IMG/VR virus record: IMGVR_UViG_3300001533_000775
Span: 1 to 49,901 of that record
Strand: one strand, 5' to 3'
Origin: a virus
DNA length: 49,901 bases
Numbering within the stretch: position 1 is the stretch's first letter; every line of letters starts with the position of its first letter. The translations under genes and the position numbers were made by a program. This document shows, piece by piece, positions 1 to 49,901 of this stretch. The notes below the pieces were generated by a model, which saw nothing but the letters and a program-made list of their open reading frames with translations, had not been told where the DNA came from and did not search any database.

Positions 1-2
1 AT

Positions 3-395
3 GAGGGGTTAGAGGGGTTTGCAACCGACATTGTTCGCGTAACCAACACTGGACACACAAGAAATCCGTCTGCGGCAAATGGCAAGCGAGAGTTCACTCC
101 CCGCGCCAACCACCATCCCACCGTCAAGCCCACCGACCTGATGAGATATTTATGTCGTTTGGTGACACCAACAAACGGCATCATCTTCGATCCTTTCTGT
201 GGTTCTGGTTCGACTGGAAAGGCATCGATGCTTGAGGGTTTTCGATTCCGTGGAATTGATCTGGATCCGGAGTACATCAAGATTTCCGAGTCGAGAATTC
301 AACACGCCATAGAATCAACAAAAGAACCAGAAACCGCACTGACCCGTTTGATGAAAGATACAAACAACCCAAACAAGAACGATCTCAACATCTGA
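3..395 (+). CDS. DNA methyltransferase, C-terminal part (truncated by window start)
   Basis: The frame is open from the first bases of the window and continues into an 84-residue stretch. It shows two marks of the N6-adenine/N4-cytosine methyltransferase family: HHPTVKPTDLMRYL, the usual conserved C-terminal peptide, and DPFCGSGSTGKA, the SAM-binding motif I. Motif I near the C-terminus implies the permuted (beta-class) order, with the catalytic D/S-PPY motif lying upstream of this window. The enzyme would transfer a methyl group from SAM to an exocyclic amino group in phage or host DNA, protecting against restriction or marking DNA. The target sequence cannot be predicted. The gene is followed by a small ORF with a good ribosome binding site. 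Confidence 0.9.
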   Translation, partial: EGLEGFATDIVRVTNTGHTRNPSAANGKREFTPRANHHPTVKPTDLMRYLCRLVTPTNGIIFDPFCGSGSTGKASMLEGFRFRGIDLDPEYIKISESRIQHAIESTKEPETALTRLMKDTNNPNKNDLNI

Positions 396-404
396 GGAAT
401 TATT

Positions 405-632
405 ATGTACCGAACGAATCATGAAAAACTACGCCAAACCGGATTGCTCGTTCAATATCGCGAATCATCGACCGGTGGCGAGATGTGTGAATGGGAAGAT
501 GGTGGACCATACTGCTGTCACGAGGATGAGCATACCATGCTCGATGTTCTGTGTGCGTATCGACCATCAAGTGAAAAGGAACCGGGCTTGACAAATCCGG
601 TTTCTTGTTGTATAATATCCGAAATACACTGA
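405..632 (+). CDS. Small hypothetical protein (75 aa)
   Basis: An ORF of 75 codons starts 9 bases after the methyltransferase stop, behind a GAGGAA ribosome binding site. The protein is rich in Cys, Glu and His (EMCEWEDGGPYCCHEDEH, then VLCAYR), which could hint at metal binding, but I recognise no family. Its last codons are read through the strong promoter of the DNA polymerase gene (588-616), so the C-terminus is unlikely to be under strong protein-level constraint. It could be a chance ORF. The start and the spacing to the upstream gene argue that it is translated. Confidence 0.55.
   Translation: MYRTNHEKLRQTGLLVQYRESSTGGEMCEWEDGGPYCCHEDEHTMLDVLCAYRPSSEKEPGLTNPVSCCIISEIH
588..616 (+). 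promoter_or_regulatory. Consensus sigma-70 promoter for DNA polymerase
   Basis: TTGACA at 588-593 and TATAAT at 611-616, separated by exactly 17 bp. Both hexamers match the consensus perfectly. The predicted start is about 20 bp upstream of the polymerase ATG at 645. This suggests transcription by unmodified host RNA polymerase early in infection. Confidence 0.85.
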
Positions 633-644
633 GCAAAGGAAGAT

Positions 645-3164
645 ATGCAGTATACCAGCGTGAACAAATGGGGTAAGAGTCTACGGGTTCGGGGTTACGA
701 TAACACCGGGCGAAGACTCCATTTTTCAACTGAGTATCATCCCAAATTCTATCTTCCCGCCCAAAGAAAAACCGGATGGTCTACGATCCACGGTGAACCA
801 GTCGAGGAAGTCAAACCGGGAAACATGAAAGAGTGTCGTGAATTCATTGAGCGATATTCTGGAATGGGGATCAAGGTCTATGGAGACATTGATTACCACT
901 TGAAATGGATCAGTGATTACTACGAGGGTGAAGATGTCCCGTTCTCTCTTAGCAACCTGAAAGTCGGGTCCATTGATATCGAGACTGAGACGGAGTATGG
1001 GTTCCCGAATGTAGAGAATCCCAAAGAGAAGATCAATGTCATTACGATTCGTGTTGGTGAAAAGCGGTATGTTCTAGGGGTTGGTAAATTCACAATCAAC
1101 CTCCCGAATCACGATGTCTACGATTTTGACAATGAAGCGGACATGCTTGCCAATTTTCTTGATCTTTGGGAGCAACTTGATCTCGATGTTATCACCGGCT
1201 GGAACATTGACTTCTTCGACATTCCGTATATCTACAACCGTTTGCTGGCAGTGTTTGGATCCGAGCATGCAAACAGACTGTCTCCATGGAAGAACATTCG
1301 CGAGCGTCAGACCAACTATTTTGGGAAGACGCGGAGCGTTTATGCTATTGATGGTATCGCTGTTCTCGATTATCAAAGACTCTACCAGAAGTATGTTCTG
1401 GCTCCCCGAGAGAGTTACAAACTCGATCACATTGCAGAAGTCGAACTCGGCAAGAAAAAACTCGTCTGGGACGACAAGTATAACTCCATGAAAGAGTTCT
1501 ACACCAAGAACTTTCAGATGTTCGTCGAATACAACATTCGAGACACCGATCTGATTACCGAACTGGAAGACAAACTCAAACTGATCGAACTTCAAGTCAG
1601 TCTGGCATACCTTGCCAAGACCAACATTGAAGATGTTTTCAGTCCCGTCAAAGTTTGGGATACGATCATCTACAATACACTTCTCAATGATCGGATTGTG
1701 ATTCCACCCAGAGAGCGTCACAGTAAGACCCAGAAATACGAGGGTGCGTATGTCAAAGAACCGATTGTCGGTTTGCATCACTGGGTTGTCTCTTTCGACC
1801 TTGCATCGCTATACCCCCACTTGATTATGCAATCGTCGATTTCCCCCGACTCTATTGTTCCTCGCCAACAGCGACCGAACATTCCGGGTGTCGATGTTGA
1901 AAGTCTGCTGCACAAAGAGATTGATCTTTCGATCCTCAAAAAGCACAACTTCGCCATTGCGCCGAACGGTGCAATGTTCCGCCGAGACAAGCGCGGGTTT
2001 CTCCCGAAACTCATGGATGAGATGTATACCAGCAGAAGCAAGACGAAGAAAGAAATGCTTGCTGTCGAACGGCAGATTGAGAAGATCAAGCACACCAATG
2101 GCGATGTTTCGCAGTTGAAGTCTACGCATGCCATGTTGGACACAAAGCAAATGGCATACAAGATTCTCCTGAACTCTGCTTACGGTGCGATCGGCAATGT
2201 TTATTTCCGGTGGTTCGACTTGGAACAAGCCGAGGCGATTACCACGGGTGGGCAGTTGGCAATTCGATGGATCGAAAATGCGTTGAACGGGTTCATCAAC
2301 AAACTCTGCGACACCGAAGATGTTTCCTACTGCCTCTATGCTGATACTGACTCGGTATACCTGTCTCTTGCAAATCTTGTCAAGAAACTTGGGTGGGATC
2401 AAAAACCCCAAGATGAGATTGTCGAACTACTCAACAAGACCGGACAAATGATAAATGACTTCATCGAAACCAAGTATCAGGAACTTGCGGACTATCTAAA
2501 CTCCTATGAACAAAAAATGGAGATGAAGCGGGAAGTCATTGCCTCCAAGGGGTTCTGGACTGGGAAGAAACACTACGCTTTGAATGTTCATGACTCCGAG
2601 GGGACTCGCTTTGAAACCGCCAAACTCAAAATCATGGGTCTGGATACGGTCAAGTCTTCAACCCCCGCTATCTGTCGGGATGCTCAGAGAAAAGCAATCG
2701 AGTTGATCCTAACAGCAGACGAGAAAGCCGTCCAGAAATTTGTCCGAGACTTCAAGGACAAATACTATGAATTCAGCCCGGAACAGATTGCTTTCCCCAG
2801 AGGGATTTCTGAACTACGAAAGTGGTTTGACCCGGTGACCAGATATGTCAAAGGGACTTCCGGTCATGCCAAGGCATGTATTCTGTATAATTGGATGGTT
2901 AAGGAAATGGGTCTGGAACAGAAGTATCCGATCATCAAGGATGGGGATAAGATCAAGTATGTTTATCTGAAAGAACCGAACCCTGTGCGTGATAAAATCA
3001 TTGCATTCAATGGTGACACACTGCCACCCGAATTTGACTTATCAGAGTATGTTGACTATACTACGCAATACCAAAAATCGTTCCACAAACCGATCAAGGA
3101 TATTCTCGATGTCATCGGGTGGAGCATTGAAAAACGAAACACACTAACCTCTCTTATGGGTTGA
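645..3164 (+). CDS. 43: DNA polymerase, family B (T4 gp43-like)
   Basis: An 839-residue replicative polymerase with 3'-5' exonuclease. The exonuclease domain shows Exo I (SIDIETE, D111 and E113), Exo II (NIDFFD, about 187-192) and Exo III (YNIRDTDL, about 296-303). The polymerase domain shows motif A (SFDLASLYPHLI, D385), motif B (KILLNSAYG, about 506-514) and motif C (YADTDSVYLS, D567 and D569), all with their catalytic residues. The length is near the T4 gp43 range. The start is supported by AAAGGAAG seven bases upstream and by the consensus promoter at 588-616. It is followed by uvsX, as expected for a replication-recombination block. It should act with the gp41-like helicase encoded downstream. 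Confidence 0.97.
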   Translation: MQYTSVNKWGKSLRVRGYDNTGRRLHFSTEYHPKFYLPAQRKTGWSTIHGEPVEEVKPGNMKECREFIERYSGMGIKVYGDIDYHLKWISDYYEGEDVPFSLSNLKVGSIDIETETEYGFPNVENPKEKINVITIRVGEKRYVLGVGKFTINLPNHDVYDFDNEADMLANFLDLWEQLDLDVITGWNIDFFDIPYIYNRLLAVFGSEHANRLSPWKNIRERQTNYFGKTRSVYAIDGIAVLDYQRLYQKYVLAPRESYKLDHIAEVELGKKKLVWDDKYNSMKEFYTKNFQMFVEYNIRDTDLITELEDKLKLIELQVSLAYLAKTNIEDVFSPVKVWDTIIYNTLLNDRIVIPPRERHSKTQKYEGAYVKEPIVGLHHWVVSFDLASLYPHLIMQSSISPDSIVPRQQRPNIPGVDVESLLHKEIDLSILKKHNFAIAPNGAMFRRDKRGFLPKLMDEMYTSRSKTKKEMLAVERQIEKIKHTNGDVSQLKSTHAMLDTKQMAYKILLNSAYGAIGNVYFRWFDLEQAEAITTGGQLAIRWIENALNGFINKLCDTEDVSYCLYADTDSVYLSLANLVKKLGWDQKPQDEIVELLNKTGQMINDFIETKYQELADYLNSYEQKMEMKREVIASKGFWTGKKHYALNVHDSEGTRFETAKLKIMGLDTVKSSTPAICRDAQRKAIELILTADEKAVQKFVRDFKDKYYEFSPEQIAFPRGISELRKWFDPVTRYVKGTSGHAKACILYNWMVKEMGLEQKYPIIKDGDKIKYVYLKEPNPVRDKIIAFNGDTLPPEFDLSEYVDYTTQYQKSFHKPIKDILDVIGWSIEKRNTLTSLMG

Positions 3165-3173
3165 AAGGATTAC

Positions 3174-4253
3174 ATGAAAGCCGCAGACAAACTCAAGAAA
3201 GCCAGTACGATCAAAGCGACTTCAAGTCTTTCGAAGTCGGAAGTCTATTCATCTCGGGTCACTGTTGAAACACAAGTCCCGATGGTCAATGTTGCATTCA
3301 GCGGGGACATTGATTCCGGATTTACTTCCGGGGTTACAATTTTCGCTGGACCGTCAAAACACTTCAAGACCATGTTCTCTTTGCTGTGCGCCAAGAGTTT
3401 CTTGGACAAGTATGAAGATGGTGTGGTTTTGTTTTATGACTCGGAGTTTGGATCTCCACCGGAGTATTTCAAAACTCTCGGTATCGACCCCGAGCGCGTG
3501 GTCCACACCCCGGTTGTCAATGTTGAGGAACTTCGGACGGACCTTGCGAACCAGTTGAAGAACATTGAAAGAACCGACCGTGTTTGCATCGTGATCGACT
3601 CTCTTGGAAACTTGGCATCCATCAAGGAAACCGAAGATGCCGAGGCGGGGAAGAATGTTGCCGACATGACCCGCGCGAAGCAAATCAAGAGTCTGTTCCG
3701 CATTGTTACCCCGCAACTTACGCTCAGAGACATTCCAATGTTTGTGGTCTCTCACACCTATGACACAATGGAAATGTTCTCAAAGCAGGTTGTGAGTGGT
3801 GGTAAGGGTCAATACTACAGTGCCAACAATATCTTCATCATCGGTCGCCGCCAAAACAAGACCGGGAAAGAATTGGACGGGTATGACTTCATCATCAATG
3901 TTGACAAGTCCCGAACCGTCAAAGAAAAATCGGTGATTCCTATCAGCGTTGAATTTGGCAAAGGTATTGTGAAATACAGCGGTCTGCTGGAACTTGCGAA
4001 GCATCTTGGATTCGTGGACTCTCCATCCTTGGGGTGGTTTGAGGCTATCAACCCGGAGTCCGGAGAAGTCCTGTCAGATCGAAAGTATCGGAAAGCCGAA
4101 ACGAACTGTAAGGAATTCTGGGAACCCCTTTTCAACCAAACCGATTTCAAATCCAAGATCCGTGAGTTTTATCAGGTGTCCACGAATTCTCTGATCCAAG
4201 ACCAAGAGACAGAGGAAGAAATCATGGAAGAACTAGAACTGGAGACTGAGTAA
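3174..4253 (+). CDS. uvsX: UvsX-like RecA family recombinase
   Basis: A 359-residue RecA-fold ATPase. Walker A is GPSKHFKT (about 59-66), an unusual form also seen in T4 UvsX, where the canonical glycines are relaxed. Walker B is VCIVIDSLGN (about 137-146). FYDSEFG (about 87-93) holds the conserved catalytic glutamate region, and a polar acidic tail (residues 345-359) resembles the acidic tail of UvsX. The protein would coat single-stranded DNA and carry out strand exchange for recombination-dependent replication. The gene follows polymerase after 9 bases, and its stop overlaps the next start (TAATG), indicating a polycistronic message. Confidence 0.93.
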   Translation: MKAADKLKKASTIKATSSLSKSEVYSSRVTVETQVPMVNVAFSGDIDSGFTSGVTIFAGPSKHFKTMFSLLCAKSFLDKYEDGVVLFYDSEFGSPPEYFKTLGIDPERVVHTPVVNVEELRTDLANQLKNIERTDRVCIVIDSLGNLASIKETEDAEAGKNVADMTRAKQIKSLFRIVTPQLTLRDIPMFVVSHTYDTMEMFSKQVVSGGKGQYYSANNIFIIGRRQNKTGKELDGYDFIINVDKSRTVKEKSVIPISVEFGKGIVKYSGLLELAKHLGFVDSPSLGWFEAINPESGEVLSDRKYRKAETNCKEFWEPLFNQTDFKSKIREFYQVSTNSLIQDQETEEEIMEELELETE

Positions 4254-4639
4254 TGTTCTGGAAGCGAAGAAAAGAATCAAACCGGAGACCGGGTAGTGGT
4301 CCGGCATGGGTAGACGATGCTGATAACAAATCCAATTCCGAAACCGATGAGTTTGCATCAGAGGATTTCTGGGTGTTTGATGATATGCCGGTCCAAACCG
4401 AGACTCCACCGGTTCAGATCCTAACCGGTCCGTTTCGCGGGTGTATCTTTGTGATCCGTGATAAGGTCATCATCGACGAGGAAACGGATCCTCCGATTTT
4501 CCGGTTCGGGTGGTATATCATGGCAAACCCGACAGGGGTGGAGATCAACGAACAGGATCCACAATTTACAGAAACGGTTGGACTGATTCTACAAAGTTTG
4601 ATTGAAACGGGGAGAGTGGAATACCTTGGACAAGGCTAA
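4253..4639 (+). CDS. Hypothetical protein between uvsX and the helicase (128 aa)
   Basis: The ATG overlaps the uvsX stop by one base and the 3' end overlaps the helicase gene, so it is translationally embedded in the replication operon. The N-terminal 45 residues are basic then acidic and low in complexity (FWKRRKESNRR, then DDADNKSNSETDEF). The C-terminal half is more globular (LTGPFRGCIFVIRDKVIIDEETDPPIF). I recognise no family. In T4 a small helicase-related protein sits near gp41, so a role in helicase or recombinase function is conceivable from position only. Confidence 0.8.
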   Translation: MFWKRRKESNRRPGSGPAWVDDADNKSNSETDEFASEDFWVFDDMPVQTETPPVQILTGPFRGCIFVIRDKVIIDEETDPPIFRFGWYIMANPTGVEINEQDPQFTETVGLILQSLIETGRVEYLGQG

Positions 4640-6026
4640 TGAAGACATTGTGTTGGAATGTTTGCTCAAGAGAGCCGATTTCGTTCAGCAGGTTTATCCG
4701 TATCTCGATGAGAAATACTTCCCTCGCCTGTCGCAGAGAATTCTGTTCAAGGCAGCAGCGGAGTATATCGAAAAGTATCGAGAACCACCGGGTACGGATC
4801 CGGTGTCTATTTCAATTCAGAAGCAAAATCTTGGTGACGGGGTGTTCACTGAATGTCTTGAAACCCTACAGAAGATCGAGCAGTCTGATTCCAAAAAATA
4901 CAAGATCGAATGGCTTCTCATGGAAGCCGAGGAATGGGTTGAGCAGCGTTCTGTCTACAACGCTGTTATGCAATGCATCGAAGTGATCGACGGTAAAGAC
5001 AAAGTTCATACCATTCAGAGTTTCCCGGATATCATGCGGGACTCTTTGAGTGTTGGGTTTGACCGGGATATCGGTCACAGTTACTTCGAGCAGTTTGAAT
5101 CCCGTTACGATTCTTACACCACCAAAGCATCGAAAATCCCGTTCGATATTGAGATGATGAACGAATGCACAGGTGGTGGTGTGGAACTCAAAACCTTGAA
5201 TGTCATCATGGCTGCAACCGGTGTTGGTAAATCCATGATGCTCTGTCATCTTGCGGCATCGTATATCTCCATGGGTTACGATGTTCTGTACATCACTTGC
5301 GAAATGGCAGAGAACAAGATTGCCCACCGCATTGATGCGAATCTTATGGATATTCCAATCGGGGATATCGAGAACCTTGCTAAGACGGTGTATCTCAAGA
5401 AAGCCGAAAAGGTTCAGTCCAAGTGTCCGGGCAAACTGATTATCAAAGAATACCCAACCGCAACTGCCAACGCAAACCACTTCCGGCATCTTCTCAACGA
5501 ACTTCGGCTCAAGAAAAATTTCAAGCCGAGGATTGTGATGGTGGACTATCTCAATATCTGTGCTTCCGCAAGATACAAGGCATCCGCGAATGTCAACACT
5601 TACACGATGGTCAAGGCGATTGCCGAAGAACTTCGTGGGTTGGCAATCGAGCAGAACATTTGTATCTGGTCGGCAACTCAGACGAATCGTGAGGGTATTG
5701 GGGCAAGCGATATCACTATGTCCGAAACCAGTGAGTCTATCGGTTTGCCTCAGACCGTCGATCTATTCTGGGGTCTTATCCGAACCGAAGAACTTGATCA
5801 GTTGGATCAGGTCATGGTCAAGCAAATGAAAAACCGTTACGATGATCTCGCCAAAATGATTAGGTTTATGGTAGGGGTAGACCGGGCGAAGATGAAATTC
5901 TTCGATGCTGGGCATACCGCACAGCAGGGGGTCACACAGTCCGCTAGACCCACCCAGACGGCTTCCCACGGGCTCCCCATGGGCAAGAGGGGTGGAGGGT
6001 CCGGTTACAGCGGTTTGACCGTCTAA
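4626..6026 (+). CDS. 41: Replicative DNA helicase, DnaB/T4 gp41-like
   Basis: A RecA-fold hexameric helicase of 466 residues from a TTG start at 4626. An alternative TTG at 4602 would add 8 residues, but 4626 has GGGGAG about 9 bases upstream and gives the sequence MDKANEDIVLECLLKRADF. The N-terminal helical domain ends near residue 150. Walker A is AATGVGKS (about 196-203). The B-motif region is RIVMVDYLNIC, followed by IWSATQTNREG with the switch residue and the arginine-finger area. It would unwind the replication fork ahead of the gp43-like polymerase. The C-terminus ends in a Gly/Ser-rich tail. A terminator follows directly. Confidence 0.93.
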   Translation: MDKANEDIVLECLLKRADFVQQVYPYLDEKYFPRLSQRILFKAAAEYIEKYREPPGTDPVSISIQKQNLGDGVFTECLETLQKIEQSDSKKYKIEWLLMEAEEWVEQRSVYNAVMQCIEVIDGKDKVHTIQSFPDIMRDSLSVGFDRDIGHSYFEQFESRYDSYTTKASKIPFDIEMMNECTGGGVELKTLNVIMAATGVGKSMMLCHLAASYISMGYDVLYITCEMAENKIAHRIDANLMDIPIGDIENLAKTVYLKKAEKVQSKCPGKLIIKEYPTATANANHFRHLLNELRLKKNFKPRIVMVDYLNICASARYKASANVNTYTMVKAIAEELRGLAIEQNICIWSATQTNREGIGASDITMSETSESIGLPQTVDLFWGLIRTEELDQLDQVMVKQMKNRYDDLAKMIRFMVGVDRAKMKFFDAGHTAQQGVTQSARPTQTASHGLPMGKRGGGSGYSGLTV

Positions 6027-6052
6027 ACGGCTCTATTCAGTGCAAAAGAAAA

Positions 6053-6082
6053 CCCCCCGAAGAAATTCGGGGGGTTGTTTTT
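6053..6082. terminator. Bidirectional intrinsic terminator
   Basis: Perfect 9-bp stem CCCCCCGAA / TTCGGGGGG with a GAAA loop, followed on the + strand by TTGTTTTTG. On the - strand it is followed by TTTTCTTTT. It lies between the convergent helicase operon (+) and the small-gene operon (-), so it probably stops both. Confidence 0.93.
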
Positions 6083-6100
6083 GTTAGGGATTTGTGGGGT

Positions 6101-6775
6101 TCAGCAGCGGACGGTATTCAGATCCCAGTGGGACTCCATACCCCAGTCTACAATAACCAGTTTACGCTTACGGTTTCGAACCACAAAACCAAAGTTTCGA
6201 TTATCCTCAACCCTCAGATCATCATGCTTCATTCCCATGCGGACCGCTCGATCCATTACACCATCATACTGATTCTGATAGGTCTGATCGTCTCGATTCG
6301 GAACCGAGATTGCAAGTTCACTTTCGTATCCATATCGGGTTTCAACTTCCCGGCAAAACTTTTCTGTTAAGCAGCATCCAAAGTCATTTTCGTATGACCA
6401 TCCAGAACCACCCGGATTATCCAACACCGCGTCCGATAGGCAAACCATCAATAGACGACCGACTTTGGGGGCAATACCGCGTCTCGCACCCTCGGCTTGC
6501 CATGACCGGGTTTCAATCGCTTCAATGGGGGACGCATAGGTCTTGATACCAATATGTGAACCAGTCAGGCGAGAACCCGACTGGCGAGGAACCTTGAAAA
6601 ACTGGCAGGCAATGCCTTCCATTGAACCACCATTTTCATTCGTGCCGATGATCCGGTCACTATTCAACCAGATCATTCGCTCAAACGGATTGCGACCGTT
6701 ATAGAAACATGACCGGTTCAGGTTGATATTCAGGGTTTTGAAGTATTCTCGCGTCAATTCAACAGACTTGGACAA
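6101..6775 (-). CDS. Hypothetical protein (224 aa)
   Basis: Last gene of the leftward operon. The start is TTG at 6775, with GGAG seven bases upstream and the previous gene ending 3 bases before it. I recognise no family. Visible features are an N-terminal SVELTREYFKTLNINLN, a middle part rich in Gly and aromatic residues (DNPGGSGWSYENDFGCCL), several Cys residues, and a basic/acidic C-terminal half ending in FVVRNRKRKLVIVDWGMESH. No signal peptide or membrane segment is seen. It ends just before the bidirectional terminator. Confidence 0.75.
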   Translation of the reverse strand: MSKSVELTREYFKTLNINLNRSCFYNGRNPFERMIWLNSDRIIGTNENGGSMEGIACQFFKVPRQSGSRLTGSHIGIKTYASPIEAIETRSWQAEGARRGIAPKVGRLLMVCLSDAVLDNPGGSGWSYENDFGCCLTEKFCREVETRYGYESELAISVPNRDDQTYQNQYDGVMDRAVRMGMKHDDLRVEDNRNFGFVVRNRKRKLVIVDWGMESHWDLNTVRC

Positions 6776-6777
6776 GA

Positions 6778-7119
6778 TTATTCTCCATACTTGTAAAGGA
6801 AGTGGACGGGGACAAATTTGTTTTCGGGAGTTGCGAACTGCCCAGCGTATTCATAATCCCCAATGCCGGGAATGCCGACACCGGCGACCGCAAGGCAGAT
6901 ATGTAATTTGCGTGTTCCATGATCTCCGGTAAAGGTCTGTCCCTTGCGCCGCACGACCCGAAGCGTGTAACCCTGAGAATCGAATCCTACGATTTCAGCA
7001 TCAAGGGGAATGTCATGGTCATCCTTGAGATATCGTTTTGTGATATCGAACAATGGAAAACAGCCGCCCATGATATAGGTCTCTGGGCGGGCAATGGTAG
7101 TCATCTCGCCTTCGGTCAT
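6778..7119 (-). CDS. Hypothetical protein (113 aa)
   Basis: The start is ATG at 7119, behind AAGGAAGG, and overlaps the stop of the upstream gene as ATGA (7116-7119). The longer frame upstream is not needed. The protein starts MTEGEMTTIARPETYIMGG and contains a beta-rich centre (AEIVGFDSQGYTLRVVRRKG) and a hydrophobic LHICLAVAGVGIPG. No family is recognised. Tight coupling in the operon suggests a small early-type protein. Confidence 0.75.
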   Translation of the reverse strand: MTEGEMTTIARPETYIMGGCFPLFDITKRYLKDDHDIPLDAEIVGFDSQGYTLRVVRRKGQTFTGDHGTRKLHICLAVAGVGIPGIGDYEYAGQFATPENKFVPVHFLYKYGE

Positions 7120-7403
7120 AAAATACCTTCCTTTATCGCAAGCGAAGTAATCAGATCGGTGAGATACATTTTCAGAACATGATCCTCGGTCAGGGCAAGA
7201 AGATACCCGCTCTGTTCGCACAGAAGAATCTTTTCATGGTCCGTTAGGGATTCATCGTTCAGAAAACGGTATGCCAGATCAGAGTGCGCCATTGCAATCT
7301 TTTCCATCGCGCCGATACTTCGATACCCCTGTTGATAGCGGAGAAGTGCGAGACGGTTGAAGAAAAATTGGCGAGTTGTCGCGACCGAGACAGAGTGCTT
7401 CAT
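7116..7403 (-). CDS. Hypothetical helical protein (95 aa)
   Basis: The start at 7403 overlaps the upstream stop as ATGA (7400-7403), so an in-frame ATG at 7433 is rejected. The sequence starts MKHSVSVATTRQFFFNRLAL and is predominantly alpha-helical with evenly spaced Leu and Ala (YRFLNDESLTDHEKILLCEQ). No family is recognised. It lies in a tightly packed operon of small genes. Confidence 0.75.
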   Translation of the reverse strand: MKHSVSVATTRQFFFNRLALLRYQQGYRSIGAMEKIAMAHSDLAYRFLNDESLTDHEKILLCEQSGYLLALTEDHVLKMYLTDLITSLAIKEGIL

Positions 7404-7630
7404 AGTGTTCCGTTCTGCTTTGCTTCTCCCCATTCGATTGCGATCTCGGCAAGTCGGTCGGTAATTTTAGTCTGGTCCAGCCAGTGTTCGGCGTTCTGAT
7501 ACCACTGGACATATTCGTTTCCGTCGATGTCCCGCCCAATCTGTGGAGTCACTTCCCGGTACTCGGGGGCAAGTTTTTCCCAAGCGGCGTAGGTGGGTCC
7601 GTAGTCGGGTTTGATTTTTTTCGTCGGCAT
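7400..7630 (-). CDS. Hypothetical protein (76 aa)
   Basis: Begins MPTKKIKPDYGPTYAAWEKL behind GGGAGA. Rich in Trp, Tyr and acidic residues (EYVQWYQNAEHW). The stop overlaps the next start (ATGA). I do not recognise the family. Confidence 0.72.
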   Translation of the reverse strand: MPTKKIKPDYGPTYAAWEKLAPEYREVTPQIGRDIDGNEYVQWYQNAEHWLDQTKITDRLAEIAIEWGEAKQNGTL

Positions 7631-7632
7631 GT

Positions 7633-7776
7633 TCAGTTGTCTCCCTTGCGGGTCACAACGAAAATCACGAATGCCTGTAGGGTTTCATCTTCCGCTTCGA
7701 TGGTAAAGGTAGTTCCGTCATCCTTGCGGCAGGTCATGCTACCATCGGCGTTCTTGGTCACTTCAACGATCTTCAT
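7633..7776 (-). CDS. Small hypothetical protein (47 aa)
   Basis: A 47-codon gene. It starts at ATG 7776 behind GGAG and ends TGA at 7633-7635, two bases before the next ATG. The product starts MKIVEVTKNADGSMTCRKDD and has a beta-hairpin-like, amphipathic pattern (GTTFTIEAEDETLQAFVIFV). It fills the only gap in the operon with correct spacing, which is why I call it real. Function unknown. Confidence 0.7.
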   Translation of the reverse strand: MKIVEVTKNADGSMTCRKDDGTTFTIEAEDETLQAFVIFVVTRKGDN

Positions 7777-7779
7777 GGG

Positions 7780-8061
7780 TTAGACTCCATTCTGGTTGAT
7801 GCGGGCAGCGATCCGGTCAAGCATGTTCCGCCCGTAGCGGGATCGAGTTCGCTTTTTCAGTGTTTCGATATTCAGGAAAACATTGGTGGACGGGGCTTCG
7901 TCGGTGTGGGTCAGGTGGTCCACGATGTTTTCCCAATCGTTCAGGTTCTTCTCAGCGGCGTAGACAGCATACTCACCACCAGCGGCAACGAACAGATAGG
8001 CGTTTTCGGCTTCCACCCGCTTCATTTCGGCGTAGGCAAGGGTGGGAGTCGTGGTTTTCAT
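7780..8061 (-). CDS. Hypothetical protein (93 aa), first gene of a leftward unit
   Basis: The ATG at 8061 follows GGAAAGG, and the promoter at 8089-8117 lies about 28 bp upstream, inside the DnaA-box module. This favours 8061 over the in-frame ATG at 8076. The protein is mostly helical (LAYAEMKRVEAENAYLFVAA, then NLNDWENIVDHL) with a basic C-terminus (KKRTRSRYGRNMLDRIAARI). No family is recognised. Confidence 0.75.
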   Translation of the reverse strand: MKTTTPTLAYAEMKRVEAENAYLFVAAGGEYAVYAAEKNLNDWENIVDHLTHTDEAPSTNVFLNIETLKKRTRSRYGRNMLDRIAARINQNGV

Positions 8062-8088
8062 CGGGTTCCTTTCCAACGGGACATCCCC

Positions 8089-8138
8089 ATTATAGCAGAT
8101 ATCTTCTACCGCCGCAAGCGTTTAGAGGGTTATCCACA
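8089..8138 (-). promoter_or_regulatory. Leftward sigma-70 promoter with upstream DnaA box
   Basis: Read on the minus strand, TTGCGG (8117-8112), a 17-bp spacer and TATAAT (8094-8089). Upstream at 8138-8130 the minus strand carries TGTGGATAA, a perfect DnaA box (TTATCCACA on the plus strand), 12 bp from the -35. A second, weaker TGTGGATT-like copy lies next to it at about 8143-8149. Confidence 0.8.
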
Positions 8139-8169
8139 AAGAATCCACACATTTTTTGTTTGGGTTCCG

Positions 8170-8382
8170 TTAGCCAAAGTTGATTGTACCGTCAAAGTCG
8201 ATGCTTTGAATCCGGGTATTGGTCGCCCCGCGCCGAATTGCCACCTGTTCGAGAGCATGGGCAACTTGGACATCGGTTATAGGATCCCCTGTTCGGGGGT
8301 CAAGAGAGAACAGAACTTGGTGGTCAAGGTCATCTCCTACAATACCCCAGACAACATATTCGGTAGGTTGTTGTTCGGTCAC
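8170..8382 (-). CDS. Hypothetical protein (70 aa)
   Basis: A GTG start at 8382 directly abuts the upstream stop (TAAGTG), with AAAGG upstream. The sequence starts MTEQQPTEYVVWGIVGDDLD and includes a probable alpha-helix (TDVQVAHALEQVAIRRG). Unknown family. About 90 bp of promoter module follow its stop. Confidence 0.72.
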   Translation of the reverse strand: MTEQQPTEYVVWGIVGDDLDHQVLFSLDPRTGDPITDVQVAHALEQVAIRRGATNTRIQSIDFDGTINFG

Positions 8383-8625
8383 TTATGCCGCCTTTCGGTT
8401 CAGGTCCGCGTTGCACACCAGATCGAACTCAACAGTCGTCAGGTCGTTCGTATTCCGGTAGTATCCGTTATAGAGGTTGCTGGTCGGTACGAACTCCCAA
8501 GAGCCACCCAGAGCGTTCAGAGCCGCCCAGAGCCGTTCCAGCAGGGTATCCCAGTCGGGAGCCGTGCAGAGCAGTGTGGGGGGTCCGTCAAGCGTGGTCC
8601 GGTGAAAAGCAGCGTGGTTCAGCAT
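8383..8625 (-). CDS. Hypothetical protein (80 aa)
   Basis: ATG at 8625 behind GGAAAGG, with the leftward promoter at 8657-8685. The upstream in-frame ATG at 8658 overlaps the -10 hexamer and is rejected. It starts MLNHAAFHRTTLDGPPTLLC and is followed by WDTLLERLWAALNALGG, a likely amphipathic helix. Unknown family. Confidence 0.73.
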   Translation of the reverse strand: MLNHAAFHRTTLDGPPTLLCTAPDWDTLLERLWAALNALGGSWEFVPTSNLYNGYYRNTNDLTTVEFDLVCNADLNRKAA

Positions 8626-8656
8626 TTGAGGGGTTCCTTTCCAAAGGTGAGACTCC

Positions 8657-8717
8657 ATTATACACTATCGGCAAACGGAAGTCAAGCCTTTAGGGGAATA
8701 TCCACAACTTATCCACA
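8657..8717 (-). promoter_or_regulatory. Leftward promoter with two helically phased DnaA boxes
   Basis: Minus strand: TTGACT (8685-8680), 17-bp spacer, TATAAT (8662-8657). Upstream lie TGTGGATAT (8706-8698) and the perfect TGTGGATAA (8717-8709), 12 and 23 bp from the -35. The two boxes are 11 bp apart, one helical turn. The whole module is almost identical to 16690-16770 on the plus strand. Confidence 0.85.
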
Positions 8718-8762
8718 ATTTTTTTGTTAGGGTCCAGTTTGGGTTATCAGGTCCGGGGGGAG

Positions 8763-8826
8763 TCATCCACAATTTTTCCAGATAGTCGGCTAAAGGCTTG
8801 ACTTCCATTTGCCGATAGTGTATAAT
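8763..8826 (+). promoter_or_regulatory. Rightward promoter of the divergent pair
   Basis: TTGACT (8798-8803), 17-bp spacer, TATAAT (8821-8826). About 39 bp around it repeat the leftward promoter in inverted orientation. A DnaA-like TCATCCACA lies at 8763-8771, one mismatch from TTATCCACA and in the opposite orientation to the other modules. Confidence 0.82.
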
Positions 8827-8860
8827 GGGGGTGTTGACTCCCCGGAAAGGAACCCCCCAA

Positions 8861-9112
8861 ATGATCGAAATCGTCTCTGACCGCCGAACCGAAACCGGTG
8901 TGTATTTCACCTTGCGAACTCGCAAGACCTCCGCTACCATCTCCCGCAACCGTCTGGGCGTTCAGGTCGTGAAGCACAACGCCTCCCACCGAGTCTGGAA
9001 GGGTCTGGGTCGCAATTTTCCTGACTTCGAATCGGCTCTTGCCGGTTACAAGTCGGCAGACATGCGAACCCTGATCCGTTCCGCTGAAGCCCTCTCAAAG
9101 GAATCCGCCTGA
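8861..9112 (+). CDS. Hypothetical basic protein (83 aa)
   Basis: The ATG at 8861 follows GGAAAGG. The longer frame from 8825 would start inside the -10 box and is rejected. The product is basic and Arg/Ser-rich (SDRRTETGVYFTLRTRKTSA), which would suit nucleic-acid binding, but I recognise no family. The stop overlaps the next start (TGATG). Confidence 0.77.
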   Translation: MIEIVSDRRTETGVYFTLRTRKTSATISRNRLGVQVVKHNASHRVWKGLGRNFPDFESALAGYKSADMRTLIRSAEALSKESA

Positions 9113-9465
9113 TGCTTGAACTCCACAACAAGTCCGATCTTTTGGCGAACCTTGCCGACTACGAATCGTTCCATCGCCGGTGTGCCGAAAAGTTGGACAC
9201 CGATTCTTTTGAGCGGTTCGATTCTCTTTACAGTGCCGAACTCGCTGCTGATGTCATAAAGTATGTCCAGAGTCCGGAATCCTACCATCCTCTGGACGAA
9301 TCCGAACTTCTGACGAAAATGCGATGGTCCGAATTATTGTTCGACTATGTCGATGGTCCGAATTATTGTTCGACTATCCGTCGAACCTTTGGTGCGATCG
9401 TCCAGTGGATGACCGATAACGGGGCAACCGCCGCGCCTTTCCTGATGAATTACACGGAATATTGA
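9112..9465 (+). CDS. Hypothetical protein (117 aa) with an internal tandem duplication
   Basis: Coupled to the previous gene by TGATG. The N-terminal part is acidic and helical (LANLADYESFHRRCAEKLD). A 29-bp tandem duplication at about 9322-9379 is read in two different frames as RWSELLFDY and DGPNYCST, because 29 is not a multiple of three. A single-copy ancestor would have ended shortly after the repeat, so the present C-terminus (FGAIVQWMTDNGATAAPFL) or the present N-terminus is in a frame fixed by the duplication. Unknown family. Confidence 0.72.
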   Translation: MLELHNKSDLLANLADYESFHRRCAEKLDTDSFERFDSLYSAELAADVIKYVQSPESYHPLDESELLTKMRWSELLFDYVDGPNYCSTIRRTFGAIVQWMTDNGATAAPFLMNYTEY

Positions 9466-9496
9466 AAATTTTTCGCGAAATCCCCTGAAAGGGGGA

Positions 9497-9524
9497 TTGA
9501 CGGGATTCTCTGACACGGTATAAT
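9497..9524 (+). promoter_or_regulatory. Sigma-70 promoter
   Basis: TTGACG (9497-9502), 16-bp spacer, TATAAT (9519-9524), followed by the ribosome binding site GAGAAAGGA of the acidic-protein gene. A short CCCC/GGGG hairpin (about 9482-9495) sits just upstream. There is no DnaA box here. Confidence 0.78.
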
Positions 9525-9556
9525 TGGCGTGTCGCCTCTTTGAGAAAGGATCTGAA

Positions 9557-9799
9557 ATGTTTGATGACTTTGATCTTGGTGGTATTGAAGAACTCGATGA
9601 GTGTGTCAACACGGCAAACTTCTTCGATAACCGAAATGAACTGGATCGGGACTTCGAGGATGAAGATGATGACTTTGAACGGTGGACCGAGGAAGATGCA
9701 TCATTCTATGGTGATTCTCATCGAGAGTTTTATCAGGAAGATGGTGATGAATTCTACGATGATGCCGATGACCCGTTTTACAATGACTATCAGGACTAG
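9557..9799 (+). CDS. Very acidic small protein (80 aa), possible DNA mimic
   Basis: ATG at 9557 behind AGAAAGGA. The in-frame TTG at 9524 lies inside the -10 box. By my count 33 of 80 residues are Asp or Glu, with many Phe and Tyr (EDEDDDFERWTEED, then EFYDDADDPFYNDYQD), and very few are basic. Such composition is typical of phage DNA-mimic proteins such as Ocr or of RNA-polymerase or nuclease inhibitors. I see no sequence match to a named family. It is an inference from composition only. It ends in TAG. Confidence 0.78.
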   Translation: MFDDFDLGGIEELDECVNTANFFDNRNELDRDFEDEDDDFERWTEEDASFYGDSHREFYQEDGDEFYDDADDPFYNDYQD

Positions 9800-9805
9800 A
9801 GGAAG

Positions 9806-10117
9806 ATGACCGAAGAATTCGCACGATTCAAACAAGAACTCCATGATGCTTTTGAACGGGTGAACCGCGATAAACCATACCCGGTAATGCATGAGCATGA
9901 CCTGATGACCGAGTATGACTATCCCGGAACTCCATTCTGGATGATCCTTGAGCGCAAGGCAGTTTTCTTCCGCATGAACACGATGCGAGAAAAGCGGGGT
10001 CTAGATCCACTGACCGTCACTGAGTATGTCCAGAAAGTTGAACTGCCAGCAGTTGGGTTTTCGGACTACGCTGATCGTGTAGTACACAAAGCCGCTGAAC
10101 TTGCATTCTCAAAGTAA
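9806..10117 (+). CDS. Hypothetical protein (103 aa)
   Basis: Six bases after the acidic gene, with AGAGGAAG upstream of the ATG. Soluble and mainly helical (FARFKQELHDAFERVNRDK, later TMREKRGLDPLTVTEYVQ). Unknown family. It is probably co-transcribed with the acidic gene from 9497. Confidence 0.75.
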   Translation: MTEEFARFKQELHDAFERVNRDKPYPVMHEHDLMTEYDYPGTPFWMILERKAVFFRMNTMREKRGLDPLTVTEYVQKVELPAVGFSDYADRVVHKAAELAFSK

Positions 10118-10189
10118 ACTCTCTCTGCGTGGGTGGAACCCATGCTTCATAGGCATGATGCCGAACTTTGCTACTGAAAGGCAATTGGT

Positions 10190-10390
10190 ATGAAGTTTCG
10201 TGATCGCGTTCGGTTTTTCGTCTACGGTTTCATGGTTTGCTTGACTTTTGGTCTCACGCTAACTATGATGGGTGGTTGCTCGACTGTATCGGGCTTTGGG
10301 TTCGTCGTCGGCGTGGCTGCTGACCTGAAAGATGTCTCTGGGGGTGCGCGTGATTGCTCCCGTCAATCCTATGGGGGTGTCCATCGATGA
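10190..10390 (+). CDS. Small lipoprotein (66 aa)
   Basis: ATG at 10190 with GAAAGGC upstream. It has a basic N-terminus (MKFRDRVRFF), a hydrophobic segment and a lipobox ending MMGGC (Cys at about residue 30), followed by STVSGFGFVVGVAADLKD, reminiscent of entericidin-like short lipoproteins. It should be exported, lipidated and anchored in the inner or outer membrane. Roles in lysis or superinfection exclusion are possible. The stop overlaps the next ATG (ATGA). Confidence 0.7.
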   Translation: MKFRDRVRFFVYGFMVCLTFGLTLTMMGGCSTVSGFGFVVGVAADLKDVSGGARDCSRQSYGGVHR

Positions 10391-10536
10391 AGCATTTGGT
10401 TGAAAGACTCCGTTCCACTCCCGAGTGTGTGATCACACAGGGTGAGCAGGAGATTGCCGATTTGTGTGATGAAGCGGCTGATGAGATTGAGTTTCTTCGG
10501 AAGCGGATTCTTGAACTTGAATCCCAAGAGAAGTGA
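10387..10536 (+). CDS. Small helical protein (49 aa)
   Basis: Starts ATG at 10387 in an ATGA overlap with the lipoprotein gene. The product is nearly all helix (EQEIADLCDEAADEIEFLRK) with a heptad-like pattern, so it may be a coiled coil. AADEIE-L-R segments are common in small uncharacterised phage proteins. No function can be assigned. Confidence 0.65.
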   Translation: MKHLVERLRSTPECVITQGEQEIADLCDEAADEIEFLRKRILELESQEK

Positions 10537-10537
10537 T

Positions 10538-10577
10538 AACTGTTTCTCGGTTCGATGATCCTGTGGTAACAGTTTTT
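10538..10577 (+). terminator. Possible weak terminator
   Basis: AACTGTT / AACAGTT stem with a 23-base loop, followed by TTTTTC. The loop is long, so it may only attenuate. Confidence 0.35.
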
Positions 10578-10590
10578 CGGAGATTTGATC

Positions 10591-10710
10591 GTGAAAAAGA
10601 TTTTTCTGACTATGGGAATACTGGGATTACTGGCATGCGTTGGATGCTCAGGGAATTCCACCCACCGTGCAAGTCTGGAATTCACACCCCCAGTAGTTTT
10701 ACCGGGTTGA
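10591..10710 (+). CDS. Mini-lipoprotein (39 aa), candidate Rz1-like outer spanin
   Basis: A GTG start at 10591 behind GGAGA encodes a 39-residue protein: a basic start (MKKIF), a hydrophobic stretch (LTMGILGLLACVGCSG) with a lipobox at LLAC or VGC, then a short tail containing a Pro-rich stretch (EFTPPVVLPG). Length, lipobox and Pro content match small outer-membrane spanins of phages, which act with an inner-membrane spanin at lysis. No clear partner with a single TM and a coiled coil is adjacent, so this remains an inference. It ends just before the tRNA-array promoter. Confidence 0.6.
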   Translation: MKKIFLTMGILGLLACVGCSGNSTHRASLEFTPPVVLPG

Positions 10711-10731
10711 GAAAAAAATCGAAATAGTCAC

Positions 10732-10760
10732 TTGACAGTGGGCTTGAGACACTATATACT
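10732..10760 (+). promoter_or_regulatory. Promoter of the tRNA array
   Basis: TTGACA (10732-10737), 17-bp spacer, TATACT (10755-10760). The first tRNA starts about 190 bp downstream. The leader between them (10767-10957) contains no gene or tRNA that I recognise. Confidence 0.85.
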
Positions 10761-10957
10761 ACCCTCGTGACAAATGAAAACTTGAGCGAAAGGTTGGTGC
10801 GTCATGTGAACTGAAAACCCAATCCTATTTGGAAAAATAGAAACGATGAAGATATCTGATAAAGATGGTCACTGGCGGAACTGACCAAAATAGACCGCAA
10901 CTCATAATTATGGGGAATCGCTCGGATTTGAGCCGTTCCGCTTGAGTCCGACAATTT

Positions 10958-11033
10958 GAGTCACTAGTGTTTCTAACGGCTAGCACATTTGCTTTCCAAG
11001 CAAAAAGTAGGGGTTCGAATCCCCTGTGACTCT
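10958..11033 (+). tRNA. tRNA-Gly(TCC)
   Basis: Acceptor GAGTCAC/GTGACTC, anticodon stem TTTGC/GCAAA with loop TTTCCAA, T arm AGGGG/CCCCT with loop TTCGAAT. Reads GGA. Confidence 0.9.
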
Positions 11034-11063
11034 TTCTTCTTTGACAATTGCATATCTATTCAC

Positions 11064-11136
11064 GGTCCCGTGGTGAAACTGGCAATCACGCAACCCTCTC
11101 AAGGTTGTATTCGCGGTTCGAGTCCGCGCGGGATCA
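11064..11136 (+). tRNA. tRNA-Glu(CTC)
   Basis: Acceptor GGTCCCG/CGGGATC, anticodon stem CAACC/GGTTG with loop CTCTCAA, T loop TTCGAGT. Reads GAG. Confidence 0.85.
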
Positions 11137-11142
11137 TTGTAT

Positions 11143-11217
11143 GCTGGACAGGTAGAAAAGGTTTTCATACGCACCCCTCATAAGGGTGAGAACAAGGTTC
11201 GATTCCTTGGTCCAGTA
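11143..11217 (+). tRNA. tRNA-Met(CAT), possibly Ile2
   Basis: Acceptor GCTGGAC/GTCCAGT, anticodon stem CACCC/GGGTG with loop CTCATAA, T loop TTCGATT. A CAT anticodon can be Met, or Ile(AUA) if C34 is modified to lysidine. The sequence alone does not decide. Confidence 0.85.
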
Positions 11218-11223
11218 CTAGAT

Positions 11224-11295
11224 TACGGGTAGGACAAATGGATAAGTCGTCGGTTTCATACGCCGAAGGAAGTGGTTCGACTCCACTACCCGGAA
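11224..11295 (+). tRNA. tRNA-Met(CAT), second copy type
   Basis: Acceptor TACGGGT/ACCCGGA with one A-G mismatch, anticodon stem TCGGT/GCCGA with loop TTCATAC, T loop TTCGACT. It differs clearly from the neighbour at 11143, so the two CAT tRNAs probably have different identities (Met versus Ile2). Confidence 0.82.
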
Positions 11296-11300
11296 TTCAC

Positions 11301-11373
11301 AGTCCCTTGGCGAAATTGGCTATCGCATCTGGTTTACACCCAGAAGTTCTGAGTTCAAGTCTCAGGGGGACTA
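11301..11373 (+). tRNA. tRNA-Val(TAC)
   Basis: Acceptor AGTCCCT/GGGGACT, anticodon stem TCTGG/CCAGA with loop TTTACAC, T arm CTGAG/CTCAG with loop TTCAAGT. Confidence 0.9.
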
Positions 11374-11380
11374 CTAACAT

Positions 11381-11425
11381 ACCGAGTGTTCCGCTCATCG
11401 TGACGAACATCATGGCTCGGTTTTT
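11381..11425 (+). terminator. Hairpin with T-run between tRNAs
   Basis: Outer stem ACCGAG/CTCGGT (11381-11386 with 11416-11421), inner stem GTTC/GAAC, followed by TTTT. It could be an attenuator or a processing element inside the array. Confidence 0.45.
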
Positions 11426-11494
11426 ACGCTAACCCACGGCTGGGCGGGCGGATTCCAAATCCACCTAGTTAGGGATCGACACCCTCTTAGCGTG
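11426..11494 (+). tRNA. Irregular tRNA-Trp(CCA)
   Basis: Perfect acceptor ACGCTAA/TTAGCGT, anticodon loop TTCCAAA (CCA), T-arm loop ATCGACA in which the invariant T54 is A. The D region (CCCACGGCTGGG) is short and lacks the normal D loop. It is the only Trp candidate seen. It may be functional but atypical, or degenerate. Confidence 0.55.
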
Positions 11495-11500
11495 TTCAGC

Positions 11501-11575
11501 ATTCGGGTAGCCCAAATTGGTGGGAATCTCTGGCGTACGCCATTGACAGTGTGGGTTCGACTCCCACCCCGACGC
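11501..11575 (+). tRNA. Degenerate or unusual tRNA-like gene, isotype unclear
   Basis: A good T arm (GTGGG/CCCAC, loop TTCGACT) and a D arm with ATTGGT are present, but the acceptor has two mismatches. The anticodon region is the 12-bp palindrome TGGCGTACGCCA, which folds into a 4-bp stem with a GTAC loop rather than a 7-base anticodon loop. Probably a decayed tRNA. Confidence 0.45.
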
Positions 11576-11580
11576 TTTAT

Positions 11581-11654
11581 TGTCCCTTGGTGAAATTGGC
11601 TATCACGCTTGCTCGACATGCAAGAGACCCTGAGTTCGAATCTCAGAGGGACAA
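11581..11654 (+). tRNA. tRNA-Val(GAC) with C33
   Basis: Acceptor TGTCCCT/AGGGACA, anticodon stem CTTGC/GCAAG with loop TCGACAT, so position 33 is C instead of the near-invariant U. T arm CTGAG/CTCAG. Related to the Val(TAC) gene at 11301. Confidence 0.82.
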
Positions 11655-11659
11655 CTGTT

Positions 11660-11731
11660 AGCCCTGTAGTGTAATTGGTAACACAAAAGATTTTGGTTCT
11701 TTTATTTTGAGTTCGAATCTCAACGGGGTTG
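11660..11731 (+). tRNA. tRNA-Gln(TTG), copy 1
   Basis: Acceptor AGCCCTG/CGGGGTT, anticodon stem AAAGA/TCTTT with loop TTTTGGT, T arm TTGAG/CTCAA. Confidence 0.88.
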
Positions 11732-11752
11732 TTTTGATTGGATTGTTGTTGT

Positions 11753-11922
11753 GAGACTGGTATGCTCGCCGCACCGTCCAAGGTGTGAAAGTCTTAGGTA
11801 TGACGGTTCAGTGACTTGAGCCGAACTGCTCTTGACTAACGAAGAGTCGGAAAGATTTCTATCTGTCCGGAAAGATAGAAAACACTGCCGCTTTTGATTG
11901 GGTTCGATTCCCCAACGGGATG
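11753..11922 (+). ncRNA. Structured non-coding segment ending in an orphan T arm
   Basis: Consecutive perfect or near-perfect hairpins: GAGACT/AGTCTT enclosing CACC/GGTG, GGTTCA/TGAGCC, CTCTT/AAGAG with loop GACTAACG, and TTTCTATCT/AGATAGAAA. It ends with a T-arm-like TTGGG...CCCAA plus CGGGATG (11898-11922), whose 5' acceptor partner I cannot find. It is no recognisable tRNA. It lies between tRNA-Gln and tRNA-Pro and is probably co-transcribed. Confidence 0.5.
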
Positions 11923-11926
11923 TTTT

Positions 11927-11997
11927 CAGGGTATGGTGTAGCGGTAACATTTGTGGTTTGGGACCACAAGTCCTCGGTTCGATCCCGAGTACCCTGA
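11927..11997 (+). tRNA. tRNA-Pro(TGG), copy 1
   Basis: Acceptor CAGGGTA/TACCCTG, anticodon stem TGTGG/CCACA with loop TTTGGGA, T loop TTCGATC. Confidence 0.88.
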
Positions 11998-12016
11998 CTT
12001 CGAAAGGATGGTTGTC

Positions 12017-12469
12017 ATGAACAGTGAAAAGAGTTGGGTCTATCTTCATACAGAAGGTTCGATTCACTTCAAACGATATTATCCGGAACCAAGTGACTTC
12101 ACTCGCCGGATTTGGGTAATTGATCCAACAGACCGATTGACAGGTTGGCGTTTCATTCTTGAAGCATTGTCTTTCTACCCTGACAATCTCAACAACTTCG
12201 GTGGTAATGCCATTCGTCGAATGATTGAGAACAGCAACTTCGATCTTGAAGATCTGATTCAGTATCTTATCCATGAGCGAGACATCACCGAAGATCGCAG
12301 AGCGGGCATCGAAGTCTATCTCAAGACATTCTCGATTGACCGGAAGAATCCAGAGGTCTACGGCGTTGACTACGATGAATGGATGGACTGGTTAGGGTCA
12401 ACCCCCGGTGGTGAAGATCCTGACTTGGAGACCATGCCCCGACCCGTAGAAACCCAAACGACCACCTAA
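12017..12469 (+). CDS. Hypothetical protein embedded in the tRNA array (150 aa)
   Basis: Begins about 20 bases after tRNA-Pro. I choose ATG 12017 because GAAAGG at 12002-12007 is correctly spaced to it but abuts the ATG at 12008. The product starts MNSEKSWVYLHTEGSIHFKR and includes DPTDRLTGWRFILEALSF, a pattern seen in phage proteins of unknown function. The C-terminus is acidic and Pro/Thr-rich (PGGEDPDLETMPRPVETQ). No family assignment. Confidence 0.75.
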   Translation: MNSEKSWVYLHTEGSIHFKRYYPEPSDFTRRIWVIDPTDRLTGWRFILEALSFYPDNLNNFGGNAIRRMIENSNFDLEDLIQYLIHERDITEDRRAGIEVYLKTFSIDRKNPEVYGVDYDEWMDWLGSTPGGEDPDLETMPRPVETQTTT

Positions 12470-12489
12470 CAAAAAAGATCAAAAATCTT

Positions 12490-12539
12490 TGTGGATAACT
12501 CGGTCAACGGGTTGACGGCGGGTCGAAGGTTGGTATAAT
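12490..12539 (+). promoter_or_regulatory. DnaA-box promoter module driving the second tRNA block
   Basis: TGTGGATAA (12490-12498, perfect DnaA box), 13 bp, TTGACG (12512-12517), 16-bp spacer, TATAAT (12534-12539). It lies directly after the protein gene and before tRNA-like elements. Confidence 0.82.
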
Positions 12540-12572
12540 TGGGGTGTTGAGCGGGTGACTGCGAGACAAAGA

Positions 12573-12681
12573 CAAACTGTTCGCTGGGGGTTCCAGCCGA
12601 GCGGCGGATGCCGTTTCGAGACCGGTTCGATTCCGGTCGTCTCCACTGGAAGTGGGAGAGGTTCGAGTCCTCGCAGTTTGG
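12573..12681 (+). tRNA. Unusual tRNA-like element with two T-arm-like hairpins
   Basis: Perfect acceptor-like CAAACTG/CAGTTTG (12573-12579 with 12674-12680) and a T arm with loop TTCGAGT. A second T-arm-like hairpin GACCGG-TTCGATT-CCGGTC lies inside (12620-12638). No 7-base anticodon loop forms. An overlapping alternative closing stem ACTGCGAG/CTCGCAGT also exists. It may be a nested relic of two tRNAs or a novel structured RNA. Confidence 0.4.
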
Positions 12682-12714
12682 TTTCTTTGACAAGTGAATA
12701 GTTGGAATGGAAAT

Positions 12715-12905
12715 GAGTTGACAGCATTCTCTGGTTGCCCGACCTAGGCACGCCCAAAACTCTGGTGCCGAGTTTGGAACCGTGTTAGTAAAGAGGGACA
12801 ACGAGGTTTATGGTAGGGGTGCCACCGACCATAGACGGGGATAGGATCATTTGAAGATGGATCCTGCGATGATATCGCCGGGCATCCAGAGAATGCTCTC
12901 GACTC
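12715..12905 (+). ncRNA. Candidate structured RNA A (191 nt, multi-branched)
   Basis: A 20-bp closing helix (one mismatch, one wobble) joins 12715-12734 to 12886-12905, including the perfect 12-bp AGCATTCTCTGG/CCAGAGAATGCT. Inside are TGCCCG/CGGGCA, CACG/CGTG enclosing AAACTC/GAGTTT, TATGGT/ACCATA, AGGATC/GATCCT and GCGAT/ATCGC, each a perfect match. There is no tRNA signature and no coding capacity. It lies between tRNA-like genes downstream of the 12490-12539 promoter. It resembles no structured RNA that I can name. Confidence 0.65.
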
Positions 12906-12913
12906 GAACATTT

Positions 12914-12986
12914 GGCTCCCTAGTTTCAATGGTAAAACACCAAACTTTTAATTTGCGAGTTCTCGGTTCGAATCCGAGGGGGGCTA
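12914..12986 (+). tRNA. tRNA-Lys(TTT)
   Basis: Acceptor GGCTCCC/GGGGGCT, loop CTTTTAA on stem CCAAA/TTTGC (outer pair C-C mismatched), T arm CTCGG/CCGAG. Confidence 0.88.
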
Positions 12987-12994
12987 CTTTTTAC

Positions 12995-13063
12995 ATTCCG
13001 TCGCGTGGATCGTGCAGGGAGACTACGAATCTCTTATGGATAGTTCGATTCTATCACGGAATA
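12995..13063 (+). tRNA. tRNA-Arg(ACG) with short D region
   Basis: Acceptor ATTCCGT/ACGGAAT perfect, anticodon stem GGAGA/TCTCT with loop CTACGAA, T arm GATAG/CTATC. The D region CGCGTGGATCGTGCA is shorter than normal. Confidence 0.75.
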
Positions 13064-13068
13064 CTTTT

Positions 13069-13140
13069 CAGGACATCGTATAATGGCTATTAGGCGAGGC
13101 TTGGAACTTCGTGATCCCGGTTCGATTCCGGGTGTCCTGA
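13069..13140 (+). tRNA. tRNA-Pro(TGG), copy 2
   Basis: Acceptor CAGGACA/TGTCCTG, anticodon stem CGAGG/CTTCG with loop CTTGGAA, T arm CCCGG/CCGGG. Confidence 0.82.
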
Positions 13141-13145
13141 CTTTG

Positions 13146-13191
13146 GGGCAAGAGCATTGTGTCTAACACAAATCAAGGTATGCTCTTGCCC
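13146..13191 (+). ncRNA. Strong hairpin between tRNAs
   Basis: Perfect 11-bp stem GGGCAAGAGCA/TGCTCTTGCCC enclosing a second hairpin TTGTGT/ACACAA. No T-run follows, so it looks like a structural or processing element rather than a terminator. Confidence 0.5.
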
Positions 13192-13196
13192 TGTTT

Positions 13197-13268
13197 GCTC
13201 GATTAGTTTACTCGGTAAAACGCTGGACTGTCTATCCGGAGTAGCGAGTTCGAATCTCGCATCGGGCG
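13197..13268 (+). tRNA. tRNA-Asp(GTC), copy 1
   Basis: Acceptor GCTCGAT/ATCGGGC, anticodon stem CTGGA/TCCGG with loop CTGTCTA, T arm GCGAG/CTCGC, discriminator G. Confidence 0.9.
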
Positions 13269-13326
13269 TTAGTTTGGAACAGGGCGAATTGGTAACCGCG
13301 TCCGGATATAAAGGGGTTACCACTCT

Positions 13327-13402
13327 GGGGTAGTAGTTTCTATTGGTTAGAAATCTCTGACTTTCAATCAGAAGTTTGTGGGTTCGATTCCCATCTACCT
13401 CA
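13327..13402 (+). tRNA. tRNA-Glu(TTC)
   Basis: Acceptor GGGGTAG/CTACCTC, anticodon stem TCTGA/TCAGA with loop CTTTCAA, T loop TTCGATT. A short GGTAACC/GGTTACC hairpin precedes it (about 13290-13322). Confidence 0.9.
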
Positions 13403-13451
13403 CTGGGTATTTTCGGTTGGTTTTCTCCCGTATCAAAACCATCCACTTTAC

Positions 13452-13526
13452 GGTCCCGTAGTTCAATAGCGTTAGAACGCCCGACTGTCCATCGGGGGGT
13501 TGCCGGTTCGAATCCGGTCGGGATCG
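13452..13526 (+). tRNA. tRNA-Asp(GTC), copy 2
   Basis: Acceptor GGTCCCG/CGGGATC, anticodon stem CCCGA/TCGGG with loop CTGTCCA, T arm GCCGG/CCGGT, discriminator G. Confidence 0.88.
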
Positions 13527-13573
13527 CTTTCCTTTCCAACAGTTATGATCTTCTGTATAAAAAGATCACCAAT

Positions 13574-13644
13574 GATTCGGTAGTTCAATGGCAGAACGGC
13601 GGTCTGTTAAATCGCGAACGAGGGTTCGATTCCCTCCCGAATCT
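13574..13644 (+). tRNA. tRNA-Asn(GTT)
   Basis: Acceptor GATTCGG/CCGAATC, anticodon stem GCGGT/ATCGC with loop CTGTTAA, T arm GAGGG/CCCTC. Confidence 0.9.
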
Positions 13645-13653
13645 TTCCAAAAA

Positions 13654-13677
13654 GCGGGTTCGATTCCCGCACTGCCC
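13654..13677 (+). other. Orphan tRNA 3' fragment (T arm plus acceptor strand)
   Basis: GCGGG-TTCGATT-CCCGC followed by ACTGCCC, with no 5' half upstream. The tRNA-Asn gene ends just before it. Probably a truncated tRNA. Confidence 0.5.
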
Positions 13678-13702
13678 TTTCGATCCGATACATTTCTACA
13701 GC

Positions 13703-13789
13703 GTGGGTTGTTCTCTACGCCGGTCTGTAAAACCGGTGGCTATAAACAGTAGAGTCGGCTGCCGGGTGGTTCAAATCCTCCAACCCACA
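13703..13789 (+). tRNA. tRNA-Tyr(GTA) lacking a D arm
   Basis: Perfect acceptor GTGGGTT/AACCCAC and anticodon arm CCGGT-CTGTAAA-ACCGG. Only 10 bases (GTTCTCTACG) replace the D arm. CTCTAC in this connector is complementary to GTAGAG in an enlarged variable region (about 13738-13764). T stem GGTGG/CCTCC has one mismatch. The same plan recurs in tRNA-Arg(TCT) at 23430. Confidence 0.75.
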
Positions 13790-13795
13790 TTTAAC

Positions 13796-13923
13796 ACCTT
13801 AGATGGTTGGGTTATCCCAACTAGAGCCGCCCCCCGAAAAAGTGGGGTGTAGATCGGAATGCTAGGTTCCGTTCTTGAGACTTCTAGCATCTTGCTCGAC
13901 CCCGTTTACGGGGAGTCTAAGGT
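13796..13923 (+). ncRNA. Candidate structured RNA B (128 nt, four-hairpin junction)
   Basis: Closed by the perfect 8-bp ACCTTAGA/TCTAAGGT (13796-13803 with 13916-13923). Inside are GTTGGG-ttat-CCCAAC, CCCC/GGGG, ATGCTAG/CTAGCAT (13859-13865 with 13884-13890) and CCCCG-ttta-CGGGG. It directly follows tRNA-Tyr and has no tRNA signature. Confidence 0.6.
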
Positions 13924-14026
13924 ATAAATCAATGGTGGCTCCACAGCCGAAAATGAGAGCGTGTGCTGCAAACACAATACGGGCAGGACGAAACACTGTC
14001 ACCGGACACTCGTAACCGGTCAACAC

Positions 14027-14098
14027 GGGGTCGTGGTGTAATCGGGAACACATGACATTTGCAATGTCAAATCGGCGGATCGTAACCGCCCGACTCCA
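14027..14098 (+). tRNA. tRNA-Ala(TGC) with T54A
   Basis: Acceptor GGGGTCG/CGACTCC, anticodon stem TGACA/TGTCA with loop TTTGCAA, T stem GGCGG/CCGCC with loop ATCGTAA (position 54 is A). The 100 bases upstream contain a GGCT/AGCC hairpin and a CTGCAAA loop on a TGTG/CACA stem that resembles a Cys anticodon arm without the rest of a tRNA. Confidence 0.85.
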
Positions 14099-14109
14099 CT
14101 TCAAATCAC

Positions 14110-14138
14110 TTGACACCAAGAGATTTACTTGATACAAT
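14110..14138 (+). promoter_or_regulatory. Internal promoter in the tRNA array
   Basis: TTGACA (14110-14115), 17-bp spacer, TACAAT (14133-14138), immediately after tRNA-Ala. The next 120 bases to 14262 hold small hairpins (GCTC/GAGC, ATCGG/CCGAT, and a long-range TGGATC/GATCCA) but no gene. Confidence 0.8.
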
Positions 14139-14262
14139 ATAACTAAGCGGGTTAGGTCGCTCGAATGAGCAATCTATCCCCACCATGGATCTTTCGAATA
14201 ATCAGTAGTTCACCGGGTTGAAGTTCCGGGGGCATCGGGGCAGAACCGATAGGATCCACTAG

Positions 14263-14359
14263 TAGAATGACCACAGGCGGTGTGGCGCGACTCTAATAAG
14301 CAGTCGCGGTCGGGTTCGATTCCCGTGGGTAAATTCCGGTTCGAAACCGGACATTCTAC
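14263..14359 (+). tRNA. Unusual tRNA-like gene with 9-base anticodon loop
   Basis: Acceptor TAGAATG/CATTCTA, extendable to 9 bp. Proper T arm TCCGG-TTCGAAA-CCGGA. D-like CACA-GGCGG-TGTG. Anticodon stem GCGACT/AGTCGC carries the 9-base loop CTAATAAGC, so the anticodon is ambiguous (AAT if U33 is kept, CTA or TAA otherwise). The variable region holds a second T-arm-like hairpin CGGG-TTCGATT-CCCG. Isotype not assigned. Confidence 0.5.
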
Positions 14360-14365
14360 TTTCAT

Positions 14366-14439
14366 GCGGTGGTAGGCAAATTGGCAAAGCCGGGATGCTC
14401 AAACCATCCTGTTTGTGGGTTCGAATCCCACCCGCCGTA
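14366..14439 (+). tRNA. tRNA-Leu(CAA) with short variable loop
   Basis: Acceptor GCGGTGG/CCGCCGT, anticodon stem GGATG/CATCC with loop CTCAAAC, variable loop only TGTTT, T arm GTGGG/CCCAC. Bacterial Leu tRNAs normally carry a long variable arm. Confidence 0.85.
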
Positions 14440-14445
14440 CTTTTT

Positions 14446-14517
14446 GCCCTGTTCGTATAGTGGCTATTACACTGTCTTGGTACGACAGAAACCCCGATTC
14501 GATTTCGGGACAGGGCT
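14446..14517 (+). tRNA. tRNA-Thr(GGT)
   Basis: Acceptor GCCCTGT/ACAGGGC, anticodon stem CTGTC/GACAG with loop TTGGTAC, T stem CCCGA/TCGGG. Confidence 0.9.
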
Positions 14518-14528
14518 TTCTAAATTTG

Positions 14529-14604
14529 GTCCCCGTAACCCAATTGGCATTGAGGTACCGCGCTTAGAACGCGGGTGTTACAGGTTCGAATCCTGTCGGG
14601 GATA
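14529..14604 (+). tRNA. tRNA-Leu(TAG) with short variable loop
   Basis: Acceptor GTCCCCG/CGGGGAT, anticodon stem CCGCG/CGCGG with loop CTTAGAA, short variable loop, T arm ACAGG/CCTGT. The D arm is identical to that of tRNA-Leu(GAG) at 14694. Confidence 0.88.
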
Positions 14605-14615
14605 TTTGACTTTAT

Positions 14616-14686
14616 GGGAGTATAGCCGAATGGTGAGGCAACCGACCGATAATCGGTAGGCGGGGGTTCGATTCCCTCTACTCCTA
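14616..14686 (+). tRNA. tRNA-Ile(GAT) with C33
   Basis: Acceptor GGGAGTA/TACTCCT, anticodon stem ACCGA/TCGGT with loop CCGATAA (C33), T loop TTCGATT. Confidence 0.86.
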
Positions 14687-14693
14687 CTTTTAC

Positions 14694-14769
14694 ACTCTCG
14701 TAACCCAATTGGCATTGAGGTACCTGAATGAGATTCAGGGTGTTGCAGGTTCGAATCCCGCCGAGAGTA
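14694..14769 (+). tRNA. tRNA-Leu(GAG) with short variable loop
   Basis: Acceptor ACTCTCG/CGAGAGT, anticodon stem CCTGA/TCAGG with loop ATGAGAT. D arm and flanks duplicate those of Leu(TAG), so the pair arose by recent duplication. One mismatch in the T stem. Confidence 0.86.
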
Positions 14770-14772
14770 TTT

Positions 14773-14838
14773 CCCGTTTGGGTTTCTCGATTCGAAAGAT
14801 GATCCGTCAGTGTAACGGCAGAGAGAAAAACAAGCGGG
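14773..14838 (+). ncRNA. Nested hairpin element between tRNAs
   Basis: Outer CCCGTTTG/CAAGCGGG (one wobble), then TTCTC/GAGAA, then CCGT/ACGG, all nested and coaxial. No tRNA signature. 66 nt between tRNA-Leu and tRNA-Gly. Confidence 0.5.
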
Positions 14839-14843
14839 GCACT

Positions 14844-14916
14844 GTCGCTGTTGTATAATGGTTCATTACGCAACCTTGCCAAGGTTGAGACGCGGGTTCG
14901 ATTCCCGCCAGCGGCT
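14844..14916 (+). tRNA. tRNA-Gly(GCC)
   Basis: Acceptor GTCGCTG/CAGCGGC, anticodon stem CAACC/GGTTG with loop TTGCCAA, T arm GCGGG/CCCGC. Confidence 0.9.
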
Positions 14917-14920
14917 TTTT

Positions 14921-15078
14921 CAGAGTTAGAAACTAGGACCGGAGATAAAACGATCCCTGCACGGAGATAAGGTGACCTAGCACCGACCTTTGCAGAATAA
15001 CCCCCGCTCGCATACTACCAGTGGATCAACTGGTCGGTGTTGGTGTGAAAATCCAACAGTAATGTATGCCTAACTCTG
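14921..15078 (+). ncRNA. Candidate structured RNA C (158 nt)
   Basis: Closed by the perfect 9-bp CAGAGTTAG/CTAACTCTG (14921-14929 with 15070-15078). The 5' domain is closed by CTAGG/CCTAG (14933-14937 with 14976-14980) and contains the direct repeat GGAGATAA at 14941 and 14963. The 3' domain is closed by GCATAC/GTATGC and holds CCAGT-ggatca-ACTGG and TGTTGG/CCAACA as a three-way junction. It fits exactly between tRNA-Gly and tRNA-Thr. No match to a named RNA family that I know. Confidence 0.68.
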
Positions 15079-15081
15079 AAT

Positions 15082-15153
15082 GCCGGTTTGGTCCAAATGG
15101 TAGGATACTTGTCTTGTAAACAAGGGGACGGGGTTCGATTCCCCGAATCGGCT
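15082..15153 (+). tRNA. tRNA-Thr(TGT)
   Basis: Acceptor GCCGGTT/AATCGGC, anticodon stem CTTGT/ACAAG with loop CTTGTAA, T arm CGGGG/CCCCG. Confidence 0.9.
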
Positions 15154-15163
15154 TTGGTTAGAT

Positions 15164-15234
15164 TCCAGTGTAGTTTAGTGGTAGAATCCCGATTTCGTAA
15201 TTCGGAGGCGTCCGTTCAACTCGGATCACTGGAT
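15164..15234 (+). tRNA. tRNA-Thr(CGT)
   Basis: Acceptor TCCAGTG/CACTGGA, anticodon loop TTCGTAA on CCGAT/TTCGG (inner T-T mismatch), T loop TTCAACT. Confidence 0.86.
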
Positions 15235-15241
15235 TTGAAAC

Positions 15242-15270
15242 TTGACATCATGTATCTCTTGGGGTATAAT
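15242..15270 (+). promoter_or_regulatory. Perfect consensus promoter inside the tRNA array
   Basis: TTGACA (15242-15247), 17-bp spacer, TATAAT (15265-15270), 13 bp before tRNA-His. It would supply high expression of tRNA-His, tRNA-Ser and the gene at 15519. Confidence 0.88.
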
Positions 15271-15283
15271 GCTGCGTATAGAT

Positions 15284-15357
15284 GGTAGTTGTAGTGTATG
15301 CGGTTAACATACCAGATTGTGACTCTGGAGAAGGGGATTCGAATTCCCTCAACTACC
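15284..15357 (+). tRNA. tRNA-His(GTG)
   Basis: Acceptor GTAGTTG/CAACTAC with the extra G-1 opposite C73 typical of tRNA-His. Anticodon stem CCAGA/TCTGG with loop TTGTGAC. Confidence 0.9.
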
Positions 15358-15363
15358 CTTTTC

Positions 15364-15404
15364 TTGTGACTATCTCGCGAAAAAGATAGTTAGTCACAAA
15401 TTTT
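15364..15404 (+). terminator. Possible terminator or attenuator hairpin
   Basis: TTGTGACT/AGTCACAA outer stem, ATCT/AGAT inner stem, then ATTTT. It lies directly before tRNA-Ser, so it may only partly terminate. Confidence 0.5.
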
Positions 15405-15494
15405 GGAGTGTAATAGACCAGTTGGTGGTCTCCCGGTCTTGAAAACCGGTGGTGTCCTGAAATATGGCATGCAGTTCGACTCTGCTGCACTCCG
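15405..15494 (+). tRNA. tRNA-Ser(TGA)
   Basis: Acceptor GGAGTGT/GCACTCC, anticodon stem CCGGT/ACCGG with loop CTTGAAA, long variable arm (class II), T loop TTCGACT. Confidence 0.9.
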
Positions 15495-15518
15495 CTTCAA
15501 CACAGTGAAAGGTATATG

Positions 15519-16133
15519 ATGAACGACAAAGAGCGAATTCTTGAGATGGCGCGTATGGTGACCGAAAACACAAATTCGGTCAAGGATCATTGTCGCGGTC
15601 ACGGGGTTTCTAAAAACCACCAGACCAAGGAACCGGATCAGATGACGATCATGCTCGGAACCGACCGTGGATTTCTTGACAGCGATGTTGAAGCCGGTGT
15701 GTTCAGTTACGAAAGTCCCGGTGATACTTATCGGGTTTCATGGGAGTTTCAAGTTCCGATTGGTTCGAACGGGATTGAGACTTTTGATATCCGGGATCTT
15801 GAAGAAAACCAAAGTATCATGGATGGTTACAACTTCAAGGCGGAACTTCACCTTGCAAACGGTGGTCAGACTTACGATCTTTACTATTCCGCGTGTGGTC
15901 GCAACTCGCTTGATTTCATCGAAGAACTTCTGCGTCGTCAAGCCGAGATTAGAAATCTGATTGACCGCTTGGAGTTTCTTGAGGATCTTATGGTTGATGC
16001 AATTGATATCGCAAACCGAAAGACCGTCCGCTTGAAGCCCCACTACTTTCATCATCCATGCATGGACTACTGGGAATATATTTTCCCGGCTGGGGAGAAA
16101 GCAAACTGGGATCTTTACCCGTTTATCTCTTGA
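15519..16133 (+). CDS. Hypothetical protein in the tRNA array (204 aa)
   Basis: Tandem ATGs at 15516 and 15519. I take 15519 because GAAAGG (15507-15512) is better spaced to it. A helical N-terminus (NDKERILEMARMVTENTNS) is followed by a beta-rich middle (YRVSWEFQVPIGSNGIETFD) and a helical segment (DFIEELLRRQAEIRNLIDR). The C-terminal part contains HYFHHP and is rich in aromatic residues. No family recognised. The stop TGA is part of the -35 hexamer of the next promoter. Confidence 0.75.
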   Translation: MNDKERILEMARMVTENTNSVKDHCRGHGVSKNHQTKEPDQMTIMLGTDRGFLDSDVEAGVFSYESPGDTYRVSWEFQVPIGSNGIETFDIRDLEENQSIMDGYNFKAELHLANGGQTYDLYYSACGRNSLDFIEELLRRQAEIRNLIDRLEFLEDLMVDAIDIANRKTVRLKPHYFHHPCMDYWEYIFPAGEKANWDLYPFIS

Positions 16134-16158
16134 CACAGTGATCGGAATCGGGTATACT
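16130..16158 (+). promoter_or_regulatory. Promoter for the tRNA-Cys block
   Basis: TTGACA (16130-16135, overlapping the upstream stop codon), 17-bp spacer, TATACT (16153-16158), ten bases before tRNA-Cys. Confidence 0.85.
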
Positions 16159-16167
16159 ACTCTAAAT

Positions 16168-16239
16168 GGCTCTGTACCCAAATGGATAAGGGTCTGGATT
16201 GCAAACCCAGAATTCTCGGTTCGATTCCGAGCAGAGTCT
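16168..16239 (+). tRNA. tRNA-Cys(GCA)
   Basis: Acceptor GGCTCTG/CAGAGTC, anticodon loop TTGCAAA on CTGGA/CCCAG (inner A-C mismatch), T arm CTCGG/CCGAG. Confidence 0.88.
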
Positions 16240-16271
16240 TTTCAAAGTTCCGTTAGGAGAATATTTTGAAT

Positions 16272-16343
16272 GCCCGGCTAGTGTAATGGATAAAACATTC
16301 GACTTCGGATCGAAAGATGGGGGTTCGAATCCCTCGCTGGGTG
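16272..16343 (+). tRNA. tRNA-Arg(TCG)
   Basis: Acceptor GCCCGGC/GCTGGGT with wobbles, anticodon stem TTCGA/TCGAA with loop CTTCGGA, T loop TTCGAAT. Confidence 0.87.
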
Positions 16344-16353
16344 CTTATCAGGT

Positions 16354-16380
16354 TCTAGATTCGAATCCTAGAGGCAGTGC
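16354..16380 (+). other. Orphan T-arm-like fragment
   Basis: TCTAG-ATTCGAATC-CTAGA followed by GGCAGTGC, with no 5' tRNA half upstream. Probably a decayed tRNA 3' end. Confidence 0.4.
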
Positions 16381-16387
16381 TTACATT

Positions 16388-16476
16388 GGAGCGTAATCCC
16401 TGATGGTGATGGGCGGGAGTTGCTAACTCTCTGGTGTCCTGAAATACGGCATCTGGATCGTAACCAGTGCGCTCCG
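16388..16476 (+). tRNA. tRNA-Ser(GCT) with T54A
   Basis: Acceptor GGAGCGT/GCGCTCC, anticodon stem GGGAG/CTCTC with loop TTGCTAA, long variable arm, T loop ATCGTAA (position 54 is A). Confidence 0.87.
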
Positions 16477-16484
16477 CTTCCAAT

Positions 16485-16556
16485 ATCCCTGTGGTGTAAT
16501 TGGCAACACAAGAGACTTTGACTCTCTTATTCTCGGTTCAAGTCCGAGCGGGGGTG
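16485..16556 (+). tRNA. tRNA-Gln(TTG), copy 2
   Basis: Acceptor ATCCCTG/CGGGGGT, anticodon stem AGAGA/TCTCT with loop CTTTGAC, T arm CTCGG/CCGAG. Confidence 0.88.
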
Positions 16557-16581
16557 TTTTATTTTAGCAGAGGATTCAAAA

Positions 16582-16692
16582 ATGAAAACCGGTACAATCT
16601 TTATCGACATTGACGATACCGCCATTGCGATTCAGGGACACGGGAAAGACCTACTGGAAAACCCTGTTTTCAAATCCCTAGTGGAACCCTAA
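16582..16692 (+). CDS. HAD-motif microprotein (36 aa)
   Basis: ATG at 16582 behind AGAGGA. The 36-residue product starts MKTGTIFIDIDDTAIAI, which contains the haloacid-dehalogenase motif I (hhhhDxDxT, here FIDIDDT) with both catalytic aspartates. It ends before any cap domain or motifs II-IV. It is either the surviving N-terminal fragment of a HAD phosphatase or a chance ORF. The precise motif and the ribosome binding site favour a fragment. Confidence 0.5.
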   Translation: MKTGTIFIDIDDTAIAIQGHGKDLLENPVFKSLVEP

Positions 16693-16701
16693 CAAAAAAA
16701 T

Positions 16702-16762
16702 TGTGGATAAGTCGTGGATATTCCCCTAAAGGCTTGACTTCCGTTTGCCGATAGTGTATAAT
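16702..16762 (+). promoter_or_regulatory. DnaA-box promoter module with two boxes
   Basis: TGTGGATAA (16702-16710) and CGTGGATAT (16713-16721) lie 23 and 12 bp upstream of TTGACT (16734-16739). A 17-bp spacer follows, then TATAAT (16757-16762). Nearly identical to the leftward module at 8657-8733. Confidence 0.85.
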
Positions 16763-16790
16763 GGAGTCTCACCCTTTGGAAAGAAACCCA

Positions 16791-17114
16791 ATGACTGACA
16801 CAATTCCCAGCGTTTCCCAGACGATTTATGACCAGTTGGGGAATCGACGATTTACTCTCATGACCGGTGCGAAGGAATTCACTGTGGGTGATAACTGGCT
16901 CGCCTTTCGCCTACCCGGTAAAGGTGGATTCGTCCGGAAGTCGATCAACTATGTCAAGGTGACTCTTGATCGGGGCAGCGACACCTACATTCTGGAATTC
17001 AAGCGAATCTGGGGTGGCAAGGTGACCGATATCGCCAAGTATGATCGGGTCCACTGTGATGAACTGACTTGGCTCTTTGAGCGTGAAACTGGACTGGCTA
17101 CGCGGCTCTTTTGA
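16791..17114 (+). CDS. Hypothetical protein (107 aa)
   Basis: ATG at 16791 behind GGAAAG. The in-frame ATG at 16761 overlaps the -10 hexamer and is rejected. It starts MTDTIPSVSQTIYDQLGNRR. The middle is beta-rich (INYVKVTLDRGSDTYILEFK). Unknown family. Its stop overlaps the next (TTG) start. Confidence 0.75.
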   Translation: MTDTIPSVSQTIYDQLGNRRFTLMTGAKEFTVGDNWLAFRLPGKGGFVRKSINYVKVTLDRGSDTYILEFKRIWGGKVTDIAKYDRVHCDELTWLFERETGLATRLF

Positions 17115-17431
17115 AAGCGGGGTTTCCCGGCACGGATGAAAACAGAATTCAAGACAAAACTGGATACACTCTAGCGACCCACAGCGGCGACTCGGTGACC
17201 CTCCACAACCCCTACGGGGATATGATGGTCCTGTCGCCAGCAGAGATCCCCGATCCCAAGGATTGGATCTGGCGAGACGACGAGCGTTTGGTGACTGTTG
17301 AACTTTACGGCGCGGATCCCCACGGGGAAAGTGCCTATGGCAAGATGGATCTGACCGAAGAAATGATCCCCCACCTGATTCGGGTGCTACAAAATGCCTT
17401 GCTCGGGGTTGAAAAGGAAAAGGAAGTTTGA
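17111..17431 (+). CDS. Hypothetical protein (106 aa)
   Basis: TTG start at 17111 overlapping the upstream TGA (TTGA). No better start is seen, and the ribosome binding site is weak, so translation is probably coupled. Contains PAEIPDPKDWIWRDDERLVT and a helical C-terminus (TEEMIPHLIRVLQNALLGVE). Unknown family. Confidence 0.65.
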   Translation: MKAGFPGTDENRIQDKTGYTLATHSGDSVTLHNPYGDMMVLSPAEIPDPKDWIWRDDERLVTVELYGADPHGESAYGKMDLTEEMIPHLIRVLQNALLGVEKEKEV

Positions 17432-17432
17432 T

Positions 17433-17819
17433 ATGGGTGTTCGCCGCCGACGACTAAGCCACCGAATCGAGCGAGACATCGACATTGAGTTTGGATCTTC
17501 GTTTATTGCGGGTAGCGATGAATGTCGAGACGGTATGTTAGACGACATGGTTGCCTGTTTTCGGGATCGCCTTTCTAGAATTGTTGAAGATTGTGAAGGC
17601 GAATTTATCGAAGGGACCGATGTTGAAGTTTCGATTGCCGCATACGGCGAGTATGAAGTGATCGTAACCGTTAGTGGTACTCGATACGAGACTGACGCTG
17701 AGTTGCGAGCGCGAGACCGGGCACAGGCGCGTGCGGAAGCGCGACGCGCGGCTGATGTTGATTCCCGGCGTGAGTTGTATGAGCGTTTGCGTGATGAGTT
17801 TGAAAGTGGGGATGACTGA
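17433..17819 (+). CDS. Hypothetical protein (128 aa) with Arg/Ala-rich helix
   Basis: ATG at 17433 behind AAAAGGAAG. It starts MGVRRRRLSHRIERDIDIEF, has a beta-type centre (YEVIVTVSGTRYETDAELRA), then a charged Ala/Arg helix (RDRAQARAEARRAADVDSRR) likely to form a coiled coil. Unknown function. Confidence 0.75.
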   Translation: MGVRRRRLSHRIERDIDIEFGSSFIAGSDECRDGMLDDMVACFRDRLSRIVEDCEGEFIEGTDVEVSIAAYGEYEVIVTVSGTRYETDAELRARDRAQARAEARRAADVDSRRELYERLRDEFESGDD

Positions 17820-17820
17820 T

Positions 17821-18465
17821 ATGAGAAGTTCGGAACTTCGAAACACCAAGCAAGAACTGGAAAAACTTCGTCGGCTTCGTGACAAAGCCGAAACCAAGAT
17901 CAAGGATCTTGAATCCAAGGTTCGGAATGCCAAGAACCCACTCGATTTCCCGGTGGATCTCCAGCGGGACATTGGAGAGCAGTTTTTCGAACTGTATGAC
18001 TTCATGCAGGAAAACTTGACCGATGTAGAAACGGGTCGAATTGAGAAAGATGTCGAACTGAATGGCATTGTATTCCAAATTGTGGGGTGGGTGGGGCACG
18101 ACGAAGGAGAGTTTATTCTAGATCAAGTAGCCATTCCGGTGCAACCCAATGAGACCCCGCGTGAAAAAATCTTTCGTGAAATGATGATGGCACAAGATCC
18201 TTGGACTATCCCCGACTACTTTACGGACAATGGGGGATGCCAAGAGTTTCAAGATCTTGCTAAAACTTTGTATGGTAAGGTTGAAGATTTCATGGAATTT
18301 GTTGAGGACACCGAGCGTATCCCTCATGATACGGCAGAATACTTCTACGATCTGTTCCGAGGGTCAAACTGCCGCGATCCCCATGTAAAACTGGTTATCA
18401 AGGATGCCCCCGCTTGGTTTCGCCCGTTCATCCGGGCACACAAGAAAAATCGAAAGACCGCTTGA
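17821..18465 (+). CDS. Hypothetical coiled-coil protein (214 aa)
   Basis: ATG at 17821, one base after the upstream stop. GGGG lies 9 bases upstream, and ATG 17812 is an alternative. The N-terminal 40 residues form a probable coiled coil (LRNTKQELEKLRRLRDKAET). The rest is acidic and aromatic (EQFFELYDFMQENLTDVETG) with a basic tail (RAHKKNRKTA). Its stop overlaps the next promoter -35. No family recognised. Confidence 0.75.
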   Translation: MRSSELRNTKQELEKLRRLRDKAETKIKDLESKVRNAKNPLDFPVDLQRDIGEQFFELYDFMQENLTDVETGRIEKDVELNGIVFQIVGWVGHDEGEFILDQVAIPVQPNETPREKIFREMMMAQDPWTIPDYFTDNGGCQEFQDLAKTLYGKVEDFMEFVEDTERIPHDTAEYFYDLFRGSNCRDPHVKLVIKDAPAWFRPFIRAHKKNRKTA

Positions 18466-18490
18466 CACCAACTTCGCGAGTGAGTATACT
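18462..18490 (+). promoter_or_regulatory. Promoter upstream of the 18.6-18.9 kb RNA block
   Basis: TTGACA (18462-18467) contains the upstream stop codon. A 17-bp spacer leads to TATACT (18485-18490). Same design as 16130-16158. Downstream a TGTGGG/CCCACA hairpin precedes the Lys-like tRNA. Confidence 0.83.
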
Positions 18491-18571
18491 GATCCAAGAT
18501 GAAAGAAGTATTGTTGCCATGAAGCATACTGGTTTTGTGGGAGTTGTCCGGTGAAACAAACCCACACCATT

Positions 18572-18644
18572 CCATCGGTGGCAGACAAGTAATGCACCCG
18601 GCTCTTACCCGGCGTTTATGAGGGGGCGGTACCCTCCCGATGGA
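18572..18644 (+). tRNA. tRNA-Lys(CTT)-like with aberrant T loop
   Basis: Perfect acceptor CCATCGG/CCGATGG, anticodon loop CTCTTAC on CCGG/CCGG, perfect T stem GAGGG/CCCTC. The T loop reads GGCGGTA instead of TTCRANN. The stems argue for selection on folding, while the loop argues against normal elongator function. Confidence 0.5.
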
Positions 18645-18673
18645 CTTTGAAACTTTGAACCGAAAGGATAGTT

Positions 18674-18835
18674 ATGCCGAATGCAAAACAGGTTGATGTC
18701 AAACGCAAGCACAAGAATCGCCAGAGACGGATTCGTGAACTTGCCCGAGAGGGTCGCGAGCAGTCAAAGCGTTTCAAGTCTCACAGCGAGTTTGACGCGC
18801 AGTCAGAAATTCGTAAGTTCATGGATAAAGACTGA
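18674..18835 (+). CDS. Small basic protein (53 aa)
   Basis: ATG at 18674 behind GAAAGGA. The product starts MPNAKQVDVKRKHKNRQRRI and continues with dense Lys/Arg, suggesting nucleic-acid or ribosome binding. It ends KFMDKD. It lies between two tRNA genes. Unknown family. Confidence 0.7.
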   Translation: MPNAKQVDVKRKHKNRQRRIRELAREGREQSKRFKSHSEFDAQSEIRKFMDKD

Positions 18836-18863
18836 TCGAATGGGGTGGTAGAGAATTGGTAGA

Positions 18864-18945
18864 GGCAGTGTGGGGAAATTAGCAGACCCGCCGAGTTTAA
18901 GTTTCGGTGCCTTCGGGCGTGCGAGTGCAAGTCTCGCCACTGCTA
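18864..18945 (+). tRNA. tRNA-Leu(TAA), class II
   Basis: Acceptor GGCAGTG/CACTGCT, anticodon stem CCGAG/TTCGG with loop TTTAAGT, long variable arm GCC-ttcg-GGC, T stem GCGAG/CTCGC with loop TGCAAGT (position 55 is G). The D loop has TAGC rather than TGGC. The 25 bases before it look like another tRNA 5' end. An orphan T-arm-like CCCGG/CCGGG follows at about 18989-19006. Confidence 0.78.
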
Positions 18946-19033
18946 TTTTTGATCCATTTTCGAATGGTGTGACTTTGAATCCTTTGATCCCGGTTTCAAC
19001 TCCGGGTGGGGATTTTTTAGAAAAGGATGCCCA

Positions 19034-19321
19034 GTGACCGACGAAAGATTTCATATTGTCTGCGAAACCTTTGGGTTCGACCCCTCTTGGATTGAGGGTC
19101 AAGCCGCTGATCTCAATGCTACAAGAGAAGATATGCTCATTGATGCCGTGATGCAAAGCGGATATGAACACGGTTACAAGGTGGCACAGAAAGACATGGC
19201 ATTTCGAGCATTCACCAAGAATCGACTTGATGAGTTCAATGAAATTGTCAACCAACCCGTTCCCCTTATCGAAGCGAAGAAACAATGCGAGACTGGTTCT
19301 CCCCCCAATTCAACCGACTGA
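19034..19321 (+). CDS. Hypothetical protein (95 aa)
   Basis: GTG start at 19034 behind AAAAGGA. It starts MTDERFHIVCETFGFDPSWI, then a helical stretch (REDMLIDAVMQSGYEHGYK). Unknown family. The 3' end overlaps the next ORF by 37 bases. Confidence 0.68.
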   Translation: MTDERFHIVCETFGFDPSWIEGQAADLNATREDMLIDAVMQSGYEHGYKVAQKDMAFRAFTKNRLDEFNEIVNQPVPLIEAKKQCETGSPPNSTD

Positions 19322-19584
19322 ATCATCATCACCCGAGGATGGGGGATGGTTGTATTCCGGTTGAGTTTGTCAAGTTTCATGAGCAGATGACACTTGCTGA
19401 ATTTTACGGTAATCGTCCTCTAGATACTCGCGATGCGGATGAAGTTGAAGCATACACACGCCGACTTGCTGAGATTCGAATCGAGTGTCTAGATGACCAA
19501 GCGAGGCAGAAATCAATGGGAGACGAGCCGTCACATGATGACTCGCCGCGTGAAGCGGGCGGGGTTCTGGTGCTCCGGGTGTGA
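19285..19584 (+). CDS. Hypothetical protein (99 aa)
   Basis: ATG at 19285, overlapping the upstream gene. An alternative ATG at 19339 would avoid the overlap but lacks a spaced ribosome binding site. Central segment EFVKFHEQMTLAEFYGNRPL, then EVEAYTRRLAEIRIECL. Its 3' end overlaps the zinc-ribbon gene at 19535. Function unknown. Confidence 0.6.
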   Translation: MRDWFSPQFNRLNHHHPRMGDGCIPVEFVKFHEQMTLAEFYGNRPLDTRDADEVEAYTRRLAEIRIECLDDQARQKSMGDEPSHDDSPREAGGVLVLRV

Positions 19585-19659
19585 CTGTGAACTTGTCCCC
19601 CCGGTTCGAAGTGGTCTTTTTGTGGAACCCGTGAGTACTCAAAGCGATTCAAGAAATGA
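19535..19659 (+). CDS. Zinc-ribbon protein interrupted by a frame change (about 41 aa)
   Basis: From ATG ATG (19535/19538) the frame gives TRRVKRAGFWCSGCDCELV. At a run of six C (19597-19602) the homologous frame switches by -1 to give PPGSKWSFCGTREYSKRFKK, ending TGA at 19657-19659. The joined product has the layout of a small phage zinc ribbon, with the third Cys position occupied by Trp (KWSFCG). The -1 frame stop overlaps the next start as ATGA, the usual coupling in this genome, whereas the unshifted frame ends at 19661-19663. Candidates are programmed frameshifting on C-CCC-CCG, a sequencing homopolymer error, or a recent mutation. Confidence 0.55.
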
Positions 19660-20345
19660 CTAAGCAGACTTTGTTCCTATCTGACTTGCATCTGGTTGCT
19701 CGCATCGTAGACATCTGGCGATTCAAACAAGCAATGAAGATGGGAAAACGACATCAATCCTCTCACCTGAAATGTATTGACCGATTGATTCGTCTTGCCA
19801 ACAAGGGTGTAAATATTCACTATCTGTGGGGAAATCATGACGAGTTTCTTTCACGGTTTGAGGGGTCTCGATCATTCGGGGGTGTGAGTCTGACAGAACG
19901 GGAAGAATACCGTTGCAGTCAAGGCAAGCGGTATCTGATTCTCCACGGTCACCAGTTCGATCTCATGAGCAGATACGAACTATTCGGAAAGTTTGGTGAC
20001 CGCTGCTACGATGCCATGATCTGGATCAATGAGAAGTTGAATCGGGTGAGAGCAATGCTTGGTATGGACTACTGGTCAATGTCCAAGTTTTTGAAAGTCA
20101 AGGTCAAGAAAGCCACGCAGTTCATAGACCGCTTTGAGACTATTATCACTGACTATGCCAAGAAGCATAACTACGATGGTGTGATCTGCGGGCATATTCA
20201 TGATCCAAAGAGTGAAATTCTAGATAACGGAATCCATTATGTAAATCTTGGTTGTTGGACGGACCTGACAAACTTGACTTACGCTGTTGACAAAGGGAAC
20301 GGAATCGAGTTAGAACAATGGCAACCCAAGGAATCAAAGTTGTAA
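19656..20345 (+). CDS. Calcineurin-like metallophosphoesterase (LpxH-like)
   Basis: A 229-residue protein with the two-metal phosphoesterase motifs: SDLHL (D10, H12), WGNHDEF (about 58-64), ILHGHQFD and CGHIHDP. The order matches UDP-2,3-diacylglucosamine pyrophosphatases and their relatives. The usual second glycine of SDxHLG is Val here. The helical insert between HGHQFD and GHIHDP is as in LpxH-type enzymes. The substrate is unknown. Lipid A precursors or nucleotides are possible, and the phage context does not decide. Coupled to the zinc-ribbon gene and overlapping the SLOG gene. Confidence 0.88.
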   Translation: MTKQTLFLSDLHLVARIVDIWRFKQAMKMGKRHQSSHLKCIDRLIRLANKGVNIHYLWGNHDEFLSRFEGSRSFGGVSLTEREEYRCSQGKRYLILHGHQFDLMSRYELFGKFGDRCYDAMIWINEKLNRVRAMLGMDYWSMSKFLKVKVKKATQFIDRFETIITDYAKKHNYDGVICGHIHDPKSEILDNGIHYVNLGCWTDLTNLTYAVDKGNGIELEQWQPKESKL

Positions 20346-20707
20346 TCGCTGGATGCAGAGACTTCTATGACTACCCTGTGGTCAAGTCTGCAATTGACCA
20401 TCTTGAGTGGTCCATTTCAGAAATTGTCTCTGGGGCTGCTACGGGTGTCGATACTTTGGGTGAACGGTATGCTAAAGAATACAATCTCAAACTCACGAAA
20501 TTCAAATCCCAGTGGGACCGCTATGGTATTCGCGCGGGACCGATTCGAAATGTTCAGATGGCACAGTATGCCGATAACTTGGTGGCATTCTGGGATGGCA
20601 AGTCTCCCGGAACAAAAAACATGATTGCGGTGATGCACCGCTTGACAAAGCCGGTTGTAGTGGTTAGAATTGACCCAAACAAGCCGAACACTTTGAAAGG
20701 GATTTGA
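20318..20707 (+). CDS. SLOG-family protein (DUF2493/YspA-like)
   Basis: A 129-residue Rossmann-like protein: VVIAGCRDFYDYPVV (nucleotide-binding GxRxF), then EIVSGAATGVDTLGERYA (SGxAxGxD), then GPIRNVQMAQYADNLVAFWDGKSPGTKNMI. These are hallmarks of the DUF2493/SLOG family, proposed to bind nucleotides or ADP-ribose-type ligands. It overlaps the phosphoesterase gene by 28 bases, suggesting coupled expression. Confidence 0.88.
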   Translation: MATQGIKVVIAGCRDFYDYPVVKSAIDHLEWSISEIVSGAATGVDTLGERYAKEYNLKLTKFKSQWDRYGIRAGPIRNVQMAQYADNLVAFWDGKSPGTKNMIAVMHRLTKPVVVVRIDPNKPNTLKGI

Positions 20708-21132
20708 TGAAATACAATGTGACAGTTGAAGCGGTTCAATTGACCAAGACAGGATTTTCAGAACGACCGGATTGGCTGTTCGATCTTCTGTATACCCGGC
20801 AGATCGAATACAACTATGAGACAGAAAACCATGTTCTCATGGACACACCGCTGGACAGCATCGACGACGGTGTAGATATTGCCGAGGGTGATTGGGTGAT
20901 TTGGTATCCAGAGTCGGGAGCCTATGCTGTCATGACCGATATCGATTTCAAAGAGACCGGTTACAAGAAAGTGGTGGACCTCCCGAAGATTATTGAGTCT
21001 CCACCACAAACTCTCCAACCTAGTATGAGAGAATTTTCAAAGATCGAACCACTCAAACAACCGATTCCGTCAAGACCGGAAATTAGGTGTGGCGCAACTC
21101 CCCCCGCTGGTCACTCCGACCGCCACTGCTAA
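20707..21132 (+). CDS. Hypothetical protein (141 aa)
   Basis: ATG at 20707 in a TGATG overlap. The first 100 residues look globular (KYNVTVEAVQLTKTGFSERP, then DIAEGDWVIWYPESGAYAVM), the pattern of small phage proteins that start with KYxxxPxxxEAxQ-like sequences and a later GDWxxx segment. The C-terminal 40 residues are Pro/Ser-rich and probably disordered. No function known. Confidence 0.72.
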   Translation: MKYNVTVEAVQLTKTGFSERPDWLFDLLYTRQIEYNYETENHVLMDTPLDSIDDGVDIAEGDWVIWYPESGAYAVMTDIDFKETGYKKVVDLPKIIESPPQTLQPSMREFSKIEPLKQPIPSRPEIRCGATPPAGHSDRHC

Positions 21133-21151
21133 AGAAAGCGAGTAAAATATC

Positions 21152-21586
21152 ATGTGGAAACTTTTTCAAGCCTTGTTTTTCAACCAGTTTGTGCAACACG
21201 ATAGTGTCAGACTTACCCGACTCCGCGCGGTTACCCGATCCCCTGCGACCCTGACTTGGAGTACAGCCAAAGATGTTGTGAAAATGGTTTTGCTCATCTG
21301 GGCAGGATTCTATACCTATGGTCGGGTTGATGCCGAAATCGCCACTTTCGGTTTGCCGGAATTCCTATCGTTCATTGCCACAGTGAGCGCGGCGGTTTTC
21401 TCTCTGGGTGTTCTCATCATGCTATGGACCATGGTATGGTCATTGGTGTCTATGGCATTGGTGACACTTTGTACTTTCCTGTTCCCCCGGAAATTTCATG
21501 AGAAGTTCGTTGAGGGTGTCAATGCCATTTTGGAATTCACCAAACAACCCCCTGTTCAGACTGGGAAGAAAACCCTGAACGGCTAA
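21152..21586 (+). CDS. Integral membrane protein (144 aa)
   Basis: ATG at 21152 behind GAAAGCGAG. An amphipathic N-terminus is followed by two or three membrane segments, MVLLIWAGFYTYG (about 45-57) and SFIATVSAAVFSLGVLIMLW then TMVWSLVSMALVTLCTFLF (about 72-111), with a soluble C-terminal tail. A holin is possible but there is no lysin next to it. Unknown function. Confidence 0.75.
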   Translation: MWKLFQALFFNQFVQHDSVRLTRLRAVTRSPATLTWSTAKDVVKMVLLIWAGFYTYGRVDAEIATFGLPEFLSFIATVSAAVFSLGVLIMLWTMVWSLVSMALVTLCTFLFPRKFHEKFVEGVNAILEFTKQPPVQTGKKTLNG

Positions 21587-21605
21587 CAGATTCCGAACAA
21601 AAAAT

Positions 21606-21656
21606 TGTGGATAACTCCGCTAAAGTCTTGACCCCATTGTGCCGATAGTATATTGA
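21606..21656 (+). promoter_or_regulatory. DnaA-box promoter module (degenerate -10)
   Basis: TGTGGATAA (21606-21614), 13 bp, TTGACC (21628-21633). The aligned -10 at 17-bp spacing is TATTGA. TATATT at 15-bp spacing is the alternative. The conserved GCCGATAGT of the other modules is present. Confidence 0.65.
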
Positions 21657-21668
21657 GAAAGGATTATC

Positions 21669-22019
21669 ATGTTTGAGAAGATCGGATTCACTGCACCGTT
21701 TACGGGAACTCTGAACTTTGGAGACAGCCCCGGTTCCCTGATCAAGTGTGCTTGGCTTGTTCTGGTTGTGTTCGGTATGTTGATACCGCTCTATGGCGGT
21801 CTGCTTGTGGGGTTTGACTTGTATCCCTATCTGGGATCCCTGCTCCCCGATGCTCCGAAATCCGCTGTAGCGGTCCTGTCGGCTCTGGGTGGTTGTCTGA
21901 CGGCTGGGATCCTTGGTGTCGTCGCCGCTGGTCTCCGGTCAATTCTGGCAACGCTGGTAGTGATTCTCTTGGCACTGGTCAACTGGTCCGATATACAAGA
22001 TCTCAACTTCGGTAACTGA
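21669..22019 (+). CDS. Integral membrane protein (116 aa)
   Basis: ATG at 21669 behind GAGAAAGGA. Three hydrophobic segments: CAWLVLVVFGMLIPLYGGLL, AVAVLSALGGCLTAGILGVV and SILATLVVILLALVNW. The topology is unclear. Candidate holin-like or envelope protein. No family recognised. Confidence 0.75.
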   Translation: MFEKIGFTAPFTGTLNFGDSPGSLIKCAWLVLVVFGMLIPLYGGLLVGFDLYPYLGSLLPDAPKSAVAVLSALGGCLTAGILGVVAAGLRSILATLVVILLALVNWSDIQDLNFGN

Positions 22020-22049
22020 CAAAACCCTAACAAGTTTTTGTGAATACCT

Positions 22050-22100
22050 TGTGGATAACTCAAGCAGTCGCTTGACTTTGACTCTAACTTAGGGTATAAT
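22050..22100 (+). promoter_or_regulatory. DnaA-box promoter module
   Basis: TGTGGATAA (22050-22058, perfect), 13 bp, TTGACT (22072-22077), 17-bp spacer, TATAAT (22095-22100). A further TGTGAATAC-like copy precedes it at about 22039. Confidence 0.85.
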
Positions 22101-22139
22101 GGTGGTGTTGACTCACTCCCCTTGGAAAGGAAATTGATC

Positions 22140-22682
22140 ATGGGTTGGACGAGCATTCCCGGTTACACGAAGTCTCAGATCATCCGAGAAGTCACCCGAA
22201 CGGGTCCAAACTCGGAACTTGTGGAGACCTCCGTCAAGGGCAACTGTGTGTGGATGGTCAGTCGGATCTACCACCCTGACGGAACCCTAAAGTCTCAGGG
22301 CATCATCCTCTACCTGCTGGAAAAGTTGGACGGGGACTGGGGGTATAAGGGTATCGATGAGACTTCTCACCCCTACTACTACAGCGTGCCGAAGTCGTGG
22401 CTCAAGCGATACCCCCTGATCGGGGACTTCTGCGACCGCTCGAAGGAATCTTCGGCGGAATGGCGTGCCAAGGTTCGCTCTCATGCCGCTGACCAAGCCG
22501 CTGAACGCTCGGTACGGGCTTCTTTGACCGCTGGCGACCGGTTCATGCTCCGGAATGTTGGACCCAAGTATGACGGTTCTGTGGCTACCGTAGTCAACCC
22601 CCGACCCCTGCGGGTGACTCTGACTGGTCACCGTGGATACTTCGGCGTTCGGTCGTCTCAGATCGGCGAGCGGGTGGGCTAA
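22140..22682 (+). CDS. DUF6927-like protein (180 aa)
   Basis: ATG at 22140 behind TTGGAAAGG. The protein begins MGWTSIPGY and contains WGYKGIDETSHPYYYSVPKS and EWRAKVRSHAA. The MGWTS start and the GYKxxDE..P...CPxS segment are characteristic of the DUF6927 family common in phages. The C-terminal third (residues 135-180) reads like a small beta-barrel (DRFMLRNVGPKYDGSVATVV). The family has no known function. Confidence 0.78.
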   Translation: MGWTSIPGYTKSQIIREVTRTGPNSELVETSVKGNCVWMVSRIYHPDGTLKSQGIILYLLEKLDGDWGYKGIDETSHPYYYSVPKSWLKRYPLIGDFCDRSKESSAEWRAKVRSHAADQAAERSVRASLTAGDRFMLRNVGPKYDGSVATVVNPRPLRVTLTGHRGYFGVRSSQIGERVG

Positions 22683-22694
22683 CACTCCCTGAAC

Positions 22695-22742
22695 AAAGAT
22701 TCCTGAGGATAACTCTCCTAAAGAGTTGCCTCGGGAATCTTT
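22695..22742 (+). terminator. Hairpin overlapping the next promoter
   Basis: AAAGATTCC / GGAATCTTT with inner GAGG/CCTC and ACTCT/AGAGT. The 3' arm ends in CTTTTC. The -35 (TTGCCT, 22726-22731) lies in the right arm, so termination of upstream transcription and promoter recognition share the same bases. Confidence 0.6.
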
Positions 22743-22754
22743 TCGTGGTATAAT
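22704..22754 (+). promoter_or_regulatory. Promoter module with near-DnaA box
   Basis: TGAGGATAA (22704-22712, one mismatch to the DnaA box), 13 bp, TTGCCT (22726-22731), 17-bp spacer, TATAAT (22749-22754). Confidence 0.75.
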
Positions 22755-22787
22755 GGTGGTGTTGAGTGACCCTTGGAAAGGAACTGA

Positions 22788-23003
22788 ATGTATCAGATTT
22801 ACAATTGGCGGGAAGATCGCTGGTTCACCAATCGAAACACTTGGGCGGGCATGCCAACCTACGGGAATGCTGCCGGTTGCGTCAAAGTCTGGCGCAACAA
22901 AGGATGGGCAGAACGGAAGTTGACCCAAATTCAAAACCGTTACAAGCGGACTCATGCGAACTATCAGGACAACTGGTTTCAACTTGAAAAGGTGGGTGGA
23001 TGA
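22788..23003 (+). CDS. Hypothetical protein (71 aa)
   Basis: ATG behind TTGGAAAGG. Trp/Tyr/Asn-rich: YNWREDRWFTNRNTWAGM, then KGWAERKLTQIQNRYKRTH. No family recognised. Coupled to the next gene by an ATGA overlap. Confidence 0.72.
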   Translation: MYQIYNWREDRWFTNRNTWAGMPTYGNAAGCVKVWRNKGWAERKLTQIQNRYKRTHANYQDNWFQLEKVGG

Positions 23004-23302
23004 TGTTCAAGAATGTTCACGGCAAACTCGGAAACATGCGAAAGTCGGTTGATTGGACTGTCTACCCGAAGCGTAGCGGCATCAACGATATTTTCGTTCA
23101 GTCAGACCGCTACGCTTGCAAGTTTGACCCCGAAACCGGCGAGGGATACCTGTCAAACGGTAAGGGTCATCCCGCGTTTTTCACGGTTCATCCCCAGTTT
23201 GGCGGGAATCCGGTAACGGTTCCGCAAGACTTCATCGACGCTTGTCTTGAATCGCAACCCCAAAAGGGTGACCGGATTCACGGCGTACTTGTGATTGGAT
23301 AA
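23000..23302 (+). CDS. Hypothetical protein (100 aa)
   Basis: ATG ATG at 23000/23003 behind AAAAGGTGG. The sequence KSVDWTVYPKRSGINDIFVQ SDRY reads as a basic, beta-rich protein (spaces inserted only to break the string). It ends DRIHGVLVIG. No family recognised. Confidence 0.72.
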   Translation: MMFKNVHGKLGNMRKSVDWTVYPKRSGINDIFVQSDRYACKFDPETGEGYLSNGKGHPAFFTVHPQFGGNPVTVPQDFIDACLESQPQKGDRIHGVLVIG

Positions 23303-23346
23303 CCATGCCTTGACAGGATTGAAACTGAGGATACATAACGCTCGAT

Positions 23347-23420
23347 AGACCGGTGGCTGAATTGGAAATAGTACCTCGCCTATAACGGGGACAATGAGGG
23401 TTCGATCCCCTCCCGGTCCA
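23347..23420 (+). tRNA. tRNA-Ile(TAT) with C33
   Basis: Acceptor AGACCGG/CCGGTCC (outer A-C mismatch), anticodon stem CCTCG/CGGGG with loop CCTATAA (C33), T arm GAGGG/CCCTC with loop TTCGATC. Reads AUA. Confidence 0.82.
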
Positions 23421-23429
23421 TTCAAGTTT

Positions 23430-23514
23430 GCTCCGTGTCCCCACACCCGGCTTCTAACCGGACGGCGTAAAACGGTGGGAAGGATGCCAATGGGTTCGAT
23501 TCCCTCATGGAGTG
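23430..23514 (+). tRNA. tRNA-Arg(TCT) lacking a D arm
   Basis: Acceptor GCTCCGT/ATGGAGT, anticodon loop CTTCTAA on CCGG/CCGG. The connector GTCCCCACAC replaces the D arm. CCCAC pairs with GTGGG in an enlarged variable region. T loop TTCGATT on a weak stem. Same plan and similar insertion as tRNA-Tyr at 13703. Confidence 0.7.
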
Positions 23515-23691
23515 CTTAATTTCTTTGCTGCCACGGCTAAGGAAGTGTGGGATACGGTCTGCCAGCAATGGGGGGTACGATCCCATCATATACTCGATTT
23601 CCTGTGACTGGTCCCTTTCGCCGCTCTGCGATTGGGGCTGACTGCAAGATTGAGAGCATATCCTTGGAAGTTTCACCAGAAAGAAATCCAG

Positions 23692-23725
23692 AGGCGGGGT
23701 GGGCGCATAACCCCCCTGCCTTTTT
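23692..23725 (+). terminator. Probable intrinsic terminator
   Basis: AGGCGGGGT / ACCCCCCTGCCT imperfect stem followed by TTTTT. The 175 bases before it (23515-23691) hold no gene that I can support. A GGTACGATCC stretch there resembles a decayed T arm. Confidence 0.55.
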
Positions 23726-23765
23726 CCCAACTACATACCCTGTGATTGACACAGGAGACTACACT

Positions 23766-24809
23766 ATGAGTAAACCGCATTACAAACTTTTGATCGTTCC
23801 ATTGACTTCGGGTGACCTACCCCGTCTCAGGCGATGCATCTACAGCATCGAAAGACAGGTGATTCAGGACTCGGCTCATGCAACCTTTGATGTCGATGTC
23901 AAGATCGTAGTCAATACCAAAAACCCAAATTATTACGATCAAGTTTGTCGAGAATTTGAAGATCGCTACGAAGTGATCGAGACACCATCGGATGGGACAC
24001 CGGGAACTGGAAAGAACAGTGTCTTTGAAGTCTTCCGGAAATCGAAAGTCAAATATGATTATCTGTTTCAGATTGACGGAGACGATTTCCTGTATCCAAC
24101 GGCACTGACAATGATTTCTCGCCCGATTGCAAAGGGGTATGATGTTATCTCTTTTCAGTCAATGGATTGGTTATCAACAGAATTTACCAATGGAATGACT
24201 CACGCGAGAATCAAAGACAACCTTTGGCTCTACAGTTGGTGTGATAAAGAAGTGAATCTACGAGAAAACAAACAGTTTGTGTATGTCACCGATGAGGAGT
24301 TTGGAACCGGGGGGAGAATCTTCACTCCCGGAACAAGCATGCTTCTGGGTCGAAATTTTCTCTGTAAGTTCCCCCGAGTCAACCACACGAATGAGATTTC
24401 CCTTTTTGAGGACTACTTGTTCTTCCTGAAACTGTTCAGACTGCACTGCCAGAAGAAAATCAAGATGTGTCACCTGAACAACTCATACATTTATGTTTAT
24501 GATCGGGCGAACGAATCGAGTGTAAGCACCCTGAATAGTTTCTACACCGGAAAAGAGATGGGAATCTTGAAGGGGTATATCAGAGATCATGCGATGGATA
24601 AATTTCATCCATCCAAAGACATTCCATTTGAAGAACTGGGGAAGCCAGTCCCGTTGAAACTGGAAGATAAAATCGACTGGGTTGCACACTGTGTGCATAA
24701 ATTTCCAGTCAGACTCAAAACTCTCTCGGCAGAAGAAAAGAAAGAGATCGAGAGATTGAAACGGGGTATTTTGCCCCCGAGAGTAGCCGAAGGCTTGCCA
24801 ATCCGATAA
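23766..24809 (+). CDS. Glycosyltransferase, family 2-like (347 aa)
   Basis: ATG at 23766 behind GGAGA. The long upstream frame has no support. GT-A fold features are an N-terminal YKLLIVPLTSGDLPRLRRCI strand-helix and the metal-binding LFQIDGDDFLYP (DxDD, about residue 106), followed by SMDWLS and an acceptor-domain region. It would transfer a sugar from an NDP-sugar. DNA base glucosylation or surface modification is possible. It pairs with the other glycosyltransferase at 25381, with an HNH gene between them. Confidence 0.8.
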   Translation: MSKPHYKLLIVPLTSGDLPRLRRCIYSIERQVIQDSAHATFDVDVKIVVNTKNPNYYDQVCREFEDRYEVIETPSDGTPGTGKNSVFEVFRKSKVKYDYLFQIDGDDFLYPTALTMISRPIAKGYDVISFQSMDWLSTEFTNGMTHARIKDNLWLYSWCDKEVNLRENKQFVYVTDEEFGTGGRIFTPGTSMLLGRNFLCKFPRVNHTNEISLFEDYLFFLKLFRLHCQKKIKMCHLNNSYIYVYDRANESSVSTLNSFYTGKEMGILKGYIRDHAMDKFHPSKDIPFEELGKPVPLKLEDKIDWVAHCVHKFPVRLKTLSAEEKKEIERLKRGILPPRVAEGLPIR

Positions 24810-24816
24810 GGAGAGA

Positions 24817-25365
24817 ATGGTGAATGTAGACGACAAGGCATTGCAGCAGCAAAAGTGGAGAGTTCTTCTTTTGAACGCTTCCGAGGAAGTCATTCGCACC
24901 ATGCATTGGCAGCGTGCTATCAACATGCTATTCTCGGAAAAGGTCAGAACACCTTACAACTTCGATGACCACTACGAGATTCCGGTTTCCAATGGTAAGA
25001 TCTTTCGACTTCCAACTGCCCTTGTGCTTGAGGAATACATTCATGTTCCTTTCCGTGCGATCAAGCCGTCCCGAAAAAACATTTTCATGAGAGATGGGAT
25101 GAGATGTCAATACAGCGGTGAAAAACTCAGTTACAGCGAAGCAAGTATTGACCATGTTATTCCCCGCGCTCAGGGTGGTCGTCACGATTGGCGAAATGTT
25201 GTATGCTGTTCGAAGACAGTCAACCAGCGAAAGGGTGACCGGACCCCCGAGCAGGCAGGTCTCAAGTTGCTTTCGAAGCCAAAGGTTCCGACTCAATACG
25301 AGATTGCGTGTGGTATCGCCAAGCAAATCAATCGACCAGCATGGAGCCGCTGGGTTCAAGTCTAA
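24817..25365 (+). CDS. HNH endonuclease (182 aa)
   Basis: Starts behind AAGGAGAG. HNH core: KNIFMRDGMRCQYSGEKL (zinc-ribbon region with one Cys pair reduced to C..S), then SIDHVIPRAQGGRHDWRNVV (D-H catalytic, N), then CCSKTVNQRKGDRTPEQAG. This arrangement is typical of phage HNH homing or packaging-associated nucleases. Given its position between two glycosyltransferase genes and away from terminase, a free-standing homing-type nuclease is likely. Confidence 0.9.
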   Translation: MVNVDDKALQQQKWRVLLLNASEEVIRTMHWQRAINMLFSEKVRTPYNFDDHYEIPVSNGKIFRLPTALVLEEYIHVPFRAIKPSRKNIFMRDGMRCQYSGEKLSYSEASIDHVIPRAQGGRHDWRNVVCCSKTVNQRKGDRTPEQAGLKLLSKPKVPTQYEIACGIAKQINRPAWSRWVQV

Positions 25366-25380
25366 GCGAAAGGCATCATT

Positions 25381-26064
25381 ATGAAGTTTCTTCTCAAGTA
25401 TCCAACCCGTGATCGTCCCGAAATGTTTTTTGATCGACTCAATGAGTATACCAAATTGGCAAGCGGAGATCATGAGATCCGATGGGTGTTTACATTCGAC
25501 GAAGATGATGACAGCATGAACAACGCCCGGACTGCTGATAAGATCCGAAAGATTGTCGGTGAAAATTTCACGATTGGAATTCTCAAAGAGGGTGGAAAGA
25601 TTGCGGCATGTAACGCGCATGTTAATGAGAATCTTCGCGATGCTGAAATTCTCATGCTTGTGTCGGATGATATGGTTCCCGAAAGCACTTCTTGGGACAC
25701 GCTCATTGTGGAATACCTGACTAGATCCTTCCCGGATCTGGATGGGGCGGTGCATATCAATGACGGATTGCAGGGCAGCAGACTGTGTACCCTGTCGTGC
25801 ATGGGTCGAAAGTTCTATGACCGGTTTGGATATTTCTACCACCCCGATTACAAGTCATGTTTCTGTGACGATGAGTTCACAACCATTGCTTGGGGTATGA
25901 GAAAAATGGTCTGGTGTCCGCATGTTCTCATTCGTCACCAATGGGTGGGCAACACGGTTCAAGATGAATTGCACCAGCGAAATCACAACCTCATGGCACG
26001 GGATCAAAAGGTCTATAACTTCCGTCGTGAGCATGGGTTCCCGAAAGAGTCTGTCTTGGCATAG
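25381..26064 (+). CDS. Glycosyltransferase, family 2-like (227 aa)
   Basis: MKFLLKYPTRDRPEMFFDRL is a nucleotide-sugar-binding start, followed by WVFTFDEDDDSMNN, then EILMLVSDDMVP (DxD-type) and HPDYKSCFCDDEFTTIAW, a pattern common in small GT-A enzymes of phages. It ends TAG. RBS GAAAGG. Likely acts with the 23766 enzyme in sugar modification of DNA or a surface structure. Confidence 0.83.
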   Translation: MKFLLKYPTRDRPEMFFDRLNEYTKLASGDHEIRWVFTFDEDDDSMNNARTADKIRKIVGENFTIGILKEGGKIAACNAHVNENLRDAEILMLVSDDMVPESTSWDTLIVEYLTRSFPDLDGAVHINDGLQGSRLCTLSCMGRKFYDRFGYFYHPDYKSCFCDDEFTTIAWGMRKMVWCPHVLIRHQWVGNTVQDELHQRNHNLMARDQKVYNFRREHGFPKESVLA

Positions 26065-26095
26065 AAACCACTTGTGAGACGAGAATCCCTACATA

Positions 26096-26117
26096 CAGGC
26101 AGCGATGCCTGTTTTTT
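26096..26117 (+). terminator. Intrinsic terminator
   Basis: Perfect CAGGCA-gcga-TGCCTG hairpin followed by six T. It ends the glycosyltransferase operon and separates it from the late region. Confidence 0.92.
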
Positions 26118-26135
26118 CATGCACGGAGACTCACT

Positions 26136-27986
26136 TTGGCGAAGAACACACACCTAACTCATATCGAAGATCTTCTGGTTGACAACGGTTCAGCCGGGGG
26201 GTTCAAGGCAATTGAATATCTTTCGAGCATTGTAGACATGCTTGCGGGACAGACTTCGGGTCCGCTTGGAATGCAGGCAAAGTTCGACGGTGCGCCAGCG
26301 ATTATCTGTGGGATCCACCCGGAGACAAAGAGATTTTTCGTTGGTACTAAAAGTGTGTTCAACAAGACTCCGAAAGTGAATTATACCGATGCAGACATTC
26401 AGCGCAATCACTCTGGCGGTCTGGTGGACATACTCAAAGTCTGTCTTGCTCATTTGCCGAAACTGGGTATCAAGACTATTCTACAGGGTGACTTGGCATT
26501 CATTCAAAGCCAACTCCAATCCAAAACCATTGACGGTAAGGGATACACCACCTTTCAACCGAATACGATCCTCTACGCGATCCCGGCAGGTTCGGATCTT
26601 GACAAAACGATCCGTAAAGCCAAGATGGGCATCATGTTTCATACGGAATACAAGGGTCCGTCCATTCAAGAACTGACCGCATCGTTCAATCCGAATATGA
26701 AAAGTTTGAAGCCGACCAAAGATGTCTGGTTCAAGCGAACCAATTTCACTGTCGCCGATGCGGTCACACTCAATGCTAAAGAAACCCAGCATATGCGTGA
26801 CGCAATCACTTCCCTTGCAAGGGGTGTTCAGAATCACAAGAAATTTCTGGACTTCATTGCCAAGGATAAAGAACTGGGTCGGTGGCTCAATCAGTATTTC
26901 AACCGTGAAGTCCGACAAAACGCTATTGGTCAGATGTCGGCAAAACGATTCCATGACTATGTTCAGAGCGAACTGCAACTCAAGAGCGGTAAACTGAAAA
27001 CCCGTGAGGGTCAGGAAAAACGACGAGCCGAAGATGAACAGTTTTTGTCGTTGTATGCCGATCAGGGGTTCCAGAAGTCTCTCGATGAAGTTCTAACTTT
27101 GCATCAGATGTTTGGACAAGTCAAAAGAAGAATCGTTCGAAAGTTAGAATCTATCAATGACATGCCGATGTTTGTTGCTGACAAAGACGGCTATCGTGTT
27201 ACCGCCCCCGAGGGGTTTGTCGCCATTGATAATGTAACCAATGATGCAGTGAAACTTGTAGACCGCCTTGAATTCAGCCGGAACAACTTTTTAGCAGCGA
27301 AGAATTGGGTCAAGGAAAATCAAACTCTCTCTACCGAAAGCGAGCATATGAAGTCACTCAAAAAATTCTTGTCCGAGGACATGACCCTCAAGAAAGCCAA
27401 GAGAACTAAATCACCCCGATCATCCACTCCAGTTATTGCATACGATCTAGTCTTTGATGGTTCAAAGTTTGGGTTCATGGAGTTTACCCCACCCCGGAAA
27501 GGTAAAAACCCTCACGGGTCTTGGTACATTGGTGTCTATCCGTTCGATGCTTCCAAAGGCACAAGCATCGGCGGGAGAACATATGGCACAAACACATCAA
27601 ACTCCCCGGATCCAACGGATGGTCTGCGTGCAATGTTTCAATATCTAAAGACTCGAAAAGACATGCAAAAAATCCTAGATCAAGACTGGGGTATAGACCT
27701 GTCTGATTTGGCTCCGAAGAAAGCCAAGATCCAAGAGGATAATCTATCCGAAGTTACCGCCAAGAAGAAAGTCCGAATGCTGGGTGGAAAGCGAGTCATC
27801 CAATGGCGTTGCCCGTCTGGATATGACAAGCAGGGTAAGAACTGCAAGAAGCGTTCTGGTGCAGATGCATTGAAACGAAAAAGATCCGCTAAGATTGGCG
27901 CAAGAAAACGCAAGGCAACCAAAGCACAAGCAAACCTAAAGCGTCAACGATCCATGAAGCGTCGTCGAAGTATGAATATCAGGTAA
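26136..27986 (+). CDS. DUF6267-like protein with nucleotidyltransferase-like KxDG motif (616 aa)
   Basis: TTG start behind GGAG. The N-terminal domain has MQAKFDGAPAIICG (K49-x-DG) as in motif I of the covalent ligase/capping nucleotidyltransferase superfamily. It is followed by ILQGDLAFIQ (about 116-124, motif III-like) and GIMFH (about 165-169, motif IIIa/IV-like). At residue 405 an internal methionine starts MKSLKKFLSED, identical in style to the start of the next gene, so the C-terminal 212 residues look like a fused second head protein. The tail is very basic. Homologues of this domain occur in T4-like phages as uncharacterised proteins. Probably virion-internal. Confidence 0.75.
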   Translation: MAKNTHLTHIEDLLVDNGSAGGFKAIEYLSSIVDMLAGQTSGPLGMQAKFDGAPAIICGIHPETKRFFVGTKSVFNKTPKVNYTDADIQRNHSGGLVDILKVCLAHLPKLGIKTILQGDLAFIQSQLQSKTIDGKGYTTFQPNTILYAIPAGSDLDKTIRKAKMGIMFHTEYKGPSIQELTASFNPNMKSLKPTKDVWFKRTNFTVADAVTLNAKETQHMRDAITSLARGVQNHKKFLDFIAKDKELGRWLNQYFNREVRQNAIGQMSAKRFHDYVQSELQLKSGKLKTREGQEKRRAEDEQFLSLYADQGFQKSLDEVLTLHQMFGQVKRRIVRKLESINDMPMFVADKDGYRVTAPEGFVAIDNVTNDAVKLVDRLEFSRNNFLAAKNWVKENQTLSTESEHMKSLKKFLSEDMTLKKAKRTKSPRSSTPVIAYDLVFDGSKFGFMEFTPPRKGKNPHGSWYIGVYPFDASKGTSIGGRTYGTNTSNSPDPTDGLRAMFQYLKTRKDMQKILDQDWGIDLSDLAPKKAKIQEDNLSEVTAKKKVRMLGGKRVIQWRCPSGYDKQGKNCKKRSGADALKRKRSAKIGARKRKATKAQANLKRQRSMKRRRSMNIR

Positions 27987-27987
27987 A

Positions 27988-29055
27988 ATGAAGTCCCTCA
28001 AAGAGTTTCTAAGTGAAGATGTTACACAAGTTCACGGACACAACTCCGTCATCGGTAACATTTTATCGAGAACTGTCCTGATCCCGATTTCAGATTCCAC
28101 TCTCAACGCAATTGCTTTCAACCCACCCGAAGTCGTTGGGTATCATGTTTTCACACCGACGACAATCGACAGGTTGATGAGTCTTGAGGGGAGTAAGAAA
28201 TCCATATCAACCTTTTTGAATTTCCCCGGTCAATTCGATGTGGAGACTGGAATCGAAGGCGGTGGTGGCGCAGTTGCTATTGTCAGAGGAAAGCCCGTTC
28301 TGTCTGCCCACACCGATGCATACACTGTTGTAGACAGCAACGGTCGCCGGTGGGTTGAGGTCGGATTCCTAGTTAACCAACTGGCTAAAGGAACGGTTAT
28401 CAGTCTGTTGAAATCACAGGTCCAAAGAGGGTGGATCAAAGAGTTTGACCTCGCCAAATTCAAAGAATCGAAAGACTTCATCACCAAGAAATCATCCGAA
28501 GCGTTGCACACCGCATGCGAAAAAGCAGGAATCTTTCGAATGGCAGGTGTATTGTCCGATGATTGGTGGGCAAGGAACGGTATGAGAGTTCCGTTTGAGG
28601 ACTTCCAAAGAAAAGGTCATACCCTACAGAGATCCGCCGTGACCACGACCATTCATGCCATTGTGGATAAGTCTCAAGATATTGTTACAAACAAACAGAG
28701 ACAGGTTTTTATCAAGACCTACATGGACGAAATCAACAAAATTATGTCTCGATACAAGAGGCAAATGCGAATCCTCTTGTTCCCTGTCATGTATTCAACC
28801 AGCATGATGCCGACAATGCACAGGGTCGATGAAACTGTTGTCCATTCGATCAAGATCGAGGGTGTCACTATGATCATGGACGAGAATAATAAGGATCGAG
28901 ATCGACCGAAAGAGAAAATCAAGGCGCTTGAAAAACACTCCAATAAATACTCTCTCAACATCTTCTACTACGAATCTTATCGCAGTGAGGAAGGGTATGA
29001 GAAGATGAAGCGACATGCTCAATCTTTGGCAAGAAGTATCAGGGGGCAAGGATGA
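27988..29055 (+). CDS. Putative internal head protein (355 aa)
   Basis: One base after the previous stop. N-terminus MKSLKEFLSEDVTQVHG matches the style of a T4 capsid-targeting sequence, with a possible prohead-protease site after LSE. It contains TPTTIDRLMSLEGSKKSIST and a GGGGAVAIVRGKPVL strand and VVDSNGRRW, elements that I associate with a conserved but uncharacterised protein of T4-like phages. The C-terminal part is charged and helical. ATGA overlap with the next gene. Confidence 0.75.
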   Translation: MKSLKEFLSEDVTQVHGHNSVIGNILSRTVLIPISDSTLNAIAFNPPEVVGYHVFTPTTIDRLMSLEGSKKSISTFLNFPGQFDVETGIEGGGGAVAIVRGKPVLSAHTDAYTVVDSNGRRWVEVGFLVNQLAKGTVISLLKSQVQRGWIKEFDLAKFKESKDFITKKSSEALHTACEKAGIFRMAGVLSDDWWARNGMRVPFEDFQRKGHTLQRSAVTTTIHAIVDKSQDIVTNKQRQVFIKTYMDEINKIMSRYKRQMRILLFPVMYSTSMMPTMHRVDETVVHSIKIEGVTMIMDENNKDRDRPKEKIKALEKHSNKYSLNIFYYESYRSEEGYEKMKRHAQSLARSIRGQG

Positions 29056-29609
29056 AACTGTCGCTCAAGGAATATATGCAGGACCGTGGGATCGTGTTTG
29101 CCTTTGGACGCATGAACCCTATCACTTCGGGTCACGAAGAACTGGTAAAGGGTCTTGCCAAAGCCGCTAAGAAATACAAAGCCGACGCGGTTCTCTATCT
29201 GAGTCCGAGTCACGATCCGCAGAAAAACCCGCTCAAGTTTTTGGACAAGGTGAAGTTTGCCAAGGCTGCCTTTCCCCAAGTCCGGGTCTCTGATAACCCC
29301 ATGGTCAAGAATCCATATCAGGCGATCCTTGATGCAATCGACGATGGTTACAAGAGGATTTATATGGCAGCGGGTGAAGATCGAATCAGTAGTTTTGAAA
29401 CAATGATTCGAAGAATTCTAAAGGATTTTCCCGATGTCGAAATCAAAGTAATCGACACAGGTGATCGCACTCCGGGAATCTCTGGAACCGCGATGCGAAA
29501 TCTGGTAAAAGCGGGAGACCTAAATACCTTTACTACCAAACTCCCCAAGATGCTTCAACCAATGGCGAGACAAGTTTTCGATAAGGTCAAAAAAGGATTA
29601 CGAGCATGA
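29052..29609 (+). CDS. Cytidylyltransferase/NMNAT-like nucleotidyltransferase (185 aa)
   Basis: After an N-terminal MKLSLKEYMQDRG comes VFAFGRMNPITSGHEELVKG, the HxGH-type loop (here TSGH) of the nucleotidylyltransferase superfamily. It is followed by AAGEDRISSFE and PGISGTAMRNLV (the ISxTxxR motif). The enzyme would transfer a nucleotidyl group, as NMN adenylyltransferase does in NAD synthesis. Length is near that of small NMNATs. T4-like phages often carry such a gene in the head-gene cluster. The LKEYMQ start suggests packaging. ATGA overlaps on both sides. Confidence 0.85.
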   Translation: MKLSLKEYMQDRGIVFAFGRMNPITSGHEELVKGLAKAAKKYKADAVLYLSPSHDPQKNPLKFLDKVKFAKAAFPQVRVSDNPMVKNPYQAILDAIDDGYKRIYMAAGEDRISSFETMIRRILKDFPDVEIKVIDTGDRTPGISGTAMRNLVKAGDLNTFTTKLPKMLQPMARQVFDKVKKGLRA

Positions 29610-30958
29610 AAAACTTCAAATCACTACGCAACCAACTCTGGGAAAATTCGAACAGCAGTTCGGGTTTTGTTGGTAACATTCGCCCGCGTGGTGGCGTAGA
29701 GTCTGCGAAACAACTTGCGGAACGAGCAGGCATTTTGGGAGAAATGGCAAGCGTCGTCGATATCTACGAATCACGAATTGCACATGCTCTCATTGAAAAC
29801 AAACAACTCTCAGAGGGTGTTTTTGACCGGGACATTCTCAAGGCAATCTTTGTCATTGGTGGATCCGGATCGGGTAAGTCATTCATTTCACAGAGCATGT
29901 TTGCCGGTCGAAACCTCAAGACAGTCAACCCGGATGAACCCTTTGAGCGATTTGCCAAGCAACAGAAACTTGATCTGGGTGATCCGAAAATCATGCAGTC
30001 GGATTATGTCCAGAATGTTCTTCGCCCTAGGGCAAAGAGACTGACCGACACCCGCTATCAGCATTACATTGAGAACCGTTTGGGTTTGATCATTGACGGA
30101 ACCGGCAAAGATGCGAAGAAAATTCTCGATCAGAAAAAGGCACTTGAATCCATTGGATACGACACCTACATGGTATTCGTCAATATTTCACTTGAACAGG
30201 CGTTGAAGAATAACAAAAGCCGTGGTCGAGCGGTCCCCGAAAACATTGTCCGGGATGCACACGATTCAGTGGGCAAAAACTTGCCACTGTTCAAGGCAGC
30301 GTTCGGTCGCGGGTTTGTTACTGTAGAGAACGATAGGATGGTTGAACCCGAAGTGTTCGAAAAGTCGATCAAGGTTCAGTTGATCCGTATTGCCTATAAG
30401 ATTATGTCTAAATCAATCAAAAACCCGGTTGGTCGCCAGTGGGTGGATGTTATGTCTGGGGCAGCAAAGCAACTGGTCAAAATCAAGACCGCCGCAACAA
30501 ATCGTAAAGAAAGAGACCCATCTCAGCGTTTCAAACTGTCAGCATTTTCGGAAAGTAGTGCAGAAAAACCGCATGCAATTCAACTTGCTGAGTCTCAGTC
30601 CATCTCTCTTGAAACGGCGGCAATGAGTCTCTATCAGGGTGTAATCTGCGGTGATAGTGTAAAACATGCCTACCGCAAGTTGACGGAAAACCTGAATCAC
30701 TATCGACCAAACTATACCGTCTCCGAACAATATGAGAACCAATTGCAGGATGGGTTGATCAGTGAATACCGCACACGCGGCGTTTTGTTTGCCATTGCCC
30801 GAACAAACGCGGGTGGCTTTGTTGTCCAGCGTGACAAAATCCGTGTATTTGTCGAATGTGTTGGTAACAATATCTTCGAAGTAACCCCCCTAACTAAGAG
30901 TGGTGATCCGATTCGTGGTTCGTATACCACTATCTCTGAAACCCTCAAGTCTCTCTAA
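29606..30958 (+). CDS. Zeta-toxin-like P-loop kinase, putative head protein (450 aa)
   Basis: Begins MKNFKSLRNQLWEN, a targeting-like peptide. Near residue 68 lies KQLSEG, a possible prohead-protease site. The kinase domain starts at IFVIGGSGSGKSF (Walker A, 85-92), followed by VNPDEPFERF and LIIDGTGKDAKKI, and a SRGRAVPENIVRDAHDSVGK lid region, as in zeta toxins and related small-molecule kinases. Zeta toxins phosphorylate UDP-N-acetylglucosamine, but the substrate here is unknown. The C-terminal 150 residues are unassigned. Packaging with the DNA is inferred. Confidence 0.75.
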   Translation: MKNFKSLRNQLWENSNSSSGFVGNIRPRGGVESAKQLAERAGILGEMASVVDIYESRIAHALIENKQLSEGVFDRDILKAIFVIGGSGSGKSFISQSMFAGRNLKTVNPDEPFERFAKQQKLDLGDPKIMQSDYVQNVLRPRAKRLTDTRYQHYIENRLGLIIDGTGKDAKKILDQKKALESIGYDTYMVFVNISLEQALKNNKSRGRAVPENIVRDAHDSVGKNLPLFKAAFGRGFVTVENDRMVEPEVFEKSIKVQLIRIAYKIMSKSIKNPVGRQWVDVMSGAAKQLVKIKTAATNRKERDPSQRFKLSAFSESSAEKPHAIQLAESQSISLETAAMSLYQGVICGDSVKHAYRKLTENLNHYRPNYTVSEQYENQLQDGLISEYRTRGVLFAIARTNAGGFVVQRDKIRVFVECVGNNIFEVTPLTKSGDPIRGSYTTISETLKSL

Positions 30959-30969
30959 GGATCCTGCCC

Positions 30970-32049
30970 ATGAGCCGAATCAACGAATCCATCAAGGTCA
31001 AAGATGTCATGAATCACCTAACCGGGCTGATGATGAATGGTCATAAACTTGAGAAGTCTCGGATGAGCAATATCAAGATAAAGAATCAACATGATAACTC
31101 CAATGAACTGACGATCACTCTTGACTACGATCATCCGACAAGCCCATACAAGAGTACCTCGTATACATTCACGATGCCATTCAAAAACGGGAAGATCACT
31201 GGAACCCGAACCCGAAATGCCTTGAGTCAAGGAATAAAGAAGATGAATGAATCTTTCAACCCACATGTTGCCAGAACCCTTGAGAAGATGATCGGTAAGT
31301 CTGACTATTCGAAGATCACCAACGGTTTGCGCAACATGGCGATGGGGACTATGATCGACGATAAATTCAAAGACTTCAAGTTTGCCGTCCGTGTATCCAA
31401 GAGTGTTCCAACTGCTGATTACAATCAGGGTCTTGTTCAGATCAGCAATCGTCACCTGAACCCGCGTGATAGGGAAAATGCGATTACCATTGAAGTTGAA
31501 ATTCGAGAAATCAGCGGGATCCCAGAGTTTCGGGCTGTCACTATGGGCGTTGATTCTAAGATCGTTCAGAGTTCATATGAGCGTAAACCAGAAAACGCTT
31601 TGCGAAGCCTACAAAGACAACTTCCCAAGAACAAAGGAACTGCCTACATGGTTGAGGCAATTAAGACGCAAGCCCCATCCGGCGACCTAAAGAAAATGCT
31701 CGATGAGTATGGTTTGATGTCCACCTACCGGTCATACCGCCGAGGAACTTTCAAGACTTTGGCGGACAAGGGAGAGTTTGCCGCTATCGTCCTAGAGATT
31801 GAATACTTCAACGGGCAAGCCCCGGATGATATCACTAGTGTTGGTCTGAACATTGTCGGAAAGACTGGTATGCGGTCTGCGAAGTATCGAAACACCTTGA
31901 AGTTCAACAAGGTCGGTGAAAAGGCAATCCATAAGTGGCAAACCACACATCGTCCATTTGTTTCGTCTCCACACGCACCGGAACCGAAAGCCGGAACCGC
32001 GTATCGTGAGTTGATTGTTCTGGCAATCGCCAATGGGGAACAATCGTGA
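30970..32049 (+). CDS. Hypothetical protein of the head-gene cluster (359 aa)
   Basis: Starts MSRINESIKVKDVMNHLTGL. Mixed alpha/beta, basic, no Cys cluster or membrane segment. Contains a beta-hairpin-rich first third (NELTITLDYDHPTSPYKSTS). I recognise no domain. Same-strand spacing and composition fit the neighbouring virion genes. Confidence 0.7.
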   Translation: MSRINESIKVKDVMNHLTGLMMNGHKLEKSRMSNIKIKNQHDNSNELTITLDYDHPTSPYKSTSYTFTMPFKNGKITGTRTRNALSQGIKKMNESFNPHVARTLEKMIGKSDYSKITNGLRNMAMGTMIDDKFKDFKFAVRVSKSVPTADYNQGLVQISNRHLNPRDRENAITIEVEIREISGIPEFRAVTMGVDSKIVQSSYERKPENALRSLQRQLPKNKGTAYMVEAIKTQAPSGDLKKMLDEYGLMSTYRSYRRGTFKTLADKGEFAAIVLEIEYFNGQAPDDITSVGLNIVGKTGMRSAKYRNTLKFNKVGEKAIHKWQTTHRPFVSSPHAPEPKAGTAYRELIVLAIANGEQS

Positions 32050-32074
32050 TATGCAACAGCGGAAGTAATAAACT

Positions 32075-34951
32075 ATGCCAAAAGATAAAGAGTCTGGATT
32101 GCCTAAGAAGTATGTCTCTGGGCTGTCCGACAAGGAAGCCAAAGAGAAAGCCAAGGATATTGAGCGTCGGATGAAACTTCCCAAAGATCACCCAGATGCT
32201 TACAATCCAGTCGATGATGTCAAGGATGGGTCGAAGACTAAGACTTCGAAGCACACAAAGAAATACCACGATATGTTCAAAGAAGAAAAAATCAAAGGTC
32301 TAGTAAACAAGTCGAAAGAGACTGGTGTTCCATATTCCATCCTCAAGCAGGTCTATGATCGGGGTATGGAAGCGTGGCGTTCTGGTCACCGCCCCGGCGC
32401 AACCCAACAGCAGTGGGCATACGCAAGAGTGAATTCATTCCTAACTGGTGGTAAGACCCAAAAGACCACCGATGCCGACCTTTGGAAGCAAGCCAAGAAG
32501 CATATCAAGGAAGCCAAGAATCCAAACGAAGTCATAGCGGGTCATCTTGCCAAGGTGACTTACGGGACAATTACTGGCAAGTCATCCAAGGTCAACGGGT
32601 TTGAGATTGACTTCGGGAATGGTCCAAAGAATGCCAAGAGTGCGACAAACGCTGTCAGCAAACTCATGGCAAAGTGGGGGTTTGAAAAGACAGACCTAAC
32701 AATTCCCGGTATCAAGATTGTAGCCGCATGGCACAACTCCCGCGTGGATGCATGGGTTTGGATCTTCGGCAATTCGGTATTCTACCAGATTGGAACACCG
32801 ACCGTGGGAAGAAAACTGAATGAATCTCGATTCAACCCCCGGTTCGATGTGACCGAAAAGCAATTTGACAAGGCATATGCGATTGCCCGAAATGCTCCGG
32901 TTATGACTCACACCAAATATCCGGGTGGTCAAAAGGGGCACTCTGCATATGTTCGGGATAAGAGGGCATATTACAAAAAGCATGCCCCAAAGGTTCCGGA
33001 GAAGAAATTCAATGCTCTGTTTCATGACCAAGATTCTGTAACATTCAAGGGTCAGAAGTACCCCCTTAGAACGGGAATGGATGAACATGATTATGTGACC
33101 GATCTGATCCTACATTACCAGTATGGCAAGAATCTCAAAGAATCTATGACTATTAGAGCAAAACCCCTAACCCTCAAAGAGTTCATGGGTAATCGTCTCG
33201 ATGAGACAAAAATCACTGCTGCGGACTGGGAGAACTTCATCACTGTTGCGTTCAATGGTGGTCCAGAAAAAGATAAGACTACTCCGATCAAGAGCATGGA
33301 TGCTTATAACGCTGCATTGCCGACTCTCCAAAAGATCGTTCAGACTTTGAGGGCTGCGGGTTTTGAAGGTAAGATGATCCAGACCGGTAGCGCAAAGGGT
33401 AAACTACACCCCAACTGGAAAGCCAAAGACCAGACCCCAAAGGCGGATATGGTAATTGGTCGCAACGGAATCTCTCTCAAGAAAAAGGGTGGTTCTCAGT
33501 TGATGTCGGCTAAGAAAGACGAGACTCTTTCAACTTTCATGGCAGCGATTGAAATGATGGATGAGACTTCGGCGGCACCCGCCCTCAAGTTGGCAGCAAA
33601 CCTTGCAAAACTGATGCAGGAATTTGCTGTTCCAAAGAACCTTGGTACAATCGGTGATTTCACCCAGCGTGTCAAAGCCGGTGACTCTAAGCGTGGAGCC
33701 GATGCGAAACTTGCCCAAGACTACCTTGACAAAACCGCTTGGTTTAAGACTATGACGACCGAGATGCGTAAGTTCTTTGACAACAATGACGAGTTCCGAA
33801 CATTCTTTGTCTATGAAGCCGCAACCGGTGTATACAAGTTCAAGCCGGATGCCATGGCATCCGCAAACTACATTGTCTCTTTCAATGAGTCAGGTAAGGC
33901 AGATGTTCACAAAATCTCAAACGGGTTTGCTCGCCCCGGTCCCTACATTTCAACTCTGGCAAGCACCGTCAAAGTCCGTATCTCATGGAAGACCCACAGC
34001 AGCAAGTCTCAAAAGACATTCCCCTCATTCAGAGCGGATATCAAAGACAGCATGGATGATATTCCTACATTCCAGTCGATGTTTGCCGAGCATTTTTCGA
34101 ACACCAACTTGACAGAGGGCATCATGGCGGATATGATTGGCAAAGTCAAGTCATTCTTCACCAAAGTTGCAGCGAAAGTCATGCAGATTGCAAAGAAAGG
34201 TCTCATGGCTATCCTCCGATTCTTTGGAATCATGCCTGACAAGATCTCGATGTCAAGTGTGATGATTGAATCTATCGAGCGCAAAAAGAGAAAAAGAGTA
34301 ATGGACACTTGCGAGAAATACACACCGAAGCAGTTGGCTGACCTTGAGAAATTTGGGGACAGACTTCTACAGAAATACGGCATTGATATTGAGTTTACTC
34401 GACACTTCGGGGACCGTATGTCCGATCCTCGCAACAAGCCGTGTATCAAGTCAACCGAACTGCAACAATTGTTCAAAAAGATTCAGCGTTCTAGGGGTCG
34501 GGAAATCATCAAGTCTGCGAATTCACAGGCGGTCTTGAATGATCTACAATCCGATCTCAATCTGCCCGTGGTCATTGATGTCAAACCCAACGGCGAATTT
34601 GAAGTAAGGATCAAGACGATTATGCGAAAGAAAGACTTCAAGACTCCAAACAAGAAAATTCAATACGAGTCTCGCAAAGCCAAATACACTGAATTCGCCA
34701 CGCCCGGTGATCGAACCACCGGTGAGAACCGAGCATTGGTTGACTACACAACCATAAGCCCTGCCGGTAAAGAGGTTGCCGTTCAAGCGGTTATCCCACC
34801 GGTGACGGAAAAGCCAGCCGGTGACAAGTATGAACTCAACCGATTCGTCAACCGCTTTACACAGGATATCAAAAAGCAGGGTGGTAAATTCCAAGATGTT
34901 CATATGCCGGGTGACACCGAACACAAGAAATTTTTCCGTGAAAGTAAATAG
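32075..34951 (+). CDS. Multidomain virion protein with DUF5824-like N-terminus (958 aa)
   Basis: N-terminal PKKYVSGLSDKEAKEKAKDI and TGVPYSILKQVYDRGMEAWR with HRPGATQQQWAYARVNSFLT are characteristic of the DUF5824 family of T4-like phages. Near residue 363 an internal LTLKEFMGNRLDET repeats the targeting-like peptide and precedes a domain with TPKADMVIGRNGISLKKKGG, which could be a PD-(D/E)xK nuclease-like D..xLKK core. A C-terminal domain (FTRHFGDRMSDPRNKP, then LNLPVVIDVKPNGEF and TIMRKKDFKT) is shared by other phage proteins of unknown function. It looks like a polyprotein of head modules. It ends in TAG, followed in frame by a cysteine-rich domain. Confidence 0.75.
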   Translation: MPKDKESGLPKKYVSGLSDKEAKEKAKDIERRMKLPKDHPDAYNPVDDVKDGSKTKTSKHTKKYHDMFKEEKIKGLVNKSKETGVPYSILKQVYDRGMEAWRSGHRPGATQQQWAYARVNSFLTGGKTQKTTDADLWKQAKKHIKEAKNPNEVIAGHLAKVTYGTITGKSSKVNGFEIDFGNGPKNAKSATNAVSKLMAKWGFEKTDLTIPGIKIVAAWHNSRVDAWVWIFGNSVFYQIGTPTVGRKLNESRFNPRFDVTEKQFDKAYAIARNAPVMTHTKYPGGQKGHSAYVRDKRAYYKKHAPKVPEKKFNALFHDQDSVTFKGQKYPLRTGMDEHDYVTDLILHYQYGKNLKESMTIRAKPLTLKEFMGNRLDETKITAADWENFITVAFNGGPEKDKTTPIKSMDAYNAALPTLQKIVQTLRAAGFEGKMIQTGSAKGKLHPNWKAKDQTPKADMVIGRNGISLKKKGGSQLMSAKKDETLSTFMAAIEMMDETSAAPALKLAANLAKLMQEFAVPKNLGTIGDFTQRVKAGDSKRGADAKLAQDYLDKTAWFKTMTTEMRKFFDNNDEFRTFFVYEAATGVYKFKPDAMASANYIVSFNESGKADVHKISNGFARPGPYISTLASTVKVRISWKTHSSKSQKTFPSFRADIKDSMDDIPTFQSMFAEHFSNTNLTEGIMADMIGKVKSFFTKVAAKVMQIAKKGLMAILRFFGIMPDKISMSSVMIESIERKKRKRVMDTCEKYTPKQLADLEKFGDRLLQKYGIDIEFTRHFGDRMSDPRNKPCIKSTELQQLFKKIQRSRGREIIKSANSQAVLNDLQSDLNLPVVIDVKPNGEFEVRIKTIMRKKDFKTPNKKIQYESRKAKYTEFATPGDRTTGENRALVDYTTISPAGKEVAVQAVIPPVTEKPAGDKYELNRFVNRFTQDIKKQGGKFQDVHMPGDTEHKKFFRESK

Positions 34952-35116
34952 ACCCCGCCGAACTACCGAAAAGGCGACTATGGATACAGTTGTGGTAACT
35001 GTAACGCATTTGATCCTGTAAAGTCCGTGTGTAAGAAATACGGAGACTTTCCAGTAAGCAGTTCATGGGTTTGTGATACCTATGTTCCCATCACAAAGGG
35101 TGATCGGGAATTCTAA
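34952..35116 (+). other. In-frame cysteine-rich extension after an amber codon
   Basis: The frame of the 958-residue protein continues past TAG (34949-34951) for 54 codons to TAA (35114-35116) without any start codon. It reads TPPNYRKGDYGYSCGNCNAF and then DPVKSVCKKYGDFPVSSSWV CDTYVPI (spaces only break the string). Four Cys (CxxC, then two single Cys) in a GYxCGNCxxFD..xxxCKKY pattern resemble a small metal-binding or Fe-S-like module seen in phage proteins. It may be translated by amber readthrough, or be a relic domain. Confidence 0.55.
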
Positions 35117-35172
35117 CAAACTCTATATACTCACGGAAAACAAAACCCAAACCAAACCTGTAAGGATACCCT

Positions 35173-36030
35173 ATGTTCACCAACCCAGCATTTGATAACG
35201 AAGATCGAGAGATGCTACACTCTCTTATGGAAAGCCGAAGCATTCGCCTTAGCGAGTCGGCACAGGGAGCCGCTGTATTTACAGGTACGGTTCTCGCCGA
35301 GTGTGATGTTGATCTTGAGATTCGCAATCAGTTCGTCAAAGAACAATTTCATGCAGCATGCCCCTACGCAAGTAAGTCCACTCTCAGTGAGTTCATGACT
35401 GTTGTAGATCGTGCGCAGAGAGGTCTCATCAGCGAAGAAGATACCGCATACCAGAAGTTTTTCAGGGCTACCCTGAAAAAGTTCGGCGCGTCCAGCCCCG
35501 CAGACTTCAAGAGCGATGCCGAGAAGAAGAAGTTCTTCGACTATATTGCCAAGAACTGGAAGGGTAAGCAAGAAGAATCACAAGAAGATAATGACGAGTC
35601 TGACGACGAAAAACTCGACGAAAAAAAAAGGTTAGGTGAGGCAAGTAAGCCGGTTGGTTTCATCGTCATGTATAGTGGCAAGAAGATGGAGATTCCATTT
35701 TCGAAGCATCCAAACATTAGCATGTCGGCAGCAAAAGAAATGGCAATCAAGCAATGGAAGGTTCCAAAGTCTAAGCAGGGACTTGTTGCGATTGCTCCCG
35801 GATATGACGAGTCTTTGAGTGAAGCCGAAGATATTGAAATGTGGAAAAGATCAGCACAAAGAATCGCAAAGAAATGGAACAAGACGATGGTCTTGGTTCG
35901 CAACAAGGTCGGTGGAAAATTAGATCTTTACTCCAAGGATGAGTTTGAACAAAAGAGCAGGGATCAGTTCTACATTGACAATAATTTCAATCCCGCAGGG
36001 GCAAAGGTTCTGTTCACTTTCAAACCATAA
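35173..36030 (+). CDS. Hypothetical virion-associated protein (285 aa)
   Basis: ATG behind GTAAGGAT. An N-terminal helical region contains RSIRLSESAQG and STLSEFMTVV. Next is YQKFFRATLKKFGASSPADF, an element shared by several head proteins of such phages, followed by an acidic linker (SQEDNDESDDEKLDEKK) and a C-terminal domain. Function unknown. A terminator follows. Confidence 0.72.
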   Translation: MFTNPAFDNEDREMLHSLMESRSIRLSESAQGAAVFTGTVLAECDVDLEIRNQFVKEQFHAACPYASKSTLSEFMTVVDRAQRGLISEEDTAYQKFFRATLKKFGASSPADFKSDAEKKKFFDYIAKNWKGKQEESQEDNDESDDEKLDEKKRLGEASKPVGFIVMYSGKKMEIPFSKHPNISMSAAKEMAIKQWKVPKSKQGLVAIAPGYDESLSEAEDIEMWKRSAQRIAKKWNKTMVLVRNKVGGKLDLYSKDEFEQKSRDQFYIDNNFNPAGAKVLFTFKP

Positions 36031-36060
36031 ACGCTTGTGTTGAGCCTCCACTTCACAGCG

Positions 36061-36083
36061 AGCCGGGGAAACCCGGCTTTTTC
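36061..36083 (+). terminator. Intrinsic terminator
   Basis: AGCCGGG-gaaa-CCCGGCT followed by TTTTCTTT. It separates the head cluster from the tail/adhesion cluster. Confidence 0.92.
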
Positions 36084-36128
36084 TTTGCACCTACATACTC
36101 AAAGAGACACTATGTGTGGAGATTCTAA

Positions 36129-39029
36129 ATGGCTACAACGCCCCTGCAACCAGTAAACAACATCTTTTCCGAAGTCGATATTCGACTCAAGACACACCCA
36201 TACATTGTAATTGGGCATCAAGGTGTATTGTATGCACCTGTGAAACAAAGAAGCAATGATCCGGTTGTCTACGAGATTGTCAACAACTCAAATCAAGACT
36301 TACCTTGTCAACTGAGAATCTTATCTACCGAAGATGATTCTCTGTCTTTGACTCCGACGAGTATGATTGTTTCAGCAAACTCTATTGCTGAGTTTGAAGT
36401 TGCCGTCATCCCCTCGGTCAATGTCGATCAAGTTCGTTACCGTCTTGAGATCATTGTCAACGGGGATCCATGTCGATTCCGAGTTCAACAGAACTTTGGT
36501 CGTGAGAGAATCAATCAGGCATACGGTCTGAGTATGGGTGATAACCTCGCACAGATTGTGGACACCCGAAGACAGAATGCTCCCGTGTGGACGACCAGTC
36601 TGGATACGGAAACCATTGGAGCGGGTCAACTTCTCAGTGATATTGACTGGGCAGGGGTCAGTGTTGGAATCTCAGTTGGGCAGATCAATGATGAGACCGG
36701 TATAGGGTATGACTTCTACTTTACCATTACCAATAACGGCACAAACCCAGTTGCACTCCCGTTCTTCCGACCGGGTGCGGCGCAGGTCGGAACCGGATAC
36801 CTTTCACAGCATCCAACAGGACCAACTACCGGCAGCAGTATGGGTGTCTTCTTGGCAGCAGGTCAACGGGTTACCAAACGCGCCTACCTACCGTCCACCC
36901 AAGCGGATACACTGTTTCAATTCAATCAAATCGATGCATTAGGATTCTCAAAGACCGCCTATCCAACAAACTTGTTGTATCCAGTCTTTTTGATTGAAGG
37001 AACCACATTCTCTGATGGTATTTTCCAACCAAGAATTGCTCTATCGTATAGTCACAACTGGATTGATGGTAAGTCACCCCAACTTATTTTCAACTGGCAA
37101 AGAACCCCCGCGAGTTATCTTGGCGGAAACGGTGGATGGTCTACCCCAGTCAGACTTATAGAAAAGGATGATACAGCATCGTCGTCAACAGGTGGAACCG
37201 TTGGATCCATTTCTCTCGCTGCGGGTGAATCTATTTCCCTCACTCAGCATGTGAGAGTTTGTGACAACCATCCATCGAACCCCGATCCACTTCGCGGTAC
37301 AATCCCGTATATGAGATCGTTTCGGGCTAAGTTTGGAGATGTTCGCTACACGAAGAATTTTGATCCCATCTATGCGGCGAGTTTGGCGGTACACCCAAAC
37401 GGGAGATCAAGAGCAAGGGTCAGCGATCAGTTTGCCATTAGCGACAGTGTAGTAAAGGGTCTCACAATCACTCGATGTGAAAAGACTTTCTCGACCGGAC
37501 CGGGTATCATCGGAGTTTGGTTTTACACCATTCCCGACAATGATCCACCCGCCATCGAGCATCTTTCGGTTGCCAATGCGTATGAAAGATTGGCAGGGAT
37601 TACAAATGCCGATGCGTTTGCAACCGCTGTTCTCGATGATCCAAATTATGCCACAACTCGGGGATACTGGGCAAAAATTGGCGACGATCCCGAAGTCATT
37701 CTCATCAAAAAGGTTGCGGGGGGACTGCACACCAATAGCAACCTGTATTACCTAACAACCACCAACCCTCGGGCATTTATCGGAACCGACACCTACAGCC
37801 CGTATCACCAAGGGTGGGGTGCGACCATGGAGGCAACAGAATCGCTCCTAAGCGGGGGGTCGAATGGTGGGGCATGGAACCGCATTCTACTCAGACAGCC
37901 GACAGGTCTCTCCTACGCCCATTTTAACTTCACCTTTACCGCCTTTAGTGATATCTTCACCCCGTCGAACCAATATGGACCCGGACAAAGTTCTAACACA
38001 ATTTTCGCGTCTACGGAAGGTTCTTCCTCGGGTGAGATTTCAGTCATCGCGAAATCCCATGCCGACACGGGGATTGAGTATTATGGGTGGTGGGGTCGCG
38101 TGTCAGATATTGCTGATACCTTTGAGACCCCACAGATTGAAGTGGTTGACTTCTCTCTTGCCACAAACGGCACTGCATTTGAAACCAGAGAAATCAATGC
38201 GGCAAGACGCGCAGGATTCAATGGAATCGGTCTCGATGGTTTCGGCGAGCCGGACGGACCGAGTATTGTTCGTCGTGCCGCAAGACTTGCGAACGATAAT
38301 CCTGATCTGAAATTCTGTCTCGAACCGTCGAAGATGGACGCGAGTTTCATTTATATGCCACCCTATGCCGCCGATGCTATTCTTGTCGATGGTCCGAGTA
38401 AGACCGTGAGTGGAGATATATTCGAGCAAATGACTCGTTATATTATCGGTGAAATTGAACACTGGGCGCAAATTGATGCATCGACTTTTGGGTATTCTCC
38501 AAGACCAACCGCAGCGGAATATGCCTCTTTATTTCAGGGATACTATGACAACTATCTTGTTCCTGTTTGGAATACCACGATCAGCGATCACAACGGCACA
38601 GCGAACCGAGAAACGATCAACGCCCCAACAAGTGCTGTACCTGTGGGTATTACCATTGGTGAAATTGTCATTGATGGGGAGTTCCGAACACTGTTCCTGA
38701 CTAATTCGAATGCGTCTACACACCGAGTAAGAATCAAGACTCTCGAAGGTAAGATCATCTTTGATCGTAACTTGGGGACTAGTGATACTCTCAGTTTCAA
38801 CATTCCAGATATCAACTTCAACACTACATATAGAATGACTATTGAAGCCAAGACCACTTGGGAGACCAAATCGTTTGAATACGATCTTATCATTGGATCT
38901 GAACCCGAAGATGTTCAAGTCATTGGTCTTGCCAGAGAAAGTGATGCGGACCGTCTTTTGAAAGCCAGCAAGATAGGGTATCTGTCAATCGGTCCTATCC
39001 TGAATAAGTTCACTATCAACGCAGAGTAA
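36129..39029 (+). CDS. Large virion adhesion protein with TIM-barrel-like domain (966 aa)
   Basis: The N-terminal 130 residues read like an immunoglobulin-type beta sandwich (VVYEIVNNSNQDLPCQLRIL, then SANSIAEFEVAVIP). The middle is rich in beta structure. Residues about 645-800 contain TGIEYYGWWGRVSDI, EVVDFSLATNG, ARRAGFNGIGLDGFGEPDG, DNPDLKFCLEPSKMD and ADAILVDGPSK. These are alternating beta-strand/helix units that resemble a glycoside-hydrolase TIM barrel, although I cannot name a family or catalytic pair. A final beta domain ends the protein. Likely tail-associated, perhaps a host-polysaccharide-degrading adhesin. Confidence 0.75.
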   Translation: MATTPLQPVNNIFSEVDIRLKTHPYIVIGHQGVLYAPVKQRSNDPVVYEIVNNSNQDLPCQLRILSTEDDSLSLTPTSMIVSANSIAEFEVAVIPSVNVDQVRYRLEIIVNGDPCRFRVQQNFGRERINQAYGLSMGDNLAQIVDTRRQNAPVWTTSLDTETIGAGQLLSDIDWAGVSVGISVGQINDETGIGYDFYFTITNNGTNPVALPFFRPGAAQVGTGYLSQHPTGPTTGSSMGVFLAAGQRVTKRAYLPSTQADTLFQFNQIDALGFSKTAYPTNLLYPVFLIEGTTFSDGIFQPRIALSYSHNWIDGKSPQLIFNWQRTPASYLGGNGGWSTPVRLIEKDDTASSSTGGTVGSISLAAGESISLTQHVRVCDNHPSNPDPLRGTIPYMRSFRAKFGDVRYTKNFDPIYAASLAVHPNGRSRARVSDQFAISDSVVKGLTITRCEKTFSTGPGIIGVWFYTIPDNDPPAIEHLSVANAYERLAGITNADAFATAVLDDPNYATTRGYWAKIGDDPEVILIKKVAGGLHTNSNLYYLTTTNPRAFIGTDTYSPYHQGWGATMEATESLLSGGSNGGAWNRILLRQPTGLSYAHFNFTFTAFSDIFTPSNQYGPGQSSNTIFASTEGSSSGEISVIAKSHADTGIEYYGWWGRVSDIADTFETPQIEVVDFSLATNGTAFETREINAARRAGFNGIGLDGFGEPDGPSIVRRAARLANDNPDLKFCLEPSKMDASFIYMPPYAADAILVDGPSKTVSGDIFEQMTRYIIGEIEHWAQIDASTFGYSPRPTAAEYASLFQGYYDNYLVPVWNTTISDHNGTANRETINAPTSAVPVGITIGEIVIDGEFRTLFLTNSNASTHRVRIKTLEGKIIFDRNLGTSDTLSFNIPDINFNTTYRMTIEAKTTWETKSFEYDLIIGSEPEDVQVIGLARESDADRLLKASKIGYLSIGPILNKFTINAE

Positions 39030-39032
39030 AGC

Positions 39033-42000
39033 ATGCCAAGACACGACAACTTCATTCCAGTAAGTAACTTTCCAACTTGGAGACTAACGGATGCATGGAT
39101 TCCGGTTGGTGGATCTTGGCTGTACCTTGAATTCACGGCTCGGTTCACACAGACCCCCCTTGAGTGGACTGTTCAGAACCCCTCGCTCATTCTCAGTGCA
39201 ACCGATGGGAATGTTGTGGCGACATATGAAGCCGTATCCTATCATGAACGCGGTGCTGGATCGGTGGTCACAGCGGCATACAAACTCTCTCGGGTTGTGT
39301 CGAGAACAGAAACGATCCACATTCAGTCAACCGGAAACGCTCGGCTTCTTGAGACTACACCCTTTACTTGGGAAGCCGGTTTGAGTGTGACAAATCCTCC
39401 GGTGAGAAACTATGGAAATTGTGATTCTTCCGGAAATCCTTTGTATAGTCTAAGGTCTGGAAACAGCACCAGCGTAGCCAAAACCATCTACAGTTATCCC
39501 CACGCCCCGGTTGATGGGATGCAACTCCGGGGAAGGGATACCCTTAGTGGTGGCACTCTATCCCAAGGCACTACAAGCATGTCAACCCTTTCCGGTGGTT
39601 TGACGAAAAGTCCAAACGATTTTCGGTTCAATAACAAAGACTCCGTTCTTCTATCTGGCGACTTCTTGGGTAAACTTCAATCAAACGGGATTGACTATCA
39701 ATGGCAGCCACAAACACAATATCGTGGTGGTGCTTTTGTCCTGTTTATGCAAGAGGGTTCCGTCTTTGCAATTTCATCCATTCAGGACACCACTGATGAT
39801 GGTGGGACTCCTGTAAGACCGGGGGGCACCGGCGTTGGTGACACCGATGGTCCAGATGAAATTGTGGGTGTAATTCCGAGTTTCGATGACGGTGTAGTTG
39901 CCGGTCCAAGTCGTCCTCCGAAGAGCGGAATAATCCAACGGTTCGATCTAATTACCATTTCGACCATTACCAAAACAATGAGAATTACGATTCCGGGAAT
40001 CGAAGAAGTGGTTGTCCCTCTTGGTAAAATCAGCGAACGGGCTATTATCTTTGGATTCCGGTGGAGTCAGCAGGACTTTGAAATCAACATCATCGGACCG
40101 AATGGACAAGTAATCAAGTCATTTGATAGTAGTCTTGTTCCAGATTTCCCGGTCCCCCAAGATTATCTCGGGCTAAGATCATCCGGCAATGTCTGGTTGG
40201 GTGAGTTTGCATTTTTCAACACCGGGCAAAACTGGTCAAACGATGCGTTTGTCCAAGAGTTTGTTGCCATGCTTGACCATGAATACGGCACACCCGCAAG
40301 AGAGGTGTATGTTGATTTCCAAAACGGTTCGGATACCCTCAGTGGATCAAGTCCAGCAAATGCTGTTCGAACACTTTCAAGAGCGATGCAACAGGTAGCC
40401 GTTGGATCTGGCGATCAGATTCTTTGTAAAACCGGTACGACTGTCCCGCAGCGATCAAGTGCTTACACTCTTGGCATCGGCGACGGTGTTCCCCTTGGAT
40501 ACTCACCGGATTTCCCATTTGTTCTAGGTTACTATGATAACCGCTCGAATGGAAGGGTTGAAACAGATTTTCAGGTAGGCGCTTCATCATTTTTGAACAT
40601 TGAGTGCCTGAATCCCAATGTCGCCGTTCACGGTCATAGGTTCAAGTCTGCCCAAAGAGACCCACAAGACCCGGAATTCGTGGGGTACACCACCATGCGT
40701 GCAAATGCCTCTATCGAGGGTGGTCAAGGGTTCGGGATTGTCTATGATCAACCACTATTACCAAACGCGATTTCTGGGTCTATCCAAGTTGTTGACACTG
40801 AGATTGCAAATGCGGCAAGACATAGTATTTGTCTGAGAACTTACGATCCTAGCGATAACGAAAACGATCCAGAACAGTTCAAATACTCCGGTGGATATCG
40901 CACTATTATTCATGACTCATGGAACCCAAGATCGGTAGACACTCAAAACCCAGAACCCATCCGAACCGGGGGTGATCCCGGACTCCCACAATCATACGGT
41001 ATTGCTGGTGTTTATTGTGAAGGTGTTTCCGGTTTACACTTTGCGGATGCTCTTTTCTACCGAGTCGGTTGGCAACCCAATGTCATTGTTGCCGGAATTT
41101 CAAACGCACTAGTAAGCACAAACTCAAGAGGGACGATCTTCAAGACTACAACCGCGCCTGCCACAACAGGTATGGATAATCTACCCCCAAGTTGGATCTT
41201 TGCGAGCAATCCGGATCCGCTGATTTCAAACAACACTGACGATCAAAGAGTTCACATCGTTGGTCGAAACGGTTCTCCCGTGAGCATCTACGCGACGGTT
41301 TTCCGCACGGTTGATTCGTTTTTTGACACCCCCCTAAGAATTGAGTTCAAAGAAAATCGAGTTGATCTTGGTCTCAATGGTCTTGATCGAGTGGATGCGT
41401 ATCTTTTAGACGGCGGCGCAAGAACTTCGGGGAACATGGATTTTGTTTTCAATGCTCCGGGGAACACGACCGCGCAAAACCAAACTGTAACCAATAGGTG
41501 TCTCGGTCTTTTTGGAATTGTGGACACGGTGCATATTGAGAGTTCCGGTTACATTGTAATGAGTCAACCATCGTACTTCGTATATGGCATGGTCTCGGAA
41601 AACAATCTTTACGGTCTCAATTTTAGCCCAGACTACACCCATGTTGACATGTCTTTCTTTGGCGGGACTGCTGGCACCGACTACGCAAGACGACACAGTA
41701 ATTCAACCTATAGTGGAGCGTCGGCGACACCTGTTCCAACAGGAACCGAAGTCAAAGTCGGAAGTCTTACCGTCGATCACGGGTTCGCAAAACATGCTTG
41801 GGTCATGCGAACCCCATTCAACAGTTCTTCAAAGCGGGCAAAGGTAGATCATAACATCGTTGCCTATTTTGGTGGAACAAACCTAAGCGGCAGCGTAGAT
41901 TACGATGAAGATAATTCTCGATACCCATCTGCCGCATTCTACTTTGGACCGCAGCCAAATCCCGGTGTTCCCGGAAAGATCGACATTACCTATTGCACGG

Positions 42001-42644
42001 TACATGGTATGCCCGGTTCGGCTATCAATGTTGCATATCCCGGAACGCAAACCGAACTAAACATTCGTCGTGTTCTCATCGACCAACCACTTCCTTTCAA
42101 TGATACGGCGAACTTTGCGTATGCGTTTGACTTCCCGTATCGTTCAAACAATACGGCGGTTATTGGATCGTCTGTGGGTGTAAACTATCTTGAATTCAAC
42201 CTTTACAACCAAAACAACCTCGGGGCATCTTCGGGGGCATTTACCTTTGCACGGACTTCAAACACCTTGAATTCTTCATTTACGGGGTGGACACTCCGCG
42301 CGGATACCGGTGACCCGAGATGGAAAGACATTTCATTCGCAACTGCCGGTGCTTCTATTCCTACATACAATGTAGATGTTCTCGCAGGGACACCGAGTGT
42401 CGTCGGATTTGCCACAACTGCTATTGCAGCACACGCTGACGGTTGGGATTCCGACTACACTGCCGGGGCGATCCTCGGTTACCTGAGAGATTGTTACTTG
42501 CCAACAAACCTAGACGCGGCTGATTACGGAAATGATTATCTTGGAGCCGTGGAGTTTGGGTTTGGATCACCACCTGTTGACCCACCGTTCCTCCCACAGA
42601 ACGCTATCACTGGAACATTCTTCAATTACGGACGAGGATTCTAA
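39033..42644 (+). CDS. Tailspike with LamG-like and beta-helix domains (1203 aa)
   Basis: Residues about 300-430 read as a concanavalin/LamG-type jelly roll (MRITIPGIEEVVVPLGKISE, then YLGLRSSGNVWLGEFAFFNT). REVYVDFQNGSDTLSGSSPA near 428 begins a right-handed beta-helix, a typical pectate-lyase-fold opening with xxVYVDxxxGSDxxxGxSPxxAxxTL. The rest (about 440-1150) has the periodic N/T/G-rich repeats of a beta-helix. It would bind and perhaps cleave surface polysaccharide. Four bases separate it from the preceding adhesin gene, so the two are probably co-expressed. Confidence 0.82.
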   Translation: MPRHDNFIPVSNFPTWRLTDAWIPVGGSWLYLEFTARFTQTPLEWTVQNPSLILSATDGNVVATYEAVSYHERGAGSVVTAAYKLSRVVSRTETIHIQSTGNARLLETTPFTWEAGLSVTNPPVRNYGNCDSSGNPLYSLRSGNSTSVAKTIYSYPHAPVDGMQLRGRDTLSGGTLSQGTTSMSTLSGGLTKSPNDFRFNNKDSVLLSGDFLGKLQSNGIDYQWQPQTQYRGGAFVLFMQEGSVFAISSIQDTTDDGGTPVRPGGTGVGDTDGPDEIVGVIPSFDDGVVAGPSRPPKSGIIQRFDLITISTITKTMRITIPGIEEVVVPLGKISERAIIFGFRWSQQDFEINIIGPNGQVIKSFDSSLVPDFPVPQDYLGLRSSGNVWLGEFAFFNTGQNWSNDAFVQEFVAMLDHEYGTPAREVYVDFQNGSDTLSGSSPANAVRTLSRAMQQVAVGSGDQILCKTGTTVPQRSSAYTLGIGDGVPLGYSPDFPFVLGYYDNRSNGRVETDFQVGASSFLNIECLNPNVAVHGHRFKSAQRDPQDPEFVGYTTMRANASIEGGQGFGIVYDQPLLPNAISGSIQVVDTEIANAARHSICLRTYDPSDNENDPEQFKYSGGYRTIIHDSWNPRSVDTQNPEPIRTGGDPGLPQSYGIAGVYCEGVSGLHFADALFYRVGWQPNVIVAGISNALVSTNSRGTIFKTTTAPATTGMDNLPPSWIFASNPDPLISNNTDDQRVHIVGRNGSPVSIYATVFRTVDSFFDTPLRIEFKENRVDLGLNGLDRVDAYLLDGGARTSGNMDFVFNAPGNTTAQNQTVTNRCLGLFGIVDTVHIESSGYIVMSQPSYFVYGMVSENNLYGLNFSPDYTHVDMSFFGGTAGTDYARRHSNSTYSGASATPVPTGTEVKVGSLTVDHGFAKHAWVMRTPFNSSSKRAKVDHNIVAYFGGTNLSGSVDYDEDNSRYPSAAFYFGPQPNPGVPGKIDITYCTVHGMPGSAINVAYPGTQTELNIRRVLIDQPLPFNDTANFAYAFDFPYRSNNTAVIGSSVGVNYLEFNLYNQNNLGASSGAFTFARTSNTLNSSFTGWTLRADTGDPRWKDISFATAGASIPTYNVDVLAGTPSVVGFATTAIAAHADGWDSDYTAGAILGYLRDCYLPTNLDAADYGNDYLGAVEFGFGSPPVDPPFLPQNAITGTFFNYGRGF

Positions 42645-43586
42645 ATGACATTCATAAAGAACGATACAAACGCAAGCGAGCGTTGGGTCCACTTTGGTCT
42701 TGTTCACAAAGACAATGGGCTAGGTATCACAGTCGGTAGCGTCAATGTTCATATCCTCCAAAACGGCGCAACAAGCGCAGTCCGAAGTTTGACGGCGGCA
42801 ACAGACCATGTTATCAACGGTATCTGGAAACTGCAACTGACACAAGCCGATCTCAACTCTGAGACCGTTACGCTTATTCCGATTGCTACAAACGCCGTTC
42901 CAAGTTTTGTCTCCATCAAGACAAGCGACTTCACCAATGCTACTTTGTATGCTGGTATTACGGCTCTCCAAGCGGGGGTCAACATTACCGAAGTCAACGG
43001 TGTCACATTCGCAGATATCAACTCTTTCAAGGCTTCGACCACCGGTCTGTCAACCTTCGACCACACTGTTAATGAAGTGATTGCTGGGAACACAGTTGCG
43101 GCAAACATTGTTGAAGTCAACGGTGTCACCTTTGCAGATATCGACTCCTTCAAAGCCGATGTCACAGGCATCACAGCGTCATTTACCGGTATTGTTGATG
43201 CGAACATTGTTCAGACAGTCGGTGTTTCGGTTGCAGCGATTTCCGACTTTCATGGGTCAACCTTTGGTCTTTCGACTTTCAACCACACCACGGACTTTGT
43301 TGGAATCACTTCGGGTGGAATCGACAACCTTGCATTCACGACAAGTGCGATTGATCGGCATATCACCCGCTTGTTTGGAACAAACATTGATTCAACGGTT
43401 GCCTTTTCAAAGATCATGGAAATGCTTCTCGCGTTCATGGCGGGTCAAGTTACTGTCACCGATCAGGGCGACACTCGATACTTCTCTTTCAAGCGTCGGG
43501 GTGGATCAGTCGAATCGTTCGGAATCACTGCCTCGGAACTGGATAGCATCGAGGGGCAAAGATCAGCAGAGGGTAATATTAGTTGA
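42645..43586 (+). CDS. Structural protein with internal repeats (313 aa)
   Basis: Directly abuts the spike gene. N-terminal beta domain (WVHFGLVHKDNGLGITVGSV), then repeats NITEVNGVTFADINSFKA and NIVEVNGVTFADIDSFKA and a diverged third copy (NIVQTVGVSVAAISDFHG). Thr/Ala/Ile-rich, no Cys. The repeat region could form a trimeric beta structure of a fibre. The C-terminus is charged. Overlaps the next start (TTGA). Confidence 0.78.
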   Translation: MTFIKNDTNASERWVHFGLVHKDNGLGITVGSVNVHILQNGATSAVRSLTAATDHVINGIWKLQLTQADLNSETVTLIPIATNAVPSFVSIKTSDFTNATLYAGITALQAGVNITEVNGVTFADINSFKASTTGLSTFDHTVNEVIAGNTVAANIVEVNGVTFADIDSFKADVTGITASFTGIVDANIVQTVGVSVAAISDFHGSTFGLSTFNHTTDFVGITSGGIDNLAFTTSAIDRHITRLFGTNIDSTVAFSKIMEMLLAFMAGQVTVTDQGDTRYFSFKRRGGSVESFGITASELDSIEGQRSAEGNIS

Positions 43587-44233
43587 GCGACAAGCGGATA
43601 AATGCTGTTCCACCACCGGGTATTCCGCGACACGCTATCCCTCTCTATGCATTGCCGAGTGGAGATGTTATCTACAACACCAGTGCCTTGCAGATTATTC
43701 GCGGCGTTATCCTTCCAAACCCCGCAACGGTTCGATATCATCAACCCCTTTCTCAAAATCAAACAGTTGCGTTTCGCTTCACGGTCCGAAATCCGGTTGG
43801 GAATCCCGTTGCCACCATCACAAACAACAGTGTTTCTGGTGACATTGAACTGATTGACCTTGTAAACTCTGTTGGAGACCCGACAGGGATTATCCTGCAA
43901 CCGGGAGACGAGTTTGAAATCGTATTTTTTACCGACTTTACACTTGGAGATTTGATCGAAGGGTCGAACGGGTTTTCGGGTCAATGGAACCTATTCAATA
44001 CATTTGTTGGGATTAACGGCGAATTTCAAAGACAAGTCACCATGTTTTATGATGTCATCGTACCGAAGACCATTACCAGAAGACTCAAAGGCATCCCACC
44101 GTCTATCGGCAAACTGGCACCACACGGCTATGTTGATAGTTATGATTCGCTAAATAGACAAGTAAGTGAAACCAGAGGTCGGGAGCCAAATACCCCCGGC
44201 TACCCAGACTCATCGCGTCGAAATCAGGAGTAA
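43583..44233 (+). CDS. Hypothetical structural protein (216 aa)
   Basis: TTG start overlapping the previous stop. Pro-rich N-terminus (VPPPGIPRHAIPLYALPSGD), a beta-sandwich-like middle (AFRFTVRNPVGNPVATITNN), and a flexible C-terminal tail. Probably a fibre-associated or tip protein. Family not recognised. Confidence 0.72.
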   Translation: MSDKRINAVPPPGIPRHAIPLYALPSGDVIYNTSALQIIRGVILPNPATVRYHQPLSQNQTVAFRFTVRNPVGNPVATITNNSVSGDIELIDLVNSVGDPTGIILQPGDEFEIVFFTDFTLGDLIEGSNGFSGQWNLFNTFVGINGEFQRQVTMFYDVIVPKTITRRLKGIPPSIGKLAPHGYVDSYDSLNRQVSETRGREPNTPGYPDSSRRNQE

Positions 44234-44238
44234 GCGAT

Positions 44239-46371
44239 ATGCGTAAATTCGAGGACATTCGAAAGCAACTTTCCGAAGCCGTTTCAGGACCAGCCGACAA
44301 CACACCATCCCGATCAACAATGAGTATGGTGTCATTCTATGCGGATGGTAGTGACACGGGAACCACAATCAATGACCTAGACAACCCGCAAATTCTAAAC
44401 CGAATCAATGCGTATATTGGTCAGTTGAGTGAGCGTGGATATCTGGAAGTTCGCACCCCGCTTACCACACTTCGATACAAACTCATGCTTGCTGGGTTGG
44501 CAGCCGATATCCCCCTGAATATCACACCACAGAACAATGAAGTCATTGATGTCCCGGTGACGAAGTTTGGTGGTGTAACCGGTGAGCATCCGATCAAGGG
44601 TTTCTACAACAGCGATGGTTTCGAAGACTCTGGTTACATACTTCGTCTGACATTCGGTGTTGATCAGGGATTGTATTACATTGATGCTGAAATTTACCCG
44701 GAGGGTCTAGATGAAAGTATCAAAGACCACTTCCTGTCAGATATTTCTGGTAATGGTCGGGTTGTTTTTGGTCCCGCTACACGCAAAGATGGTGAATTCA
44801 AGAGACCTGTTGCGATCTTTGAATCAAAGAAAGATTCTGTTGCCAAGGTTAAAGGTTGGATTTCCGACTTTGATGTTCAGCAGAGATTTGAGGTCAAGCG
44901 AGCAGATGCCAACTTTGATGGGATGAATATTGTCTACCACGGAACCTTCAAAGAGGGTCTAAGGGATCGTAACATTCTTGTTCTTCCCAAGGGTCAGTTC
45001 TATGACGGTGGATACCGAGATGCAATTGGTGGTGTCGGACAGAAGTCTGCCAGAGCAATATCACAGCACCTGTTTGAACCGGACTCACACGATATCAGAG
45101 AATTCGGTCGCGGGTGTTATCGTATCACCACCCCACTTTCGAAGCCGGGATCACCTTACAACCGAAGCATCGTTCAGATCAAGATCAATAAGAGCGACAG
45201 CCATGCTCGTCTACGCCATATCGACCATGAACACTACCAGAACACCGATGAAGTGAAATGGGGTCCGTGGGTCAGCGTAAGATATCTTGCGATCAAAGAT
45301 GGTCACGAAGGCAAGTTTGAGATTGATGCAAACTCAAGCGCAATTTATAACCCTCTTGTTGAATCCAAGAAATTTGAATTCAAGCCGCTGTCTGAGGAAC
45401 TTCAAGATCAATTGACCCTCGTCGAAAAGATGGGTGACAATGCCGCTGAACTTGAAATGTATATCAATAACACTCGATCCTTGTATGACATGTGGTTCAA
45501 GCAACTTCAAGTTGCCGTAAATGCTATGGCAGGCGGCACCTATGACCGTAACAAGTTGGGTCGCGCAGCAGAAAAGATCGTAACCCGAGCCGTTTCTGAA
45601 TACAACAAGGAATTCAAAGAAACTCCGATCAACTTTAGCGGGACTGACCGTAGACAAGTTGCACTGTCACTTGTTCATGATTTTGAGACCGACGCGAGAC
45701 TTGGTAACTTTGACGATGAACTAAAAGGTAAGAACAAAGGCAAGTCTTTGCAGGAAGCGGTCAAAGTTGATATCGTAAAGGGAAGCATTGACATTCGGAA
45801 CGCCATTGAAAAAGGTGTAAGATCTGCAAAGATCATTCCCTCAACCGTAGATATAAAGAAGTCTACCCTTGACTTTCGAATGAAAAAGCCAAACGGTAAG
45901 ATTATCGAATTTACAATTCGAACCGACAAAAACTATGTTCAGGCTTCCGAGTCCGGTGGGCAAAATATGCGTTCGGCATACTACGGCGGTAACGCAGCAA
46001 ACACATATCGTGATGTTGTCGATGCTGTAGAGAATCTTCTGTTCAACTATGGACCGAAGCATAAGGCTTTGGGTGAGTCTAAGGAATCGGGAGCAGCGGT
46101 TCAGAAGTTTTTCAATGACAACAAAGGGAAAACAGTTCGAGTTTCCATTAGCCGAAGTGTAAACAATCCGCCAGTCATTCGAAATGCTCCAATCAAACTC
46201 AAGAGCATGGGTGAAATGGGTTCCCAACTCAAAGATCTCATTCAAGACTTCTATGGAGAAACGGGTAAGAAATCTCGCCTCGCTATTGTAAGCATCATGG
46301 GAAGTGGTCAGGATCTTGAAATGGTCTGGTCAACTAATCCCGCCGAAATGGAATCCTCTGAACTTATCTAA
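44239..46371 (+). CDS. Putative internal virion protein, possible ADP-ribosyltransferase-like segment (710 aa)
   Basis: Starts MRKFEDIRKQLSEAVSG, again a targeting-like peptide with an LSE-A cleavage candidate. Around residue 230 NIVYHGTFKEGLRDRNILVL resembles the YHGT motif that opens the NAD site of ADP-ribosyltransferases. The later expected Tyr and Glu are not certain (YHGTF is followed by FGRGCYRITTP and RLRHIDHEHYQN). The C-terminal 250 residues contain a helical region and a beta domain. ART activity is an inference that needs profile searching. Confidence 0.7.
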   Translation: MRKFEDIRKQLSEAVSGPADNTPSRSTMSMVSFYADGSDTGTTINDLDNPQILNRINAYIGQLSERGYLEVRTPLTTLRYKLMLAGLAADIPLNITPQNNEVIDVPVTKFGGVTGEHPIKGFYNSDGFEDSGYILRLTFGVDQGLYYIDAEIYPEGLDESIKDHFLSDISGNGRVVFGPATRKDGEFKRPVAIFESKKDSVAKVKGWISDFDVQQRFEVKRADANFDGMNIVYHGTFKEGLRDRNILVLPKGQFYDGGYRDAIGGVGQKSARAISQHLFEPDSHDIREFGRGCYRITTPLSKPGSPYNRSIVQIKINKSDSHARLRHIDHEHYQNTDEVKWGPWVSVRYLAIKDGHEGKFEIDANSSAIYNPLVESKKFEFKPLSEELQDQLTLVEKMGDNAAELEMYINNTRSLYDMWFKQLQVAVNAMAGGTYDRNKLGRAAEKIVTRAVSEYNKEFKETPINFSGTDRRQVALSLVHDFETDARLGNFDDELKGKNKGKSLQEAVKVDIVKGSIDIRNAIEKGVRSAKIIPSTVDIKKSTLDFRMKKPNGKIIEFTIRTDKNYVQASESGGQNMRSAYYGGNAANTYRDVVDAVENLLFNYGPKHKALGESKESGAAVQKFFNDNKGKTVRVSISRSVNNPPVIRNAPIKLKSMGEMGSQLKDLIQDFYGETGKKSRLAIVSIMGSGQDLEMVWSTNPAEMESSELI

Positions 46372-46380
46372 TACACATCC

Positions 46381-46782
46381 ATGCGTTTTACCATTATTGA
46401 TGATATAAATTTTGAGACTTATGCGATGCGGGTGTATGACAACCCGGCATGTGCTGGTGTTGAGGAATTCCAAGAGGATCTAAACGATCCTCCCAAATAC
46501 ATCAAGAGACTTCTTCGGAAGTTTCACAATGGAGGCGAGTTGAGAGAACGGCTAATAGCCAATCACTTGATTCGCTTTTTCAATGTCTTTGGAGTCGAGC
46601 CAGCAACAAAACTTCTTCTCTATAAACTTGAGCCGCCTCTGTATCCATATCTCAAGTCATTTCTTATCTACCTGAAATACTACAAGCCGAGTGTTCATAA
46701 CGGTCCCCATCGCCTAAATATGGTGGATAGAGATGAAGATATTCTTACTCGGTTGAAACAGACCCTTGGAGATCCGCAATGA
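46381..46782 (+). CDS. Conserved T4-superfamily protein (DUF7207-like, 133 aa)
   Basis: NFETYAMRVYDNPACAGVEE, then DPPKYIKRLLRKFHNGGELR and NHLIRFFNVFGVEPATKLLL. This pattern, with a KYIKRLLxKF helix, ERLIxNHLI and NVFGVE, recurs in a short conserved protein of T4-like phages, especially cyanophages. Function unknown. ATGA overlap with the next gene. Confidence 0.85.
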   Translation: MRFTIIDDINFETYAMRVYDNPACAGVEEFQEDLNDPPKYIKRLLRKFHNGGELRERLIANHLIRFFNVFGVEPATKLLLYKLEPPLYPYLKSFLIYLKYYKPSVHNGPHRLNMVDRDEDILTRLKQTLGDPQ

Positions 46783-47900
46783 GCAGTGCCGTTGACCTAT
46801 TTGTAGCCTACCAGTTTGTGAAGGTTCTTTCTACGCCGTGGGAAGAAACCGATGCGTACAAACTTGGCATTATTGATAAGAACGGTAATATCCTGAAAAA
46901 GCGTCGAACCCTCCGAACCAATGATGAGAAGAAAGCGTATACTATCTTCCATACTTTGGTATGGAATGTCAAACGACTTTTGGACAAACTCCCTCTGGGT
47001 CGGACCCGACTGGGATCATTTGCGGCTTCTTTATGGTTGCTCAAAGAACACCATGAAGTTTCATACGGAATCGACCATTTCAATCTTCAACCGACCATTG
47101 ACGCTCTTGCTCAATATCTGAGTGAGAACCATAATCTTTATTCGGCTGACAACATGTTCATGGACCTTTATGAAGCCGAAGGTGAAGATGTTCTCCGCTC
47201 TGGATCATACACACTCCGTGTTGATGTTGACACCCCTCTCGGCATCTTCAAAGCCGGTCAAAAGATTCGTGTTGATTCTGATATTCCGTCTTTTGATACC
47301 GTTGCAGGTGAGCCAGTTTTTCGTGTCAGAACCGATGGAAAAGATTTGGTGGTCTCCAAGAGTTCTTTGATGCAAGACGGGGAACCGCTTGAGGAATCTG
47401 AGACAATGACTAAAGTCGAAAAATTCGTTGATGAGTATGTCAGTGGAAACAACTCTCGACTCAAAACTCTACAGCGAATGGCAACCAACCCGAGACTGGG
47501 TAAAGAAATTCAAAAGGCACTCATCGACGCGGATGCGAGTTACGATGTCTATGTTCAGATTTTTCATGTGTCCGAAGATGACGCGACCTTTGGAAACATG
47601 ACCCCGAATATCGACGCGAATGACCCCCAAAAAGCATCGTTGATTGGAGCAACGGTCGCCCGCCGTATGGATGAAGACAGAGATGCATTTGCGGGTATCC
47701 CCGTGTTCAATGTTTCTTCGGAAACTTTCATGCAATTCCAAAAGGGTAAAGTTCCGGCACACCGCTGGTCTAAATATTTGAATATGGATGAAGATGAATG
47801 CTGCTCCATGTATGAGTATGCAAAGTCTAACCCCGGTGCAAAGATGATTGTGCGAAATCCATCCGGGGCAATGTTCTATGTTCGTCCGGATAAGAGGTAG
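46779..47900 (+). CDS. Conserved T4-superfamily virion protein (373 aa)
   Basis: DLFVAYQFVKVLSTPWEETD AYKLGIID (space only breaks the string), then KAYTIFHTLVWNVKRLLDKL and RTRLGSFAASLWLLKE. This pattern is conserved in T4-like phages next to the DUF7207-like gene. The C-terminal half is acidic (SEDDATFGNMTPNIDAND). Probably a virion or assembly protein. Ends TAG. Confidence 0.8.
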   Translation: MSSAVDLFVAYQFVKVLSTPWEETDAYKLGIIDKNGNILKKRRTLRTNDEKKAYTIFHTLVWNVKRLLDKLPLGRTRLGSFAASLWLLKEHHEVSYGIDHFNLQPTIDALAQYLSENHNLYSADNMFMDLYEAEGEDVLRSGSYTLRVDVDTPLGIFKAGQKIRVDSDIPSFDTVAGEPVFRVRTDGKDLVVSKSSLMQDGEPLEESETMTKVEKFVDEYVSGNNSRLKTLQRMATNPRLGKEIQKALIDADASYDVYVQIFHVSEDDATFGNMTPNIDANDPQKASLIGATVARRMDEDRDAFAGIPVFNVSSETFMQFQKGKVPAHRWSKYLNMDEDECCSMYEYAKSNPGAKMIVRNPSGAMFYVRPDKR

Positions 47901-47901
47901 T

Positions 47902-48708
47902 ATGCGTAAGTTTCTTTGGGCTTTGATTCTGTTTCCCCTGTTGATTGCCGGTTGTAAAACCGGCTCTTTGTCGTTTGACAATCCGGGTGCAAGTACACTC
48001 TATAATGAAGCCGTTCAACAGGGAAAAATCATCGACCGAATTGATCCACGACATAACTCCATCGAGGATGCAGCAAAGTTCATTGAAAAAACTTCCCAGA
48101 ATCCCGAAGTGAGAGAATCCGCAGGTATTATTCAGAGAGAGATTGTAATTATTCGCGACGAGATGGGAATCCTCAAAGAAACGAATAAGAAATTAGAAAA
48201 TGCCGCTCAAGACTTTGAAAAACTGGCGAAAGAAAATCAGGAACTCAAAAGCGAGGGGTCTGCCGAAGCCAGACAAAATCTGTTCCGCATTTTGGGGATC
48301 ATTTTTGCTTTGGGTGCAGCAGCAATCATCGGTGGTGTTATCATTGCATTCTACAATGGTAAGATGGGTATGATGATTGTTGGAATTGGTCTGATCACAA
48401 CTGCGATTGCAGCAGCAGGAACTTATTACCTACAGTGGATTGCTATTGCGGGTATCATCATCGCAGGAGTCGGTCTGTTGGCTACTCTGATTATTTTGAT
48501 CCGTGGCGCGTTGGATGCTAAGGTGGAGAAAGAATCAAACGAAGCCAATATCAAGATCATGGAAGTCATGAAAGCCGATCTTCCCGAAGATACAAAGAAC
48601 AAGGTCTTTGGTGGAAACGGGAAGTCGGGTATTGCCGAAGTTATTCAAACTAAACCTGTCAAGAAGAAAGTTGCGAAGGTCCGCTCTCGCATCAAGAATG
48701 AGGTCTAA
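47902..48708 (+). CDS. Membrane lipoprotein with coiled coil and multiple TM segments (268 aa)
   Basis: The ATG at 47902 follows GAGGTAG. The longer frame from 47848 overlaps the previous gene and lacks a signal. MRKFLWALILFPLLIAGC is a lipoprotein signal (lipobox IAGC). Residues about 60-135 form a coiled coil (IVIIRDEMGILKETNKKLEN). Three or four hydrophobic segments follow (ILGIIFALGAAAIIGGVIIA, then IVGIGLITTAIAAAGTYYL and IAIAGIIIAGVGLLATLIIL). The C-terminus is basic. Lipidation plus several TM helices is unusual. Possible roles are in lysis (spanin-like) or envelope passage. Confidence 0.78.
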   Translation: MRKFLWALILFPLLIAGCKTGSLSFDNPGASTLYNEAVQQGKIIDRIDPRHNSIEDAAKFIEKTSQNPEVRESAGIIQREIVIIRDEMGILKETNKKLENAAQDFEKLAKENQELKSEGSAEARQNLFRILGIIFALGAAAIIGGVIIAFYNGKMGMMIVGIGLITTAIAAAGTYYLQWIAIAGIIIAGVGLLATLIILIRGALDAKVEKESNEANIKIMEVMKADLPEDTKNKVFGGNGKSGIAEVIQTKPVKKKVAKVRSRIKNEV

Positions 48709-48711
48709 CCA

Positions 48712-49104
48712 ATGTCTAACCCGGTTCCACAATATAAGATTTCCGTGGTTTGGGGTGACAACTTTGATTTGAAACTTCTTATCAAAGACTCAGTGGGAGA
48801 CCCGTATGACTTTTCTCCATTCACTGCCAAAATGGATGTGCGGCGATCCTACTTCAATGATACACCCGTATTTCAAATGAACAGTTTGGGAGCCTCAGCA
48901 GGTATCACTTTTGGTAGCATCGGTGTCTCAAATGGCTTGGGTCCATGGAATGTTCAAGTAAGTTTCGACAGCGCAGAATCGAAGACCCTCCCTCAAAAGG
49001 GATCTTTCTTCTATGATATCGTGCTCGTGGATTCTCTCGGAGTTGAAACAACCCGAATTGGTGGTGTGTTTGAAATCTTCCCAAGAGCAACCAGACAGGG
49101 ATAA
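48712..49104 (+). CDS. Baseplate/fibre-associated beta protein (130 aa)
   Basis: Reads ISVVWGDNFDLKLLIKDSVG, then YDFSPFTAKMDVR and GSFFYDIVLVDSLGVETTRI. The pattern xGDxFxLxLxxxDSxGxPxxxxxxTAxMxxR followed by YDIxxxxSxGxxTxxxxGxxxV is common to short beta-sandwich proteins encoded before tail-fibre genes. It ends just upstream of the collagen-like fibre gene. Confidence 0.78.
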   Translation: MSNPVPQYKISVVWGDNFDLKLLIKDSVGDPYDFSPFTAKMDVRRSYFNDTPVFQMNSLGASAGITFGSIGVSNGLGPWNVQVSFDSAESKTLPQKGSFFYDIVLVDSLGVETTRIGGVFEIFPRATRQG

Positions 49105-49107
49105 TCC

Positions 49108-49901
49108 ATGAACCAGTTTTCGGGTGATATCATCACGGTTGTTCAAGACGGTCGCACAAGCGTTGTGACATCTGGATCTACAATTCTGATTGCTGGAACA
49201 GGGGTTTCAAACGATCCGGTCAATATTGTTGGATCTACCGAAGTTGGACCATCTGGACCACAAGGTGTTCAGGGATTCCAAGGATTCCAAGGCGTAACCG
49301 GCGCACAAGGTCCACAAGGATTTCAGGGATTTCAAGGTTTACAAGGATTTCAGGGGTTTCAGGGATCAACAGGCGTACAAGGATTTCAGGGGTTTCAGGG
49401 ATCAACAGGCGCACAAGGTCCACAGGGATCCCAAGGTGTTCAAGGCGTAACCGGTTCTCAGGGTTTTCAAGGATTCCAAGGTGTTCAAGGCGTAACCGGT
49501 TCTCAGGGACCACAAGGTTTCCAAGGTTTGACTGGACCACAAGGATTCCAAGGGTTCCAAGGTGTTCAGGGGAGTCAAGGCGCAACCGGTTCTCAGGGTG
49601 CAACTGGTTCAACAGGTCCGCAGGGTTTTCAGGGTTTTCAGGGTTTCCAAGGTGCAACAGGATCCCAAGGTCCACAGGGATTCCAAGGATTCCAAGGGTT
49701 TCAAGGGACACAAGGTGTTCAGGGGTCACAGGGTGACACTGGTTCACAGGGTCCACAAGGTGACACTGGTTCACAGGGTGTTCAAGGTGCAACTGGCGCA
49801 CAAGGATTTCAGGGGTTTCAGGGATCAACAGGCGCACAAGGTCCACAGGGTTTCCAAGGTGTAACCGGCGCACAGGGTTTCCAAGGTGTAACCGGTGCAA
49901 C
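49108..49901 (+). CDS. Collagen-like fibre protein, N-terminal part (runs off window)
   Basis: ATG at 49108 behind AGGGATAA. After about 45 residues (MNQFSGDIITVVQDGRTSVV and so on), Gly-X-Y triplets run to the end of the window without a break: GPSGPQGVQGFQGFQGVTGA and many more, dominated by GFQ, GVQ, GPQ, GAQ and GST/GVT triplets. Gln at Y replaces the hydroxyproline of animal collagens. Such repeats form trimeric rods in phage fibres. The DNA is also highly repetitive (units of 9 bases), so the copy number may vary between isolates and assemblies. Confidence 0.92.
   Translation, partial: MNQFSGDIITVVQDGRTSVVTSGSTILIAGTGVSNDPVNIVGSTEVGPSGPQGVQGFQGFQGVTGAQGPQGFQGFQGLQGFQGFQGSTGVQGFQGFQGSTGAQGPQGSQGVQGVTGSQGFQGFQGVQGVTGSQGPQGFQGLTGPQGFQGFQGVQGSQGATGSQGATGSTGPQGFQGFQGFQGATGSQGPQGFQGFQGFQGTQGVQGSQGDTGSQGPQGDTGSQGVQGATGAQGFQGFQGSTGAQGPQGFQGVTGAQGFQGVTGA

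Follow-up and report, generated by a model that had tools for sequence, protein, structure and literature searches.

The window, the whole stretch of 49,901 bases (47.6% GC) that was analysed, is the linear IMG/VR virus record IMGVR_UViG_3300001533_000775. It encodes 30 tRNAs, and its replication genes include a family-B DNA polymerase (phrog_262), UvsX and a DnaB-like helicase. Contig G002 overlaps window positions 1-3785 at 99.87% and extends the sequence by 10.8 kb to the left, where a sliding clamp, a clamp loader and two DNA methyltransferases are found. Polymerase, UvsX, helicase, clamp and clamp loader are all of the T4 type, and it is by replication genes only that the phage is termed T4-like here. 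A scan of the window for the T4 late promoter TATAAATA, and for that motif only, gave no matches with 0.5 expected; the late promoter motif of this phage probably differs from that of T4 or sits elsewhere. The polymerase is at most 46% identical to those of cultured phages and the window has no DNA match in the phage collection, and neither comparison points to a host. DnaA boxes were scored against the DnaA consensus, a specificity assumed for the true host, whose DnaA may differ.

A second contig, G001 (IMGVR_UViG_3300001533_001001, 34.6 kb), has genes that complement those of the window: ribonucleotide reductase, thymidylate synthase, primase and tail proteins. The two have no genes in common, barring the promoter cassettes described below and a match of 36 residues at the repetitive end of the window. 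Their tetranucleotide profiles correlate at 0.93, compared with 0.86 for one half of the window against the other and 0.1-0.4 for distant relatives. By these signs G001 is probably another part of the same genome, or of a sister phage. The fragments analysed, window, left extension and G001, thus come to 95 kb of one phage or of a phage plus its sister. At window 49108-49901 an open reading frame with a 9-nt periodic repeat, tail-fibre or collagen-like, runs off the end; it has weak similarity to the first open reading frame of G001.

One promoter unit recurs across these sequences in about a dozen copies that have diverged; it consists of a DnaA box, a -35 hexamer, TATAATGG and the ribosome site GGAAAGGA. 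The pattern can be written AACAAAAAA..TTGTGGATAACTC..CTAAAG.C-TTGxxx-N16/17-TATAATGG..(C)CTTGGAAAGGAAC-ATG. With the exception of the cassette at 12490, the start codon of a different small open reading frame (71-180 aa) lies 20-45 nt past each one. Of ten such putative targets compared with PHROGs, three match families without assigned function and seven match nothing, which fits an early host-takeover set.

The module coordinates given in a preliminary description of this DNA were confirmed throughout. On the minus strand, the cassette at 8089-8149 has the box TGTGGATAA at 8138-8130 and, 2 bp upstream, a second box TGTGGATTC at 8149-8141, followed by -35 TTGCGG (8117-8112) and -10 TATAAT (8094-8089); the putative target is a 93-aa open reading frame at 7780-8061. 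Also on the minus strand, the cassette at 8657-8717 has an outer box TGTGGATAA (8717-8709), an inner box TGTGGATAT (8706-8698), -35 TTGACT (8685-8680) and -10 TATAAT (8662-8657), and faces an 80-aa frame at 8383-8625. Its near-identical inverted copy lies on the plus strand at 16702-16762, with outer box TGTGGATAA (16702-16710), inner box CGTGGATAT (16713-16721), -35 TTGACT at 16734, -10 TATAAT at 16757 and, as putative target, a 107-aa frame at 16791-17114 (phrog_9437). Three further plus-strand cassettes lie close together. That at 21606-21654 (box TGTGGATAA, -35 TTGACC at 21628, -10 TATATT at 21649) precedes a 116-aa frame at 21669-22019. That at 22039-22100 has a second box TGTGAATAC at 22039-22047, the box TGTGGATAA at 22050-22058, -35 TTGACT at 22072 and -10 TATAAT at 22095, and precedes a 180-aa frame at 22140-22682 (phrog_21047). 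The last, at 22704-22754, has -35 TTGCCT at 22726, -10 TATAAT at 22749 and a putative 71-aa target at 22788-23003; its box reads TGAGGATAA, the one-mismatch copy that had been reported.

Is there an exception to the orientation of the boxes? One had been proposed at 8763-8771, as an inverted near-match. The site reads TGTGGATGA on the minus strand, in the sense of the minus promoter at 8685-8657 and 45 bp further upstream, and was dropped as a true inverted exception. The neighbouring plus-strand promoter at 8777-8826 (-35 TTGACT at 8798, -10 TATAAT at 8821, putative 83-aa target at 8861-9112) is a degenerate cassette copy with an eroded box of its own, CCAGATAGT. The single orientation therefore stands, and without a clear exception.

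The cassette at 12490-12539 on the plus strand (box TGTGGATAA, -35 TTGACG at 12512, -10 TATAAT at 12534) faces a tRNA segment whose first called tRNA is at 12914. The earlier suggestion that part of the tRNA array belongs to the regulon holds for this promoter, but the other promoters of the tRNA region (10732, 14110, 15242, 16130 and 18462) are without a box. Several further features were seen in this part of the window. A tRNA-like stretch at 12557-12680, with matching ends ACTGCGAG...CTCGCAGT, is called by neither ARAGORN nor Rfam; after it, at 12715-12905, comes an inverted repeat of 27 nt whose arms are separated by 137 nt. The gene at 15404-15495 is tRNA-Ser(UGA) according to ARAGORN and tRNA-Sec according to Rfam (50 bits), and an Rfam tRNA at 11146-11214 (33.6 bits) is absent from the ARAGORN list. 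An unboxed promoter at 9460-9540 (TTGACG/TATAAT) follows a CCCCTGAAAGGGG palindrome, perhaps the site of a different regulator.

The exact 9-mer TTATCCACA/TGTGGATAA occurs seven times in the window, where Markov models of order 1-4 predict 0.25-0.55, or about 0.4; by this count DnaA boxes (TTATNCACA) close to promoters exceed chance. G001 has four exact copies of TGTGGATAA (about 0.2 expected), all four in the cassette setting and 35-36 bp from the -10. Six of the seven in the window lie upstream of sigma-70-type promoters in a single orientation, the six that had been described; the seventh, which had been missed, is at 28662-28670 on the plus strand, inside an open reading frame (27988-29055) without a promoter cassette, and is probably a chance occurrence. 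Were boxes as frequent away from promoters as near them, an outcome raised earlier as a test of the idea? They were not: over the 95 kb, ten of the 11 exact boxes are at the promoter position and one is elsewhere. As had been noted for six modules, the promoter-proximal site lies 12 or 13 bp from the -35; in the double modules at 8717 and 16702 the exact box is the outer one, 23 bp from the -35. Relative to the -10 the proximal site is placed more tightly still, 34-36 bp away in 11 of 11 cassettes.

The modules, however, are not independent. The segments 8630-8733 and 16686-16789 are inverted copies, 94% identical over 104 nt, and nearly all pairs of cassettes align far above shuffled sequence; the modules are homologous (paralogous) copies of one promoter cassette. 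Constant spacing is thus partly inherited, and the count of independent modules must be discounted. The contention that a fixed helical phase argues against chance is for this reason only partly right: the placement is real, but it does not represent six separate coincidences. A stronger argument is the survival of the box amid the decay of its flanks. When ten non-redundant cassettes are compared in pairs, the box is on average 93% identical and the -10 97%, but the -35 only 51%, the gap between box and -35 48%, the 20 nt upstream of the box 37% and the spacer 35%. Because the cassettes share ancestry, statistics of this kind, which take them as independent, are optimistic, and formal P values are of limited worth. 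Common descent predicts an even decay; a box kept while its flanks decayed is constrained, and its conservation is attributed here to selection and not to copying alone. Chance as the source of the boxes was dropped, the enrichment and the retention of the box being too strong.

The boxes also occur in pairs. A second, degenerate box in the same orientation lies at exactly 2 bp in five of 11 cassettes (four of the ten non-redundant ones), and the other six have a single box. The pairs at 8717 and 16702 had been recognized before; the second boxes at 8141-8149 and 22039-22047, also at 2 bp, had not. In the cassettes at 8138, 22050 and G001 16270 the partner lies on the upstream side of the consensus box, in those at 8717 and 16702 on the downstream side; no second box was found in the cassettes at other upstream spacings from 0 to 15. 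None of 20,000 shuffles reached the observed number of second boxes at 2 bp, although these may be inherited through cassette kinship. In Escherichia coli, DnaA in vivo needs box pairs 2 or 3 bp apart, typically one consensus and one degenerate; most single consensus boxes are without detectable in vivo binding, and binding at the purH pair, with its 3-bp spacing, drops strongly when one base pair is added between the boxes (PMC11317965). The finding on single boxes speaks against the DnaA reading for the six cassettes that have only one. Promoter strength differs as well. Among 21 TATAAT promoters in the 95 kb, the -35 sequence TTGACA is present in none of ten boxed and six of 11 unboxed promoters (Fisher P=0.012). 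Selective retention of the box, pairing at 2 bp and the weaker -35 of boxed promoters together support a functional DnaA site. A weak -35 with a conserved site upstream suggests activation, and a site near -53 would be poorly placed for simple steric repression.

How might such a cassette work? The reading preferred here, given a probability of about 0.5, is that host DnaA, bound near -53, draws RNA polymerase to the promoters of one tRNA segment and of small genes of the phage. One early-promoter cassette would have been multiplied across the T4-like genome, each copy with a high-affinity DnaA box, in some a double box spaced by 2 bp, centred about 40 bp upstream of the -10, then a sub-optimal -35, the consensus TATAATGG and a strong ribosome-binding site. 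When phage DNA enters, host DnaA is already on hand; sitting on the box as a monomer or in head-to-tail dimers, it would stabilize sigma-70 RNA polymerase at a promoter whose -35 is weak, and the small phage-specific genes and the tRNA segment would thereby be switched on. Both the binding of DnaA and the sign of its effect are read from sequence here. DnaA is a known activator, at nrdAB and, via the beta subunit of RNA polymerase, at lambda pR/ori (PMC8203912; PMC3698200). More tentatively, and with the odds against it, the cassettes might serve a lytic T4-like phage as a dispersed early-gene timer that depends on DnaA without a phage-encoded regulator, firing on a single genome and fading as replication spreads DnaA over more copies.

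Among known systems, E. coli nrdAB and other double-DnaA-box promoters resemble the phage cassette in that a consensus box precedes a sigma-70 promoter whose -35 is weak, and in same-orientation pairs 2-3 bp apart that combine one consensus and one degenerate box. The nrdA pair itself, however, abuts the -35 and is in opposite orientation, whereas the phage box stands 12-13 bp above the -35; with position and orientation both different, the cassette is not simply a copied nrd promoter. Unlike bacterial nrdAB promoters it is also multi-copy, and its geometry was found in none of the known DnaA-activated promoters examined. T4 early and middle promoters, read by host sigma-70 and with MotA/AsiA, offer another likeness, one design dispersed before small host-takeover genes. 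T4 promoters of these classes have a MotA box near -30 or are strong early promoters, and they are not known to have a DnaA box. Lambda is a temperate phage with a single DnaA-helped promoter and boxes downstream of it, in contrast to the boxes upstream of about a dozen promoters in this T4-like phage. Common to both, as predicted here, would be a phage promoter that host DnaA assists through contact with RNA polymerase (PMC8203912, PMC3698200).

Does the arrangement occur elsewhere? A loose scan of IMG/VR for a box with a promoter gave at least 118 stretches, and among the matches listed, barring near-identical contig families, gaps ranged from 8 to 26 bp. A conserved box at gap 14 in marine contigs was dropped, as it may belong to the end of a coding sequence upstream. 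With the strict cassette pattern G001 alone matches in IMG/VR; with a relaxed one there are four matches in G001 and one each in six other stretches, two of them identical. The strict pattern has ten unrelated, chance-like matches in GTDB genomes. Scans for a double box with a promoter did no better than the reversed control (two matches against three), and thus the arrangement is not a general viral habit. In relatives identified by DNA polymerase and ribonucleotide reductase (1.17 Mb), none of 19 exact boxes lies in a cassette. The cassette looks like an invention of this lineage, as far as these scans reach, and no multi-promoter DnaA regulon in a lytic phage was found in the literature searched. 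Pseudomonas phage phiK7A1 (MT740307.1, about 95485-95565; L183:2450-2530) has two intergenic head-to-tail double DnaA boxes with 3-bp spacing that face each other, a possible independent case of phage DnaA use.

Could the box be read by something other than DnaA? A phage-encoded regulator with DnaA-like specificity, located in an unrecovered part of the genome, could control the regulon; T4 MotA is a dedicated phage activator of a cassette regulon, and the present genome is in hand only as fragments of 49.9, 10.8 and 34.6 kb. This is unlikely, because the 9-mer is the exact DnaA consensus and the 2-bp pairing is DnaA's own spacing rule; moreover, the four records searched, the window and contigs G001, G002 and G003, which represent an incomplete genome, have no match at E<=1 to the DnaA C-terminal DNA-binding domain (PF08299), whereas control genomes match. 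About equally unlikely is pure dispersal of the cassette, the box being incidental, or else belonging to an upstream element that the alpha subunit of RNA polymerase or another host factor recognizes. All cassettes are indeed homologous and an A-rich flank (AACAAAAAA) precedes the box, but the nine box positions survive among neighbours decayed to 35-50% identity, the site contains GC, unlike an A/T-tract upstream element, and second boxes lie at exactly 2 bp.

Alternatively DnaA might be bound for another end. Phage copies of the box could soak up the initiator and halt chromosome initiation, or the regulon could shut itself off once replication has diluted DnaA among many copies. The boxes are high-affinity, several of them cluster at window 8130-8771 and G001 16262-16923, and extra DnaA boxes are known to titrate the protein (PMC5835720). 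Titration would not need a fixed distance to the -10, constant orientation or intergenic placement at promoters, however, and seven to 11 boxes are a modest number, so that this explanation ranks a little below the preceding two; its self-shutoff version requires promoter activation anyway and is compatible with activation by host DnaA. The divergent cluster at 8.1-8.8 kb might instead be a replication origin that uses DnaA and transcription, its promoters being secondary, as boxes are clustered with divergent promoters in both the window and G001, and lambda ori is activated by DnaA-stimulated transcription (PMC3698200). That is very improbable: the boxes stand at single promoters scattered across 14.6 kb, genes of the T4 type (DNA polymerase, clamp, clamp loader, helicase and primase) give the phage a replisome of its own, and no unwinding element or origin array was seen.

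Activation by host DnaA would be of significance in several respects. Lambda pR provides the main known case of a phage that employs DnaA as a transcription factor, and how DnaA activates transcription has been called poorly understood (PMC11317965); the cassettes constitute a natural set of spacing and single- and double-box variants with which that activation can be studied. Nearly all bacteria have DnaA, and it is essential. By reading it, a phage would come to depend on a factor that the host cannot lose, and would tie its early programme to the replication state of the host. The cassettes suggest that a phage may use the host replication protein DnaA to switch on a set of small genes.
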